A stretch of 64,000 bases of DNA from Isoetes taiwanensis (taxonomy: Eukaryota; Streptophyta; Lycopodiopsida; Isoetales; Isoetaceae). Shown in pieces: positions 1 to 64,000 of this stretch. A model generated the notes under the pieces. It saw only the letters and a program-made list of their open reading frames with translations. It did no database searches and had not been told where the DNA came from. Position numbers and translations under genes: made by a program. Each line of letters starts with the position of its first letter. Positions within the stretch are counted from its first letter, which is position 1. Where the stretch lies: the NCBI GenBank assembly GCA_021234155.1, contig JAJEKV010000034.1, positions 1,364,001 through 1,428,000 on the forward strand, given 5' to 3'.

Positions 1-1430
1 AAAGGGCGGGCTCCACTAAGACCTTGAGCAAAGTGGATGATGGGCCCAATCATACAACTCCGCTCTATGACTATTGTTTTGCATTGCATATAGTGCCTTC
101 CAGCCCTTTGCCGTCACTTTCGTAGCCCATTATGGATGTGTCCCGGTGCATAGTAGAAGGAAACTCCACTCCCAAATATTTGTATGTGGATGCAACTTCC
201 ACATTTTGGCCTCGATGAATCAAGGAGGGACCCTCGGTGACGTGAAGATGATATGAAAACCACCTTAGTCTTGGCGGGTTGACGCCAAGCATATCGGTCG
301 CTTGGCGAGAATGTGTCCGGGGCATCGAGATGTCGTTGCATGTCCGGTGGTGTGTAAGCTAGGAGGTCCACATCATCGGCATATATTAAATGTCCGATGA
401 TCTGATAGAAAGGTGAGCTCCATCGCCCCATTATCGACAAAAGCCGGCTCTCCAATTGATCAATGTAAAGCCCAAACAATGTTGGGGAGAGAGGGCATCC
501 CCGACGAACCCCGAATCATGCTATCAAATGGTTGGCTTGTTCTGCTGCAACCGACCCGAGCATCTTTCATTATAGCACATACAGAATCGCATTCTGCAAA
601 TCTACGGAAACCCGGTACCGTTGCGTCTTGCCCATAGTTTTTCCCGAGGCACGTGTCAAACGCCTTCGCCAAAATCCACAAAGCAACAATATAGATCCCG
701 ACGGCGGTTCTGCTGTCTTCAATCGAAGTTCGCAGCGTGAAGATGTGGTCAATGGTTGAGTGCGAGGTCCGAATCACGCCTTGGTGAGGGTTTGCACCTC
801 TGCTTTGCCTCTGCCCGACCCGTCATTTCTTTGCTTTCGAGAATCCCAAAGAAGCAATTTTGCAAACATCGAACCGACCATGATTGTTCGATAATTGGTA
901 CAAGCGGTGGGGTCACCTGCCTTATATATGGGAACAACTCGCTATTGGTCCACTGCGGTGAAAACCTTCTGTAATGCCTTGTTGAACAAAGGCGGTCAAG
1001 ACTGGTATTATGGACGGACCCCGCCCACTTAAGCAATTCTCGCATACCATCCAAGTCCGGGGCTTTTCCATTGGCAAGAGGTCGTTCCACGTCCGAATCT
1101 GTGATTTCCAAAGACTGGCCTTCTTGCAAGGGTAATCTTTGCATGTGCACCACGAGGGTCATATAGCTGTTGCAAGTATTGTCTCCACCGCCGGGGTGAT
1201 ATTCCCTGTGGGCTGTCGCGGCTTTCTAAGAACCCTTCGCCGTCACCCGGGATGACGTTCGGGAGGTAAAACATTTCCTTTGATGCGTACCGCAATGTAC
1301 CCGGCTTTCTTAGCTTTAAGGAAGATGCGGTCTTGTCGACCGCATGTGGTGCCGTGACTTGGCGGAGCCGGCGTTTGTGTTCCTTGCACGCTGCATCAAA
1401 CCATTGATTACGTGGGAAGGTTGTGTTCAC
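1..1430 (-). pseudogene. LINE ORF2 reverse transcriptase domain, frameshifted
   Basis: RT motifs occur in three overlapping minus-strand frames. 'NGKAPDLDG' lies in the frame covering 1162-749. 'STIDHIFTLR' followed by 'KAFDT' lies in 777-460. 'FGLYIDQLES' and the catalytic 'YADD' lie in 479-114, with YADD at 383-372. These match the order in the better preserved RT at 12613-14028 (NGKACDLDG, NTLDHALTLR, KAFDTVPR, FGIYVDEL, YADD). The frame changes mean no single protein can be made. Function in the intact family is target-primed reverse transcription of the element RNA. Confidence 0.8.
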
Positions 1431-1498
1431 GGAGGTCCGTCGCGGCGGGCTTATCCCAAAGCATCTCTGCCGCTTGTCCTAAGCACATCGGTCGGTAG

Positions 1499-2470
1499 TC
1501 ACTGCATTTGCTCTAGTGTAGGATATTGCAAAATTTCTGCCAGGTCATCTATAAGCATCTGGGCATAAGCCCCTGCATGTTCATAATCCAATCGCAGCTG
1601 AGGCATGTGAGGAGTTGTTGCACCGGGGGTTCGCACAACCTGCCAAGCCAACTTCAAGTAAAGTGGTAAGTGGTCTGAGTCGATCTCTTCATCCCTATTA
1701 GTTGTTCCCACCTGAAAGTGCTTGACGACATGCATATCCTGCTCAGGCACCAGCACATAGTCCACCACACTAGATCCGCCCCCCTGGTTTTCCTGCCTAC
1801 AAGTGCTCTTGCGAGTGGAAGGCCACTGTGCTAGTCCATTGCAGATTACCAGGTCAAAGATACTGCAGAGCAAAAGCAACTGTCGACCATAGCGCGTGAC
1901 CTGATTGTCATCTGATGTCCGTGGCCAAGCTCCTTCTGCAGGATGCAACTGCAATATATCATCAGTCAAGGGATCAAATCTCATGGGTTGTTCTACCCCG
2001 GTGCGCGCATTGAAGTCTCCAAGGAGTATGACACTGCCCAACTGCTTATGCTGCTGTATGTCATCATATAGATCGACATAGGGGTCCAGCCTATCCACAT
2101 CCGAGTGGGTGTGATAGAAGTTGCTTTCTGCATGTGGAAAGTAGCAGGCTGCCACAAAGAGGGGTCTGCTACTGCAGTTTTGCACACGCACCCACAGGTA
2201 CCGGTTGTGCTTGTCTGTCTTGAACAAGGAGATTGATTGTGCCAAGGTTGTTCGGTAGTAGCAGGCAACCCCCCCATGCCCCCGCTTTCCTGTGCAATCA
2301 TTGAAGATTGAGTAGTGCTGGTATCCTGGCAAGTCGGGTATCCTGTGTCCTGCATGCTCCCATGTTTCCATGAGGAAGATGAGATCCATGTCTGCAGCAA
2401 CTGAGTTGAGACTATCTCCCTTCTGCCATGGGAAGCCCCGACAATTCCAGGAGACCATGCGGAGGCACAA
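1499..2470 (-). CDS. LINE ORF2 APE-type endonuclease domain
   Basis: About 320 residues without a stop; the first in-frame ATG on the minus strand is at 2458. Motifs of the exonuclease-endonuclease-phosphatase fold appear in order: 'MVSWNCRGF' near the start, 'METWEH' (acidic metal ligand), 'LLGDFNARTG' and 'SDHLPLYL' near the C-terminal side. In L1-type elements this domain nicks target DNA to prime reverse transcription. The frame stops before the RT, so ORF2 is broken here. The catalytic set looks complete, but the element as a whole is not. Confidence 0.82.
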   Translation of the reverse strand: MCLRMVSWNCRGFPWQKGDSLNSVAADMDLIFLMETWEHAGHRIPDLPGYQHYSIFNDCTGKRGHGGVACYYRTTLAQSISLFKTDKHNRYLWVRVQNCSSRPLFVAACYFPHAESNFYHTHSDVDRLDPYVDLYDDIQQHKQLGSVILLGDFNARTGVEQPMRFDPLTDDILQLHPAEGAWPRTSDDNQVTRYGRQLLLLCSIFDLVICNGLAQWPSTRKSTCRQENQGGGSSVVDYVLVPEQDMHVVKHFQVGTTNRDEEIDSDHLPLYLKLAWQVVRTPGATTPHMPQLRLDYEHAGAYAQMLIDDLAEILQYPTLEQMQ

Positions 2471-2689
2471 TTCCTATTTGTTGGCAGGGGCAGCAGGTGG
2501 AGATTCAGTGGCGACAGCAGAAGGGGGTGGCAGAAGTGGAAGCAGCCTGAGATGTGCGAGCAACAGAAGGTGAGGCAACTTGAGCAGGGCATCAGAAAGG
2601 TATAGCGGCAGCGATGGCCTGCCGAGGTCGCTGGAGGGTTAGCAAGATTCGTAGCAGCATTCGGCGGTCTGAAAATTTGCATCTTGCCC

Positions 2690-3340
2690 CGAATCAGTCC
2701 TGCAGCTCCTCCCTGTCTGCGAATGCTTTTAACTTTGGCCAACTTCGTGCACAAGGGTCTTCTTGTTGGGTCTGGGGTCGGTCTCGATCAACATACGAGG
2801 CGGTTCCCTTTAGGCGCCTACCACCCGCGGGATGGTCGCTTTCACTTGCGCGATCTCGTCGCGTGGAACGTGACCACCCGTGGGGCGGTCCGGTCTTTGG
2901 GCGCCATGGCATCTCGCCCTAATAATGTTTACCGGCATGGGGAATGTCATTCGAGCAAGAATCAACATTTGGAGCCGGTTAATGAGGTCCTCCCCGCCTC
3001 TTACGTCGGGCCACGTACCACCACATTGTGGCTTCTCCGCCTCGGCTCTCACGAAGCTCTCATTTGTTGGGTCAATCCTGCCTGGCACAACAGGAGTTGT
3101 TTGCTGTCGGCGGGGCATAGGCTGTGGCCTACGTTGGGGCGGGGGTGGCATGGAGCGGCTTGGGGGTGTAGTAGTAGACGGCCCTGGCTGACGCTTTGCA
3201 GACTCTTGGGCAGGTGGGACAGCCGTGGCAGGTATAGTGGTCTCTCCTTCCTGAAGCCGGGAGCTTAGCTCCTGCTGAAATTGTTGCTGCCTTGTCAATT
3301 CACGCATTGGAATAGTTAATGGAGATAGTTGCACATGCAA
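2690..3340 (-). pseudogene. LINE ORF1-like relic
   Basis: The minus-strand frame 3340-2810 begins with a Gln-rich segment, then a Pro/Arg-rich linker (residues about 40-90). It then shows a stretch resembling the RRM-like and C-terminal parts of L1 ORF1 proteins. The match continues after a frameshift at about 2810, where 'YVDRD', 'QTQQED' and 'WPKLKAFADREE' resemble the 'DLTPAQ...' end of the ORF1 at 9153-9917. ORF1 proteins of this class are RNA-binding chaperones of the LINE particle. Assignment rests on position just 5' of the endonuclease and on these short motifs. Confidence 0.55.
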
Positions 3341-4001
3341 AGGAAATTACAAGCTGGTTGGAAATTTTTGCTTTAAAGCTGCAACTACCGAAACCACAAG
3401 TTAAAATTAAGACCAACAAAACCATTTCGTTCTATTACTGTCTATTTCATCCCCTTGTTTTTTTTTATGTCTTTGTATTTTGTATTTTGTAATAGAAACA
3501 TTTAAATTAAGCCATTGTTATTGTCCCTTTTATATTTTGTCTTGGAAACATTTAAATTAAGCTACTGTTACTCCACTGTTAGAATTTTTAGAACTTATTG
3601 ATAATTAATTCTAGTCATTGTATCTTATTGTTTGCTTTCTTACCTCAAAAAATTTTTATTGTAATGTACTAGATTGCTTCTAATTTATTTATCTTGATAT
3701 TACAGACATAGTTTGCTTTTAAGCTAGCTCTTACCAAGGATGGCAAGAAAACAGGCCAGCCTCTTTGCAATGCCCGGATTTATAAGACATATGGCATAGC
3801 TACAATGTTATGATAAGGCAAACTTTTTTTTAGCTTCATATTCTGATTTTGTTTTTTATTGCATCTAATGTGATATAATATTTGAAGCCTATTCCTGTTA
3901 TTATAAATATATGGCGTATTCTCTAATTAGCATTTTGATTTGGTTTTGATGTGATATTGTAGCTATTGAGTACTTTGTGAATAGTGGCAATGAGTATACT
4001 C
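3341..4001. other. AT-rich non-coding stretch
   Basis: Low-complexity AT-rich DNA with a short local duplication near 3490-3560 ('catttaaattaagc' twice). I see no gene, RNA or element boundary. Confidence 0.6.
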
Positions 4002-4105
4002 TTTTTGGGTTGCCCCTAGGGGGGCAAACCCTCGTTTATGTGGGTTTGTGGGATATACTGAGTATATGCTGGAATATACTCAGTATATGTTGATGACTGC
4101 TAAAA
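4002..4105 (+). repeat. Repeat R copy 1 (hairpin plus TATG-rich block)
   Basis: Starts 'tttttgggttgcccct', forms a hairpin ('ttgcccc' against 'ggggcaa'), then has 'tatgtgggtttgtgg' and several alternating 'atatactgagtatatgctgg' motifs. The same block recurs at 5155, 21152 and 28758 in the same orientation. Clusters of short inverted/direct motifs next to a hairpin resemble subterminal regions of DNA transposons, but no transposase is seen. Confidence 0.65.
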
Positions 4106-4171
4106 ACCCTTTGTTCCCTGTAAATGCACGGTCAGTTGCGTTGTGGATCAAGGATGTTCTGGACCGGGTAA

Positions 4172-4951
4172 CTGGCAGAAGGCTACGAAATTTCTTCTGC
4201 TCGCGAGTCTCACACTAAGGGCCTTGATTCTTGCTTTTTGCCTTCTGCTCGCAAAGGCACAAAAACTGGTTATGATATTTCCCTAGCACAGGATCCTGTT
4301 TTCAAAGAGCTGCTTTCATTTATATTTGATCGGATAGTGATCAAATCATCTCAGACGCTTCATCTCCCTACTGCCCTCTGCTTAGCTGGGTTTAGAATCA
4401 AAGTCGCAGGCAATAAGTTCAACTGGTCTGCATATATCTGTGACAAAATGCAAGATGAAATCAGGGCCATCAAGCAGCTTAAATCATTCGAATGTAAGTA
4501 TGCTAACTATCTTAGCATGATTTTGGAGTATAGTGCACAGGCATTTTTAGGAAAAGCATGCATTTCTTTGAAATCAGAGGAAAAACAGAGGACTTTTGTT
4601 TCAGAGAATGCATTTAGCCCTTTGTCTGTAAAGCAAGAACAATATAGCAGCTTTGAGAAGGAAAAATATGTTGTCAAGGAAGAACTTTCTGCTAAACCGC
4701 CTTTGACTTGTAAGAGTGAAGTTGCTAAGAGTGAAGTTGTCTATGTTAGTAGCGATGATGAATCAGAAGCAGCAGATTCAAAACTAAAACGCCCTAAAGC
4801 TGAACCAGATTTTGCAGTTGATAATGACTTCAAAATATTGTCTAAGAAGCTATTTCAAGATTTGCCCAGGAGATCTCCAAGCCCTATTGCATGCAGTCTC
4901 ATCGAGTTTATAATCAATTCATCTATTAAAATCGATTTGGCCACTGACTGA
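4172..4951 (+). CDS. Unrecognised acidic ORF with SUMO-type motifs
   Basis: An open frame of about 259 codons runs from the stop at 4169 to TGA at 4949-4951. It has no early ATG; the first is at 4448, so it may be an exon. Residues about 25-105 ('HLPTALCLAGFRIKVAG', 'WSAYICDKMQDEI') look globular and faintly recall the 'putative plant transposon protein' type of gag-like domains. The C-terminal half is charged and disordered-looking. It contains several psi-K-x-E sumoylation-like sites (VKQE, VKEE, PKAE) and a hydrophobic-acidic 'VVYVSSDDESE', which resembles a SUMO-interaction motif. I do not recognise the family. It sits just after repeat R copy 1, which suggests captured or transposon cargo. 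Confidence 0.45.
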   Translation: MAEGYEISSARESHTKGLDSCFLPSARKGTKTGYDISLAQDPVFKELLSFIFDRIVIKSSQTLHLPTALCLAGFRIKVAGNKFNWSAYICDKMQDEIRAIKQLKSFECKYANYLSMILEYSAQAFLGKACISLKSEEKQRTFVSENAFSPLSVKQEQYSSFEKEKYVVKEELSAKPPLTCKSEVAKSEVVYVSSDDESEAADSKLKRPKAEPDFAVDNDFKILSKKLFQDLPRRSPSPIACSLIEFIINSSIKIDLATD

Positions 4952-5110
4952 ATGTTGTCATTGATGGTAATGCTTGTCATTATAATTCCATAACATGCTT
5001 GAGATAATTCTTAGTTTGTTAGGATATTTCTTTAAAAGGAGGAAAGATGGTTTACCACTGCTAGGCGCATGTGTAGTTGGTGAAATGCCATCTTATGTAT
5101 TTTACCACAG

Positions 5111-5159
5111 TTATGGGCAGGCACCTGAGGTTGGACTTCCAGAGCCAGACTTGATTTTT
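5111..5159 (+). pseudogene. Thymidylate kinase exon, truncated by insertion
   Basis: A 3' splice-like site ('tattttaccacag') is followed by a short reading frame 'GQAPEVGLPEPDLIF'. This matches the conserved eukaryotic dTMP kinase segment that precedes the 'LYLDIPPE' strand. dTMP kinase phosphorylates dTMP to dTDP for DNA synthesis. The frame stops abruptly where repeat R copy 4 begins (5155-5160), with no GT donor, so this looks like an exon cut by an insertion rather than an intron. The next part of the protein resumes at about 8115. Confidence 0.65.
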
Positions 5160-5250
5160 GGATTGCCCCTGTTACGGGGGCAATTCGTTAGGGGGAGGGT
5201 TGGTTTTGGCATATTCTGGCATATCAGGGGTATATCTGATAATCTGACGG
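5155..5250 (+). repeat. Repeat R copy 4
   Basis: Same block as 4002, 21152 and 28758: a hairpin 'ttgcccctgttacgggggcaa' followed by 'ggcatattctggcatatcaggggtatatc'-like motifs (written here in part only). It is the most diverged copy and marks the left edge of the insertion in the kinase relic. Confidence 0.55.
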
Positions 5251-5959
5251 CCGTCATTACTGATTGTATTTCCGGCAGTGAAAAACTTTTTGGTTTTTTT
5301 GCGTATGAATATACGCTAAGGTTTTCCGTGTTTTGGACGCCAAATTATTTTCCCGGCGATCGGAAACTCGTTTTTTTTTTGTGAAAAACTATTGGTTTTT
5401 TTAACCTTTGGGCTAGAGATTCCTTTTTTTAAAATTTATCTTTGGGTTCATATATCCACATAAGTAAATCCACATAAGCCACATAAGCCAAACTATAAAA
5501 AGAAAAAATTATAGAAGAGGGCTTTTGGAGGTACGTGAGGAATTGTTGCAAGAGAGGAGCTCCAGAAGGAATTTGAGTTGCAGAGGAGCCGGAGGAGGCT
5601 ATCTGGAGGCAGGAGCTGGAATAAACGGCATCAAATCGTTCTTCCTTTTCAGGTGGGGTTTGAATTCTAATTTTTAGGATTCAATTGAGGTTTGCATAGG
5701 CTGCCATGATTGTACATGCTTTTGTTAAGAGTTGTGATTGAGAGGCTTTGTATCTGGATAATTGGATTTGTAAGATGGGCTTTTGAAAGATCATCAGGAA
5801 GAAGGATTGGATTTGTTCTGAGGATGTGAATTGGATCCGACAAAAACCAAGATGGGATTGATCAGGAAGAAAAAAAAAACTGAGCACATGTCTCATGGCG
5901 TGGATTGGGCATGGTTAGGACATGCTGAAACTACTTAGAAGAGGGCCGAAATTGAGTTT

Positions 5960-6790
5960 AAAGGCCTATTTTGAAGGAATTAAGGACTGGCATGGCTATT
6001 CGGCAGTGTTTGAAGAGCTCCTCAAGCGATCCAACTGCCCCAAAATGCCTCAAAATCAGCGGAATCAGGTCGATTTGGGCTTGGATCATGTCGATTTGGT
6101 GGTGGGTCAGTGGTAGATGGTGAATCCATGCCAAAATCAGAGCCCAAAGAGGCCGAAACATGTCTATCTTCGTTGCTTGCTGTGTTGCTGTTTTCTTTTC
6201 TGTAACTTTTTTTGGGTTGTGATCTTTATTTGTTGTTTATGTTTGGATTTGTCAATTTGTTGCTTTGAACTCATTGTTGGCATGTTAAAAGAAAATTATA
6301 AAGTTAGGTAATCATAGAAGGAATTGGGTGGCGCCTGGGCTTAAGAAAGAATTAGCCAGCAGAGGAAATTCGAGCATGACGTCTGGGCAGAGTAATAACA
6401 AGTTGTAAGAATTTCTATGACTAGTTGTATTAACTAAGACATTGACGTAATTTGAAGCTAATAAATCAACGGTATCTAGGATGATTATACAGGCTTGTTC
6501 CCGGAGATGAGGCCTAGTCTGGGGATCAGTGGACAAGGGTTACGGACATTTGCGGTCGTAAGACCCTATAGATTTTAAAGCTGTAAGCACGTAATTATGA
6601 GACTCTGCATTACTTGTCTCAATAAACTAGTTAGCTATGGAAGTGGAATTTTAATATTAAAACCTTGAAACCATACCTAAGGGAGCTTAAATAAATAATG
6701 TTGTGGAGTGAACCCTGCATCGACCTTTCAGGGGTGGTTTGAGCACGCTATATCAACATTTGAGTTGTCGTATTTCGATTTTTGTCATTA
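5960..6790. repeat. Diverged copy of LTR-like repeat X
   Basis: Matches the repeats at 34153-34990 and 60488-61290 in the same orientation. Shared blocks include 'aggtcgatttgggctt' near 6068, 'agagcccaaag' near 6139, 'ggagatg.ggc' near 6501, 'tttgcggtc' near 6549 and 'aaataatgttgtggagt' near 6695. Around 6200-6480 it differs strongly. It is best read as an old solo LTR or LTR fragment. Confidence 0.6.
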
Positions 6791-7343
6791 TCCAAATGTC
6801 TAGAGTCTACAATTAGCACCTTATTCTACTATACATTGTATAACGTTGAGATGGAATCTCTAATGGAGTTTCTGCTTCAGCTATATTGTACATACCTGTT
6901 CCGAGAATTGTCACGCTAGAATTATGTTATAGAAGTACAATTAATGCTCACAATGCATATACACAACGATCTTGCTTGATTTGCTGGCACCAAGATGTAC
7001 TAACACATTGGACTAATTTTAAGTTCTACATTCCAATCCCATTCTTTTAAATGAAGCAACAAATTCAAACGAAAAGCAACCTGCTTTAAATCTCACATAT
7101 GCCCTTCTAACGACACATTAACAATTCGACGATGAAAGACATTGTGTATCCAAGTCATGTCGAAAACAAAGAAGGACGAATCTGCGGTAAGCAAACAATT
7201 GTACCAATCACAAATATATGCAAGTAATTTCAAGATGTAAAATGACATATGGCCCGCAGATCAAAGGCAAATTTGAAGCACAAACTAACAATTTCGATAG
7301 CATACGATGCGTTTGTACACATTGCACAAATTGAAACGTATGA

Positions 7344-7613
7344 AGAAGAACAACATCAAGCCGATGTGAAATCGCAAATCCAAAGCCAGTACCAACACTT
7401 GCTGGTTCCATCTACAGCGATACAGGCAAAGCATACAAAGCACTCTTCCGAAATGAAGTCCTTGACAAAGCATATGGAATGGACGATGGAGAATTGTATA
7501 ATGAAATGATGACGTCGCCACTAAAATTCCGTGAACGAGTATCTCAACAAAATCCAACAGGGATATTCAAAATCAATTGTGCAAACGTAATCATCGAGTA
7601 CGAAAACAACTAG
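7344..7613 (+). CDS. Unrecognised 89-codon open frame inside the insertion
   Basis: Open from a stop at 7341 to TAG at 7611-7613, without an early ATG. The middle reads like real protein ('TLAGSIYSDTGKAYK', 'ALFRNEVLDKAYGMD', 'NPTGIFKINCANVII'), with a balanced composition rather than the Phe/Leu/Tyr bias of chance frames here. It could be the terminal exon of a transposon gene. I do not recognise it. Confidence 0.3.
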   Translation, partial: RRTTSSRCEIANPKPVPTLAGSIYSDTGKAYKALFRNEVLDKAYGMDDGELYNEMMTSPLKFRERVSQQNPTGIFKINCANVIIEYENN

Positions 7614-8114
7614 ACAATCAACACTCTGTCTATGAGCTTTAAATACGTTTTTAATAATTGTAGAAATCTTTGCTTTTAAAGCAAAACTAGACACTTTTAT
7701 ATAAATGATTTACTTTTACGTGATTTTAAAAATTCAAATCCCATATGTTACTCATGTTATTCAACACTAACTCGAACCCTACACCTCAAAGGACTTAACC
7801 ATTCAACACAAACACATGCTAATAAATAATGTTCAAAATCTACATCTAAACATAAAAAAAAAAAAGTTACGCATCACCCTTAATAAAACAAAAAAAAATA
7901 CACATGAATTGTCAACACGGGATCAAAACAGAAAAACAACATCTTCGTGATATTGGCCACTTACCTCTTCGCCTTGCAAAAACAAAGACATATGCAACAA
8001 AATGATTCATCCATGTTCCTATACTACTTTCAAAATAATTAAATAATTTAAATAATGAAGATACATTTATAAAGCTTTATTCATAATAGCATTTTGGGGG
8101 CAATCCACATTGCT

Positions 8115-8528
8115 TTGCACCTTGTTTATCTCAACATTCCACCAGAGGTAATTTAAAAAATAATGGTGTTTCATGCTGCTTCATATCAGCCAAAGCAGAT
8201 TACTTAAATATTATGATCTTTCAGGCTGCAGCTAGCAGAGGAGATTATGGAAATGAATGTTATGAACGATTGGAGTTTCAGAAGATGGTTGCGGATAAAT
8301 ATCAACAATTGCATGGGCCAAAGTGGATGGTATGCTTCTTACTGCTTGTATTGGAATAGCAAATCGTGTAAATTGCTTGTGTGTCATAAACAGGATATTG
8401 ATGCCAGAGGGACTGCGGAAGATGTTCACAATGCCATGAAAGAGACGTCCTTGAAGGTTGTCAGCATGTGCCAAAATGGACTTCCACTATCAAGTTTGTG
8501 GGAGAATGCAAGTTTTGCTTGTGTGTAA
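8115..8528 (+). pseudogene. Thymidylate kinase C-terminal exons
   Basis: Three pieces read in phase. Up to 8147, 'LVYLNIPPE' is followed by a GT donor at 8148. Exon 8225-8329 (after 'ttcag') gives 'AAASRGDYGNECYERLEF', 'QKMVADKYQQLHGPKWM'. A 64-bp GT-AG intron (8330-8393) leads to exon 8394-8528, 'DIDARGTAEDVHNAMKE...', ending in TAA. The order matches dTMP kinase: the strand before 'PPE', the 'RGGYG.ERYE' LID region, then 'LEFQK' and 'IDA...EDV'. Phase-0 joins and intact splice sites suggest the gene worked until the 5155-8106 insertion. The P-loop exons are not seen in the window, so this is a relic or gene fragment. Confidence 0.7.
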
Positions 8529-8813
8529 TTGAAAGACCCTGCAATATGTACTTTGCTCTCTATAACGTTTAACAATGTGCACCCAGCTGTTAAACCTTTT
8601 CCCTGATATGCTGACTTATACAACTGTAAAGAAAGAATGTGTTTGCATGGTTCTGTTTTGGGTTTGTCTTAGCTAAAATAGAACGATCTTTTATGGGGCA
8701 CTCACTATTTTTTTATTTAGGCCAGAGGGACGTCTTTAGGGCCAATGTTTTCACTTACATCTCTTGCTCTTTAATTATGTTGCGCCAGCAGTTGTCTAAA
8801 AGGGCTAGAAGAA

Positions 8814-9047
8814 ATGTGTAAAGGGAAAGACGGGATGTTAAAGAAATTAGAAGGAATTTGTGAAGAGAAAAATGAGATGTTGAAGAAATTAGAAGGAATT
8901 TGTGAAGAGAAAGATGAGAAGCTGAAAAAGTTGGAGAGTAAGTATGAAGAGCAGAGGAGAGAGTTGTATAGGACTACAGAAGCCCTTCTCAAGACAAGGG
9001 GTGAAATCATAGATCTGTCTCAGAAGATAAATGCTGGGCACATGTAG
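8814..9047 (+). CDS. Small coiled-coil ORF with 14-residue repeats
   Basis: 77 codons from ATG at 8814. Residues 5-46 are three copies of a 14-residue unit (KDGMLKKLEGICEE, then KNEM..., then KDEK...), two heptads each, so a continuous coiled coil is expected. The DNA repeats with a 42-bp period (8826-8951), the first two copies nearly identical. It lies about 100 bp upstream of the LINE ORF1 and downstream of the kinase relic. It could be an extra LINE leader ORF or an unrelated fragment. Function unknown. Confidence 0.45.
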   Translation: MCKGKDGMLKKLEGICEEKNEMLKKLEGICEEKDEKLKKLESKYEEQRRELYRTTEALLKTRGEIIDLSQKINAGHM

Positions 9048-9152
9048 CCTTTTTCTTGCAAATTTGCTTTCCATGTTCCATGCATGCATTTTGTCAAAGC
9101 ATGTATGGAACATGGCGGCTAGGAGGAGGCGTGGCTAGGAGCAAAAATTCGT

Positions 9153-9917
9153 ATGCCTCCAAAAAAGAAGGCAAATGGGTCCTCCACTGAGGGGGACCTG
9201 ATTGAATACGATGGCGACTCCGCTCACCTTGTAGCCTTAGTTCTGGAGATGAAAACAGAGATCACAGGTCTGAAGAATATGGTCGGCTCAATTAAGCAAA
9301 GTTTAGAAGAGGTTCTCGCTCAAAATACCGCACTCAAGACACAGAATGTGGATTTGGCTGCCTCGATTCAGAAGCATGCAGATTTGACCACTTCGCTTCA
9401 AAGGCCCATAACAGACTATAATTTGCAGATTCAAAGCCTTGAATCAAAATTAGCAACATTAGTGGCTGAAAACACTAAGGAGCAGATGACGTTACATGCA
9501 CAACAGACCACAGCAGAACAGGCAGATCGGGAATTGAGGGCTAGAAACCTGAAGATTTCTGGGTTATATGAATCCGAAGTTGAAGATATTACTGGAGTTC
9601 TCAATAGCTTTTTTGCTAACACAATGCACATACATGACCCCAGCTTCATATCTGGAAGAAGGCTAGGTAAGCCAGGGTATAATACTCGGCCAATCTTGGT
9701 TCGATTCCAGAGCAAAGATGCTAGAGACAGGATTCTACATAACAGAAGTGCTCTTAAAGGTGAAAAAGGAATTTGGCTTGATCCAGATTTGACCCCGGCT
9801 CAACTTGAGATCAGAAAAAAAGAGTGGGCAAAAGTTAAAGAAGGAAGAGAGGCAGGCTTCGTGGCTTATCTGGATCACAGCGGGAAAGCAAATGTGACAA
9901 ATAGAAAGAGGAGCTAG
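9153..9917 (+). CDS. LINE ORF1 protein, L1 ORF1p-like
   Basis: 254 residues from ATG at 9153, uninterrupted. The N-terminus is basic ('MPPKKKANG'). Residues about 25-125 form a long coiled coil (repeated Leu/Ile with Gln/Glu/Lys). An RRM-like domain follows at about 130-195, starting 'RARNLKISGL' and ending 'RPILVRFQSKDARDRIL'. The C-terminal domain has 'GIWLDPDLTPAQLEIRKK'. This order of coiled coil, RRM and CTD is that of L1 ORF1p, a trimeric RNA-binding chaperone. It is the best preserved reading frame of this LINE and is followed 25 bp later by ORF2. Plant L1 elements more often carry a zinc-knuckle ORF1, so this architecture is notable. Confidence 0.82.
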   Translation: MPPKKKANGSSTEGDLIEYDGDSAHLVALVLEMKTEITGLKNMVGSIKQSLEEVLAQNTALKTQNVDLAASIQKHADLTTSLQRPITDYNLQIQSLESKLATLVAENTKEQMTLHAQQTTAEQADRELRARNLKISGLYESEVEDITGVLNSFFANTMHIHDPSFISGRRLGKPGYNTRPILVRFQSKDARDRILHNRSALKGEKGIWLDPDLTPAQLEIRKKEWAKVKEGREAGFVAYLDHSGKANVTNRKRS

Positions 9918-9941
9918 GAAATCAGGGCCTTGAAGATATGC

Positions 9942-10364
9942 ATGTGGAATATACATGGGCTGAACCAGTCAAAAATAGATGCTACACTGGAATGCTTAGA
10001 GCAGAATGATCTTTTGTTGTTCACGGAGACTTGGGAGCACCAAACTCGTCCGCTACCAGACATCTCAGGTTATACTTTGACAGGACATATTTGGAATAAG
10101 AAGAAAATAGGTGTTGGCAGAGGATTTGGCGGAATTGCAATCTACAGTAAGTTAGCATGGGCAGAAAAAATACAGATACTAAAATATGATGCCGCCAAAC
10201 AATACATCTGGATAAGGGTTAGTTCAGGCAGAAGAGATATAATCCTGGCAGTCTGCTACTTTGCGCCACCTAATGCATCCATCTACAACAGTCAGGAGTT
10301 AGATATCAGCGATCCCTTTCACAGCTTATGTACAGACGTCCTACATTACCAATCACAAGAATAG
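9942..10364 (+). pseudogene. LINE ORF2 endonuclease, N-terminal part
   Basis: From ATG at 9942, 'MWNIHGLNQSKI', 'LLLFTETWEH' and 'GGIAIYSK...' match the start of the endonuclease at 2470-1499 of the other LINE. The frame ends in a TAG at 10362-10364, inside the pentamer tail of a nested element. The central 'GDFN' part is missing, and the rest of the domain resumes near 11975. Confidence 0.78.
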
Positions 10365-11785
10365 AATAGAATAGAATAGAATATGATTTTATCGTCCACG
10401 GAGACCAACTGGCCTATGGGACCAAGTACAAAGAGAGAGCAGCAGGCGTATTACTACCAGGATTAAAAACCCCCACCGAAGGGTTTTCGGGAAAACCTTA
10501 GTAGCAATAAGGATGCCGACATACCGCACGATTATATACATAATCACAAGTACACCGAGGTTAATGTCGGACGGGGGCATAATCGAAGTCCGCAGATCCA
10601 TTACCTCCCGAGGTAATGATCCCAACAAGCCTACAGAGGCCGTGGCTTTCGTTAGCTCATGCAAGGCCCGATGGGGCACAACTAACCGAAACATACCGAG
10701 CCCGGATATGCTCAGACGCCGGACAAGCCCGGAGGGCGTGACTTTCATCCTCAATGGCTCGCTGACAAAGACCGACTCCCTGTCCTCTCGCTGGCCCCGA
10801 ATCCATCTCCCCGTCTCAATGCGGAGGTGGTGTGCACCTGCGGCGAATGGAAGCAATCACCCCGCTTTTCATGGGTAGATGGGTGCGGTGAGGTAGTGGT
10901 GTGGCCCCCCGTGAGCATGGGATTAACCTCGCTGTCGATAATTTGCCACCTTGACATGTGACAGGGCCTCGCATCCCAAAGTTTGGCCATGAAGCAAGCA
11001 TCCAAGCACGCTTCAAGGCGTAGCGTTCCTTCGGTGTATGCACCGGTCCACATCCGTGTGCCCGGGGCTTGCTTGTCTTTCCAAAGAAGCTTTGAGTCGC
11101 CAAGGGCCCATCGCCATTTGCCAAAGCAAGGTTGGGCAGCCGGGCTTCATCCATAGCCACCACCTTCCGGAAGTAAATAATGTGACGTTCCAAATAAGCA
11201 GCCCTCTCAGAATGGAAGGAAGCCCGCCTCCCTGGAGCAAGATCCGATATGGGACCGTGGATTTCACTCCCGGTGCCCGGCCAAGAAGGCCTTCGCACCG
11301 CTCTAGATCGTTCCAAGTGGTGAGGGATATCACCGGCCCCACACTTCTGCCCCCCATAGAGGAGGACCGGTTCAACCAAGGCCCCGAACAAGTGTGCCTG
11401 GTGACCCCATGCATCTGACTCGCCTTGTGATCGTTGTTTTGCATTGCATACGTGGCTTTCCGACTGCAGCGACCCGTAACCCCGATGGATGCATCCCAAA
11501 GTGTGTGGTAGTAGAAAACTCAATGCCCAAATACTTATAAGATCGAGCCACCTCCACTACCCGCCCTGGTAAGTGAATGAGGGAAGGCGTGGGTCTTTGC
11601 GGATGATGGGACCAAGCAACCCTTTGTCTTGGCCAAGTTAACTCTCATGTCGGTGAATTGGCGCGTAAAGTGTCCAAAGCATCCAGTGGCGTTGCATGTC
11701 CTCCCGGGTATATGCGAGCGGTCAACATCATCGGCATATATGAGTTGCGGATTATGTGGTGCATCAATCGAAAGGCCTTCGGCTT
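10365..11785 (-). mobile_element. Nested 5'-truncated LINE (minus strand)
   Basis: Minus-strand 3' part of a LINE of the same family as the one at 1-3340; shared sequence includes the 'gttttgcattgcata' block (11432 versus 77). Its 3' tail is a 5-bp repeat (ATTCT on the minus strand) seen as 'agaat' units at 10359-10383. The tail-adjacent motif 'atcgtccac.gagacca' (10391) recurs at 31376. Frames inside are broken. It was inserted into the endonuclease of the 9153-14640 LINE. The left boundary is clear; the right (about 11785) is approximate. Confidence 0.75.
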
Positions 11786-11789
11786 CAGC

Positions 11790-11975
11790 TTAGCCGAGGT
11801 AATCGGTTTTAGGGGATTTTAACTCAAGAACAAAGTTGCAAACAAATCCAAGGTATTTGAGGATCTTTCGGATATGCAACTTAATGAAATAGATGATCCA
11901 TTGTTCCACGATGCTCTGGATGACAAGATGTCTAATCACATGGGTGAGCTTTTTCTTCGCTTTTTGTACGGTAAG
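11790..11975 (-). repeat. Possible Copia RNase H C-terminal fragment
   Basis: The minus-strand frame here reads 'KAKKKLTHVIRHLVIQS', 'IVEQWIIYFI'. This resembles the end of Ty1/Copia polyproteins ('..KHIDIRYHFIR..V..G.I....'). It lies between the nested LINE and the resumed endonuclease. Short and diverged, so the call is weak. Confidence 0.35.
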
Positions 11976-12478
11976 CCAATTGAGAATTTTGAATGGGCTT
12001 AGTAAATTCCCGGACTGGGAAACATACATGTATGAATCATGCGCGAGGCCCAGCCACGGTCGATTACATGCTTGCAAATAATTTGGAGCTGGTTCAAGAC
12101 TGCAGTATTGGTGACAAACTACCCGAATCAGATCACTTGCCTATGTTTGTAGCGCTTAAATCCTGCATGAAAACTGATTTCCAGCAGCCATTATTCCGTC
12201 CCAAGCTGAAGATTGATTACAAACTGCGCAAACCATATCAAACTCGTATAGAGACAATGCTCACAAATGCTAATTGGTCTGGCAAACATGAGACAGATGC
12301 AATGCTCTTTGCTAACATGATATTGAGGTCGCAGGGAAACATTTTTGGATACACCAAAAAGCATACAAAAGGCAGGCCCTGCAACGCATGGTGGGATCTT
12401 GAATGTAAGGAAGCAAGAGCAAGGCTACCAAAGAGCTGCATTGTGAAACCTAGATGGTACAAACACTTACTGAGATAA
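11976..12478 (+). pseudogene. LINE ORF2 endonuclease C-terminal part and linker
   Basis: 'ILNGLSKFPDWE' in one frame shifts by one base to 'TCMNHARGPATVDYML' and 'ESDHLPMFVALKS', matching 'ICNGLAQWP', 'VVDYVL' and 'SDHLPLYLKL' in the other LINE. 'SDH' is the catalytic His region of the endonuclease. The frame ends at TGA/TAA near 12472-12478 and continues in another frame ('KAPKMFWGMLQNKAQ') toward the RT. Confidence 0.72.
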
Positions 12479-12612
12479 AAGAAGCGCTCATATTACAGGC
12501 AGCAACAAATTGAATTATCTGAGAAGTATATAAAAGCTCCAAAGATGTTTTGGGGCATGCTCCAAAACAAGGCCCAACACCATGAGCTAAATATAGAGGC
12601 CCCCGTCTAAAC

Positions 12613-14028
12613 TTGTCCGCGATATTTATGAAAAGGAAGATCACGAAGAACATGCAAATAACCATCACAGATATGCACCTTTTACGAAGTCGAGGTACAA
12701 GAAACCATAGCGATATGCGTAATGGTAAGGCATGTGATCTTGATGGCATATCGTGGGAGTTGTTCAAATGGGGCGGACCCAAGACTTTGACTGCTATAAC
12801 AAGTTTGCTGAATGAATGTGTACAGAAAGGGTTACCAAACAGTTGGAAGATGAATCGAGTTCATCCCATTCATAAAATGGGTGACCGGAAGGATGCTGGC
12901 AACTATAGGACCATCTTAATTGGGAGTACTTTTTCAAAAATCTTAGGCAGCCTGTTGGAGAACAAGCTTAGCACATGGGCTGAGAGCAACGGTAAATGCT
13001 CACATTCTCAAGCAGGGTTCCGAAGGGACCATAACACTCTAGATCATGCTCTTACGCTCCGGGTGCTCATAGAGAAGGCCAAGGCTCCTAACTGTGCTTT
13101 ATATGTTGCCTTCATAGATTTCTCCAAGGCATTTGATACTGTTCCGAGGAAGGGACTGGGAGAAAGAATGGAGAATCTTGGTGTCCCTGCAGAAATCAGA
13201 AGTGCAGTTTCGCAGCTATATGAAGAGGTCCTCATTAAGCTATCTGTGGGAGACACGGTCAGAAGCACCATTGGCGTGCGCCAAGGGTACCCCCTGTCGC
13301 CCACATTATTTGGTATTTATGTAGACGAGCTGGATGAATGGCTCAAATCACGCTCATTGGCAGGCACGAAACTGGGCACATACATAGTTCAGATACTTTT
13401 ATATGCTGATGATGTAGTTCTATTGGCAAGCAAAAAGGATGTACTCCAGCAACACTTGGACAGCCTGGGATCTTTCTGCGAGACAAAGCACATGACAGTG
13501 AACACCTCTAAATCAAAGATTATGACTTTTGGAACCAGAGACAGACCGTCATTTGTATGCCAGGGGCAAGAGCTAGAAACAGTAGAAAGATATAAATACC
13601 TTGGCCTTATTTTTTCCTCCAAATATAGCTGGAAGGAATGCATCAGCAGTAGAGCAACTGGCGGAAAAGCGGCCTTGTACAGCATGCTTTCCAAATGTTC
13701 CAAAACAGCCTTACATGATTGGGGGCTTAAGAGAATTTTATTTAAGTCTTTGGTGCAGACAGTAGTCCTGTACGGCGCGCCTGTGTGGGGTCCAAACTTA
13801 TCTCAGAAGCTGTGGAACCAAATCGAGCAAGTTCAAAAAGTGTTCATGCGCCATGAATTGGGTATCAAATATCAGACTCCATATGCTATCATGCTCGCTG
13901 AGACCGGCCTGTTTCCGTTGGAGCTGGAGGCCTTATATCAGACTGTTAACTTTGTAAACAGAGTCCTGGAGCAACCACAAGACAGGCTGTCGCATCTTGC
14001 GCTACTACACTCAGGCCAAGAGGGCTGA
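12613..14028 (+). CDS. LINE ORF2 reverse transcriptase domain
   Basis: About 470 codons without a stop; the true start is upstream in ORF2, cut off by frameshifts. RT blocks are in order: 'NGKACDLDGISWELF', 'NYRTILIGSTFSKIL', 'SQAGFRRDHNTLDHA', 'FIDFSKAFDTVPR' (first catalytic Asp), 'GVRQGYPLSPTLFGI', 'LLYADDVVLLA' (YADD at 13402-13413) and 'YKYLGLIFSS'. All catalytic aspartates are present. The stretch after 13700 corresponds to the thumb/connection. Expected role is target-primed reverse transcription. The open length suggests a fairly young copy despite upstream damage. Confidence 0.88.
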   Translation: MSAIFMKRKITKNMQITITDMHLLRSRGTRNHSDMRNGKACDLDGISWELFKWGGPKTLTAITSLLNECVQKGLPNSWKMNRVHPIHKMGDRKDAGNYRTILIGSTFSKILGSLLENKLSTWAESNGKCSHSQAGFRRDHNTLDHALTLRVLIEKAKAPNCALYVAFIDFSKAFDTVPRKGLGERMENLGVPAEIRSAVSQLYEEVLIKLSVGDTVRSTIGVRQGYPLSPTLFGIYVDELDEWLKSRSLAGTKLGTYIVQILLYADDVVLLASKKDVLQQHLDSLGSFCETKHMTVNTSKSKIMTFGTRDRPSFVCQGQELETVERYKYLGLIFSSKYSWKECISSRATGGKAALYSMLSKCSKTALHDWGLKRILFKSLVQTVVLYGAPVWGPNLSQKLWNQIEQVQKVFMRHELGIKYQTPYAIMLAETGLFPLELEALYQTVNFVNRVLEQPQDRLSHLALLHSGQEG

Positions 14029-14127
14029 TACAGCAATGTGTTGAATTGGGCAAGCAAATGGGGATTGACAATGGAAAATTGGCCAATAACAAAGTGGATG
14101 CTCGCTCCCTCCTGGAACAATTAGCAA

Positions 14128-14538
14128 TTGACCGCATGTGGGCCTCTCAAGGCAGCAAGATGCAACACTATGTGCAACATGTCAATCCAAAGAAATGATC
14201 ATAAGAGCCAAGGGTACCTCAATGCGAATATCCCTAGGTACTTGAAAAAACTAATGGCAAGATATAGGACCAGCTCACACAAGCTTGAGCTAGAGACTGG
14301 CAGATGGTATAAGATACCAGCCCCGGAGAGAATTTGCAGACTCTGTGATATGCATTGCATAGAAGACGAGGACCACGTATTTACTGCGTGCCATGCATAT
14401 GTGGATGTTCGGGAAAAGTTCAACATTCGAGCACATGATTTTTGTTCCTTATTTGCAGCACCATACCCATCATACATAGACATAGGATTATACATCAAGG
14501 CGGTGGATGCCCACCGTTCTTTTCTCTTGAAACTGTAA
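14128..14538 (+). pseudogene. LINE ORF2 C-terminal Cys/His domain
   Basis: After one frameshift, ORF2 ends with 'RYRTSSHKLELETGRWY', 'ERICRLCDMHCIEDEDH' and 'VFTACHAY'. This C-x2-C-x(n)-H-x4-C pattern is typical of the Cys-rich C-terminus of plant and animal LINE ORF2 proteins (zf-RVT-like), probably used in RNA/DNA binding. TAA at 14536-14538 is followed by the 3' UTR and the (TTA)n tail. Confidence 0.72.
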
Positions 14539-14591
14539 ACAGTTTGTATACAGGCTCCATGGCCTCTTCAAGGCCCCAAGAGAGCAAGTTA

Positions 14592-14593
<2 letters not shown>

Positions 14594-14627
<34 letters not shown>
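14594..14627 (+). repeat. (TTA)n LINE tail microsatellite
   Basis: About eleven TTA units close the plus-strand LINE. Simple-repeat rather than poly(A) tails are known in several LINE clades. Confidence 0.85.
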
Positions 14628-14629
<2 letters not shown>

Positions 14630-14640
14630 TGCAGTTTTTG

Positions 14641-15998
14641 TGTATATGTATAGTTTCTAATGAATTGTCCATATGGTTCTGAATAATCTTCAGGCTGCAG
14701 TCCTAGTATTTCGTTGGAATCTTTTAGCAGCCTTCTCAACTTGCTGTTTATTCTAGTCTTCATCATTAAATACATGACCTATGAGGATGAGCAGAATAAT
14801 TTAGAATGATCATTATATGGGGTCTAACACCTTGCATCAGGTTTTGAAATTTTAAAACTTGGCAACTTATGAACCTATCTTTGAAATTGGTGAAGGCCTG
14901 TCTCACCAAATCTATCCAAGATCTGCAGCGAGGATTTATTTCCTGCTTTAAGGCGTACATATTAGTTACTGCAGTATAGATGCTGTGTTGAGATCAAGAG
15001 ATGCTATTTCCTGCAACGATGTTACAACCCTAGGTTTACCATAATGGCTCTCTTCCATTTAGAAATAAAGTTGCCCTTGTCAATTTGATTGCAATCCCAA
15101 CGGTTGATGATTCCATCCCCTAGAATAACCAACTGTCATGATTATGCCACTACCCACCATCCATTTAGAATCTTTAGAACATAAGATCTGATAGCCTAGA
15201 ACCTGGAAGAAGGACATAGATAATAGAGAGAATACTTATTTTGCACTAGATTGCAAGGCTTTGAGGAGTGCATATAATAAATTATCTTGATGGCCATCTA
15301 TTTTGTACGCCTTTCTATGTTATTTAAGTCCATTCAAGCAATATCCATTCAGATAACCATTAGCATTTTACAAATCAATGACTCTATAGTCAATGGAGAA
15401 GGGAATAAACACCCCTGCAAACCCGACCATTATCTGCTTAAAATGTCACCCAGGGAAAAATGGAGCAAACGCTGCGCTTGGCAGAAAAGCTATTTTCCTT
15501 TGTTTTTTTGTTTTGGAGAAAAAAAATTCTACAAAAAACTGTTGCACCGAGAGTAATAGGTTTGTATATTCTCAACTTGGAGGGATTGATTTTACGTCAC
15601 AATAAAATCTACTTTCTGCACTTGCAACTTCATGATTGCGTTTAGAGCACTATGCATCAGAGACTATACAAACATCCCCTCAGGACATCGGAGGGCAACC
15701 CTCCGTGCGCAGCACCTTGTTTTTTTTTGGCTTGGTGAAATGGGATCCGGTTGTGAATTTTGTTTGCAGGAACGATCCGATTCAAAATTTTAATTTCTGG
15801 TTGACTGAGAAAACAACAGGAAATTTTCCGATAGGAGGAAAAAGATTTCCCCAACGCTGCATTGTAAGCATTCGTTTAAATATTAAAAAAAACACTTTCT
15901 CATTAAAATAGTCGGATCCCCTTCCTCTTTTATTTTTGAAATTCCTCTTTTATTTTTGGGTTTCACGGAAATCTAACGGGTGAGATTTTTTTGTATTA
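14641..15998. other. Non-coding stretch
   Basis: No convincing gene. A GC-richer block at about 15680-15718 ('gggcaaccctccgtgcgcagcacctt') recurs at 30394-30420 and is a small shared repeat. The rest is AT-rich. Confidence 0.5.
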
Positions 15999-16088
15999 GG
16001 AAACGTTCCACCAAGAGGTGGTTTCCAGGTGGGCGGCGCCGCCAGCCGGTTCCCACCTGGAAACCACCGATTGGTGGAACGTTCCCAA
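15999..16088. repeat. GC-rich inverted repeat with ~41-bp arms
   Basis: The left arm 'ggaaacgttccaccaagagg...ggtttccaggtggg' pairs with the right arm 'cccacctggaaacc...ttggtggaacgttcc', with a very GC-rich centre ('cggcgccgcc'). A G-box-like 'cacgtg' lies just to the right at 16099. It could be a small foldback element or a regulatory palindrome upstream of a former gene. Confidence 0.65.
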
Positions 16089-17072
16089 ACGTAAGCCACG
16101 TGTACCCGTGGTTTCCGGAAATTTGTCCACGTCAGCAACAACCATGTCCAATTTCGCAAAAGCAGAGCATTCTTGCGGCTCAGCAGTGATGGCCGCCAAT
16201 GCAAGAACCATTGCAAGAATCTGCTCATGCTCTGTAGTGCGGCGGCGGCGGCTCAGTGATGGCGACAGTGATGCTCTGCAGTGATGGCTCTGCAGTGATG
16301 GCAAGCGAGGAGCAGACGGCCCTGCTCTGAACAAAAACCCTGCTCTAAGCATGTTGTCGGATCTGTAGAAGAAAGAAAGAAGATGAAGCAGAAGGATTGG
16401 GTCTACGCCATTAGGAAGGATGCCGGATCTGCGATGAAGAAGCTGGATTCTGCGCCGTAAAGAAAGATGCCCAATGGAATCTTTGCCATACTTATCTCTG
16501 GGATGTCGCTCTGCCATAGCCATAACTTGTCGCCATAGCCGCTGCCATCGGTTGAAGCTTCTTGCCATAGCCATTGAAGAGTCCGCCATAGCTAATGCTG
16601 CTCGTAGACTAGGTTTGAGCGGCCTGAGCGGCGCCGCTTAGAGTAGGTAAACCAATAAGTTACCTTAAATAAATAATACAAGAAAAAATGCGAAAACCAC
16701 GGGGTACTTGTGGTTTACGGGCGAAAAAAGAGCTGGAGCCAGGGGGAAATGACGGAAATATTTAGGGTAGGCTAATTTTCAATTTTGCCTTTAGGGACGC
16801 CTCACATGTCAGCGGCAAAACTTGCCGGACGTCAAGCCGTTCGAGACGCTGAGGTCTGAACTGCTCCAGCAGTTCGGGGATGACCGGCTCAGACGTCAAA
16901 CCGGCCGTCTCTCCTCAGGAAAGATGCTAGTTGTATTTTGGGTTAGTACATGACTCCTCTACCCCATATCAAACCGGCCGTCTCTAAACCAGTTCATGTG
17001 AACGCCTAGAAATCTACATGTGAGGCGCCTCTTAGGGAAAACGTTTTTACTTTTTAGGGTTTTTCTTTCTGG

Positions 17073-17315
17073 ATGTTTTGGAGCAACGGCGGCAGCGGCA
17101 GAGATGGAGGAGATCGTCTCTATGATGAAGGGCGGCGCCGGATCCTGCTTCTCTTCTTCTTATTCTTCCTCTTTTCCTTGTGGCTATGGAGGAAGAGGCG
17201 CCCTCCTTCTCTATCTCCATCGATTAGGCTCAAGCCACAACTCTGCATTGCTCGATCGGGCCTATCCAGATCGGCCCCCTTTTCCTGGGATGCTGGATCT
17301 ATCATCGGTTTGTGA
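17073..17315 (+). CDS. Small ORF with one hydrophobic segment (weak)
   Basis: 80 codons from ATG. The N-terminus is Gly/Arg/Asp-rich, followed by a strongly hydrophobic 16-residue stretch ('ILLLFFLFFLFSLWLW') flanked by basic residues, compatible with one membrane helix. Just upstream is 'tttttagggtttttc', typical of plant 5' UTRs, and the local GC rises. It may be a first exon of a lost gene. No family recognised; chance is possible. Confidence 0.25.
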   Translation: MFWSNGGSGRDGGDRLYDEGRRRILLLFFLFFLFSLWLWRKRRPPSLSPSIRLKPQLCIARSGLSRSAPFSWDAGSIIGL

Positions 17316-19217
17316 TTTAATCACCATATCTGGACTTAAGGTTAGGATTTTGGAGAAAATGTCTCGCTTGGGCTGCTGGGTTTCGTGATATGATTGATGG
17401 TATATCATGTGCCAGTTCAAGCTATTTTCGCCGGAGTTGAGATATCTATAGGCGCAGGTATTGGAGCTGCGGTTACTTCCCCTTCTCCATCTCGTCTGCC
17501 GCCTCACCTTCAGCATGCAGACTCCTCCCTTACCCAAGAGACCACACTGGAAGGTAACGAGTTCAAGCTATTGCATTGTATGTTTTTTGCTTGAGAAATT
17601 TGCAGCAAATTTGTTCTTGAATTTACATGTCAATGAGAATATAATTCAATATAAAAAACCATGTTTCCGTTTACATTTTATGGTTATAGGAAAAAAAAAC
17701 TTGCTGGTTTTTATGTTATCTGGGTTTGGGCTTGTGTTTACAAAGTTTTTTGTGTGAAAAAATTTAGGGTTTTCTTCACCTCTTGGTGCGGCGGGTTAGC
17801 GAAGCGACCAAGTATCGGCTTGCACCAGGTAAAACCATTCACAAACCATTGGAACTCTTTATAGCAGCGCCATAAGATCCACAACGCCTGAAGTCTATTT
17901 GCAATAATTGAATGTTTTTGGTTCTGCTTTTGTTTGGCTGTGATTTAAAAAAGAAAGGCACGAGAAGGTACCCCTAATTAGGAGGCATCTTTTCTGAGTA
18001 TGCAATACACTTGATATGAGCCAATTTGTTTTGTCATGTTTGCTGGATGATTTGTGGGTCATTTGCCTTGGTTTTGTGTAAAGAATGGATTCGCTGGATG
18101 ATGCGATGCTAATGACAGCTCTATTATATCCCAATTCTTTTAATGCGAACTGTTTATCTTGTTTCTAGCATAGTCATTATTGAACTGGTTAATTATTTGT
18201 TTTTCTTCTAGATGAATGGATTCTTACTGAAAGCAGTTTAAATGAATTTTGTCTTGATTTTCTTGACATGTAGTTGCGCACGAATAAAGAGCTTTTAAAA
18301 GTTTCCTTGAGTTTACCTTATGTGATCAATGTGGAAAGTGGCCTTTTGGCCTGGTAACATGCTTGCAATGCTCTCAGGTTTTATCCTTAAAACTGGAAAA
18401 GGCATTGCTTTTAAACGTTCATCCTAATATCTTGGCTGCGGTGGGATTTTTGTTGTGGTGATATTGCACTGCTTTTCTTTTGGCATAGCTTAAATTTTTA
18501 GTCGCAGGATAGGGTTTTGTTTTCAGTACTAGGGTGCACCCGATTCAAGCTGAAAAGAATGTCAGGGTATTTGATATTGCACTTCTGTTCTTTGGGCATA
18601 GCTTAAGCTTTGAGTAGATGTTTTGTTTGCAGCATGGAGGTTCAAACCCCAACTTCAAACAGAACAGAAATGTCAAGGAGTTTGGTTTGTCGATCACTAG
18701 TACTTAGGAGCTTTTTAACTTCCGAGTTTTTACTCCCTTACACATAAGTTGCAGAGTGGGCCAGTTTAAGGAAGTTCTTCAATGCGATTGCTATGAAGAT
18801 CCTGATTGTTAATTATGATAATGTGCCTGTGATTTCTGTGTCAGTTATTATTAACTATAGTATTAGGAGAAGCCGTAGTGAGTTAGTATGCATGGGATTA
18901 TAAAACTCTGCAAGATTAAGCATTGGAGTATCCTGACTAGTGGCCAAGATTTCCAGGGTGTAACACATGAATAGAGGACATGTATCAGCGCGCAAAAACA
19001 TATGATACGATATGCAGCTTGGGTTGAGTATCTGCTTTATTACTATTCAAAAACCACACTGAATTTCCATTTTGGCCCATTTTAAGATGAAGTCGTTTTT
19101 TGTTACCTGCATTATGCCTTAGCCCCTTGGATTGTGCCTTAGCGCATTACCATAGTTGTCAATTCCATCTTTGTGGAAATGGACGACCATAAATAAGCTT
19201 AACACACCAAGATTATG

Positions 19218-19289
19218 TAGCTAGGGTCTTGCTATATGGGCCTAATGCCACTGTAGCTAGGGTCTTGCTATATGGGCCTAATGCCACTG
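19218..19289. repeat. Perfect 36-bp tandem duplication
   Basis: The unit starting 'tagctagggtcttgctat' occurs twice back to back without a mismatch, so it is a recent duplication. Confidence 0.9.
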
Positions 19290-20206
19290 AAATCGGTAAA
19301 AGATCATGGGAGCAGATCAATAATATTAACCTTTACTGGGATGGGGCCATAAGACAAACATTTTCAAAAAAAAAAAAAATTCCCACGTCTACATGCAAAG
19401 AAATCTCGAAATCCTCGCTTTGAGCTTTGAAGCAGGACTCAAATTTAGTGGCCCACCGAACTGGGAAAAATGCCGCCCACATTTTAGTGGCCCATCGAAT
19501 TGGGAAAAATGTGCTCTATATTTGAATAGGTTATTTTTTTTTGCAAAAATGATCGTAAAATTGTCGGAATTTTTTTTATCTAATCGAAAAATTTTAAGGA
19601 TGGCCGGATTTTTTGGGCAGAAACCCCCTTAATTTCCATCCACGCTTTGAATTGAAAGCCTATCAAAAGCCTAACTATTATAAACAGAGTTTTTTCTCCA
19701 TCATATGGACAAGTTTGTTCAAGTTTATTCATCAAATCCATTGGCCTTTGAGCTTGCCTCAAGCTTTGCTATGATAATATCTGAGCAAGGGAGAATCCGA
19801 TAATGCTTCAAGGTTTGATAGCGGTGGCAGCTCATACATGGGTACCAAGCTTCAGCGATCTGCCATTTATGTAATAAGAAAAGGTCGGAGCTCGCTGTTT
19901 CGAGGTGAAACAGTTGGCTCGTCGCAAAGATGGCGACATTTTAGCCCGCCCGACTATTTTTCTGGCAATAAAAAGGATCAAGAATCGAACTATTACAGGT
20001 TTAAATCTTTGCTGAAAAAGGGCGAAATGCCGTCGTCTTGACTCAAGGTCTGCTATACATGGTAGTATTCCACATACTAGCAACATAATACTTGTATTAT
20101 TGGATTATACTTGTATTATTGGATTCTTAGAGAGCTGCACAACAAGTACCTCTTCAAAAACTACCATTCATTACACCATGCAACAGTGGTCTCTGTGGTT
20201 CTAAAG

Positions 20207-20462
20207 CCATCAACAGGTACACAAACCTACTCCATTTTGGCAAAAATTCTTTATTTTGATGCAAACAACCAATATATTTGCATCAAAAACATGTTAAAAT
20301 ATATGCCAAAAAGACTGATAAATGAAATTCTAGAACCATCAACAGGTACACAAACCTACTCCACTTTGACGAAAATTTCTTTATTCTGATGAAACAACCA
20401 ATATATTTGCATAAAAAATATGTTAAAATATATGCCAGAAGATATGATAAATGAAATTTTGG
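20207..20462. repeat. 129-bp tandem duplication
   Basis: Two units start 'ccatcaacaggtacacaaac' at 20207 and 20336. They share 'aacaaccaatatatttgcat' and 'atgttaaaatatatgcca', with a few substitutions and small indels. Confidence 0.85.
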
Positions 20463-21151
20463 TATGCAGCTGGAACCGAAACATTCTAAAACACAGTATA
20501 CAAGCTCTCCTGGTGTCCATGCCCTCCTTGCAGCGACAAGTCTTGGTCACGGGTCGATTTTAATAGGCTCTGGCATGGTGGCAAGAATAGAATGGAAACG
20601 GAATATGGGGCAAATTATGTGCTGTTCAAGGGGCCACAGAGTATTTTCACCTAAGCTGTGACAGAATCAAAGGAAATAAAACAAGATGAGTGACATGCAA
20701 GAAGACATAGGGGATTCCATGATAACACCCAGGTCGACAGAGATAAAAAATGAGATATGATGGAATTATGAAAGTGTAGGAGAAATGTTCCAATATATTG
20801 CAGATTGGAATGATACTATGCAGCTATATTTACCAAGCTAAGAACTTGTCGTTTTATTCTGTGGTCTTAGTTCTTTAATAGCTTGTAAAATAGTTAGGTG
20901 ATTGAATGCACACTCTTCTAGCGGAACATTATTAAGATGTCTTTTGATTATTCGTTTGTGATTTTTAAACAGTAGGATGGGCTAAAAGAATGTGGGGAAT
21001 GTGAACGTTTCTGAGGGTAGGATATACTGCATGATGATATAAGAATAGCTTAAATTTTCTTGTTATTCATGGTACCGATAACAAGGGGGGGGGTGTATAA
21101 AAAGCATTGACACCTGTCTTTTCCCATACCATGCATCTGTACTAACACATG

Positions 21152-21250
21152 TTTTTGGGCAAGTCCTTGTTGAGGTGGGTTTGTGGCATATTCTAGGTAT
21201 ATGTCAGTATATGCCTGGAATATATCAATGACTGCTCCAAATCCATAATA
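21152..21250 (+). repeat. Repeat R copy 2
   Basis: Starts 'tttttgggcaagtcc', followed by 'gtgggtttgtggcata', 'tatgtcagtatatgcctgg' and 'atgactgctccaaat'. The last motif is shared exactly with copy 3 (28849). An ETO1-like relic follows about 90 bp downstream. Confidence 0.6.
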
Positions 21251-21339
21251 GGCTGTAAACTGTCGGTTGCCTCTGTTTCTGGACAGCCTTCTGGAAACCG
21301 GCTAACCTGTGCTCCCTGATCGAGACTGCATCATTGACG

Positions 21340-21610
21340 GATGTGGGAAGCCATTACAAGATTAATCGCATTTTGGGTTTCAGAGTCACTCCGGAGTGTC
21401 TGGAGTTATGGATTTACTTTAACATTGCTCTTCAGGATTATGTTGGTGCTGTCAGGGATCCGCGGGCATTGTTGACCCTTGATCCATCTTATAGATATAT
21501 TCTGGTTGTATTGATGCCCAACAGCTTCTTAAGTTGTTTGATCAATGGTTCGAATAGTGGACAAAGGCAGACAGTCACTTCTCCTTCTGAAGTGAGTGGT
21601 TTATCCTTAG
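21340..21610 (+). pseudogene. ETO1-like TPR/BTB protein fragment
   Basis: 'KINRILGFRVTPECLELW', 'IYFNIALQDYVGAVRD' and 'ALLTLDPSYR' match the region of ETHYLENE OVERPRODUCER 1-like proteins just before the 'WSQADCWMQLYDRW' segment. ETO1 is the substrate adaptor that sends ACC synthase to CUL3 ubiquitin ligase. After 'SYR' the match continues in another frame ('DAQQLLKLFDQWFE', a stop, then 'WTKADSH'). The piece therefore has a frameshift and a stop codon. Only about 80 of roughly 900 residues are present. It is a captured or decayed fragment. Confidence 0.62.
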
Positions 21611-21705
21611 ACTTTGCAAAATTGTGAATTTCAAAACAAGAGAGAAGGATTCCGTTGAGATTGGACTATTTGCATGGAGTCCGCTAATGAGAAAAAACAA
21701 ATTAC

Positions 21706-21884
21706 GTGCAATGGCTTTGTGATGCTGTTGTCATTGATGAAGCTGCTCAGGTATTTACATCTTAAGTTTCAAGTTTGTGGTGATTATTCAAAGTTACTAA
21801 ACTAATAGCTTGTTATAGGCACTGGATCCAGCTACCTTAATTTCCTTGCAGCTTCTTTCGAACACCCAAGTAAGATGTATTATG
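21706..21884 (+). pseudogene. SEN1/UPF1-like helicase fragment (Walker B exons)
   Basis: The first exon ends in 'DAVVIDEAAQ' at 21750, with a GT donor at 21751. After a 68-bp intron ending 'gttatag' (21818), the next exon reads 'ALDPATLISLQLL', 'SNTQVRCIM' and meets a GT at 21885. The joined 'DEAAQALDPATLISLQLL' is diagnostic of superfamily-1 RNA/DNA helicases of the SEN1/UPF1 group (DEAA is Walker B). The following 'GDPKQLP' exon is not found nearby. See 22694-22765 for a later exon. Confidence 0.68.
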
Positions 21885-22693
21885 GTACTGGTTCTTCCTA
21901 TATTTGATATTTCTATCTCTCTTAGACATGGAAGCCTCCCTCTTGTTGTTTCTGATTATACGGTCCTAGATATGCTACCACCACATTCATTGTCTTTTAC
22001 CCGGCCATTCAATAAGCTTGACAGTCAAGTATGCATTTGGTTTGAAGGGAGAGTAAATGGAGAGTAAGCTACTTCCTGTAATTTTCAAAGTGTATCGCAT
22101 TGAGCCTCAAAACTAGAGATCATGTTGATGGCATAAGTTGCTGGCTCATTTACGGAAAGGTTGTTAGGGTTATGCCTTAAATTGTATAGTGATAGATGGA
22201 TTAAAGCAGAGTGGATTGTCTTGTTCATTAGTGTTGTAAGTGCAAGATTTGGAGGAGTTAAGATGAAGCGCTGCAATGCCATATTATTGCCCCTTATAGT
22301 TGGGTGAATGGCAGATGAAGAAGTTTCCCCAATTTTGCATTGTATTATCTGGGACGCAATCACAGCTTTTGCTTCTAGTTTGTTTTCCAAACCTAAGGGA
22401 GAACAGTTGACACAAGTACCAATGCTGCAATAACATGAAGTCTCCGAGATAGATGCCCGTGACAATGTGCATGCAGGGTTGTACCTGTGTGGGAATCATG
22501 GTTGCTGAAATGGCAAGTCTGATATTTATGACGATGCTTAAATGATATTACATGTCTCTATAGAGTTCTCAAACAATATTCTATGAAGAAATGTGTGTAG
22601 CAAAGCTCAAAGAACAGCACCATAACTTTGCTCATTTCAGATTGGTGATCAAAGTAGCTCACAGCAATAGTTTTATCCAGTGCAGCAAGCAAA

Positions 22694-22765
22694 ATGTCGT
22701 ATGAATGCAGTATGTTTGAGCGGTTTCAGCGTAACAATTTTCCATTTATTATGCTCAGTATTCAG
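22694..22765 (+). pseudogene. SEN1-like helicase fragment (later exon)
   Basis: The frame 'MSYECSMFERFQRNNFP', 'FIMLSIQ' ends at 22765 and is followed by GT. In SEN1-type helicases this segment lies between 'GDPKQLP' and 'YRMHP'. It is collinear with the exons at 21706-21884, so one helicase gene segment lies here with about 0.8 kb of non-matching DNA between. I could not find 'YRMHP' or anything further. Confidence 0.6.
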
Positions 22766-25267
22766 GTCAGTTGACCCTTCGCCTTTGTGTGATCTAGGAT
22801 ATGGTGTTAGGCTACTTCTGTACAAACAACATTCTCTTACATCAACTTTTATAGCCAGTTTTATGCCAATTATGGAAGGTTTTTTCTTTTTTCGGTCATT
22901 CCATGTAAGGATTTTTCTTTGGCCCTATTACAGCCTCCAAGCCAGCCATTGAAGGAACGGAACCGTTTCGGGGTTTCATCTTGAGCCCAACACGTTCCCT
23001 TCCCTTTGGGAGCGACCGGCAACAATTTCTTCTAAACTATGCAGTTTTATAGCAGAGATGCAAGATACGTATTCTTTCGTTTTGATGATGTTGATGCATA
23101 TTCTCTTTTCACTGAATTTAGGGGAGCTATTATGTTATCTACGATCGAAACCTTTGAGTGATTCTCGGCAAGTTCCCGTGAGAAGAACTGGCTACTGAAT
23201 CTGATGTCTGAGTTACAAGCTGGTTCTTCCACAGGCAAATTATCAAGTGGCACCAGCATTTACCCTGTATGTTATCCTGCTAACGCTGCACCTGACAATT
23301 TGTTCTTGTGATTCAAGTATGATTTGCCTGTACATTCGTTCTCTATTAGTGACTTTACCGCTGCCTTGTGGACTACTAGCTGCATAGAACGTTACTATCA
23401 AAATTGCGTAGGACATTACCTTCTGATAAAGTTCATAACCGAAACCAACAAGCGACGGGGGATAAGCTTGATTGCCCATGATGGAATGAAATTTAGTTTA
23501 ACATGCACGTCTACAATTGTCCTGCAGAAGATCTAACAATTTTAAACTTGCACTCATAACAAACTGGTTGTTGGTTGACCACATGAGGGGTGCTAATCTT
23601 GGATAACCTTGTGCACAGAAGCTAACTCATGAAGGATGAAAGAGTATAATGCCCAAGGAGGTAGAAATAGCTCTGATTAGAATCTTGTAACTGTAAATAA
23701 ACCCCCCAGCAAGGTCGATACGGACTGTATTTGGATGGCATGGGCAATTCTTGCATAGTAGAATCCAAGACATTCTCATTGGCTAGATATAACAACAGCA
23801 AAAGACAACTAGTTTTCCTGACTTATGTTTATTTGCTCAGAAAATATTCTTGTGCCCAGAGAACAATAATTGCATTATTTCCAAAGATTACGGACTTGGA
23901 AAAACTAGAAAAGAATGTAATTGTTTCATACATATTATGGCTCCGTATTGTGGGCTTTCGACATGTTGATTTACGAGATGGTTCAATGTTTTGTCATATT
24001 TCTAGATATGGAATTTTGCCGAGAGGTCATCCAGTACAAAGAACTGGCGTTATTGCAAGTAAGAATTCTGCTTCAGGACTGAGTGGAATATCAATAACTG
24101 CATTTGGTTCACGTGCACATATGGAGAAACAGGCACTATCAATGGTCTTTATGATTCCTTGGCCATATTAATACTAGAGTTGTCCCGGGGACCATTTCTG
24201 CTCCATGGACCAGAAATGGTCCACCATACCCCCTGCCACTTAAACCGATATATCTCACAAGAGAAATTTTAATTTTAAAATATACCACCACTATTTGAGT
24301 CTTCACTTGATTCTTAACGACCTGTGAGAATTTCATGACCACTGGATTTAACTGCATTCTTCAATTTTCTAGCATAAAAGTGTCTAAACCTTGCTAAATA
24401 TGAAATTAATTGATATATTATGATTTGCATGTTTCCATGTTTTGCCGCTATCATTTGATATCAATTGAAGTCGCCAAACCCTATTTTGCTTAAAAATGCT
24501 GCATGAGGTTCAAGAATTATTTCTCTCTTATTATTACAAGTTTTGACTTAATTTTTGTGACAATGAGTCCTTAACTAGATAAGCTATAGTCCAAGGAATT
24601 TTTTTTATGTTTATATGTCTTATTAGTATCATTATTAAATAAAGAAATTATTGTACAGAATTCAAAATAAAAATATGGGTTAAAGTGCTTCAATAAACCC
24701 CATATATAAGTCTCATAAGGATAGTAAATGATGCATTCTAATTAACTCTATATAGGAATTTACTTTATCAACATAAATATAGTGTAACTAGGGTATAACC
24801 ATGCATTATCTAGATCTAAACAAGATCTAATATAACAGGATGAACACAAAGAAAGGTTCCAAAGTGCATTCATTATACCCTTATAGGTCTAAAACTCAAC
24901 AATAATGTAGGTAATGATGTTTATTGATGAATAGAGGGCAATATCACGAAGTTTAGCCATGACTATAAATAAATACATCAAAAGACTTTCCGTACCTGTT
25001 TTTCTAGTTCATCTAAAATATTAACTTATTGCACTACATTTCTCCCATAAGCCTTTTAAATGGCTCAATGTATGATAAAAAGGGATATTAAGGTCCTTGG
25101 TGTGGTCTTATTAGAAAAAGAAGTAAAGAAACCTACTTACTTTCCACTATTATAAAGTTAGACAATGTGTGGCTGCTCCAAAGTGTTGTAGTCTAAGTAG
25201 GACTATAGTATATGTAGATCAACTTTTATGATAAGCTATAATTTTTGTAAATTTGAACCTTTGTTGG
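22766..25267. other. Non-coding stretch
   Basis: No supported gene. A short hairpin at 24189-24222 is the only clear structure (see its entry). The rest is AT-rich. Confidence 0.5.
24189..24222. repeat. Perfect hairpin, 12-bp arms
   Basis: 'ggaccatttctg', a 10-base loop, then 'cagaaatggtcc'. It is isolated, and no poly-T terminator or gene end is adjacent. Origin unknown. Confidence 0.6.
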
Positions 25268-25945
25268 TGATATGGTGGTGCTCGGGGGAGCGGTTCAGGC
25301 CAACGCATCCAGACTTAATATTAGGGATTAATTTGTCCATGATAGCTTAGGTTCTAAATTATGGGCATAAGTTATGTTTGGGATTAGATAGGTAGAATAA
25401 TATTTTAAAGTTATGGGTCAATGGTTTAGATTAAAAAGTTAATGATTGGCCTGGCTGATAACGGGTCGCGAATCCGTTACAGCCGAATCTGTATCAGAGC
25501 TTAACAAGAGCTCCCGGAATCCAGCAAAAAAAGGCCGATCTGGCCTTGTTAAGGGTCGGACCACAGATATTAGTGGTCGAATCTTTGTTTTTAGCGATTG
25601 TTAGCCTTTTTGGATGGTTATTTATGATTGGAAAAGGTCTTTCCGGAAAAAGGTAATTTGCTCTAAAAAATGCAAATGCTTCTCTTGTCTTGGCATAGAG
25701 TCATGGGACGAATCCAGTACTGAGTTTTCATCTTGTTTGTGGTCTTAGTTGGTGGAAACTGTTCTTGTGATTGAATCTGTTCTTTGAAGTTGAACGCTTG
25801 GATGCGATTGGGAAGGCAAGATAACGATTTCTTGCTGAGCCTGGACCCGGTTGGGTGGAGAGCTTTGGGCTAAAGGCCTGGTTTTAGAGTAGTTAATGAT
25901 TACTTGTTTGATTTCTGATTTCTGGCTAACTCGTGAATTGTATCA
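25268..25945 (+). repeat. 5' LTR
   Basis: 678 bp, beginning TG and ending CA ('gtatca'), directly before the tRNA-Met-type primer site. Retains about 30 bp ('ggcctggctgataacgggtc' region) absent from the 3' LTR. Confidence 0.88.
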
Positions 25946-25947
25946 AG

Positions 25948-25960
25948 TGGTATCAGAGCT
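25948..25960 (+). promoter_or_regulatory. Primer-binding site (initiator tRNA-Met)
   Basis: 'tggtatcagagct', two bases after the LTR end, is the classic plant LTR-retrotransposon site for priming minus-strand DNA synthesis. Confidence 0.92.
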
Positions 25961-27117
25961 GCGTTTCTTTCACATGGAGCTTGTGGGTAGCTTTTAAATT
26001 GGATGAGGTAGAGGTGGATATAGCAAATAGGCTGCTTAGTCCTTGAATAAAATTGCTAGGACCTGTTGAACCGGAACAAGCAAGAAGTATCAGGAAAGGA
26101 TCCATTATGGTCGGATCAGCCTGGCAAAGTGCCGAATTAAGGATAATAAGTCAAACTAGGATCCTTGTTGAAGTAGAATCTGAAAAGTTCCAGATGTAGC
26201 GGAATGGTCTTGAGTATGGTCTAGACAAAGTAGAAAATTACTCTGCCGTTTTTTTTCCTGGCTAGCTTCAATCGATGCCATCAAGCTTTGTAGCTAGATG
26301 TATCTTTGCCGATTTTCCTGCTGAGCTAAGCTTGTCCTTAAAGACCCGATTCTTTAAAACATCTGTAAAAGCTATAAGTGAATCCTAACGCATAAGTGCA
26401 GACTGATTTCGCAGAACTGTGACGCACGTAGATCTGTTATTTTGTTGCCCAAGCCTTTACTTTTAAGCGAAAAAGGGATGCCATTATTAATCGTTAAAGA
26501 CTAACTCTAACTTATGCCTTAAAGGTCCCGTAATTATCCCATAATTGTAAGCTCGAGTTCTACTTAAGGTCCCAAAATTGAACTTTGAGTTTTGCTTTTA
26601 CGTTTGAGTTTTGTTTAAAAGATATAGGCTAATGAATCTCTCGGCCAAACAAGCCGGCTTTAATATTTCAATTTTTAAAGGTTTCGAAGATTTTCATACC
26701 TTAAAGGATAATGTTAAAGATATTGCCTTAGAAGAAAATTCAAGTTACCATAAGGGTACATTGGATACTAATAAAATCTTTAAATTGGTATAACCCAAAG
26801 AACCATACCATTTGATTGGGCTTACTGGATCTAATGTCATGATTGAGTTATTGCAAGACATGGACATTACGATGTAAATGAATATCTTATGGAGGAGTAT
26901 GAGTGAACTTTGCAAGTTATCAGCAAATCTTTATCTATGAAAATATATAGATAGAGATTTTTAACGTCCACGAAAACCCAAAAGGTGTCCAAGTCCTCTA
27001 AATGAATTGAGGCCATTTCTAATAGAATTGAAATGAAAGTCCTTGTCGGTCAACAGATTAAAGACCTCTAAATGAACTGAGGCAATTTTTAGCCTAAAGG
27101 GCTGGACTTGAATATTT

Positions 27118-27285
27118 CTGATTGTGGACTCAATCAGGGTTGCAACCATGGATTTGGTTGTGGTATATATTTCTAGTTGTGGATTCAAGTAGGGTTGCAA
27201 CCATGGACTTGGTTGTGGTAGATATTTTCTAGTTGAGGATTCAACTAGGGTTGCAATCATGGATTTGATTGTGTTAGATTTGCCA
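27118..27285 (+). repeat. Three ~60-bp tandem repeats in LTR-element interior
   Basis: Three diverged copies share 'ttgcaaycatggayttggtt' and 'cta.ttg.ggattca', just upstream of the polypurine tract. Confidence 0.75.
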
Positions 27286-27331
27286 TATAATTCCTTGATC
27301 GAGGACGATCAATCCCGGGAAGGGGAGGAAT

Positions 27332-27883
27332 TGATATGGTGATGCTCGGGGGAGCGGTTCAGGCCAACGCATCCAGAATTAATATTAGGGATTAATTTGT
27401 CCATAATAGCTTAGGTTCTAAATTATGGGCATAAGTTATGTTTGGGATTAGATAGGTAGAATAATATTTTAAAGTTATGGGTCAATGGTTTAGATTAAAA
27501 AGTTAATGATGTTACAGCCGAATCTGTATCAGAGCTTAACAAGAGCTCTTGGAATCCAGCAAAAAAAGGCCGATCTGGCCTTGCTAAGGGTCGGACCACA
27601 GATATTAGTGGTCGAATCTTTGTTTTTAGCAATTGTTAGCCCTTTTGGATGGTTATTTATGATTGGAAAAGGTCTTTCCAAAAAAAGGTAATTTGCTCTT
27701 ATAAATGCAAACGCTTCTCTTGTCTTGACATAGAGTCATGGGACGAATCCAGTACTGAGTTTTCAGTCTTGTTTGTGGTCTTAGTTGGTGGAAACTATTC
27801 TTGTGATTGAATCTGTTCTTTGAAGTTGAACGCTTGGATGCGATTGGGAAGGCAAGATAACGATTGCTTGCTAAGCCTGGACC
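27332..27883 (+). repeat. 3' LTR, truncated
   Basis: Matches the 5' LTR up to 'agcctggacc' at 27883. The final ~95 bp are missing, so no TSD can be read. Confidence 0.85.
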
Positions 27884-28757
27884 TTTGAAGGTAACTTCTT
27901 TACAGAGTTGTTGAATGGGCAGACACATGGGCTCAAGCTCAAAATGCATTGTAGAGGTATTCTTGTGTATATTCAGCAGCCAAGCATTGCAAAGATTTTC
28001 TTGTGTATGGCATAGCTAGAGATGAGGGCATTTGTAATTTTCATCAAGAAGAATGTAAACCACAATGTTTGAGAAGCATGTCATGCATAGTCTAAATGTC
28101 CATGCAAGAACAAACAGTTAAAAGGCCAAACAATCAAGATAGGATTTGGTAGCATTGCAGCAAGCTGAGCTTTTCGTATCTTTCTCAGTCATTACTCGTC
28201 CAAACTTCTGAAGAAAAACAACATATAGTTGGGTAGGTAAGCATAAGGAGGTTAGTCAGTCCAAGCTTTCACAAATTGAATCAGATCCATGATCACTTTA
28301 TGCAAGGTTTTAAACCAGGTTCATATAGGAAAAGCAAAAGAATACAATAATAAGGGGTCTTTAGCAATAACTTAAAGAGCATAACTTGCAATAGATCTGG
28401 TTGGGAAGCTCTAAGATGCTTTGAAGTGATGCAGCAAGAGGGAATATTGCCAAATCATGACTACATTCTTTTTTTGCAGTTTGAAAGCATGTGATGATGA
28501 AATGAAGATGTTACATTACAGCCAGTTGCTCACGCGTCAACCAGGCACTAAGGATGGCGCTCATAAAAGACGCCATTATGATGTAAAAATTGCCAAGAGG
28601 TTGGTCACAATCATCGTAGTTACCGTGCACCACCATCATGAGACATCACATGGAATATTTTCAAAAGGATTTACTTTGATTGGTTCAAAATGTATGTTAT
28701 AGTAATCAATTATTTTAAAAGGGCATCATGTATCAAGATTATTTGTTAATGTGTCCA
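27884..28757. other. Non-coding stretch
   Basis: No gene or repeat boundary recognised. Confidence 0.5.
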
Positions 28758-28880
28758 TTTTTGAGTTGCCCCTAGGGGGCAAACCCTGGTTTATGTGGGT
28801 TTGTGGCATATCCAAGTATATGCCAGCATATGCCTAGGATATGCTGGTGACTGCTCCAAACTGGCCGTTGCCAGTAAACT
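28758..28880 (+). repeat. Repeat R copy 3
   Basis: Contains 'gttgcccctagggggcaaac' (hairpin), 'tttatgtgggtttgtggc', several 'tatgccagcatatgcc' type motifs and 'gtgactgctccaaac'. It is closest to copies 1 and 2. A UGT pseudogene begins within about 30 bp. Confidence 0.68.
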
Positions 28881-28904
28881 GGCGGTAATGGGCGAAGTGG
28901 CACT

Positions 28905-29700
28905 GCCATGGCCGATCGAGAAGCTGCATGTTGCAGCGGCGGTCCTTCTGCCCATGCCAATGCAAGGGCACATCGATCCGATGCGGCCTCTCCAAGCTCC
29001 TGGCATCGTGAGGATTCCAGGATTTTTTAATAAACGTACAATCTTTTTGCCTTCCCTCTACTTCCTCAAATCCTCCCCAAATCAGCGGTCCTGGCATCAA
29101 AATCCTTGATCTTCTTCCCCCGCAAGGCCAGCCCCTTCCATAATGCCAAGATATGATGGAAACCATTATGGACGCCATTGAAAAGATGCGCTCCCCCTTT
29201 GAGCGCCTTCTGGCGGATCGTATCCTTGATTTAGGCTACTCTGTCTCCTGCATTGTGGTGGATTCTTTTGTTTCTTGGGCTCAAGATGTGGCCGATCAAT
29301 TCCGGGTCCCCAGAGTTGCATTTTGGACCTCTTGCGTTGCGTGCGAGGTCGTCTTTTGTTACCTTCCTCACCTTATTTTTGAAGGATATGTTCCTCTTGA
29401 GTCTAAAGAGCACGGGATGTTTCAATTGAGTCCAAAGGACCTGCCAGTATCACTACACACGGCAAATCCCTCATATAGTATCTGAAGGGCATGTACTCAA
29501 GGGCGTCAGAGGCAGCATTCAGCCTGGTAAATAGTGTAGAAGAGTATGAGCCTCAAGCAGTTGCCTCAATGTCTAAATTTGTAGGCAACTACATGGCAGT
29601 AGGATTCCTGCATTCCCAAGAGCCAAAAAAACTAGGCAAAGAAGAACAGAGATGTCTAGAATGGCTAGACACAAAGGAAAATTCAGTCCTGAGAATAGGT
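28905..29700 (+). pseudogene. UDP-glycosyltransferase (family 1) pseudogene, N-terminal half
   Basis: The UGT N-terminus 'EKLHVAAAVLLPMPMQGH', 'IDPM' starts near 28918, with 'PMQGHIDPM' equivalent to the usual 'PxQGHxxPM'. After a frameshift, 'GPGIKILDLLP' appears near 29092. The frame 29153-29485 carries 'CIVVDSFVSWAQDVADQF' and 'VPRVAFWTS'. Another shift leads to 29500-29695 with 'LVNSVEEYEPQAV', 'NYMAVGFL' and 'EEQRCLEWLDTKENSVL'. The PSPG box (UDP-sugar site) is absent because homology stops at about 29695. Intact family members glycosylate small hydrophobic metabolites. With at least two frameshifts and no C-terminal half, it is dead. Confidence 0.85.
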
Positions 29701-31350
29701 TTGTATATGTACTCATATTCATGCTATTCAGCCTCTTTGGAAGGTTCAGCCTCTCTGGAAGGCTAATTGGAAGAAATGCAATTGTTTGACTATTATACGC
29801 GCGAAGTTTGACTTGCACACTTTGTACACAAGTTTGACTTGCATACTTTGTACACAATGACTGTCAAACATTGTGCATGCAGCTTTAATGTTGATGCTTT
29901 GCAAACAGATCTTCTGAGAATACTAATACGAAACCAGATTCATATATCAAATTCATGGCCAACATGGAAGAGCACGAAATGGAGACAATTTTGATTTATA
30001 ATACAATGAAAACATAAATTTTGGAGTAACAACATATGACTATATGACTACATTTACATGATAATTGCCCTGAAGAGGGTCATTTCGCCCACTAAAGGCT
30101 CTACGCAAGCAGGCCCGTGCACCGCCAAGTCTGGAGCCATGAGTGTGCCGCCGAGTGTAGCGGCATTACCGGTGCCTTTACTGGCGAAATGCCCGCTTCA
30201 ACGCAATTACATGATGTAATGACCATAGGGTTCATATTACGAACAAAAGTGTCGAGTCCAAATAGACAATGAGCACCTTCTTGAGCTAAGAGAATGACAA
30301 CCTGCGTTCATATTATTTACATGACTCCACACAAAACAAACAAGATGCAACACAAAAAAATAAAACATGAAAACACACTTTCGGGCCACCGAAGGGCAAC
30401 CCCTCGTGCGCAGCACCTTGTTTGTTTTGGATGGTAGCAGGTGAGCTTTTCCCACTTGAATACAAGAAGATAGAAATTTAAGCGCAAATCGAGTATTCAT
30501 CATGATTTGAAACTGATTATTGTATGGATTATAAAAAAGTATCTTAACATTTGGAATCTGTAACTCCAGCAGTAAATGCCCATACCAAAGGTAAAATCTT
30601 CTTACAACTAGTGGCAATATAGATCCCTAATATGGAAGTTGGTAAAAAATAGCATGTATATACACATATATGTAAATATAGCTGGTATCTGTTCAAAAGT
30701 TTTAAAGCCAAAGTTCAATGCATCAATTGTTATTTGATATTTTCTAGCATGAGTTTCCAATGCTCCTATCAAGAATCTTTGCAGTGCAATGTAAATTATC
30801 CGAGATCAACAATTTTCTCATATAAAACATTCCAACGTATTTCAATGGTTGTAAATACCTGTGGAAAGAAAAAATCTAGCATCCAAAAAACTTTGGGGTG
30901 CCATTGCATGGAGCTAAGTATTTAAAGGATGGGTATGCAAAAACTGACTATATGGTGGGAACATGGTTATTCAATAGGTTGTTGAACACGCTTTCAAGTT
31001 CTGTGGACATTACCAAGCTCGTTGAAGTTCCACCGATGAAGCTTGCAAGACTCTGAGCAGCTTATAAAATCTCTCAGCTCTTGCTTTATAAGACAAAATG
31101 AAATGGTTAAAGACATGAAAAGAATTGGATTCTAGCCTATGAGATAAGTATATTACTAGATAATATGACATAGTAGGGAAAACATAAATAACTGACAATC
31201 TATTCCCTTGAAAAAGCTTGGCCACGTCTGATAAAAGCCCTAGCATGTTCTAAGTGCATACTTCCAGCCTCACACCCTGAAGTTGCACAGAAGTTAGAGC
31301 AAGGTACATGCTGAAAGCATATAGAAACATATGTAATATGATGGTTAACA
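29701..31350. other. Non-coding stretch with small repeats
   Basis: Contains a tandem 'caaagtttgacttgcatacttt' type duplication at 29806-29852. A GC-rich inverted-repeat island lies at 30081-30191, and a short block at 30394-30420 is shared with 15686-15715. No gene supported. Confidence 0.5.
30081..30191. repeat. GC-rich ~110-bp element with inverted ends
   Basis: 'catttcgcccactaaaggc' at the left pairs with 'gcctttactggcgaaatg' at the right. The interior is far more GC-rich than its surroundings. No flanking duplication is clear. It may be a small MITE-like insertion. Confidence 0.45.
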
Positions 31351-31351
31351 A

Positions 31352-31460
31352 GAAAGAAAGAAAGAATGATTTTTATCGTCCACTGAGACCAATCGGACTA
31401 TGGGACCCAGAAGGAGCGCAGCAAACTTATTACTGTCCGGGTTAAAAAACCCCAAAATGG
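31352..31460 (-). mobile_element. LINE 3' end fragment with (TTTC)n tail
   Basis: 'atttttatcgtccactgaga', followed by 'ctatgggacc' and 'ccgggttaaaaaacccc', matches the 3' end of the nested LINE at 10384-10475. Its tail is 'gaaa' units (31352-31364) instead of the 'agaat' units there. Only about 100 bp survive: a strongly 5'-truncated insertion. Confidence 0.72.
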
Positions 31461-31703
31461 ACCAACCTGCGAGGCACATCTTTCAACAATAGCTTTCAAG
31501 CATTTATTTATCCTTTCCTGCTCCAATTTAAAATACATGTATAACCATGAGTATGCGAGTATAATGTTCCCATAATGCACAAAGGTCTGCTGGCTGACAA
31601 TGAAGGATAATCACTATAGCACATTTGGGACTGTGAACAAAGATATAGAGTCTGTTGTGTACATAGTTTTCCAGAATCAGAAATGAATTAAGGACTTTTT
31701 TAT

Positions 31704-32258
31704 CATTAGAGGTAATTTGAGATCTCATTTTGTCCCATTAAGGGATGCTTAAAAAGCCACATCAGCTTTTTAAACTGTCCAATAAGAGAAGAGCTCCAGT
31801 GTATTTTATTCCAGTATTATGTGGCAGCAGTAATTAATGCAGTTCTAACTAACTTTTGCAGTGTCATTTTTCTACTATAACTTTTGATCAAAAACTCCGA
31901 TTCGAACACTATTTGTGGCAATGGATTCGTCTCCTCAAGATCTTTCTAATGACAACCCATTGTTATATCTTTTGGGATGTAAATATATAAGAAAAGAACA
32001 AAAAACCATATTTTTTAAGCTTAACACATATGGCTTGTATTGAAATACATCATAACCATATATCACTTGAAAGATCTTTTCATTCTGCATCTAATGAAAC
32101 AAACGCCGCAGCATTTTCATGAGTAGATCAAAAGTTATAGGGAAAAAACGACAGCAATGAAGTTGTTAATGCTGCATTAATTGCAGTTTGATGTAGAGTA
32201 CTCATTCTATTGGAGGATTCTTATGGGGACAAAAGGAGATCTCAAATTACCTCTAATG
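31704..32258. mobile_element. Foldback MITE (~555 bp)
   Basis: The two halves are imperfect inverted copies. Left end 'cattagaggtaatttgagat' matches the inverse of the right end 'atctcaaattacctctaatg'. Inner blocks also pair, for example 'tataacttttgatc' (31877) with 'gatcaaaagttata' (32126) and the 'taattaatgcagt'/'gcattaattgc' pair. TA could be the target duplication but the palindrome makes this ambiguous. No ORF; needs a transposase in trans. Confidence 0.72.
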
Positions 32259-34129
32259 GAGGCTATTCTACATCACAAAAAATAAAATATGGAAGAATAA
32301 TTGTATAGTAGATTTTTCAGTCCATTAGGGTAGATTTTAGACCAAAGAGCATATTCTTCATTGCAAGAACATGAAAAGGAGTCCATAGACATGGCAATGG
32401 AATTAAAATGCAGCAAGCAAAAAATACCCAAATTGGAAGAATAATGAGACAAAAGGATTACTTGATAGGCATATGAGCCTTCACAATCAATTGCAACATA
32501 AAAGACCACATATTGGAGGTCTTTAGAGGTGCAAACAACATTTATGAGAAGCTTATGATGGTCTTTACTCTATACATTAACAAATGGTAGCCCATTCCAA
32601 CATAACTATGGGCATTGACAAGAGGTCAATTGTTAGATCAAAATCACCATGGCCACAGTTCTCATAGTCACAACTGTGAATATAAGTTGGAAAATATCTG
32701 TGGAGAAATCTATAGTGGCAATATGGCTAGACACTTTTTCCTCAAGGGCAAGCCAAAGTTTTTCCTTAATCTGGAGAAGGTTGTATTCATCTGTAACTGG
32801 TCCTCTGTAGCTTTATCTGTGATTGCAGAATATGAGTCCACACTTCCACAATTACAATATTGCAATCTAGATCTCTAATAACACAAAGAAATCATGGCTA
32901 AGCATGACAATGATTTCTATTCCAGTGTGCCTTTCTATACTGTTCTTCCAAAACATATCCTCATCTCGATTGCATGCTTCTTTTTTGAAGCATGCTTTGC
33001 TCCTGGAGACTTGAAACACATTCATTTCAGAAATGAAACTTCAAACCAACTTCCAAATAGAATTCAAACTGGCAATCAGGTTGCGAAGAAGTGCAAATAA
33101 GACCCACCTTAGTACTTGAATTCTTTCAGCAGCAAGATAATGAAGCAGTAAAACAACCTCTAATACCTCTTTCCCAAATCAAACCGATCAATTTGGCACT
33201 ATTGTTACCTGACTTGTAATGAAGCTGCTAAAAGGCATTTGTTTTGGATTATCTTTTATTTGAAATATTATTTGCCTTTTTCGTGGCTGGACAGGACAAT
33301 TTGAGCAATATCCCCAGCATCCATCGAGTTTTTCCTACTGTTAAGCTAGATTCCTGAGCCTTTGAAGAAGTGATCTTCAAATTTCTTAATTTTTTTAATT
33401 TTCCTAACCCTTCGATTATAAAAAGTGAACAAATTATAAAATTTTCCCGACCTTTCGACTAATAAGTTCAAAGATCAATGAACAAAATTGATTTTGGCTG
33501 ATGTGGCACAACATGTGGATAGTCTACAATTGCAGAGAATGTTGTAGCTCTATTTAGGCAAACCTCTAGTTAAAGATGAATGAAGATCCAACTCATGCAT
33601 TCGACAACTATGAGATAATGCAATAATGAAGCAATGATGTGAACGAAAGTACATGTATATGTTTATTTAGCATGATGTGAAGCAACAAAAAGGTAAAGTC
33701 GCATTAGTAGTTGAAACAACATCTAAGAGCACGACACCAGGGAAGACATATCAAGATCCAACGAGCATCAGTAAAATACTTAGAATGACACATCACAAAT
33801 CACAAATCATCAATCTAGATTTATATAATGGGAACATATAAAGTGTAACGTTCCTAACCGACATGCCCTTAACCAACTGGGCAAAACCGTCTAGACTTTT
33901 ATGAGTAGTCGCTTCTACCCATTTATGCCGGTGTCTCGGGAACGCTCCACAGGCACATTCAAGGTTCGAATACTCGAGCGGTTTACCATGGGCCCGTTAC
34001 AGTCTCTCCCACTAGAGCTATGCTCGTCCTCGAGCATCCAAGGCTATACCATATCTATGCCATACCATGTCACAATGATTACCAAGTCTTTGCAAATTAC
34101 CCATGCATATAGGCACCCATAGAGACTCG
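32259..34129. other. Non-coding stretch
   Basis: No gene supported. The part from about 33850 may be leader or internal sequence of the LTR fragment at 34130-34990. Confidence 0.45.
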
Positions 34130-34990
34130 AACTCGAGACCTGCTCTGATGCATGCAAGATAGAACATACGTTGCTGCTGCAAAGGTTTCGATTTGCAATA
34201 GAATCTGCCACGGTTGGAGTTGGGCCTCTTGGAAACACATTGAATAGACCTGGAACAGGTCGATTTGGGCTTGATGTAGGCCGAATTGGCTAAGGTACTC
34301 CTGTATCTAGAGAATCGAAACAGGAATAAGAGCCCAAAGCTGTACAAAATAGGTCTACGTTGCCTTTTCGTTCTTCTGTTTTATTTTTTATTTTTGTGTT
34401 TCTTTTTATTCACATTGTTTCTTTTTGTTAACATTGTTGACAATATTTGTTGCTAAAACTTAAAATTTGTAAGAATATAAACCATTGAGAATAAGGCTTA
34501 GTTACTTTGCATGAGTCGCAACGGAGAATTTTGCTTCAAAGCTGCTCTATATGATGGGAATCGACACGGGTTGATATTTAGCCTTAGTTAGTTATAAACG
34601 AGAATATTGTGTGTATTAATTGCTAACTAAAGGTAAAAGAATGTGCATAATTCTAAAGAGTTTGGGACAGTGATAATTTTGGCTCCTGGAGATGGGGCTA
34701 GCCTAGGGATTGCTTGACAAAAATTTCAGGTATTTGCGGTCAGGAGTCCTTACGAATTTTAAGCTGAGAAAGTGTAAGTTTGAAGACTCCAGTTTGGATG
34801 CACAATTAATTACTTAGCTAAAGACGTGGCTTTTCATATTAAAATTCTAAAAACCATAGCTAAGGGGTCTAAATTAAATAATGTTGTGGAGTTATTTCTG
34901 CACCGACCTTGTAGTAATTATTCGAGCATGATACATCGATATGTTTGTTTGTTATTGGGTTTCATCATCGAACTTGCTACTTCGACATGG
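34130..34990 (-). mobile_element. LTR repeat X with adjacent primer-site relic
   Basis: About 835 bp repeated at 60488-61290 and, diverged, at 5960-6790. At its left, 34131-34151 reads the inverse of a plant primer site and leader ('gagacctgctctgat', the complement of 'atcagagcaggtctc'). This implies a minus-strand LTR element whose 5' LTR starts at about 34153 and whose interior, now lost, lay to the left. Confidence 0.6.
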
Positions 34991-35013
34991 CATTAGGGAT
35001 TTTTTGAGATCAT

Positions 35014-35518
35014 AAAAGGGCCTTCTAAGAACTGATGACTAAGCTATATGAACTACCAATCAGAAAACAGTATTAGTAATCCAGTCAGCAAAACAGTTAT
35101 AACTAACTCACTGGATCACATTTTCTAGCATAAGTGTTGATAGAAAAGTCCAAATGAGCTCTTGTTTGGTGCAATAGATAGATCTCATTGAGATCTTTCC
35201 AACCTTGGATGGTTTTCATATCTTTTAGCCCTGTAGGAGAGTAAAAAATGGTAAAAACTATATTTTTTGGAGTTTTGACAATCATAAGTGGTTAAAATAT
35301 GTGCAAAGCACCTAAGGTTGGAAATATCTCAACGAGATCTATGTATTGCACTAAACGAGAGCTCATTTGGACTTTTCTATCAACAGTTATGCTAGAAAAT
35401 GTGATCCAGTGAGTTAGTTATAACAGTTTTGCTGACTGGACCCGTCAGGCTCTGATTTCTGATTGGTAATTCATTTATCTTCATTTGGCTTAGTTGGCAT
35501 ATTTTTAAGGCCCTTTTT
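35014..35518. mobile_element. Foldback MITE (~505 bp)
   Basis: Almost the whole element is an inverted repeat. 'aaaagggcctt' at the left matches 'aaggccctttt' at the right. 'ccagtcagcaaaac' (35081), 'ctcactggatcacattttc' (35107) and 'aaaagtccaaatgagctc' (35144) pair with 35395-35440 and 35363-35380. No coding capacity. Confidence 0.8.
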
Positions 35519-35639
35519 TAATCTAAAAAAAAAACCCTAATGTAAGGTTTTATGGGCAACTTGGCAAGAGCAAGGTCTAAGTACGTGTTTAATAATTGTT
35601 TAATGAAAACACATGTCATGGTTTTTGCATTGTCCCACT

Positions 35640-37574
35640 GTTGTTCTTGATTTTGTATGTACTTGGATCCTCCGGGGTCGGACTTCCAGGTTCGGTGGCC
35701 TGGGTTGTTCCAGCATGACTCATGTTCTATGTTCTTTGTACTTGTTCTCTGTGATACCGGGCGTGACTTCCTCACAGGCGTAGCTTCCTGTTGCGGATGC
35801 ACGTCAATTCTCGTGGACTCCCATGGTAAGAGGTCCTCCAGTGCCAGACGTGGGCTGAGAGGGTATGCACATACGAGGTTCACCCCACACCTCGCTACAG
35901 GGCTTGGAATGTAAGTCTGGCGGGCGTTATCCCCGCTAACGGGGCTGTATGTAGGTCATGCGAGAGCTACCCATTGTCCCGGAGTTTGTTCATGATGATT
36001 TGGTACTTTAGTTATGTTCTTTTCTCTGGATGTTCATGATGTTTACTTTGTTGTCATCGTCTAGCATTGCACCATAGGTTCTTGTGTCTTGAGTTGTTTA
36101 TCTTCTTGTTATCCAAGATTCTAGAGTGTTTCTATTTATGCAGAGGCAGCTATGGGATCCCCACTTAGTCATGAGGACTAACCCCTTTGAGTGCATGTAG
36201 TGATCGAGCAAGGTGGTGCTCCGGCCAGTAGCAGTGGTACTGTTCAGGATCGTGGCTGCGTTTGGAGTTTTCTAGAAGCTGAATCTTAGCTTTGGTTTTA
36301 AATAAATCTATTATGGATGTATTTCTCTTGAACTATATTACAATAGTTGGATATTAGTTATATATAAGAAGGGAATCATTATCCATTATTTATTGGAAGA
36401 TTAAATTCTTCACCAACATAGTTGATTAAAGCTTTCATATCAACCTAGATCTAGCCTTAAGTATAGACAAGATCCCGTCGGTCTATACTTAAGGCTAGAT
36501 CTAGGTTGATATGAAAACTTTAATCAACTATGTTGGTGAAGAATTTAATCTTCCAATAAATAATGAAGAATGATTCCCTTCTTATATATAACTAATATCC
36601 AACTATTGTAATATAGTTCAAGAGAGATCGGGATCTTGTCTATACTTAAGGCTAGATCTAGGTTGATATGAAAATTTTAATCAACTATGTTGGTGAAGAA
36701 TTTAATCTTCCAATAAATAATGGAGAATGATTCCCTTCTTATATATAACTAATATCCAACTATTGTAATACAGTTCAAGAGAAATACATCCATAATAGAT
36801 TTATTCAAAACCAAAGCTAAGATTCAGCTTCTAGGAAACTCCAAACTCAGCCACAATCCTGAACAGTACCACTGCTACTGCCCCGAGCACCACCTTGCTC
36901 AATCACTGCATGCACTCAAAGCAGTTAGTCCTCGTGACTAAGTGGGGATCCCATAGCTGCCTCTGCATAAATGGAAACACTCTGGAATCTTGGATAACAA
37001 GAAGATAAACAACTCAAGACACAAGAACCTATGGTGCAATGCTAGACGACGACAACAAAGTAAACATCATGAACATCCAGAGAAAAGAACAAAACTAAAG
37101 TACCAAACTATCATTAACAAACTCCGGGACAATGGGTACACTACTACAAAAATAGGTAGAAATGGCACAAAAGTGACATTCATCCTCCGCCTTTTTACGG
37201 AGCATAAATGTCACTTTTGTGCCATTTATGACGTTTGTGCTCCTCAAATGGCACAAAAGTGACGTTTATGCTCCGTAAAAAGGTGGAGGATAAATGTCAC
37301 TTTTGTGCCATTTCTACCTATTTTTGTAGTAGTGGTAGCTCAGCCAGCCTACATACAGGCCCCGTTAGCATGATAACACTTAGCCAGCGTACATTCCAAG
37401 CCCTGTAGCGAGGGGGTGGGGTGAACCTCGTATGCGCATACCCTCTCAGCCCACGTGTGGCACTGGAGGACCTCTTACCATGGGAGTTCACGAGAGTTGA
37501 CGTGCATCCGCAATAGGAAGCTACGCCTGTGAGGAAGTCACGCCCGGTGTCACAGAGAACAAGTACAAAGAACA
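35640..37574. repeat. Long inverted duplication of LTR-like repeat Y
   Basis: The left arm (about 35735-36476) is the inverse of the right arm (36630-37574, once the MITE at 37139-37333 is removed). The 153-bp centre (36477-36629) is a further copy of the inner part of the right arm. Left-arm sequence outside the pair (35640-35734) reappears inverted at 60350-60470, beyond element A. Arms are roughly 95% alike by eye. It could be two LTR elements joined head to head, or a palindromic rearrangement. Confidence 0.78.
37139..37333. mobile_element. CACTA-type MITE with empty-site proof
   Basis: 195 bp, starting 'cactactacaaaaatagg' and ending with its inverse. The whole element folds on itself ('gcacaaaagtgac' blocks). 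It is flanked by 3-bp GTA duplications (37136-37138 and 37334-37336), as expected for CACTA/CMC transposons. The paired left arm reads 'caatgggtagctc' (in inverse near 35970) with a single GTA and no insert, an unoccupied site. Confidence 0.92.
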
Positions 37575-38086
37575 AGCACGAATTCATTAATTAGAGAAAT
37601 TTGGAATTCTCGTTTAGCATGAAATAGGTTAGCGGGTAGCCATATAGTGCAAAAACTACTACCAATTGAGTAAAAGTTGGCGTTTTTTTGCACAAATTCT
37701 GCAAATGCTTCAGTCTTATTCGGAAATATAGTTTTTACTGCTAATGCAAAGGTTCACCGCGAGTATAACGTAGTAGGAGGGAGTGTGAAAACTTCTCGCA
37801 AGAAGCGCGAACGCGATGTTTCGCAGCTGAAAGGAGACGAAAGAATGTGCCTTTTATTAAAACCATATGAGAGCATTGTGTTAAAAGAAGGTACCGAGGA
37901 GCAAGGATATCACACAAAATTCAGTATTTAAAGCCATGTAATTGCTACAGAGGATCGCGGTCGCGATTATTTTTAGCATTAAACATATGGTAAAAGATAT
38001 GGGTAAAGACAAAACCAAAGTTTTCGAAACAAAAATTTCCATTGAAGGAAGTAATATACAACATAATTACTGATTGAAGGAGATAA

Positions 38087-39372
38087 TTATTCTGATTGTG
38101 TTTCAGATACTTGATCAGGTATCACACCCATTTCATTGGCCATGCGATTGACATGCTCTCTACCCAATTCCATAGCTTGTGTTGTGTCCATCTCTGAATA
38201 ACCTGTGATCTCTGGAACTACAACACCCATGGCGTTTGCGATGCGCTGCAGATGTGAATCAGGCTCCCATTCTTCACTGTCCACTGCACTGCTCCCGCCT
38301 ATAAGTTCGTTTTGCAGTAGCTCCGCAGCAGTAGCATTCTGATGTGGATGATAGAGCTTCTGCTTCTTGCTGTGTACCTGATGCTCCTGTGACCCAAGAA
38401 CCTCATCTTGGTCAATGTCCATGTGCTGTTGGTCTGCTTCCATGTGCTTTGGGTCTGTTTCCATGTGTTCTACGCCCACGTATTCAAACTTATGTTCGCC
38501 TGTCAAGAAAGGCATGTACCCATCAAGCTTCTCATTAAGTGCATTCAATTTTTGGAAAGTGGGCTCCAGGGCTTCTATACCTTTTTCCGTCTCTTCAAGC
38601 AAGCGCTTTGTTTCTTGCATTCTCTCTTCGTAGGACTTAGCATCGAGGTTTTCCAAAATGGAACCCAACTTTGATAGATCTGTGTTTTGGGTGATACCGA
38701 TGTCGGGTTGAGCTGGATCGATCGGTCAACATTCTCTCGCTTCGGCTCTTCCTCAAACCCATCGGCACTTGGATTGGCCATCTTATCAAGCGTTTCAAAG
38801 AACGCCCTCAGGAAACGGCACACTTTACCTGAACTTTCGAAAGCCACGCTCTTTTTGCCTTGCATAAGAGCAACACGAGAAGCCGTCCCAGCCGAAAAGA
38901 AATCCAGAACACAACCATCAGTCGGCACCAGCTGTTCAACAATATGGTAGGCATAGGAGGTTTTCAGCTGGCATTTCAATACAAGATCTCCTTCCATTGC
39001 CGCCCATTTGAATCTTGGTTTGCCTGTAAAAAGAGTCTGATATTTCTTTTTTATCTTCTCGTCGGCATCCTCATTACCTGTTAGCGGCATTGGAGGCAAT
39101 GGTGTTGACTTAGGAGCCTTGCCGTGTGGATATAGGTGAAGCTCCAACTCTGGTTGCACAGGTGCTACACGAACATCACTCCTGTTAATGCACATATGAC
39201 TAATAAAGTACTGATGTTCTTTCACCCTTCTTTTGCTCTCCCATCCCATTTCTTCATAGGAACCTAAAGATAGGTAGCCACCGCCCTGAATTTGCTTCTG
39301 ACTGAACAAGCAATTGGGCAAATTCACTGAGCGCATGATAATGACCAAGTGATAAACTTTGGCATCCGTCAT
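38087..39372 (-). pseudogene. Methyltransferase-like protein of element A
   Basis: About 430 codons in two frames joined by a frameshift near 38680. Residues about 140-195 ('YHIVEQLVPTDGCVLDFF', 'SAGTASRVALMQGKKSVA', 'FESSGKVCRFLRAFFETL') resemble the AdoMet-binding end of N4/N6 DNA methylases (family pattern: '..G..VLDPFAGSGTT..A....GR..IGIE....'), with the glycine loop at 38910-38875. The DPPY-type catalytic motif, expected upstream in this circular order, is not seen, so activity is uncertain. After the shift the protein is a Glu/Leu coiled coil, a 'HMETDPKHMEADQQHM' repeat, and two 'RIANAMGVVV'-type repeats. A related gene sits in element B at 55361-56173. Confidence 0.48.
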
Positions 39373-40560
39373 GGTAGCTATCCTTGTAAATAGATCTGTG
39401 TATTTCTTGCAATCCCATACCTTGTTTATCCCTCGGATGTCAATAAATATCGATTAATGCATTCTCCTATTACACTTGGGAGGAAGTAGGGATGCCATCC
39501 TTTGTCACCGCTATGACAATATTTTTCTTTTCCTTTCTTTTTTCTAGCCTCTTCCGCTATAGAATATTCCCCGATTGGCTCCAAAAGGCTACGGTAGGTT
39601 ACCTAGTGTATGATCCTTGTTATAGTTAGCCTTCACGCATCTGATATCGGATCCGATATATCCAAAGATTCTCTGTTCATGAAATCGGGAAAAGCCCTCA
39701 AGCAATTCCTCCCAGCTATCGAAATCCTTTTGCAGCAAATTTGAGGCATAAGACAAAATTTCGCTACTCATAAAAGTGAGGGTTCTGATGTCAATTGCCC
39801 GTTATGCGCAATCAAATCTCCCGCTATAACCCCGATCGCACCTTTAAATAGGTCTTGCCTTCTATAATCTCATCGAAAGCAACTGGGACAACAACTCAAG
39901 ATTCGACATACCTCGTAGCAACCGGAGCCGTCTTGTTAAAGAAGTCTTTGGATGGCTTGTCCGAAACTCACCATGATCGCCACCGAAGTTTACGACTCAC
40001 CCACGACCGGCAACTTCCATTAACTTCTTGAAAACCTTCTCATCCATAAAAATGAATTGCTTTTCATCCTTAAGCTCCCGCACTTTCAAGGTGGTCGTTG
40101 CAATTTCATGGAAATCCCGCAGAAAGCAATTTCAAGGTCATCAAGATCGCGGGGCCACGAACTTGGCGAGTAGAAAACAAATAAATACCTTCCAAGCTGA
40201 AGTTTTAGCTGTCCCTATAGGTCCTTGTGGAGGGCAACCATAAGCCTTGTGCCGATGACGGTTGTTGCGCTTTTCAATCGGTGGCTCTCTCACACCTGGT
40301 GTTTGCAATTACTTCGTTGCATTGAATACTCAACTCTATATATTCCTTTGTCCAGAAGATTTCGTTCAGCACCCTCGATCTTCTTCTAGCATATACTTTG
40401 AAAATTCTCGTTCTTTTGCTCGAACTTCATGCCGACGAATCAACAAAGGAGTTGTGCAAAGACAAATACCGTGGGTTGCCGTAAATAATATAAAATTTCT
40501 TGCCCTTCAAATCTTCCGATTGCTCCATGTCACCCTCCTCCTCGAAAGATAGACAACCGT
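39373..40560 (-). pseudogene. Upstream coding relics of the methyltransferase gene
   Basis: Minus-strand fragments in changing frames look protein-like: 'GINKVWDCKKYTDLFTRI' leading into the gene above, 'MSSEILSYASNLLQKDF', and 'KDEKQFIFMDEKVFKKL'. They may be exons or frameshifted parts of one large protein. A palindrome copy lies at 40143-40164. Confidence 0.35.
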
Positions 40561-40911
40561 CAGTCAAATCTACATAACGAAAGTGTCCAAAAGATAAAGA
40601 ATTAGTTACCCGGTAATAGGGTCAAACGAACGGCGTCCGCCAGGGGTGAGGACCTCTCACTGGGTATGTCTTGAAGCTTTTAACCGTAGTTTGAACATGG
40701 TCATTTGACCGCATTCTCAGGTGTCAAGTTTGCTGGTGCAGGTTCACAATCAAAAATAGAAATCTTTGTAAACCAATTAACCCCTAAGGGGTAGAACCTT
40801 TGAACCTGCTCAAGCTTCGAAAGTGGTTTGCTCTGCGATCTTAATTCCTCTTCGGGATTGAACTTCAACTCGACCGAATGGCGGTGTGCTTGGGGCCATG
40901 TCAATGCTAGT

Positions 40912-41770
40912 TTAGAGGAGGCATTCGTGAATCGAGGGGAGGGGGGCGGGGGTTGAGAACTGGCGGGTCATGCGGGCTATCCTCACGAGGTGTCGATTCT
41001 TAAGGCTAATTTTGAAAGGAGGGAATTTTTTGGAATAAATCCACCGATGTGTATTGCTATCCGGGGCCTTCATAGCAATAGGAAGAGTAGGGTTAACAAT
41101 ACCGGAGGGGTTTATCGTGGATTGTGGTTCTTGAGCAATTTCTTTTGGTGCTGAGGTCTCTCCCAAAGTAGCAATAGGCTTCACACTCTTTTCTTGGCCA
41201 CGGCTCTTAGCCAATTGGTGTCCATCACGGAGGGCATCTTCTCGTCCCCAACCGCTTTCAAGGCACAAACGGAGGCTTCTTGTGCAGAGACAAACCATTT
41301 CTCGCATGTCGAGAACCCGAGCAATATGTCTCTGTTCCCTTTATACCGATAAAGAGATTCATAGGATGGCAACAACCAGCCATACCCCTTAGCCGACGCC
41401 GGACGTTTTTCCCTCGTGGTCGGCTTGTTCATTTTGCTTTGGCCGCCATCAAAGACGGGTCATAATTGCGCCATTTCAAAATGTACTCCGTAAACCGCAA
41501 TGCTTGTGGGTCCTCAATGCCGCATATGATGGCATCTTGCACATTGTTCTTCGTGCCTTCCCACATTGCCACCACTATGCCAACTTGTTCAACGCCCTCG
41601 GCTTTTTTCCAAATCCAGAAACAGCACGTGTCCTTTCCTTCTGCGATCACCCTTAATGTGCGGTATATAGCCCGTGCAATCTCGATACACCATTTCCTTT
41701 CATTGGAAGGGGTTATAATACGGACCGGCTCGACATCCGGTCCTCTAAGAGAGCAAGTCTTTGTAAACAA
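40912..41770 (-). pseudogene. Unrecognised gene relic in element A
   Basis: Three consecutive, overlapping minus-strand frames (41770-41429, 41432-41181, 41307-40912) read as one protein with frameshifts or short introns: 'ERKWCIEIARAIYRTLR', 'CCFWIWKKAEGVEQVG', then 'YGWLLPSYESLYRYKGN'. Position relative to the methyltransferase matches the ORFs at 54.5-55.0 kb in element B. No family recognised. Confidence 0.4.
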
Positions 41771-42004
41771 AAGCTCAGAGTGAGTGCCCGGTAGGCTGCA
41801 TAATGTGGTGCAATAAAAGGTTTAAACTATCAGAGAAAACGCGACCACATCCCCGCCAAGCAAGCCTAAAATAGAACTCCACACAATGCGCCGCGACTTT
41901 GTGTAGCACTTAAGCACGGCAAGAAAACACATTGCCGTCGCGAAACTAATGACCTACTACACTAGTACCGATGAACATCGCAATAAAGAAAATCTATGCT
42001 CAGC

Positions 42005-42245
42005 CGCACCACGTCAGCGATCTTGATGAGCAGCTACACTTATGAAGACCGCTATCCGAAATTATAAAACCAATCAAGCAAGACCACGGTCACGATCTTG
42101 ATGAGCAGCTACACTTATGAAGACCGCTATCTAGAAATTATAAAACCTATCAAGCAAGACCACGACCGCGATCTTGGCCGAGCATCTATACTTATGAAAA
42201 CAATAGAAATTCTAGTAGGCAAGATCGCGGGCCGCGATCTTGCCG
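42005..42245. repeat. Palindrome-bearing ~80-bp tandem repeats
   Basis: Three or four units share 'gatcttgatgagcagctaca' (or its variant), 'cttatgaagaccgctatc' and 'attataaaacc.atcaagca'. Each ends in a copy of the element A palindrome. The last copy (42221-42241) is a perfect 21-bp palindrome: 'aagatcgcgg', a central g, then the inverse. Confidence 0.85.
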
Positions 42246-43322
42246 AGCTGAAATGTTAGAAAATACCTTCTCTGAGGGAGTCCTTAGGTGCCATGGGATC
42301 GCTGGGCGGGTTCAAGATCTAAAATATGGGTTTTTTTTGGAGTGGGTCTGGAGCTTCGGAGGTCGGCGCTTAGGCTGAATGAAATCGCGAGTAGAAATTA
42401 GTTTTTGAATGTTTTGAGTTTCAATTTATAGAACGCGGCCGAAATTAAATGCCCGCCCCTCATGATGGCGCTGCGGAAAAACGTGCCGACCATAATGGCG
42501 TCCAGAGCGCCGCAAGTAATAATTACCGGCGTACGCCGCCGTATTTATTCCCTGACATTAATGCGGTCGTGCGAATATACCCGTCCGGAAAGGCCAGTAA
42601 CCCGTACGAAAGGTCTTTATCCACTTGGACGTCCGCGTTCAATTTCGGGTCATAATTTCGGACCTGACACTTTATCCAGCCATAAATGCCTCCAAAATAT
42701 CCGGTTTACGGACGGACAGCGACTGCAAAATTTGAATTCGAGAACAAACCAATTTGAGAAAGCGGGAAAAGCCAATTCAAATTTCATTGTTTTGCAAGAT
42801 CTTCGAGGCGCTGGAGCTGCGCCTAAGCTAGGCCAAGTTTGGGCAAGGATTTGCTTTGCAATTCGCATCCATTGAAGGCGCTGACGAGGGCGCTGATAAT
42901 CCGCTTGCAATCCGCCACTACACACTCGGAATTCTGCAACTGCATCGAATTCAGGGTTTCTACCGAGGTAATAGGCCTATTCTGATGCATATCCCTCACT
43001 GAAGTGAACTGAACGTATCAGTAATGCACTGAATTTCAATTATAACTGCAACCTCCGAGTCTCTGCACTAACATTCACTATGTATTGCATGGATTGATAA
43101 GATACCTCCTGATACTTTGTTGCAACTATGTAAAAATAGATGTTCTAAGCAAAACTGTGCACTCTGGTGTGTTTATTATACAATGTAGTGTTTCAAGTAT
43201 ATGCTTTCTTTCTCTATGTGGATGAAACTAAACACTGTTTTTATGACACTAAACACCGTATTCTGTGAGGTAGGAGTAATGCCTTATTCTGTAAGTCAAT
43301 CGTTTAACTTTGCTGCTCCACG

Positions 43323-43611
43323 AGATCGCGGTCGCGATACCTTCAACCATCTACACTTGCTATTGACCAAAGAACTCCCAGATATCGATAACTTAGAGTT
43401 GAACCCACTAGCTAGCCTCGAAATTTGATTTGCACGAGTTCTTATTGAAACAAATGTGTGAATGCTTGCAAATAGCGCGACCGCGTTCTTACCCATGCTC
43501 GATAAGATCGCGGTGGCGAAAGTCGTGACCATTTCTTTTTTTCAGTTCATATTTTTGTAGTGGTTTATGATCACGGTGCTTTACGCTCACTAGGATCGCG
43601 GCCGCGCTATT
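43323..43611. repeat. Cluster of element A palindromes
   Basis: Copies at 43323-43340, 43471-43490, 43504-43524 and 43592-43611 are variants of 'agatcgcgg.ccgcgatct', just upstream of the DUF7869-like gene. Another copy lies at 37953-37968 near the left end of the element. Confidence 0.8.
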
Positions 43612-43634
43612 CACGCGACCTCTTGTTTGGAGGA

Positions 43635-45482
43635 TGGCTGATGTAATTCCGTCAGATCTGGCCGGGGAAAAAGGTGGCGTAAGGAAGAGTCCACAATTTG
43701 AGCGCCATCACAATTCGGACCGTCCCGAGGGTATGGTTGTCGCTTCAATTGTGAATGTTCTGGATGGACAGTTACGCTACCAATTCCCGAATTGGAAATA
43801 GAAAAAATGGGTGAAGCTGTGGGGACTTTTGTGTTGTGGTACAAGAAGGACATTGTTGCTCCACTAGATAGACATGAGGAAGCTTGCACCCCACCAGGTC
43901 AGATAAAAAGGATAGACTGGCAGGACAGAGGGAATGAGGGGTTAGCCACTAATGAGACGAATCATGTGCAAGGGCTTTCTAGAGATGAGTTAGTTGAGAA
44001 GGCGTGCACACTCATGCATGAATGCTGCTACATGGCTTATGCCTATGGTGTTATCGTTTTTGCCGATCCAAACCATGCTGTGTCTGACGTGAAGTTAGGG
44101 GAAGGCTCGATAGTCGCTACTATCATGGACATTTTTCCAATGCCCGAAAAGATCTCTATCTTGCCGCCAGTTCACGTGCGTAAATGCCCCAACTGCATGA
44201 CCTTGTGAGATGGCCCATAGCCCTCGTGCTCGTTGATAACATTCCAGTTTCTACTCTTGTGGTTGCGGTGAAGGAGAAGGATGTGGAGAATGAACCTTAC
44301 TCCATTAGACCCGAAATTGGCATCACCAAAAAGAGACCTTACAGCATGGTCAATCGGAGACCCAGAACACGCCCAGCACAGACTAAATGTGAAAGAAAAA
44401 CTAGTGCTGAGGCTATTCTAGACTTCAGGTCATCACTGTGCTGCATGAAACGATGCTGTGCAAATTTTACATCCCAGGAGATAGCTTGCATGAGAACCTT
44501 TTACTGGAACATGAAGTCCTCGGAGCGCACAACTTTTGCATATAACATGCTAGATCTTTGCTCTGAAAATGGTGTAGTCCGCAAACTGATGTTGAATAAC
44601 AAACAAAAACGGGGGTGTGCGTGAAAGCATGGCATAAAGCCTATGGCATTCCCATTTCCACTTTTTACAAGTGGAAGAAGCTCTTCAATGACGGCCACAG
44701 AATTGCTGAGCACGGAAATACTGGGTCTAAGAAGCCAAGGTCTCATACTTTGGCTGGCAATGCTGTGCTATCCATGTTCATAGATGAAAACGCAGACGAT
44801 GCCACACCGCCGAAAATTACGAGCGCGGGGTAGCGCACAAAATGTTAAGAGGCTACCTTCAGTCTTGACTAAGAAGGATATACACCAAGAAGTAGATATT
44901 TCCGTTACAGAGATGACAGGCAAGCATATTTCTCCTTCGTCATTTCTGTCTGCTTGGAAAGAGAATCATTCAGAGGTAGCAATAGCTAAGAGGATAGCAT
45001 TTTCCAAGTGTAACACCTGTATTGTCATAAAGGAAAAGCTTGCTAAAACCAGAGATCCAAACGAAAGAAGGGTACTTGCAATAGAGAGAAAATCACATAT
45101 GACGGCCCAGATTTCATGCAGGAGCCTTTACTGGTCCTGGAGAGCTTTGTCGCATAGATCTCCTGAGCACGCTTTAACCATTATACATGATAAGATGGAT
45201 CAGAATAAGACCATGGTCCCTCGTCTAGAGAAGCTAGCAAAGTCTGTATGGAGGGGTGAACGACTGAAGGTCAGTGTTACAGGTGCTCTCATGCACGGCC
45301 ATGGTATAGGTGCCTTGGGCCACTTCTCACTGGACCTCTGGCCTGATGATTCTAATTTTCATGTGGGATCCTTGAATCATACCTTGAAGACACTGGAGAA
45401 TAAATCTGAGGATAATTGGGGCCATTTGAGAGATACTGATCGTCCTGAAAGCAGCTGGGGTGCAGCAATTTTAAACACAGAT
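43635..45482 (+). pseudogene. DUF7869-like transposon protein, N-terminal part (element A)
   Basis: Protein-like sequence continues through four overlapping frames (43792-44208, 44184-44624, 44615-44833, 44784-45482). Landmarks shared with the homolog at 48700-45735 are 'GVIVFADPNHAVSD', 'SSLCCMKRCCANFT', 'AWHKAYGIPISTFYKW', 'FSKCNTC', 'MTAQISCRSLYWSWRAL' and 'IIHDKMDQNKT' (Asp at 45189). It ends in 'AILNTDN' exactly where element B is inserted, and 'LRTKMMNGSRN' continues the same frame at 57783. In this family the conserved acidic residues suggest an RNase H-like transposase, but that is inference. Frameshifts make it inactive. Confidence 0.72.
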
Positions 45483-45514
45483 AACCATCATTCAATTAAA
45501 TTGGGATTATGTCT
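45483..45514 (+). repeat. Element B left TIR
   Basis: 32 bp, the perfect inverse of 57747-57778. Confidence 0.92.
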
Positions 45515-45734
45515 TAATTTTGGGATAAATTTTATATTGCACTTTTTTAGTAACTTTGTTAAATTCACCTTTTTAGTAACTTTGTTGCCCTTAGACTAGA
45601 ATAGACGTTAACATATAATCACACACGGGAATATAAACTCACACCTTAACTTCAAATTACAAAATCATATATCATGGAACTCAAGTAGTACACAACTTTT
45701 ATTAACTGTAGAAAAGATACATAGTAATTGTGAT

Positions 45735-48700
45735 TCATTTTTCCACTAGCATCCCCAAGGATATGAGAACCTTATTCCTTACATCCTGAGGTATTGTAAC
45801 TCTCGCTGTTTTACTAGGAATAGTTTTTGGAGTCCACGAGTACAATACGGTTTCAATGTCTAGCCAAAGATCAGGATCACTTGGATTTCTCCTCCACCTC
45901 TTTGTCCAACAATCTGAATATCTTTCTTTATCGGTGACATTACTCAACTGATGTACTTTGGACACCACCATTCCACGCCAAGCACCTTATTGAAGTTAAC
46001 ATCACCTTCTTCTTTGCAAATATCCGAGATAGTCCATCCCAACCACACTGGATAGGTCTCTAGATTTGCTGGTTTTACTACTACAAATTGGTTGCACTCC
46101 ACGTCAGTAGAAGGTTCATAAGAATCCATGCCTAGATATTTTGGCCTATCCTTCTTAGGACCAACATAGTGTTTATCAGATTGAGGAGGAGCATATGCCT
46201 TCACAATGCTACTAATGGTACCATCATCTTCGTCAGCACCAGCTAATGTTTTTCACTTACTTTTAGGGAACCACCCTTCTTTCAGCTCTTCAGAGGATGT
46301 GTCTACCTCATCCAACAAGTTGATCACCTTCTTCCAATAATCTATCAATGCACGATTTGTGTCATCTGAATTAGTTTGCCAATGCTTGATGTAGTCATTG
46401 ATGCCATCCTTAGTCAATCCCAATTGCTTGACTTCTTCAGTTGGTTTTAGAGCTTTTGGTTGACCAGGAGGTATCATAGGCTTGCCATTTGCATCCCTGC
46501 GCCAAATTTCTGCCCCACCTCTCCACTTCTCCTCTGAAGGTCTCATTTTCCATTGCATGATTGGAATCCCTTCTCTCACCCAAAAAGTGAATTGAAGAGG
46601 TCTAGAATGACCTTCCATGTCGAGAGCATAACCATCCACAAAACTCTTCCAATCAGGCACTTCTTCTATGATAGATCCTATAGGAGATGGATTTGTACAT
46701 CCATGAAATATTTCCAATAGCCTGAAAGTTGGTAACCGTCACTGTCTCAATACATGACTATATTTTCCAAACAATGCATCCACATCCTCATGAGTATGTC
46801 CGGGCATTAGGAACCCCAAATTGACTCTTTCAAAAACACCCACAGCTGTTAAGTAGGATAGGAAAGAAAACATCCACCTGTTCTTATTTTGACCAAAGAC
46901 AATTATCTAGTTGCAAGAGGAACTTTCTGGGCAGGATCTCGAGGTTTAGCACGAGATGTTGAAGCTCCAACATGTTCATTAGGTCCATTCCTCCTAAATC
47001 TTGCCTTGGTAAACTTTTCAATACTATTAGGGGTTCCATCCAACAATGCACTATGTAGTGCCCGGCTAGTCAGTAGGATCCTGTAGGTGACCATTGTAAC
47101 CCTTCTCATAGTTTCTTAAACACCTCATGATACTCCCAATGTGAAAATCTGGACCATCACTCCACAACTCTAAACCGAAATGGCCATAATAGGTCCGAGG
47201 CTGCCCATGCAATATTGCCCCATCATTGAAATCTGCAAAGGGTATGATCTTCCACATGACTTAGGAATGTACTTGAATTGTGGAAGACAAGTCTTACTGT
47301 TGGTCCATTTTATCATGTATAATACATAGATAGTTATTAGGTTCCATTGCGTATAAGGTCCTCCACATCCAATAAGTTGATCTACATGATAGTTGATCTG
47401 TCATATGGTCCTTCATATGTTCCCTTATCTTTGCCCTTAGACTTGGTTGCACAGTCTTATCTAGTGTCTCCTTCAGCTTGGCACATAAATTGCACTTGGC
47501 AAAGTTGTTTGAAGTTGCTATGGTCACATGCTTGAAATGCCTATTCCATAGCCTACTAAAAAAGCTGGCTGGGATATAGAGGCCACTCCAAGTTCCCTCA
47601 AGCAATGCATTTATTTCCTCTAATATGCTCTTCTGGGTACAATGGGATGGCAATCTCTTTTCAACAATAACTCTACCCTGTTCATCCTTCTTACTCTTAT
47701 GTGGCATGTTTTCTGCATTGAAATCCACATATCTTTCAAATATTTCCTTTGCAGCTATAGTTCTTGAGGTAGGCCTTACCAGGCCATTGTTCCCATGCAA
47801 TGCAATTTTACTACCATTTTCATGTCTCTTTTGCCAGTTGTGCCAAGAAGAGGTTGGAATTCCATGTATAGCCATCCATGCTTTTGAACATATCCACTTT
47901 CCATTCAATGGGAATCTTATTTTCTTTGATCTTTCATCCTGAATTGCATAGCCAAATATGGTGTACATGAAATTCCTCCTGCTATCACACTTATGTTCCT
48001 GATATGTAGCTCTTGCTACCACCATCTCTTCTATTGTGAACATTCTAATACAGGAGGCCCAACAACATTCACTTCCTCTAACCTGCATCAGGGCTTCCGG
48101 AGAACAATCATAATCTGACTTACATCTTTTGGTGGGATAATGTTTGAAAGTTGGAAGTGGCCTCTTGCTACACTGTGTAAACATTATTGACAATGGTTCT
48201 ACATCTATAGGAAACGTGTAGTTCCCCTCCAGTTGAATACTGTCCCTAGGCCATGCAACAATAGTTGGAACCTCTAGTTGCTTCACACAAGCTAGGCATT
48301 CTTGTTTGCCTGAACCCTTTTCCTTCCAATTGTCATATAATTTTGAGATTGCCACACCTAACCTGTCCTCCCCTAATCTTTCATCATTCACTGCATTGAT
48401 AGGATCTGCTAGAACAATAATCCCTTCTCCTACTGCCTCTCTGTTGGATGCATGCAGGATCTTGACCTTTTTGTTTTTCCAATCGACCCTAGTATAAAGT
48501 ACAATTTCCTTTCCTGTGGCATCATCCTTTTCATTTGAGGTCTTTTCCTTTCCTTTGCCATCATCTTTGTCATCTTCATCCTTTTCATTTCTGGTCTTTT
48601 CCTTTCCTTTCCCATCATGTTTGTCATCTTCATTAGTTGGGGATTTTTCTTTGCCTTGATCACCATCATTGGGGGCCTTGGGGGATTTAGCATTTTGCAT
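45735..48700 (-). pseudogene. DUF7869-like transposon protein (element B)
   Basis: The first frame (48700-47294, ATG start) gives 468 residues. The N-terminus has charged 'DGKGKEKT' repeats (residues about 10-60), followed by 'GIIVLADPINAVND', 'GSECCWASCIRMFTIEE', 'AWMAIHGIPTSSWHNW', 'FAKCNLC', 'MTDQLSCRSTYWMWRTL' and 'IIHDKMDQ'. The protein then continues with frameshifts or stops: 'GHFGLELWSDGPDFHIGS' (47257-47066), 'LLQLDNC' near 46930, 'NKNRWMFSFLSYL' and 'GFLMPGHTHEDVDALFG' (about 46880-46760), 46717-46253, 46204-45944 and 45971-45735. The Asp/His motifs match element A. It probably encodes the mobilising enzyme, but as read it is broken. Confidence 0.72.
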
Positions 48701-49200
48701 GCCATTGACCTAAAATGAATAAAAACCTATAGTAAGTTAGCATATCCAAATAACATCTCCCTAACATGTTCTTAAATGAAAGTTAACCTTAATAATAACC
48801 TTAATAACCTATTATAACTTAATCTATAATAATAATAAGTTTACCTATAATATATTAACTTTTAAGGTTAGAAGTTGTAAGGTTAAAACTTCTAACCTTC
48901 AATAAATATAACCTTAGCCTAAAACTTCTAAAACTTAAAACTTCTAAATTCAAATTCATAAACTTTTAAACTTATAACCTTATTTATGAACTTAAAAATA
49001 TTAACCTTAACTAATAACCTTAACTTATAAACCTTAAAACTATTAACCTTAAATCTTATAACTTATATAACCCTTGCAATAAATGTTCGCGGCAGTTATT
49101 ATGGCGCGGTACGAAATTTTTTAAAGCAGTTATTATTTCCAGTTTACAATCCCTTTCCCACTTTTCCAGCTTTTCTGTCTCTCTTTCGAACTTCAAACTC
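48701..49200. repeat. AT-rich 'aaccttaa' degenerate repeats
   Basis: Many irregular copies of 'taaccttaa', 'cttataacctt' and 'aacttctaa' upstream of the minus-strand gene. It looks like a degenerate minisatellite in the divergent promoter zone. It is not a clean telomere repeat. Confidence 0.6.
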
Positions 49201-49720
49201 TGGTGCGCTTTCGAACTCTGCTGGTGCGCTTTCGAACTCTGCTCGCTTTTCTGTCGAGCTTTTCGGCTATCTGCTTTCGATCTATCTATCTACTTCATTC
49301 TGTCGAGCTTTTCGGCTATCTGCTTTCGAGCTTTTCGGCTATTTGCTTTCGAGCTTTTCTGGCTATCTATCTGCTTCAATCTGGCTATCTAGACACTTCA
49401 ATCTGCTTCAATCCCGAATTCTATTTGCTTCTCGGCTTCTATCTGCATCAATCTCGACTTTTCGACTTCTATCTTCTTTAAACTCGGCTTCTATATGCTT
49501 TAAACTCGGCTTTTCGAGCTTAGGGTTTTCGGCTCAAAGTTGTTTTCGGCTCCAAGGTTTGTAGGCAGAATTCTCCAAGGTTTTTCGGCTCTGTACAATC
49601 TCTCTGACTTTGAATAACTTTGGTTTTTTGTGTTAAAGCTACTCGGCTTCTAGCTGCTATTACTTTGGTTTTCGATCTTTTGGTTTCGGCTCGAAGTCAA
49701 AGGCTCAATTCTCGGGTACA
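49200..49720 (+). repeat. Degenerate 'cttttcggctatctgctttcgag' repeats
   Basis: Repeated 'gcgctttcgaactctgct', 'gagcttttcggctatctgc' and 'ctcggcttctatctgct' units of about 20-30 bp. This pyrimidine-rich tract may be the 5' leader of the plus-strand cargo. Confidence 0.65.
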
Positions 49721-49899
49721 GAACACAAATAGGTTAGTATCTCTCATTCTTTTAGTTATTTTACAGAAAGCATGTTATTTACTTTTACATGCATCAGTAT
49801 ATTTACCACAGTTAATTTAATCAGTTAATCAGTTACTTTTACATGAATCAGAATATCCTGCTCTATGATCTTGTTCTGTGATCTTGCCTATATGATCTG

Positions 49900-50160
49900 C
49901 TCTTATTCTATTTCACTAGCTCTTCCTCTATCTGTTCTAATTGATGATCTAAAATAATGAAGTTATTCTATTTCACGAGCTCTTCCTCTATCTGTTCTAA
50001 TTAATGATCTGAAATAATGAAGTAAATAATGATCATAGATCATATCTGCTCTATGATCTTGCTCTATGATCTATGATATCATAGATCATAGATCTTCACT
50101 AGCTCTTTCTCTATCTGCTCTAAATAATGAACTAAAGCAATGAACTAAACAATGAACTAA
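49900..50160. repeat. Tandem 60-bp duplication and 'atgatct' repeats
   Basis: 'ttctatttcac.agctcttcc' units at 49907 and 49967 start two ~60-bp copies. They are followed by many 'atgatcttgctctatgatct' motifs around a palindromic 'atctatgatatcatagat'. Confidence 0.75.
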
Positions 50161-50402
50161 TACTGGCTTTATATTTTGAATTCTGCATTCTGCATTATGC
50201 ATTTTGTTAGAATAATATGTTGGAATGGGAGAAATCGCGCTTGGCGCATTTCTATTTTTTAAGTTACGTTTTCCACTAGGTTAATCAAATCGCCGCCAGC
50301 GCTTTTTTTAGTTTGGCATTTCAATTTCATACGGCTCTATACAAATCGCCCCGGTGGCGTGTGAAATAGATCTGTGCTAATTACTTTCTCTCGTTCTAGT
50401 GC

Positions 50403-50801
50403 CATGGATTTTCCTTATGCATGGACACCGGGCTGGTTCAAATACACCGGGCTGGTTCTAGTTCCCCTGGGCGACCATCAACTCGACCCCGCACAAGATA
50501 TTACTTGAGTGTCTTTGTTCAAAAACGTTCAAAGAGAGTTGGAGAATCCATTAGACGGCTTTTGTATCGGGGGCCATGGGTACACTTCCATCGCATCTAT
50601 GGACATATCGGACTCCTCATGCTCTTAGTAAGGCTCATGCCAACAAATAAGTACAAGGATTTGATTTATAGTATCGTGGATCGATACAACACTCGGTTTG
50701 GAGACTCGACATCCAGCAGGGAAGATGAGGATCCCGTCATATCGTGGTGGTTCAGGTGGGACTTCTTGGGGATTGGGCAGATGAAGTGGGCCTGTGTGTG
50801 A
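50403..50801 (+). CDS. Unrecognised small cargo ORF, element B
   Basis: Open frame of about 130 codons ending TGA at 50801. The C-terminal part is protein-like ('YKDLIYSIVDRYNTRFGD', 'EDPVISWWFRWDFLGIGQ', 'MKWACV'). Element B palindromes lie before (50232-50362) and after it (50822-50905). No family recognised. Confidence 0.4.
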   Translation, partial: HGFSLCMDTGLVQIHRAGSSSPGRPSTRPRTRYYLSVFVQKRSKRVGESIRRLLYRGPWVHFHRIYGHIGLLMLLVRLMPTNKYKDLIYSIVDRYNTRFGDSTSSREDEDPVISWWFRWDFLGIGQMKWACV

Positions 50802-53392
50802 CATATTGTAGAGATAGAAAGAATTCGCCGCTGGCGATTTTTGCGAAGAAGAAATGTACATAAGATTTTTGAATATGAATACAAACTCGGCGCTGGCGCT
50901 TAATTTGCACTATACTTTTCCTCGTCATTAGTTTATTTTTTTTTTTATATGCAATGGCGAAAAATATTGAATCCTGTGATGCCCTCCAGCCGGTATGACC
51001 AACCCCAAGAAACTACCATATTTTCATTAATGTGTAGTTTCATGGGGTTGATAAAACTGCTAAAGACCATCCACCAATTCAAAGTTCACAACATCACGCA
51101 GACGATATGATATATTCTTTTTTTTTTTGAATATCCAAATATACATACCTTTTTCGACGTTCTTTTGGCCATGCTACAAATGTGCCCACACTTTCACCAA
51201 CCGTGACGCCAGGATGTCTTCTTGGAAGAGCCTCATCTTCATAATTGCGGTTTATAATGGAAATCTTACGTAAACTGTTTCCAAGAGGAACACCATGACA
51301 CATTGAATTTGGATTCGGATCTTGATTTTACATAAGCCTACTTCGGCGCTTCAAGTTTCTTTGTTAAAAGATAGCATTCTTCTCCTATTAATCGATAAAG
51401 AACCGAATTCATTGGAAAAAATAGAGGACGAAAAATAGAGAACAAGAGAATGCATTGAATGGAATCACACTCACCATAGTTCAGCGACATCGAATGGGAT
51501 TGAAGGCGGCTCTCGATCGAATGGGATTGTAGGCGCTTTGATAGAAGATTGTTCTTGGGCCTGAAAGTAGGAATGATCTTGGGCTCGATAGTAGGAATGA
51601 TCTTGGGCTCGATAGTAGGTGGCCGATTAGGTGGTAGTAGATTGCCACATATGCGTTTCTTGAAATTAATAATTAATGGTTCTTGAAATTGCACTAAAAA
51701 GAAAAACACAATTTTAAATTTGTAAATGAGCGGGACGGGCGGTTAATTAAAGGCGGTATAAATTTAAAAGGACGCGAATTTGAATTTACTGGGTTTTAAA
51801 TCTGACGCCAAGATTATGAACGATACATATAAGTTTAAACCAAAATCCTAGCCTCATACTATCCGCACTTGCGCTTCAATGGCGTCTAGAGGATCTCGCA
51901 GCCCGGCCGAGGCGCCGGTAGAGGTGGGCGGCAGTCCAAAGCACAAATGCAAAGCCCGGAGGTCTGAACACGAAAAGCACAAATCCAACAAGCGCCTCGG
52001 GTAATTGATCCGTTTTTGTTCCAGAATTGATCTCTCGTGTCCCTTTTTTGTTAGGGTTTTTAGGATGTTTTTCCTCAGAAAGTTATTATCCAATAAGAAG
52101 CATGTGTCCTCTAATGTTTGAGTTCATATGTCCCAAAAATGTATGGAAACAAATGCTTAATGTGTACTTTAATTCTCAGATGTCTTGCTTGAAGCTTGTA
52201 TACTTAGCTGAACAAGATTCAAAGAGCTAGTTGTGTTTTTTATAGTTAGTTGTGTCCTCGATGAAGATTCAACTCTTAAAGTTGCATTTTTATAGTTAGT
52301 TGTGTCCCGAGCATTTTGATTCGGACAAAACGCCCTGGCGCAGCTTTAATTAGGCATTACATTAGTTTCATTATCTTTCGGTCACTTCTAAAACGCCAAG
52401 CGCCGTATTTGTTGCATTTTGATCGGGACAAAACGCGCCACGGCCTCGACCCCAATAAACTAAATGAACTTGCTGTGTATTCATTTTCAAATCGCCAAGC
52501 CGCCGCGTTTTGTTGCATATGTGTCGGCGACATTTATTTGAGCATAAAAAGATTAACCCATGTCTTTGTAATTTCACGGGATCACAAAAGACAATCAAAA
52601 GAGGGAGGACCAAGCAAGGCGAGACCTCTGATCCCCGTAAAAGGCAAAGGACGTAAGAAGATGTTACCGTTATGCACTGCTAAAGATGTATTGACGTTAG
52701 AAGATACATCCGAATAATAAAGGCTCGTAGAACCTCCATGTCCGGAAGAAGATCTTATAGAGGGGTCGAAATGGTATGTGGAGATATTCAAAACTGGTGG
52801 GAAGACAGACCTCATATTCATGTCAAGGTTAAGAGAGACCCGATCAAATGAAGAAGCAGGAATTCTTATTATATGTGAAGCACGGATCGATTCTTTACGC
52901 TTACATTGCTAGTTGAAGTGGGCCAAAAACATAAGAAAAGCCTAAAGAAGATCAATCGATGCGGTCACGAGCTCTTTTAAAGAGAGATCTTTAAGATCGC
53001 ACGACATGGCCGATAACCTCTTCAAATTTGGTCGACAGTGGCGAGCCATTGACTCCTATAAGAATATGCGAGGGGCTTACAAATTGCTCGACGAGCCATT
53101 AGCACGAGGCCCCCGGGCAAAGGTCTACTTACAGGCAAAGAAGGACAAGGAAGAAGCTAGCTCTAGAGGCGTGGAAACTACGAAGTGACAAAGCAGCCTT
53201 ACAAGTGACGCATGACAAGGCCAGGCGCTTGGAGGCAATGAGCAAATCAAGAAATATGCCGACAAGTATCCACTGGGCCTCGACTTCACACATCCAAATC
53301 AACGCGGGATGTGGAGCTTTTCAGTCCACTAAAGCTATTTATATCAGCAGAAGGTATGACAAGCAAAGACTCCTTGGAGATATTGAACAAAG
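50802..53392. other. Broken cargo region with palindromes, element B
   Basis: Short protein-like frames, for example 53006-53188 ('MADNLFKFGRQWRAIDSY'), alternate with palindrome copies near 52327, 52391, 52430 and 52488. I cannot assemble a gene. A 52316-52717 frame contains several palindrome halves and is probably not coding. Confidence 0.4.
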
Positions 53393-53602
53393 ATGATCGA
53401 AAAATCCAGTGGCAAAAGCAATGCCCGCAGATGTAGTGCCTTACGATACCGTAACAAAAAGGTAATCATCTGGAGCAAGCTGGAGGACTTCATCGAGAAC
53501 CCAGACATACATTTTATGATAATAGATGGCCAGCATTCAATAGAGGCCCAGAAGATTCTCATCAAGAAGGCACAAAGATCTTGGGAATCGGTTGTTCTAT
53601 AA
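53393..53602 (+). pseudogene. 'DGQH' ParB-like protein fragment
   Basis: 69 codons ending TAA at 53600-53602. The core 'NPDIHFMIIDGQHSIEA' has the DGQH(R/S) signature (53525-53539) seen in ParB/Srx-like and DGQHR domains, which act in DNA partition, nucleotide hydrolysis or phage/transposon cargo. Upstream coding sequence in other frames ('TSKDSLEILNKDDRKIQW') suggests a longer, frameshifted or intron-split protein. A ParB-type function is inference from one motif. Confidence 0.42.
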
Positions 53603-53822
53603 GTCAGATTCATCGAAACCGCGGTTCGAAAGCCGGTCAACAACACCGAACTAGCCGAAATAAGCGCGACTCCTAAATGACATGGGAAAAACTTTCTTAT
53701 ACAAAAGGTAATTCTCTTCCCACATTTTTATTTTTCAGATACCAAATCGCGCCAGGCAACCGCGATTTCATAGTAGAAGGCAATGGGTTCCTGGGATGGT
53801 AGACGTTTCCCGTCAAATAAGC

Positions 53823-53911
53823 AAATCGCGCCTGGCGCGATTTTATATTAGAATACAAGTTGAGCCACGCGCAATTTGTATTCTAATATAAAATCGCGCC
53901 AGCGCCGATTT
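53823..53911. repeat. Nested palindrome cluster, element B
   Basis: Two 21-bp palindromes (53823-53843, perfect; 53891-53911) are joined by inverted arms ('ttatattagaatacaa' and its inverse), so that about 89 bp form one larger palindrome with 36-bp arms. Further copies flank it at 53743-53768, 53970-53990 and 54004-54024. Confidence 0.88.
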
Positions 53912-54543
53912 GCTTTATACGACTAGAACCATCTACTATTTCAAAACCCTTTGCTATTTAGCGAAAGGCAAATCGCGCTGGCGCTTATTTGCCTTCTAAT
54001 ATGAAATCGCGGCGTGGCGCGATTATAAACTAGAAGGATTGTTTGAATTCACGATTATAAAGCTAACGGTTATTCCTTTGCGATCCCTATATAGAGCAAC
54101 TTCGCATGCTCGGAACCGATGGATTGAATATGGGAAGCCAATGCCTACCGAGCAGGGCCAGTCCAAAAGCGCCAATTCAAGTTCTTTGGAAAGGACACTT
54201 AGTCGATCTATAATACGTGACAAGAACAAGAGCACCGGATCAAAGAAAAAAAAAAAAGGAGATGAAAAGGGTGATGTTTGCCAAGAACCAATCTGTGCCC
54301 AAGGATGCCTCGCAAGATAGTTTTTGCTTCCGATCCCGTGATGGGAGAAATGGAATGAATTCAGGGACGCCTACGTGGAGAAGAAGTTGCCGATTCACAA
54401 GGAAGATTTCCTCCTCGCTGACACATCAATTTTGATATCGAGACAACAGAGATGAGGAAGGCCCAGATTAGAAGATCAAGAACTCATCTCGCCTTGGATA
54501 GGTTAATCGAAAGGAAATCCTTTACAAGAAAAACCTCAAAGAA

Positions 54544-55190
54544 CAAAGGCTATGGAATCCTTTGAAGATGCATGCGACGAAATGAAGAATATTAGAGTGC
54601 TCAAGAAGGCGCTTGGTGAGGAATTGCAAAGGCTTACATCGAGTGGTCGCTGTCGGAGTTAGGACTCATGCAAAGTATAACGTCTCCAACGACGACCTAA
54701 AGAAGTATGTATTTTGGTCCAAGGACTTTGTCAAGCGGCCAGGTTGAAGAACGTTGCAAAGATCAGTGGAATTCACACAAAAGTTGCATCCGACTTGAAA
54801 CGAAAAGTCGCGTTGGTGAAGCAGAACCCGGAGACGGAATCCACATTTTTTTATCAAGTGTCCACTGGTTTCAAGTGTGCCTTGCCAGAAGTGGGTGAAG
54901 GTCCTCATGATATCACACTCTTCGTGCTTGATAGTCGAGGCGCCAGATGGTCACTTGAAGACTATAATACGCTCTTCAACATATGCAAGTGGGTTGCAAC
55001 GGCGTAAATGCATTACACAATCGTCACTATATGTCCCTCCGACATGTCCTATGCATATGCTCTAAGTGCTGCAAATGACTTAGAATGCGTGAAAGTCATA
55101 CGACAGGCGATCCTCATAGATGAAACCAAGGACAGTGACTTCAAAGACAAAGAAGTAAACTTTCTCATGTGCTTATTATTATGATAGCCA
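54544..55190 (+). pseudogene. Unrecognised cargo gene relic, element B
   Basis: Pieces in different frames: 'MESFEDACDEMKNIRVL' (about 54551), 'LKNVAKISGIHTKVASDL' (54714-55007, with 'VALVKQNPETESTFFYQV' and 'DITLFVLDSRGARWSLED'), and 'MHYTIVTICPSDMSYAYA' (about 55011). They lie just upstream of the methyltransferase-like frame, as do the equivalent pieces in element A. 'TICPSDMSYAY' could be a degenerate relative of the DPPY segment of N4/N6 methylases; this is speculative. Confidence 0.4.
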
Positions 55191-55360
55191 TTATGGATGA
55201 TAAGGAATATGAAAGGCTTAAAGGGAAAAGCAGATGGAGAGAAACTAGCATGGCGTGCTATCGGTTAGATGAACGCATCTCGCTAAACGCCTTCTATCCG
55301 GAGCAAGAAGACAAGGGAAGGTCATCAAGGTCGTGGAAGAGTTAGAGGAGGAAGAGGAGG

Positions 55361-56173
55361 ATGAGGAAGAAAACGAGGGGCGACCCAGTTCTTGTGGGCC
55401 ACATTAAGTATGAGCTCCTAACTTCACATAAGGGGAAGCTAAACAAGAACGGGTTCTCTATGGATCTTTCCCAGTATCTCATTGAAGCATTTTGTCCATT
55501 GGGAACAACTTGCTGGGAACTTCACGTTGGAGGTTACATCGGTAGAGAAGCTTTGAAGTTAGCAAGGAAATGCCAGAGCGTCGTCTCCGATGATCGAGCC
55601 AGAAATTTTTTGGACCTCTTCTTTGAGAAAGTACTAGAGGAAGCCCCTAGGGGACCAATCGGCAGTGCAAAAAACAAAGCTTCTAGCTCGAAGGCCGAAA
55701 TACCTTCAGATTTGCTTAAGGAACGGGAGAGTCTGAGACAGGCATTGCGTGGCACCAACTTCATGGATGACATGGACGAGCAGCCAGATCTCCAAGTACC
55801 TATCGACATGCCTGTGAACATTCTTGGCCCTGAAAATATAGACCAGTATGACAATGCCAAGGATGATGATAATAACAATCTTGATGATGAAGCAGACTCC
55901 AAATCTGATAACACTAGCCAGGTTAGCGTAAAGAGTAATGAACTATCAAGCGTAGTTCACACTATACAGATCTCAACTGATGTGGTTGGTGCTTCTAGCA
56001 GACCGGAGGCAATTCAGAATAAAGATGCAAGGGATGAAGAGAACACGGGGAATGATGAAGACGAAAGGTATCGTGACAATATTCCTTTTTTTGATATCCA
56101 TGCATTTTTCAAACTAGAAGCTTATAGAAATCGCGCCTGGCGCGATTTGGAGTTTCCTAGAGCATACTTTTGA
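55361..56173 (+). pseudogene. Methyltransferase-like protein C-terminal part, element B
   Basis: 270 codons, first ATG at 55361. It continues a frame with 'YRLDERISLNAFYPEQED' upstream after a stop. Residues about 35-85 ('YLIEAFCPLGTTCWELHV', 'ALKLARKCQSVVSDD', 'RARNFLDLFFEKVL') resemble the AdoMet-loop and following strand of N4/N6 DNA methylases and align with 38910-38790 of element A. The remainder is acidic and disordered (residues 160-245, Asp/Asn/Ser-rich). The last ~15 codons run through a palindrome copy (56128-56148), which may have altered the C-terminus. Confidence 0.45.
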
Positions 56174-56198
56174 ATTATGTTGACATGCATCATTCATG

Positions 56199-56219
56199 AA
56201 ATCGCGCCTGGCGCGTTTT
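56199..56219. repeat. Element B palindrome copy pair (56128-56148 and here)
   Basis: Two copies 71 bp apart. The first is identical to that at 53823; the second has one substitution in the right arm. A further copy lies at 57429-57449, and a half copy at 57731-57742 next to the right TIR. Confidence 0.85.
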
Positions 56220-56301
56220 TGTTTTCCATTTCTTTCATCTCATACGTTATTGTTCTCCTTACGTAAAATGATTTGGCTTCCCAAAAGTACCGGTCTTTGA
56301 T

Positions 56302-56520
56302 TTGAATGGTGTGCTATGTAGAACGTTACCTAAAGCAACGTTTGAAAAGTCATGGTATCTTAACAACCATTTGAGACACGTACCAAATATGTTTACCCGC
56401 CCCTTATCCGAAGGAGATGTTGGACCAGGCCTTCACCGTTTTGCAGCAATTTGGTCATCCATGGAGCATAGAAATATACGTGATGTTTTGAAAGTAGTGC
56501 CCGAGCTAAATAGAAATTGA
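56302..56520 (+). CDS. Small cargo ORF, element B (unrecognised)
   Basis: 72 codons from ATG, 'MNGVLCRTLPKATFEKSW' to 'VPELNRN'. Protein-like composition. Downstream, in another frame, 'CLRNMMDALGVEDKEGII' and 'DDDALKCCFNP' (about 56600-56705) may belong to the same broken gene. The latter has the look of an acidic nuclease C-terminus, but this is not enough to assign. Confidence 0.35.
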   Translation: MNGVLCRTLPKATFEKSWYLNNHLRHVPNMFTRPLSEGDVGPGLHRFAAIWSSMEHRNIRDVLKVVPELNRN

Positions 56521-57152
56521 AGCCCATCCGGGATCAAAGCAAATGTGCTTCATTCACAAACCCTAAAGAACCGAAGCAGGTAAAAAGATATTTGTGAAAT
56601 GCTTGCGCAACATGATGGATGCCCTAGGTGTTGAGGATAAGGAAGGCATAATCATTGTGGATGATGACGCTCTAAAGTGTTGCTTCAATCCGGTCCACAG
56701 TCATTGAATCCGCCATCCTATCATCCTCAAGATTTTGACAAAGATGACTTCCCCGCTTTGTTAGTGTCCCGCAAGAAATAGCTTCAGAAAAACGGTCAAG
56801 AGATATACACACACTATACCCACACCTTGATCGGACAGGGAAATTGACAGGGAACTTGAGAAAATCGTCCTAGAAAGGGAACTTTTTGATATATATGTAT
56901 ACAGAAATACACTTTCCAAAAAGTTTTGAATATGAAATATACTTTATCTAAAAAGGTTTTGAATATATATTGTGTTCTTTTATCAGCATTATTGGTTACG
57001 TATGGTATTATTATTTTTTTATATTACGTGTACGGTTTGTTATACTTGCAATAATTTGTAGGTATATACTGTCAATAATTTTGGTGTGTATAAATAGGTA
57101 TGCATGAAATAGCCCCTGAATCGGCTTCGGTCTCCGCCTTCTCCTTGTTATT

Positions 57153-57383
57153 ATGGCACATTCTATTACCTGCAAGATGAACCATGCGGACCTCTGCAGG
57201 TGCCGCGAGCTAGAAATAGAACTTCAGGACTGGCTTGATGTCGTTGCTATGAATCTTGTCCGCTTCTATCCTGATCCCTTTAATGTTGTAATCCATCTTA
57301 TATGGAATCCAGAGCATGGTTTGTTCATGATCGACAGGATCTCAGGACCGCCTGCAGCGCCTGAGGACGATGAATCTGATTAG
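57153..57383 (+). CDS. Small Cys-containing cargo ORF, element B
   Basis: 76 codons from ATG at 57153 to TAG at 57381. Contains 'CKMNHADLCRCRELE' (C-x3-H-x3-C-x-C), then 'DWLDVVAMNLVRFYPDPF' and an acidic end 'APEDDESD'. A TATA-rich stretch lies upstream. A single intact frame between palindrome copies is compatible with a small protein. No family recognised. Confidence 0.4.
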   Translation: MAHSITCKMNHADLCRCRELEIELQDWLDVVAMNLVRFYPDPFNVVIHLIWNPEHGLFMIDRISGPPAAPEDDESD

Positions 57384-57746
57384 TTTTTGTAGTTTATGTT
57401 CTATTGTAATGCGTTATTTATGCCAAGCAAATCGCGCCACGCGCGATTTGAACCACGAAAATCTCTGTTTTGTAGCAACTTGCTTGTTGTTATTTACTCG
57501 TAAAGCTTTACAATTTCATTGTTTAGATTTCGTTGTCGTCCGTGAATGTGCGAATTAATAGGCAATTTCCTGCTTTTTCAACTGCCTACATTCTGTCATA
57601 ATATGGGTCATTTGCATCAAATATTTGAATGCCTTTGCATTTTCACATAAAATGCATATTCCCAGCCCGAAAATGAACACAGTGCAAAAGTGTGGTTAAT
57701 TCAATATAATGGTCAATAAAATGCTTATACGGCGCGATTTTGGAAT

Positions 57747-57778
57747 AGACATAATCCCAATTTAATTGAATGATGGTT
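57747..57778 (-). repeat. Element B right TIR
   Basis: 32 bp, the perfect inverse of 45483-45514, immediately followed by 'agataacc'. Confidence 0.92.
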
Positions 57779-57782
57779 AGAT

Positions 57783-59060
57783 AACCTTAGGACAAAAATG
57801 ATGAATGGCAGTAGAAATGATTTTATGCCTCCTATCAAAGGCCCTATGGTAGCAAACAAGTTGCCTAGGAGGCTTTACTTGCAGCTAGATAATTGCTCAG
57901 GTCAGAATAAGAATAGATATCTTTTCTCTTACTTGTCATACTTGGTTTGGTTAGGTGTATTTGATCAAGTGCAGCTGGGATTCATGATGGTTGGACACAC
58001 CCACGATGACATAGATGCCCTATTTGGAAACTACTCTACTCTAATGAGAAGATCAGATGCATTGACTATTCCGGAGCTTATGCAACTCTTGAGCAAGCAA
58101 GAGTTCAAAGGCTCCTTCACCTTACCTTGTGATAGAGGTTCCCGATTGGAAGGAATTCGTGAAAGGATTTATCCCGATAAGAAGGACCGTTTATGTGGTC
58201 ACTTGGAACCTCTACTCTTCAAGTTTTGCATGAAGGATGGATGGCCACTAATGTTCTACAAGATGAGGCCGGGCATAGGGAGTGGCTCCCCCTAAAAGGA
58301 ATCAGAATGTGGAAGGAGGATGCCCAAGGTTTACCTATGATTCCGAGAGGGTCACCTAAGGTCCCGCAGCCATATGGGAGCTTGAAAGATATAGGTGCAT
58401 TAAGAGCTTCTATTGCCAAGTACATGATGCAATCGGGCGCCTATTTCTAGAGTTGGGCGATAAGTCATGGTCCAACACATATATGAATGAAGTTATTGAC
58501 TACTTGGTCCACCTTCTGCGCGAGTGCTTGGTGACGTGCAGCCCGGTAGAGAGCTGTCATTCAGATTTCGGCCCGGACTGTGCAAAGTGCATTGGAAGAA
58601 CCCGAAAGAGTGTTTGTGGATGAGCACATTGAAGCATCTCATTACGTAGGGCCTTTCTGGGTAGACCCAAGAACCCGGTTGAAATATTCGACCCCCTACC
58701 AAGATGTCAAGAAGGGAATGCTCTTGCTAATCGGACCACATGATAACGCGACATGGATGGCTTTTGCGAAGAGGACCCATGAGGACCCTAATCTCCCACA
58801 TTATGAAGAGGTGTTTGTCTCTTGGTTTGAACCTGTTTGCCGAAAAGGGAACCTCATATGCAATGCAAGATAGGGATTGTTGGAGCAAGAATTGGAGACC
58901 CAATCCTAATGACCCGCCACGTTACCAACCTTTGAAAACAATAGACTATGGTTGGGCCGTAGAGACCAGGCCATTGTCGCTGGTGATCCCCGGTAGTGTT
59001 CGGGCTCGGTTGCAAGAATTAGTGGCTAAAGAAGCTAAGGGCGATGATGAGAACTCTTGA
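57783..59060 (+). pseudogene. DUF7869-like transposon protein, C-terminal part (element A)
   Basis: Continues the frame cut at 45482: 'GPMVANKLPRRLYLQLDN', 'CSGQNKNRYLFSYLSYLV', 'GFMMVGHTHDDIDALFG' (LDNC at 57885-57896; HTHDDID at 57996-58016), then 'MRPGIGSG' and, after frameshifts, 58193-58450, 58580-58873 and 58740-59060 ('DCWSKNWRPNPNDPPRY'). The 'LDNCSGQNKN' plus 'GHTHDDID' pair is the hallmark I associate with DUF7869. The Asp residues could form a DDE/D-type catalytic set with 'HDKMDQ' in the first half. This part has at least three frame changes. Confidence 0.75.
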
Positions 59061-59199
59061 GGTATGCAATGCTCTTTTACATAATTACTATATCATTCAT
59101 AACATGAAAGTTACAATAGACTAGTTATTATTTGTTACGCCTCTGCGTTTCCATCTCAACACAAGAGCTCTTACACTATACAATGCTAAACAGTGATTC

Positions 59200-60180
59200 A
59201 TTCATCTTCGGGATCTCAGTAGTAGTGATCCCCGATATCTCATAGCTCATTCGCCGGGAAGCCAAATCGGATGGATCATTACACGAATTGACGCAGGGCA
59301 ACGAATCTCGGCCAAAAGCTTTTCTTCGCGGTAGGGATCAAGAAGAAGATGCCCTGCCTAGGCAACCAACAAGATCGAGAGTGGCTCATTGAGCACTTGA
59401 TCGCCTCGATGTGGTGAATTGATGAAGGCAAATAATCCATGTGAGAGGAATGAACTTTAGCCCGGTGAGAAGCTTTTATAGTGAGGTAGAATTATTGAGG
59501 TGAATTATTGGGGTAGACTTCTACCCATTATTGCTCGTGTATAAGACCGTTGTATAAATACAAGTATAATACATCTTTCGTATGGATATAATGTGATGCG
59601 TACTAATATGCGTATGTTTCAAAACATGTTTGCTTGACTAATTTAGCTATGATTGAATTCAATGACAAATTTGCGAGAATAAGTGGAGGTGGGATAGCAC
59701 ATCGTTACAATATACTTTCGCTTAAGGTGCGTGATATTACATCCTTAATCGAATGCTATTACATCCTTACTTAGTTATTAGGTACCCATGTCATTATTAC
59801 ATTATTATTAGCGCTTGATTCACTTTCGTCATCAACATCAAAGCTCGTGATGCCATTCAGCTCATAGATCTCCCCGATCGTGAAGCCGATAAAATATGGA
59901 CTTTAACGCGAGTGAGCTTCCCGCAAGCACTAGCGAGTCCATCAGCTTTAGATAAGAGCCATGGATCAAGCTTAACGCTATTTCTAGCGCGCGTTCGCCG
60001 GATCGTTGTAGCTCAAGTAACACTTGAAAGAGCGGATGTGCTCTGGACGAGGCATCGAGGAAGCCATGGAAGATGAATGGCCTCTACCCCCTCGTGAAGC
60101 CGTTTTTATAGTGAAGTAAAATTATTGATGTGAATGATTGGCGTACAATGTAGGGCCATTATTGAGCTTATACGAGTGTC
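59200..60180 (-). repeat. Two diverged tandem copies of a small minus-strand unit
   Basis: Two blocks (about 59215-59575 and 59825-60205) share 'agcttttatagtgaggtaga'-like sequence, 'gtgaattattgg', 'ccattattg..c', 'tacaagtataa.ac' and coding-like ends ('GEIYELNGITSFDVDDE' in inverse at the second). They look like paralogous small genes or gene ends near the right end of element A, too decayed to call. Confidence 0.45.
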
Positions 60181-60347
60181 ATGTACACGTACAAGTATAA
60201 CACAAAATTTGTATGTATATGTGTATGTTAATTACCTCATGTTTGTTGGGGTCGAGTACTAGGTGAAAGTATTCGTGCTTGAGCAAATAAGGTGTGCTCA
60301 AAATTCTCAAAATTGCGTTATTTTATCCAATTAATGAAATCATCCAT

Positions 60348-60475
60348 GAACATAGAACATGAGTCATGCCGGAACAACGAAGGCCACCAAACCTGGAAGT
60401 CCGACCCCCGAGGATCCAAGTACATACAAAATCAAGAACAACAGTGGGACAATGCAAATGGGTCGTTTTTATCCC
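60348..60475. repeat. Resumed repeat Y beyond element A
   Basis: 'gaacatagaacatgagtcat' to 'ggaagtccgac' and 'aacaacagtgggacaatgc' are the inverse of 35755-35630. This continues the right arm interrupted at 37574 and proves the element A boundaries. Confidence 0.85.
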
Positions 60476-60487
60476 AGGAATGATCAA

Positions 60488-61290
60488 TTCAGAAGTTAGT
60501 TGCTGCTGTAAAGTTTTTAATTTGCAATAGAATCTGCCACGATTGGAGTTGGGCCTCTTGGAAACACATTGAATAGACCTGGAACAGGTCGATTTGGGCT
60601 TGATGTAGGCCGAATTGGCTAAGGTACTCTTGTATCTAGAGAATCGAAACAGGAATAAGAGCCCAAAGCTGTACAAAATGGGTCTACGTTGCCTTTTCGT
60701 TCTTCTGTTTTATTTTTTATTTTTGTGTTTATTTTCATTCACATTGTTTCTTTTTGTTAACATTGTTGACAATATTTGTTGCTAAAACTTAAAATTAGTA
60801 AGAATATAAACCATTGAGGATAGGGCTTAGTTACTTTGCATGAGTCGCAACGGAGAATTTTGCTTCAAAGCTGCTCTATATGATGGGAATCGACACGAAT
60901 TGTTATTTAGCCTTAGATAGTTATAAACGAGAATATTGTATGAATTAATTGCTAACTAAAGGTAAAAGAATGTGCATAATTCTAAAGATAAGATAAGATA
61001 AGATAAGATAAGATAAGAGTTTGGGACAGTGATAATTCTAGCTCCTGGAGATGGGGCTAGCCTAGGGATTGCTTGACAGGAATTTCAGGCAGTTGCGGTC
61101 AGGAATCCTTATGGATTTTAAGCTGGGAAAGTGTAAGTTTGAAGACTCCAGTTTGGATGCACAATTAATTACTTAGCTAAAGAAGTGGCTTTTCATATTA
61201 AAATTCTAAAAACCATAGCTAAGGGATCTAAATTAAATAATATTGTAAAGTTATTTCTGTGCCGACCTTGTAGTAATTATTCGAGCATGC
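60488..61290. repeat. LTR repeat X, copy 3, with expanded pentamer
   Basis: About 95% identical by eye to 34170-34960 in the same orientation. The main difference is a run of six 'ataag' units at 60988-61017, where the other copy has only 'ctaaagagtttggg'. No internal retroelement region is attached. Confidence 0.8.
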
Positions 61291-61598
61291 TACATCGCTT
61301 TCTTGGTGACTTCGAGTCTCCCATAGAGCTCCTAGATCATTCCCAAACACCTTTTGGTTCAGCCAAAACAATAATAGCTCCGGTAAATCATCTGCTCTTG
61401 CCTGGAAATTTAGCACCTTTTTGCATGATTATCTGCTAGATCAGTTTCTTTAGCATCCTTTTTCAAGCTCTCTTAAGATCGCTACATACAAGCTTTAATA
61501 TCTCTTTAAGTCAAGTGATTCCCTTAATCTTATCATGACAGCCTATACAAGCTGATGAATCACAACAAAACTCCACCTGATAAGGAAAAGATCTGATG

Positions 61599-61733
61599 CA
61601 GGTGAAAGCTCCAAGCTCTTGCCACCGATGGAATTCCTCCTCTGCTATCCCATCTCCAAAAGGCTTCCAAAATTGCCACCGATGGAATTCCTCCTCTGCT
61701 ATCCCATCTCCAAAAAGTTTCCAAAATTTCTTT
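61599..61733. repeat. 54-bp tandem duplication
   Basis: 'ttgccaccgatggaattcct...ccatctccaaaa' occurs twice (about 61618 and 61672), nearly identical. Confidence 0.85.
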
Positions 61734-61785
61734 CTCAATTTGCCTCTCTAAATCATAAAGCTTTTGCTTATTTATAGTTCTATCC

Positions 61786-61880
61786 TACATGCATGTTCTA
61801 TCTTGCATGCATATCAAACATGCATGTTCTATCTTGCATGCATGTCAAACATGCATGTTCTATCTTGCACGCATGTCAAA
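61786..61880. repeat. 31-bp minisatellite, three units
   Basis: 'catgcatgttctatcttgca' followed by 'tgcatgtcaaa', three times with few changes. Confidence 0.85.
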
Positions 61881-62108
61881 CTTGTATATACGTACATGAG
61901 TACATATACTGACCCATCAACTGGCCAGGATCATTACAGTCTCACCTTCTAAAATTTAACCCATGTTCTCATGGGTCGATTCCAAGAACTATCATGCTTA
62001 GTTAATAAGTATACTAACAATCTGAAGCAAAATAAACAACAGCTATAGAAAATGAGATAAATTCAAGGTATTACAAATCTCACCTGGGATTCGCACTATA
62101 GAAGCTTC

Positions 62109-62660
62109 CTAAGCACCATCACGTGGAGCTGTTGCAGCATAAATAAACGCTTGATATTGCGGAAGATCCATTATTGTGGCAGCTCTAGCTTCACCACTTT
62201 GCGGCCTTCGCTCAATAGTCCTATCATCTGTATCCCATCTTCCTTCCAGCTGACGCTCCCTTTGATTCCATCGAGGCTCTCCACTGCCTCTCCCTCTGCT
62301 AACATTTGGATTGCGATTAAATCTTTCTCCTCCCATGCTACCAAGTGGGCAATTATTCCTTGAGTGTTCCACTTCTCTACAATGGAAACAACGCCTCTTC
62401 TTAAGGCACCGTTGTCTTTCCTCATCAGTGAGAGGCGGTAGCAACTTTCTTCCAGTCTGGATGCTACTTGCCCAATTCCTGCTATTACTTTGAACTTCCA
62501 CAGATTGACTAGCATATGGTTCTTCTCTAAATGATCATCTCTGAAGTGGACGTCCGCCATGACTTGCGCCATTTTTCTTGAATTGTTTGTCCTTTCCTCC
62601 ACTTTCAGTTCAAATTTGATTCTTGGCAAAACTTGCCTTCGAGTTTGAATTGTTTTCGAT
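62109..62660 (-). pseudogene. Gag-like CCHC zinc-knuckle relic
   Basis: The minus-strand frame contains 'DEERQRCLKKRRCFHCRE', 'VEHSRNNC': a C-x2-C-x4-H-x4-C zinc knuckle at about 62395-62353, as in nucleocapsid parts of LTR-retrotransposon gag. Upstream in the same frame is the linker 'GGKDKQFKKNGASHGGRP', separated by one TGA near 62540. It ends '...AATAPRDGA' and no protease or RT follows, so only the gag tail is present. Confidence 0.65.
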
Positions 62661-63221
62661 TCTGAGGGAGAATTTCACTGCATTGGAGTGGCTGCCCCTG
62701 TAGAGGGTCAGCATTTTCGAATTGTTCAGAATCTCCTCTTTAATGGAAACAAAAATTTTTGCAATTATCAAACAGGGACAGAAGCTAATTTGTGGTTTTC
62801 TCTGTGGAACCCCGGCTGATCTTTGGAACTCTCTACTAATCGAAAATCTCTTTCCAGACAATCTTTTCTCACGTGAATACTGCTTTGTTCCAAGCTGTGT
62901 TGAATTTGAGACAGAAATTATTGATTGTTGGTTGGAGGAATTTGTTGGAAGCAAGAGAATTCAAGCCACTGCTATTATTCGAATGCATTGTGAATGGTCG
63001 GAGGACAAAATTACTGTCAAATTGTACTCACCCATCTGATTTCCGGTTTTGGTACTGTTATGTCTAATTTTCACTTTCTAGCAATTGTAGGTAATTCATT
63101 CCACCTTTTAAGTCTATTCCTTCTCGATCCTTCTCTTTAGCCCGTTTTTCTTTCCTTTCTTTTTTCTCTTCCTCTGCTTTTTGGCCCATTGCCCCTTTGT
63201 TGTCCCCTCCCCGGTGTAATC

Positions 63222-64000
63222 ATGAACTCTGCTGGCCAAGGAAACCTAAATTCTAAGATTTTGCCATTTCTTCATTGTTTCTCCGCTCTTTCTAAAGAAG
63301 AACAGAGCGCTCTTCTGGCTAATCTTCACAAGATCTCGGTTGATCCAGCAAACTTCATTCAATTTGGGAATTTCAAGGACTTAGCCCTCTTGGAAGCAAA
63401 AATGACACCTCTTTCGGACAAGACTCCATTTTGGGACAATATCTCAAAAGATCCGACTGCAACCGGCTTCATTCCTCAGATAAATCCTGCCACTGGTGTT
63501 CCGTTTCCTTATGGGGTCGTGAGGCCAACGAATGAAGCTCGATCTGATGCAGAATGAGATAATGTTCTTCAGCATGAGAGGCCGGATATCTCTTCAAACC
63601 TCGCAACCGTTCATGGTATTTATCTTAAATCCCCATTGGTTTTGGAAAAACTGAAATGCCTTTCAAACTCTGCTGTTGTCATAAAAATCAACAAGGTTGG
63701 GATAAGCATTGAAAAGCTGTGGTCTCACTTACTATCTCTCCAAAAGGGCCTTTCTATCAAAGCTATCTACTGGTTAAATTATCCGTATATTATGGTCGAA
63801 TGTGGAAGCCAAAGATCTGCAAATTACTTGCTTCAAAATGGAAGTTTAGTGATTGAAAACTTCTATTTGAATTTTATCAAGTGGAATCCTAAACTCTCAA
63901 CTGCTGAACTCAAAAACTTTCATGTGGCCTCAATTTCCCTATTTGGATTAAATCCCATCTACTGGAACGAGGAATCAATCAAAACCCTATTCAACTCTAT
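63222..64000 (+). pseudogene. LINE ORF1/gag-like protein with DUF4283-type domain, runs off edge
   Basis: ATG at 63222 ('MNSAGQGNLNSK'). The frame stays open to the window end except for one TGA at 63555-63557. Before the stop are 'LSKEEQSALLANLHKISV' and 'GVPFPYGVVRP'. After it come 'LWSHLLSLQKGLSIKAIY', 'YIMVECGSQRSANYLLQ', 'NFYLNFIKWNPKLSTAEL' and 'ASISLFGLNPIYWNEES'. These match the pattern of DUF4283, the N-terminal domain of many plant L1 ORF1 and zinc-knuckle proteins ('..W.P.F.......V.LPGLP..YW'). Whether the TGA is a true stop, a sequencing error or read through cannot be told here. Confidence 0.6.

Follow-up and report, generated by a model that had tools for sequence, protein, structure and literature searches.

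Nested large DNA transposons in Isoetes taiwanensis carrying a putative DUF7869 transposase gene and a divergent ParB- and methyltransferase-like gene

The window, a 64,000-nucleotide stretch of Isoetes taiwanensis DNA (assembly GCA_021234155.1, contig JAJEKV010000034.1, positions 1,364,001 to 1,428,000, forward strand), contains two mobile units, element B nested inside element A, that have precise ends, terminal inverted repeats (TIRs), 4-bp AT-rich target site duplications (TSDs), a high copy number and a conserved divergent gene pair. It is likely, with a probability of roughly 0.68, that A and B represent two cut-and-paste DNA transposon families of autonomous type, with DUF7869 as the transposase and a ParB-like and methyltransferase (MTase)-like protein as a cis binder; transposition itself has not been shown. 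It is proposed that the DUF7869 transposase would bind the TIRs, excise the element and insert it at staggered 4-bp cuts. The ParB-MTase-like protein, as a dimer, would recognise family-specific palindromes in the noncoding DNA of the element and, once bound, would act in cis on the element that encodes it, most likely by countering silencing or controlling the divergent promoters. The features of the two elements are listed below in window coordinates.

37574 to 60347, no strand: element A, 10.47 kb when B is excluded, with TIRs at 37574–37596 and 60326–60347
38087 to 41821, minus strand: A gene for the ParB-like and N6/N4-MTase-like protein, with a C-terminal coiled coil and the ParB-like motif near 40440–40560
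near 39430–39453 and near 38880–38915, minus strand: motif-IV-like FIDIRG and motif I VLDFFSAGTAS of the A protein
42224 to 42241, no strand: A palindrome ATCGCGGGCCGCGAT; others at 37954 and 43325 and, with one mismatch, at 43507 and 43595
43650 to 59060, plus strand: A DUF7869 gene (about 43650–45482 and 57783–59060), split by B; Pfam PF25273 matches its halves with E 4e-5 and 1.3e-34
45483 to 57778, no strand: element B, inserted in the A DUF7869 gene and 12,296 bp long; its TIRs are at 45483–45514 and 57747–57778
45738 to 48709, minus strand: B DUF7869 gene; PF25273 E 0.011 in the window and 4.9e-27 in copy L010
52280 to 56170, plus strand: B gene for the ParB-like and MTase-like protein, several exons, with IIDGQHSIEAQ near 53520–53560
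near 54915–54945, plus strand: motif-IV-like FVLDSRG of the B protein; the C-terminal part of the MTase-like gene lies at 55346–56170
53825 to 53842, no strand: B palindrome ATCGCGCCTGGCGCGAT; others at 50289, 50824, 53893, 53972, 54006, 56130, 56201 and 57431
56280 to 56790, plus strand: NIF/FCP1-like (HAD) phosphatase gene, in B only; broken in the window copy, while copy L026 matches PF03031 with E 6.9e-18
57120 to 57380, plus strand: B small ORF ending HLIWNPE...APEDDESD; a similar small ORF is found in C, a relative of A described below
59100 to 60090, minus strand: two degraded A versions of the small HLIW-type ORF, close to the end on the DUF7869 side

Element B is bounded by perfect 32-bp TIRs (AACCATCATTCAATTAAATTGGGATTATGTCT; 33 bp when one flanking base is included) and by the TSD AGAT at 45479–45482 and 57779–57782. 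Joining its flanks restores the DUF7869 reading frame of A (...ILNTDN followed directly by LRTKMMNG...), and the uninterrupted insertion site, AAACACGATAACCTTAGG, is present in two other A copies (L101 and L102). The sequence-only reading had placed B, with perfect 32-bp TIRs, at 45483–57778 within the DUF7869-like gene of A, and had held that precise ends, target duplications and a restored frame were visible in the sequence; each of these claims is upheld. Twenty B copies retrieved through the left end all begin at AACCATCATT..., and those with both ends carry matching 4-bp TSDs in five of five cases (TAGA, AATC, ATTT, CAAA and AGGA), with the same ends.

Element A is flanked by the TSD GAAC at 37570–37573 and 60348–60351. 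Its left end, previously set at 37575, was off by one and is corrected one base outward to 37574. The right end of the window copy is 60347, where the last four bases are mutated from GCTT to CCAT with the TSD retained; the canonical ends in other copies are AAGCACGAATTCATTAATTAG... and ...AATTAATGAAATCATGCTT (AAGCAC...GCTT). A search of the genome (1,658,258,908 bases) with the ends and with DUF7869 recovered many full copies with the same ends and exact TSDs. In A copies, the TSDs are identical over 4 bp in 11 of 11 and never 5 bp, again with the same ends. Pairing left and right end matches yielded 16 complete A units, 13 of which span 10.37–10.52 kb, and the rough candidate count per element end is about 800–1,100 genome-wide. 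The suggested relatedness of the A and B TIR cores is only partly supported, as the resemblance is weak. An inverted repeat at 37139–37334, immediately beyond the left end of A, has 89-nt arms that are 97% complementary and is possibly a small foldback element.

The DUF7869 gene and the ParB/MTase-like gene lie on opposite strands in a head-to-head (divergent) arrangement. Among top matches, A-type pairs within 30 kb are head-to-head in 37 of 38 cases, mostly 6.4–6.9 kb apart, as are 19 of 19 B-type pairs; the chance expectation for this linkage is about 1.3. The same gene plan, including the divergent gene, recurs in a further element, C (L109/L110), which has A-like TIRs and the TSD AAAG. 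The C proteins are approximately 63–80% identical to those of A, its DUF7869 gene is an intact frame of 1019 aa, and C is considered an older relative of A. Two outcomes would have refuted the proposed family: copies in which the cargo and DUF7869 genes are not bounded by the same ends, or DUF7869 proteins being host genes at conserved loci. Neither was observed, since many copies have both genes enclosed by the same pair of ends, and about 9,900 rough DUF7869 candidates are scattered over the genome. The claim of a large cargo-bearing family is thus upheld, as is that of a shared gene set in A and B, save that the NIF/FCP1-like phosphatase gene is carried by B alone and was not seen in A or C. 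As a separate observation, the small HLIWxPE ORF near the element end is doubled in A and C and single in B. Two further sequences were noted on L003: a sequence related to, but diverged from, the B DUF7869 gene (2213–3078; approximately 71% DNA identity), representing a further family, and, beside a B-type end, an ORF (605–1276) that by eye resembles a pogo/Tigger-type DDE transposase (LLDGHGSH, SHRLQPLD).

The large size, the several genes and the bacterial-looking protein might instead point to an endogenous virus or a Polinton-like element. This explanation is all but excluded: neither protein has viral relatives in IMG/VR, the cargo has none in phage records, no polymerase, capsid or integrase match was found among the ORFs scanned, and the TSDs are 4 bp long.

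The DUF7869 protein is about 1,000 aa long, and candidate D residues are kept in A, B and C (HDKMD, LQLDNCSGQN, GHTHDDID). The B protein is similar to its A counterpart (tblastx E 5e-53). DUF7869 is the sole Pfam match above cutoff for the putative transposase, no relatives were found in viral contigs (IMG/VR), and no mention of DUF7869 was found in the literature searched. AlphaFold models built on shallow alignments reached pLDDT values of 43 and 35 for the DUF7869 and ParB-MTase-like proteins, respectively, and are unusable, so that the RNase H and methylase folds remain unproven. The assignment of DUF7869 as a putative DDE/D transposase is an inference. If correct, it would provide a Pfam domain of unknown function with a function, that of a probable transposase, and with an element structure.

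A plainer alternative is that these elements belong to the Sola superfamily (Sola1/Sola2) with captured cargo, and that DUF7869 is merely the Pfam name for a Sola-type transposase. The 4-bp AT-rich TSDs, short TIRs and long single transposase do fit Sola2, for which an AWWT TSD and an 888-aa transposase are described (PMC3627910); Sola elements are known from moss and Capsicum (PMC9033089), and 83% of bases are A/T over 19 TSDs here. Against this reading, the TSDs GAAC, AGGA, AACT and AAGA fall outside AWWT, and A and B measure 10–12 kb, whereas curated bivalve Sola1 consensus sequences average 5.4 kb (PMC10294476). No Pfam model named Sola was among the matches of the DUF7869 elements. In TSD and protein size, Sola2 comes closest among known elements, without any sequence comparison of the transposases, and the Sola explanation, although a serious contender, is judged to fall a little short of an even chance. 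On the earlier remark that no described superfamily is known to combine these features, the evidence is undecided between a new superfamily and a Sola-like lineage.

In the divergent gene, the sequence-only reading had seen separate methylase and DGQH proteins. This did not hold, as both are exons of one intron-containing gene. In C, the gene consists of exons with GT-AG introns and encodes a long N-terminal part, a ParB-like motif, an MTase-like region and a coiled coil; one exon contains an in-frame TAG, and C is thus not fully intact. The ParB-like motif reads ISGNHSIFAAQ in C and IIDGQHSIEAQ in B (expected type (D/G)G.HR..A). No ParB Pfam match was obtained for the protein, and the DGQH part, in B only, gives a weak DUF6551 match (E 0.014). 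The order within the MTase-like region follows beta-class amino-methylases, and in the protein as a whole the ParB part comes first, then motif IV and then motif I. The motif I region (VIDFFSAGTASRVALMQGKRSVSLE; expected type VLDPFxGSGT) lies near the C-terminus, and all three matches to methylases fall on this same motif: Pfam N6_N4_Mtase PF01555 (E 0.05–0.19, matching the C-terminal end of the profile), PADLOC MTase_II (E 0.03–0.04) and the RsrI methylase in the PDB (E 0.063). Each is below significance, and PHROGs, NCBIfam and PADLOC profile searches gave no significant match. Searches of IMG/VR viral, bacterial-genome and phage sequences found no relatives of the cargo. Owing to frame breaks, tblastx of the A cargo against the B cargo showed no convincing overlap, and the kinship of the two cargo genes rests on motifs and gene order.

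The catalytic motif IV (D/N/S-P-P-Y/F/W) is absent; at the expected place stand FIDMRS in C, FIDIRG in A and FVLDSRG in B, such that DPPY is replaced by D-x-R-[G/S]. The description of a bacterial-looking methylase is accordingly upheld in part: the protein is methylase-like, its catalytic motif is degenerate, and so the function first assigned may be wrong. From the loss of DPPY, it is inferred that the protein acts in DNA binding rather than methylation and that the MTase-like domain is probably inactive, in the absence of activity data and with the fold unproven.

The candidate binding sites are palindromes of the form ATCGC-N4-GCGAT in A and C and AAATCGCGCCNGGCGCGATTT in B. Exact sites number three in A, four in B and six in C, compared with 0.03–0.07 in shuffled sequences (0.03 for A), and none occurs in the remaining 41 kb of the window. 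Genome-wide, ATCGC-N4-GCGAT is found 6001 times versus 518 for a reversed-pattern control, the same half-sites with a spacing of 5 instead of 4 occur 612 times versus 240, and the B form occurs 623 times versus 0. The A/C sites are clustered, as 43 of 50 listed have another within 6 kb, where even spacing would give one per 276 kb. The window palindromes lie outside coding exons (the A site at 42224 is beyond the first ORF, which starts near 41821), and 12 B-form sites near known MTase exons are located −1.5 to −1.85 kb or +0.5 to +0.8 kb from the exon. The half-sites are fixed while 27 different spacers occur among the 50 sites, which points to a dimeric DNA-binding protein, although this is an inference without binding data. 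That the divergent-gene protein combines ParB-like and MTase-like parts, lacks DPPY and binds the palindromes in cis is likewise inferred and is rated less likely than not; its choice as the binder, in preference to the transposase or a host factor, is a guess.

Conversely, the palindromes could be transposase-binding or internal regulatory sites, with an unrelated role for the ParB-MTase-like protein, for example as an active methylase that protects or marks element DNA. This remains possible. Palindromes are also found close to the element ends and in the promoter region that the two genes share, and transposon-borne methyl-modifying enzymes exist (TET/JBP transposons, PMC12730594). However, the sites are mostly intronic, at fixed positions around the MTase exon rather than in subterminal arrays, and the replacement of DPPY described above argues against amino-methylase activity.

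It could also be argued that the cargo consists of host or bacterial genes that were picked up by chance, are decaying and are functionless for the element, since frames are broken in many copies, including both in the window. Thirty A copies (L051–L080) agree over long stretches and differ in short scrambled patches, the frequency of which is 91% at CTG, 88% at CAG and 66–69% at CCG/CGG, with CG sites also affected, versus 7% at CAT. Divergence among copies is 10–12% near CTG/CAG/CG-type sites versus 1.4–2.3% elsewhere. Scrambled patches at CTG/CAG/CCG/CG sites were also noted in B copies (L001–L050). The published assembly (1658.30 Mb) was built from nanopore R9.4.1 reads with pilon polishing (PMC8566536), and the patches follow the pattern expected where unpolished repeats retain nanopore errors at CHG/CG-methylated cytosines. 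Many of the window frame breaks are therefore ascribed to nanopore errors, and decay of the window copies is mostly rejected. Furthermore, relatives at 55–80% identity keep open frames of 450–744 aa and the head-to-head plan, and chance capture of functionless cargo is very unlikely. The error pattern suggests recent copies under heavy host methylation, which implies that any anti-silencing was inactive in the sequenced tissue. More generally, when repeats such as these are assembled from nanopore data, interrupted frames can stem from misread bases at methylated sites.

A bolder interpretation of the elements, put forward only as a possibility, is that they belong to a not yet described superfamily of large DNA transposons in plants, with DUF7869 as the mobility protein and their own ParB/parS-like cis-recognition, in which a ParB-pseudomethylase co-evolved with intron and promoter palindromes to escape host silencing.

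Among known systems, Sola1, Sola2 and Sola3 share the 4-bp AT-rich TSD, short TIRs and long transposase, and Sola2 includes elements with an extra captured gene, Fanzor1 (PMC3627910). They differ in their ends, and the 10–12 kb length, divergent ParB-MTase-like gene and palindrome arrays set the present elements apart. TET/JBP fungal transposons (KDZ, Plavaka, hAT7, PHISTA and others) similarly encode, next to their transposase, a protein of DNA-modification type (PMC12730594); it is a dioxygenase there and an MTase-like protein with a degenerate catalytic motif and a ParB-like domain here. Fusions of a ParB domain to a beta-class N6/N4 methylase exist in bacteria and phages. In these, too, ParB is followed by motif IV and then by motif I, but no significant sequence match was obtained, and the present protein has lost DPPY, is encoded with spliceosomal introns and resides in a plant transposon. 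The tools of plant transposons would thereby be extended by a ParB-methylase fusion of bacterial type that probably now serves in DNA binding.

For the proposed cis-recognition, the comparison is with VANDAL elements (MULEs of Arabidopsis) and their VANC proteins. As here, family-specific short motifs have accumulated in the element's own noncoding DNA and differ between related families; in VANDAL elements, these motifs are bound by the accessory VANC proteins (PMC5735166, PMC10398659). VANC motifs are tandem repeats, whereas dispersed palindromes are found here, and the proteins and transposases differ. MULEs make 8–11 bp TSDs; the TSD here is 4 bp, and the transposase Pfam match above cutoff is DUF7869, not MULE. 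The anti-silencing role of the ParB-MTase-like protein is suggested by analogy with VANC, both binding and removal of methylation being inferred. With the palindrome arrays, the proposal of cis-recognition and anti-silencing becomes directly testable, and, if borne out, it would constitute a second, independent system besides VANC.

Follow-up and report, generated by a model that had tools for sequence, protein, structure and literature searches.

Family-specific palindromes in the non-coding DNA of DUF7869 transposons of Isoetes taiwanensis as candidate operators of an element-encoded protein

Each of the four DUF7869 transposon families that we examined in Isoetes taiwanensis has its own palindrome in non-coding DNA. 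On sequence grounds, these palindromes are probably operators for a family-specific, element-encoded DNA-binding protein, which would keep the family's own copies unsilenced. A previous sequence-only reading had offered binding sites for an element-encoded protein (ParB/parS-like), methylation targets or tiny palindromic parasites as explanations; the binding-site idea was the best supported of the three, whereas its ParB/parS label was not sustained.

The window analyzed is a 64,000-nucleotide stretch of contig JAJEKV010000034.1. Element B (45482–57779) is a 12.3-kb DNA transposon with 33-bp perfect TIRs (left, 45482–45514, plus strand; right, 57747–57779, minus strand) and a 2-bp TSD, GA. 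It is inserted into the DUF7869 gene of element A (left part, from around 37580 to 45481; right part, about 57780–60345), the reading frame of which is intact at the empty site, and Pfam matched DUF7869 (PF25273) on the right part of A with an E value of 1.3e-34. Genome-wide, the B TIR gave 1574+1599 matches at up to 3 mismatches, versus 0 in the controls. The termini of B are TAACC, and a 2-bp TSD was found in 7/7 two-ended copies, the TSD of a non-autonomous relative being ambiguous. The DUF7869-type transposase gene of B (45735–48709, minus strand, probable exon 2 onward) is homologous to that of A (tblastn, 3e-32), its match to the DUF7869 Pfam profile lying below the cut-off (E 0.011). 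The probable exon 1, at about 51152–51330 on the minus strand, was placed by a short match to the exon of A (E 0.003), and its 5′ splice site was kept in all 9 sequences aligned there; what looks like intron 1 extends over 2.4 kb, down to about 48710. A second ("cargo") gene (51881–56520, plus strand) has exons at about 51881–52001, 52578–53707, 54085–56066, and 56259 onward, and its ATG and splice sites are conserved across copies.

The 21-bp B palindrome, AAATCGCGCCWGGCGCGATTT, was scored by edit distance; a reversed control and three Markov-shuffled versions of the window served for comparison. Within 5 edits, 13 sites were found in B and 0 in the remaining 51.7 kb of the window, versus 0 in the reversed control and 1, 0, and 2 in the shuffles; at up to 4 edits, B had 11 sites versus 0, 0, and 0. 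At 6 edits, 19 sites in B and 4 outside it were found, with 3 in the reversed control and 11, 18, and 7 in the shuffles; lone 6-edit sites are weak evidence because chance matches arise at this distance. The sequence-only reading had listed 13 positions, two of them identical, and had called the motif specific to B. The motif was recovered at each position, 12 lying within 5 edits of AAATCGCGCCWGGCGCGATTT and that at 50343 within 6; these 12 and an additional site at 53857 make up the 13 sites at up to 5 edits. The copies at 53823 and 56128 are both exact, and within the window palindromes at up to 5 edits are confined to B, as had been proposed.

The sites cluster in the probable intron 1 of the DUF7869 gene (50232–50910, with sites at 50232, 50287, 50343, 50822, and 50886) and in intron 1 (52327–52511) and intron 2 (53744–54026, with the exact copy at 53823–53843) of the second gene; two more lie in its intron 3 (56128–56219, of which 56128 is the exact one), and one lies 3′ of a small ORF at 57158–57383 (57429–57449). 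On the exon map, which covers B only, 13/13 window sites and 21/21 aligned positions fall outside assigned exons. The earlier statement that the DUF7869 gene contains none is therefore right for its exons and wrong for its probable intron 1, which holds the sites at 50232–50896. No palindrome was found at up to 5 edits in the left 4.7 kb of B, including the left TIR. A half-site, AAAATCGCGCC (57730–57741, minus strand), adjoins the right TIR; among 30 TIR loci, it was exact at 7 of the 11 right-type ends, changed at each of the other 4, and present at 0 of the 19 left-type ends.

Genome-wide, 623 exact B palindromes were counted versus 0 in the reversed-pattern control, and AATCGCG-N0..14-CGCGATT occurred 1418 times versus 9. 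The motif was unevenly spread both within the window and in the flanks of the 30 TIR loci. It was also present in nine other aligned B copies, where the palindromes occupy matching positions, with 12–20 per copy in the eight long ones and 10 in the partial one. Both results count in favor of the sequence-only reading. A B-like left end (C2), which also has no right end, contained no palindromes in the 13 kb examined, and a viral-contig scan for the B motif gave 0 matches. The B palindrome has a sharp 21-bp boundary: base preference among the 44 distinct B sites whose core is exact stopped 5 positions beyond GCGCCNGGCGC. Furthermore, a 1.62-kb non-autonomous element and a second copy have in common with B only the TIR, about 75 bp of the right end, and 3–4 palindromes, the interior of the 1.62-kb element being otherwise unrelated to B. 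Tandem amplification was seen in copy C67, where an array of three 42-bp units stands at the place of the intron 3 palindromes of B, and elsewhere as arrays of 34-bp units (L063) and 42-bp units (L064). Tandem repeats of the motif differ among copies, and many B sites lie outside arrays.

Element A has palindromes too, with a sequence unlike that of B, GATCGCG-N2-CGCGATC. They lie near the left end of A (37953–37968), at 42080, 42156, and 42222 (42008–42240, with 75-bp tandem repeats over 42008–42198), and 5′ of its DUF7869 gene (43323–43609). With a gap of 0–14 allowed, the A motif gave 929 sites genome-wide versus 13 in the control; within the window, AAGATCGCGNNCGCGATCTT at 5 edits was at chance level. 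The half-site ATCGCG is common to A and B, with a spacing of 2 versus 5 bp, a difference of 3 bp. The spacing goes with family: among the matches listed, GATCGCG half-sites had a spacer of 2 in 37/50 places, and AATCGCG half-sites had a spacer of 5 in 32 and of 2 in 6.

Four more DUF7869 loci carry a third motif, C (AAGTGTATTCNNGAATACACTT), or a fourth, D (GGTATNAATTNATACC). These loci were picked by open-frame length or E value, without regard to palindromes; three of them, including L064 (DUF7869, PF25273, Pfam E 4.4e-51), belong to one family (C), and the stretches for L065–L067 were placed by the layout of L064. Centers of palindromes with 8-bp arms numbered 12, 2, 3, and 4 in the four loci, versus 0–1, 0–1, 0–2, and 0–1 in ten shuffles of each. 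The C and D palindromes lie upstream of the DUF7869 match, adjoining the presumed gene start. Motif C had 3,039 sites genome-wide versus 0 in the control; motif D was derived from L067 itself, and the genome counts cover motifs A, B, and C. Because three other loci (L061–L063) were retrieved with the A motif, their gene content is the sole independent evidence from them; L063 is not long enough to reveal genes. At up to 2–3 substitutions, motifs A, B, C, and D had 17, 76, 18, and 7 matches in their own sequence sets and 1 in all other sets together, and the four are almost mutually exclusive among the family sets compared. At a looser 4–5 edits, cross-matches were 8 for A in B (reversed, 4), 2 for B in A (0), and 9 for C in B (1). 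DUF7869 candidates in the genome numbered 9,903 at first look; 150 were scored, and 150 were above the cut-off.

Many of the imperfect sites, which the sequence-only reading took as still forming inverted pairs, proved to be copy-specific garblings of a uniform core. Among 20 distinct A-type and 44 distinct B-type sites, no compensatory arm change was detected beyond shuffled pairing; the sole exception, one B offset outside the motif (0/2000 shuffles), perhaps comes from common longer flanks. Concerning the earlier idea of methylation targets, the CCWGG/CG-rich core carries changes that methylated cytosines would be expected to show. Probably, most of the variety among B palindromes reflects assembly errors at methylated CCWGG, CG, and CHG cytosines, and the true sites would differ little from one another. 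Differences near CG/CHG reached 19.7–29.7% versus 3.0–11.4% elsewhere in four window-versus-copy comparisons, and 24.9% versus 3.9% between two similar loci; for exons 2 and 3, deletion rates were 3.2–3.3% at CG/CHG versus 0.9–1.1% elsewhere; and unrelated sites repeatedly show the same odd strings, GCTACC/GGTAGC. In the available text of a bacterial benchmark, methylated CCAGG/CCTGG accounted for about 70% of nanopore consensus errors (PMC6591954). However, deletions in two palindrome-bearing stretches were similar at CG/CHG and elsewhere (8.4 versus 8.5% and 15.8 versus 13.2%), exon 2 insertions were commoner away from CG/CHG (25.4 versus 6.3%), and genuine deamination hits the same cytosines, C>T or G>A making up 0.31–0.43 of substitutions there and 0.17–0.24 elsewhere. 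Assembly error concerns the variants only and is compatible with the operator explanation. Before frameshifts and garbled palindromes in these elements are interpreted as decay, users of the assembly are advised to consult the reads. If the assembly changes do mark methylation, then the palindromes were methylated in the sequenced tissue and those copies were unprotected there, which would count against the operator explanation.

We favor protein binding because the palindrome has a sharp boundary, is family specific, and lies in non-coding DNA, and because it is kept in a non-autonomous element and amplified as tandem arrays. The binder would most likely be the product of the second, non-transposase gene, acting as a dimer on a pair of inverted half-sites (ATCGCG in both A and B, with a spacer of 2 or 5 bp). 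With sites across introns and promoter DNA, such a protein may coat and control copies of its own family only, and non-autonomous relatives that retain sites could be served in trans; with its own palindrome in each DUF7869 family, there would be no cross-talk between families. Among the functions considered, anti-silencing of the VANC kind appears likeliest, ahead of transposition preparation or transcription repression.

The second gene of C is unlike those of A and B. No Pfam family, and thus no VANC (DUF1985-type) protein, scored over the cut-off in the second genes of A, B, and the C-family locus L064, the A and B reads being broken; a read-through query found no second-gene homologues, and a solved-structure search with the last stretch of the gene gave 0 matches. 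AlphaFold modeling of the second-gene ORF of A, which aligned with four B stretches, had a pLDDT of 34.9, too low for interpretation. Methyltransferase- and ParB-like stretches are a by-eye impression that we do not claim. With the ParB-like stretch seen by eye only and no ParB match in Pfam, the ParB/parS label is unsupported. Homology searches with the DUF7869 protein of A and with an intact 986-aa DUF7869 protein returned no matches, literature searches found no papers on DUF7869, and for the string aaatcgcgcc the matches listed were unrelated by title.

It is also conceivable, though rather unlikely, that the palindromes are TNPA-like cis-sequences whose binding by a transposase or an accessory protein is required for excision, like that of the subterminal repeats of CACTA elements. 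The half-site beside the right TIR of B and the retention of TIR and palindromes by the non-autonomous element are consistent with this, and CACTA subterminal motifs, in the portion of PMC2613891 available, likewise vary by family and combine a GC-rich with an AT-rich part. Nevertheless, the B sites extend across 7 kb of intronic and flanking DNA, the full sites are internal rather than subterminal, and the left 4.7 kb with its TIR is free of them at up to 5 edits. Host transcription-factor sites, captured by each family as promoters or intronic enhancers, would suit the position of the C and D sites near the presumed gene start; this is improbable, since the four motifs are nearly restricted to one family each among the sequences compared, three of them far above the reversed control genome-wide, which would call for several host factors that have few sites elsewhere. 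Tiny palindromic parasites inserting into transposon introns are scarcely credible despite the many near-identical copies with differing flanks, because positions are the same across copies, motifs are unlike between families, and site number, in the three stretches inspected, shifts via larger deletions or duplications, no clean 21-bp insertions with target duplications being noticed. The mostly intronic location of the B sites might point to hairpins or splicing signals acting in the intron RNA; this deserves equally little credence, as arm changes are not compensatory overall, the C and D sites lie upstream of the DUF7869 match, and a 21-bp palindrome with a 1-nt center makes a poor hairpin.

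In ParB/parS systems, a dimer encoded by the element binds palindromes about 16 bp long. The sites described here differ in being scattered, and a plant transposon is not expected to have a partition function. The closest described arrangements appear to be VANC/VANDAL anti-silencing in Arabidopsis and the TNPA sites of CACTA elements. As in En/Spm (CACTA), in the available part of PMC2613891, a family-specific repeated motif is linked to an element-encoded DNA-binding protein and non-autonomous copies are served in trans, both of which are predictions here. Unlike the subterminal CACTA sites described there, those reported here are mainly internal, with only a half-site near the right TIR (PMC2613891), and B ends in TAACC rather than CACTA, with a TSD of 2 bp rather than 3 bp. 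VANC21 and VANC6 constitute an anti-silencing system of VANDAL (Mutator-like) elements and, as far as the available text goes, act with a short one-family motif that, like ours, lies in introns and upstream non-coding DNA, is scarce in coding DNA, is often tandemly arrayed, and differs in related families (Hosaka 2017, PMC5735166; Sasaki 2023, PMC10398659). The VANC21 motif, however, is given in that text as a 9-mer in one orientation, whereas palindromes of about 16–22 bp occur here, and the transposase here is DUF7869. Whether the whole DUF7869 superfamily runs on private operators, each family with its own palindrome-binding protein and independent escape from silencing, is a more tentative proposition, which we regard as possible but doubtful; it would make the superfamily an evolutionarily separate and far more diverse counterpart of VANC, with many matched protein-site pairs. 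If the operator explanation holds for each family, the genome would amount to a natural library in which proteins and their DNA sites have co-evolved, and A and B, with a common ATCGCG and a 3-bp spacing difference, would form a testable set for specificity change. It would also suggest that sequence-specific self-recognition of transposons, known from VANDAL, is not the peculiarity of one lineage.

Element B, a 12.3-kb DNA transposon with a DUF7869-type transposase gene and a second gene, occupied positions 45482–57779 and had perfect 33-bp TIRs. It lay inside the DUF7869 gene of element A, the surrounding DUF7869 transposon (left part 37580–45481, right part about 57780–60345), whose frame stayed open when the flanks were joined with one 2-bp TSD copy. 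TSDs of 2 bp were found in 7/7 copies having both ends, the non-autonomous element being ambiguous. The B TIR gave 1574 plus 1599 matches (≤3 mismatches) in the 1.66-Gb assembly, in which DUF7869 first-look candidates numbered 9,903. Introns and changes in CHG context point to a plant as the probable source of this genome. Members of this very abundant TIR family end in TAACC, their 2-bp TSDs differ in sequence, and DUF7869 looks like the transposase of the family. Ten stretches around TIRs or palindromes, chosen among the matches listed, were then compared with B; nine were copies (one partial) with roughly 69–94% identity by stretch, and in the tenth, C590a, the B interior was not found. A B-like left end of 1.5 kb also occurred from C2:110577 onward, with neither a right TIR nor palindromes found within 13 kb.

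The sequence-only reading had placed 21-bp palindromes in the cargo half of B and held them specific to this element. Their positions were confirmed, and AAATCGCGCCWGGCGCGATTT within 5 edits occurred at 13 sites in B and at none in the other 51.7 kb; reversing the window left 0 matches, and three Markov shuffles gave 1, 0, and 2. Across 30 TIR loci, a 19-base motif (≤4 mismatches) matched 7 times inside the element (45,990 bases) versus 0 times outside (43,665 bases), and exact matches genome-wide numbered 623 versus 0 for the reversed pattern. Other B copies carried the motif at matching places: their alignment gave 21 palindrome positions, each occupied in 1 to 10 of 10 sequences, and eight long copies held 12–20 sites each at ≤5 edits (reversed controls, 0). 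When garbled sites were left out, 44 different B sites remained whose core was exact, and in these base preference extended 5 bp beyond GCGCCNGGCGC and then faded. The AATCGCG-type pattern of the B flanks matched 1418 times genome-wide versus 9 in the control; in 50 among the matches listed, counted by hand, the spacer was 5 in 32, 2 in 6, 6 in 4, 4 in 3, and another length in 5. Compensatory arm changes were not seen overall, and a protein motif therefore fits better than a paired structure.

All 13 window sites and 21/21 aligned positions lay outside the assigned B exons. With 49% of that half non-coding, the chance of this for 13 independent sites is 8e-5, a figure to be read with the clustering of the sites, which makes them not independent. 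Palindromes were present in each of the three second-gene introns, at about 52002–52577, 53708–54084, and 56067–56258; their splice sites were common to most copies, and because some copies, like the window, had garbled acceptor AGs, the intron ends follow the reading of the remaining copies. The claim that none lies in the DUF7869 gene held for its assigned exons only, since the sites at 50232–50896 are probably within its intron 1. C590a proved to be a 1.62-kb non-autonomous element with a relative, C182, at 91% identity, and the two had in common with B only the TIR, about 75 bp of the right end, and 3–4 palindromes. Right-type ends made up 11 of the 30 TIR loci, with the half-site AAAATCGCGCC exact in 7 and carrying a change in 4; it was found at 0/19 left-type ends.

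Element A carried a palindrome of its own, AAGATCGCGGNCCGCGATCTT, with 8 sites in A at ≤4 edits and 0 in B, elsewhere in the window, or in the reversed control. The looser form AAGATCGCGNNCGCGATCTT at 4 edits gave 10 in A, 1 in B, 1 elsewhere, and 0 reversed, and reached chance level at 5 edits. Genome-wide, GATCGCG-N0..14-CGCGATC matched 929 times versus 13 in the control, the spacer being 2 in 37, 1 in 7, and 3 in 6 of 50 among the matches listed (hand count). Of three places picked by the A motif, L061 and L062 contained A-like DUF7869 and second genes (36–58% protein identity, 66–79% DNA identity); L063, at 451 bases too short to reveal genes, matched A over only 55 bases starting within the palindrome, and contained 8 palindromes, including a series of seven spaced at about 34 bp. 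Direct and inverted repeats flank A (34170–34948 and 60499–61307; 35624–35734 and 60348–60458), and a large foldback lies nearby (35730–37574); these sequences suggest that more nested elements may surround A.

Two further families were picked without the motif: of 150 DUF7869 matches that were scored, L064–L066 had the longest open frames and L067 had the best E-value; L065–L067 were 1.8 kb each, positioned by the L064 layout. L064–L066 formed one family, C (coding DNA of L064 and L066 66% alike), whose palindromes have the DUF7869 frame on one side and a divergent reading frame on the other. AAGTGTATTCNNGAATACACTT occurred five times in L064, plus one copy with an additional central base, and once in L065; L066 had no exact copy and four of TATTCCGGAATA. 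The C motif had 3039 exact matches genome-wide versus 0 in the control. C-type sites lay 2.1–2.3 kb before the DUF7869 match on C46; for C16, the only other scored DUF7869 match on the contigs covered, none was found among the matches listed. L067 (family D) held seven copies (≤2 substitutions) of GGTATNAATTNATACC, a motif derived from L067 itself. At L067:1147–1162, GGGATTAATTAATCCC differs from it by one change per arm with the palindrome preserved, possibly a compensatory pair. Palindrome centres with 8-bp arms numbered 12, 2, 3, and 4 in L064–L067, versus maxima of 1, 1, 2, and 1 in ten shuffles each.

The analysis as a whole covered one genome, four families, and 285,980 letters in 67 loci. 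When the motifs were matched across sets at ≤2–3 substitutions, motif A gave 17 matches in A sets, 1 in B, and 1 reversed, and motif B gave 76 in its own set only, counts that are partly by construction because the A set includes loci picked by its motif, and palindrome places were also the route to some of the B set. Motifs C and D matched only their own sets (18 and 7), which were chosen without the motif, though the motifs themselves came from L064 and L067. The remaining window had 0 matches for all four motifs (reversed D control, 1). Cross-matches appeared at 4–5 edits: B contained 8 matches to motif A (reversed, 4) and 9 to motif C (reversed, 1), A contained 2 to motif B, and the remaining window contained 1 each to motifs A and C.

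Palindrome variants do exist, as the sequence-only reading had it, but their cores were garbled copy-specifically, with the same odd strings in unrelated copies and sites; in two non-autonomous copies, three sites paired by position were each clean in one copy and garbled in the other. Coding exons were garbled similarly. Differences reached 24.9% at CG/CHG columns versus 3.9% elsewhere in one similar pair of candidate B copies (loci picked by TIR spacing), and 19.7% versus 3.0% between the window and the C170 copy; substitutions were commoner at CG/CHG in 5/5 stretches tested. The B palindrome core is CCWGG, and in a benchmark on bacterial data methylated CCAGG/CCTGG accounted for about 70% of the errors in nanopore consensus sequences (Wick 2019, PMC6591954). 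On these grounds, many variants and part of the second gene's apparent decay are probably assembly errors mixed with real deamination. Deletions were clearly commoner at CG/CHG in both exons tested, with no excess at 50200–50900 (8.4 versus 8.5%) and little in intron 2 (15.8 versus 13.2%), and exon 2 insertions were rarer at CG/CHG; these mixed results slightly lowered confidence in the assembly-error reading, which stays fairly good. That reading hints at methylation of the palindrome sites in the tissue used for sequencing. CG/CHG cytosines were often the place of frameshifts and of garbled splice sites (TTACGT in place of TTACAG), for example within 51881–56520. The assembly as sampled thus suggests methylation-linked consensus errors, which, if so, could mislead gene annotation.

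The simplest account would be that each family encodes a DNA-binding protein acting at its dispersed palindromes; if that holds, DUF7869 elements would work like VANC/CACTA systems. DUF7869 was not found in the open-licence papers searched, a scope on which the novelty partly rests. Unlike VANC and CACTA, these elements have a different transposase, palindromic sites, and no recognised binder, so they are not classed within either. CACTA elements likewise combine family-specific motifs with a dedicated binder, their motifs being subterminal (PMC2613891). The non-coding regions on which VANC acts are contested by RdDM (PMC10398659). The closest described anatomy is that of VANC21: its private motif is located upstream of VANA21 as well as within VANB21 and VANC21 introns, and its tandem repeats vary from copy to copy (PMC5735166).
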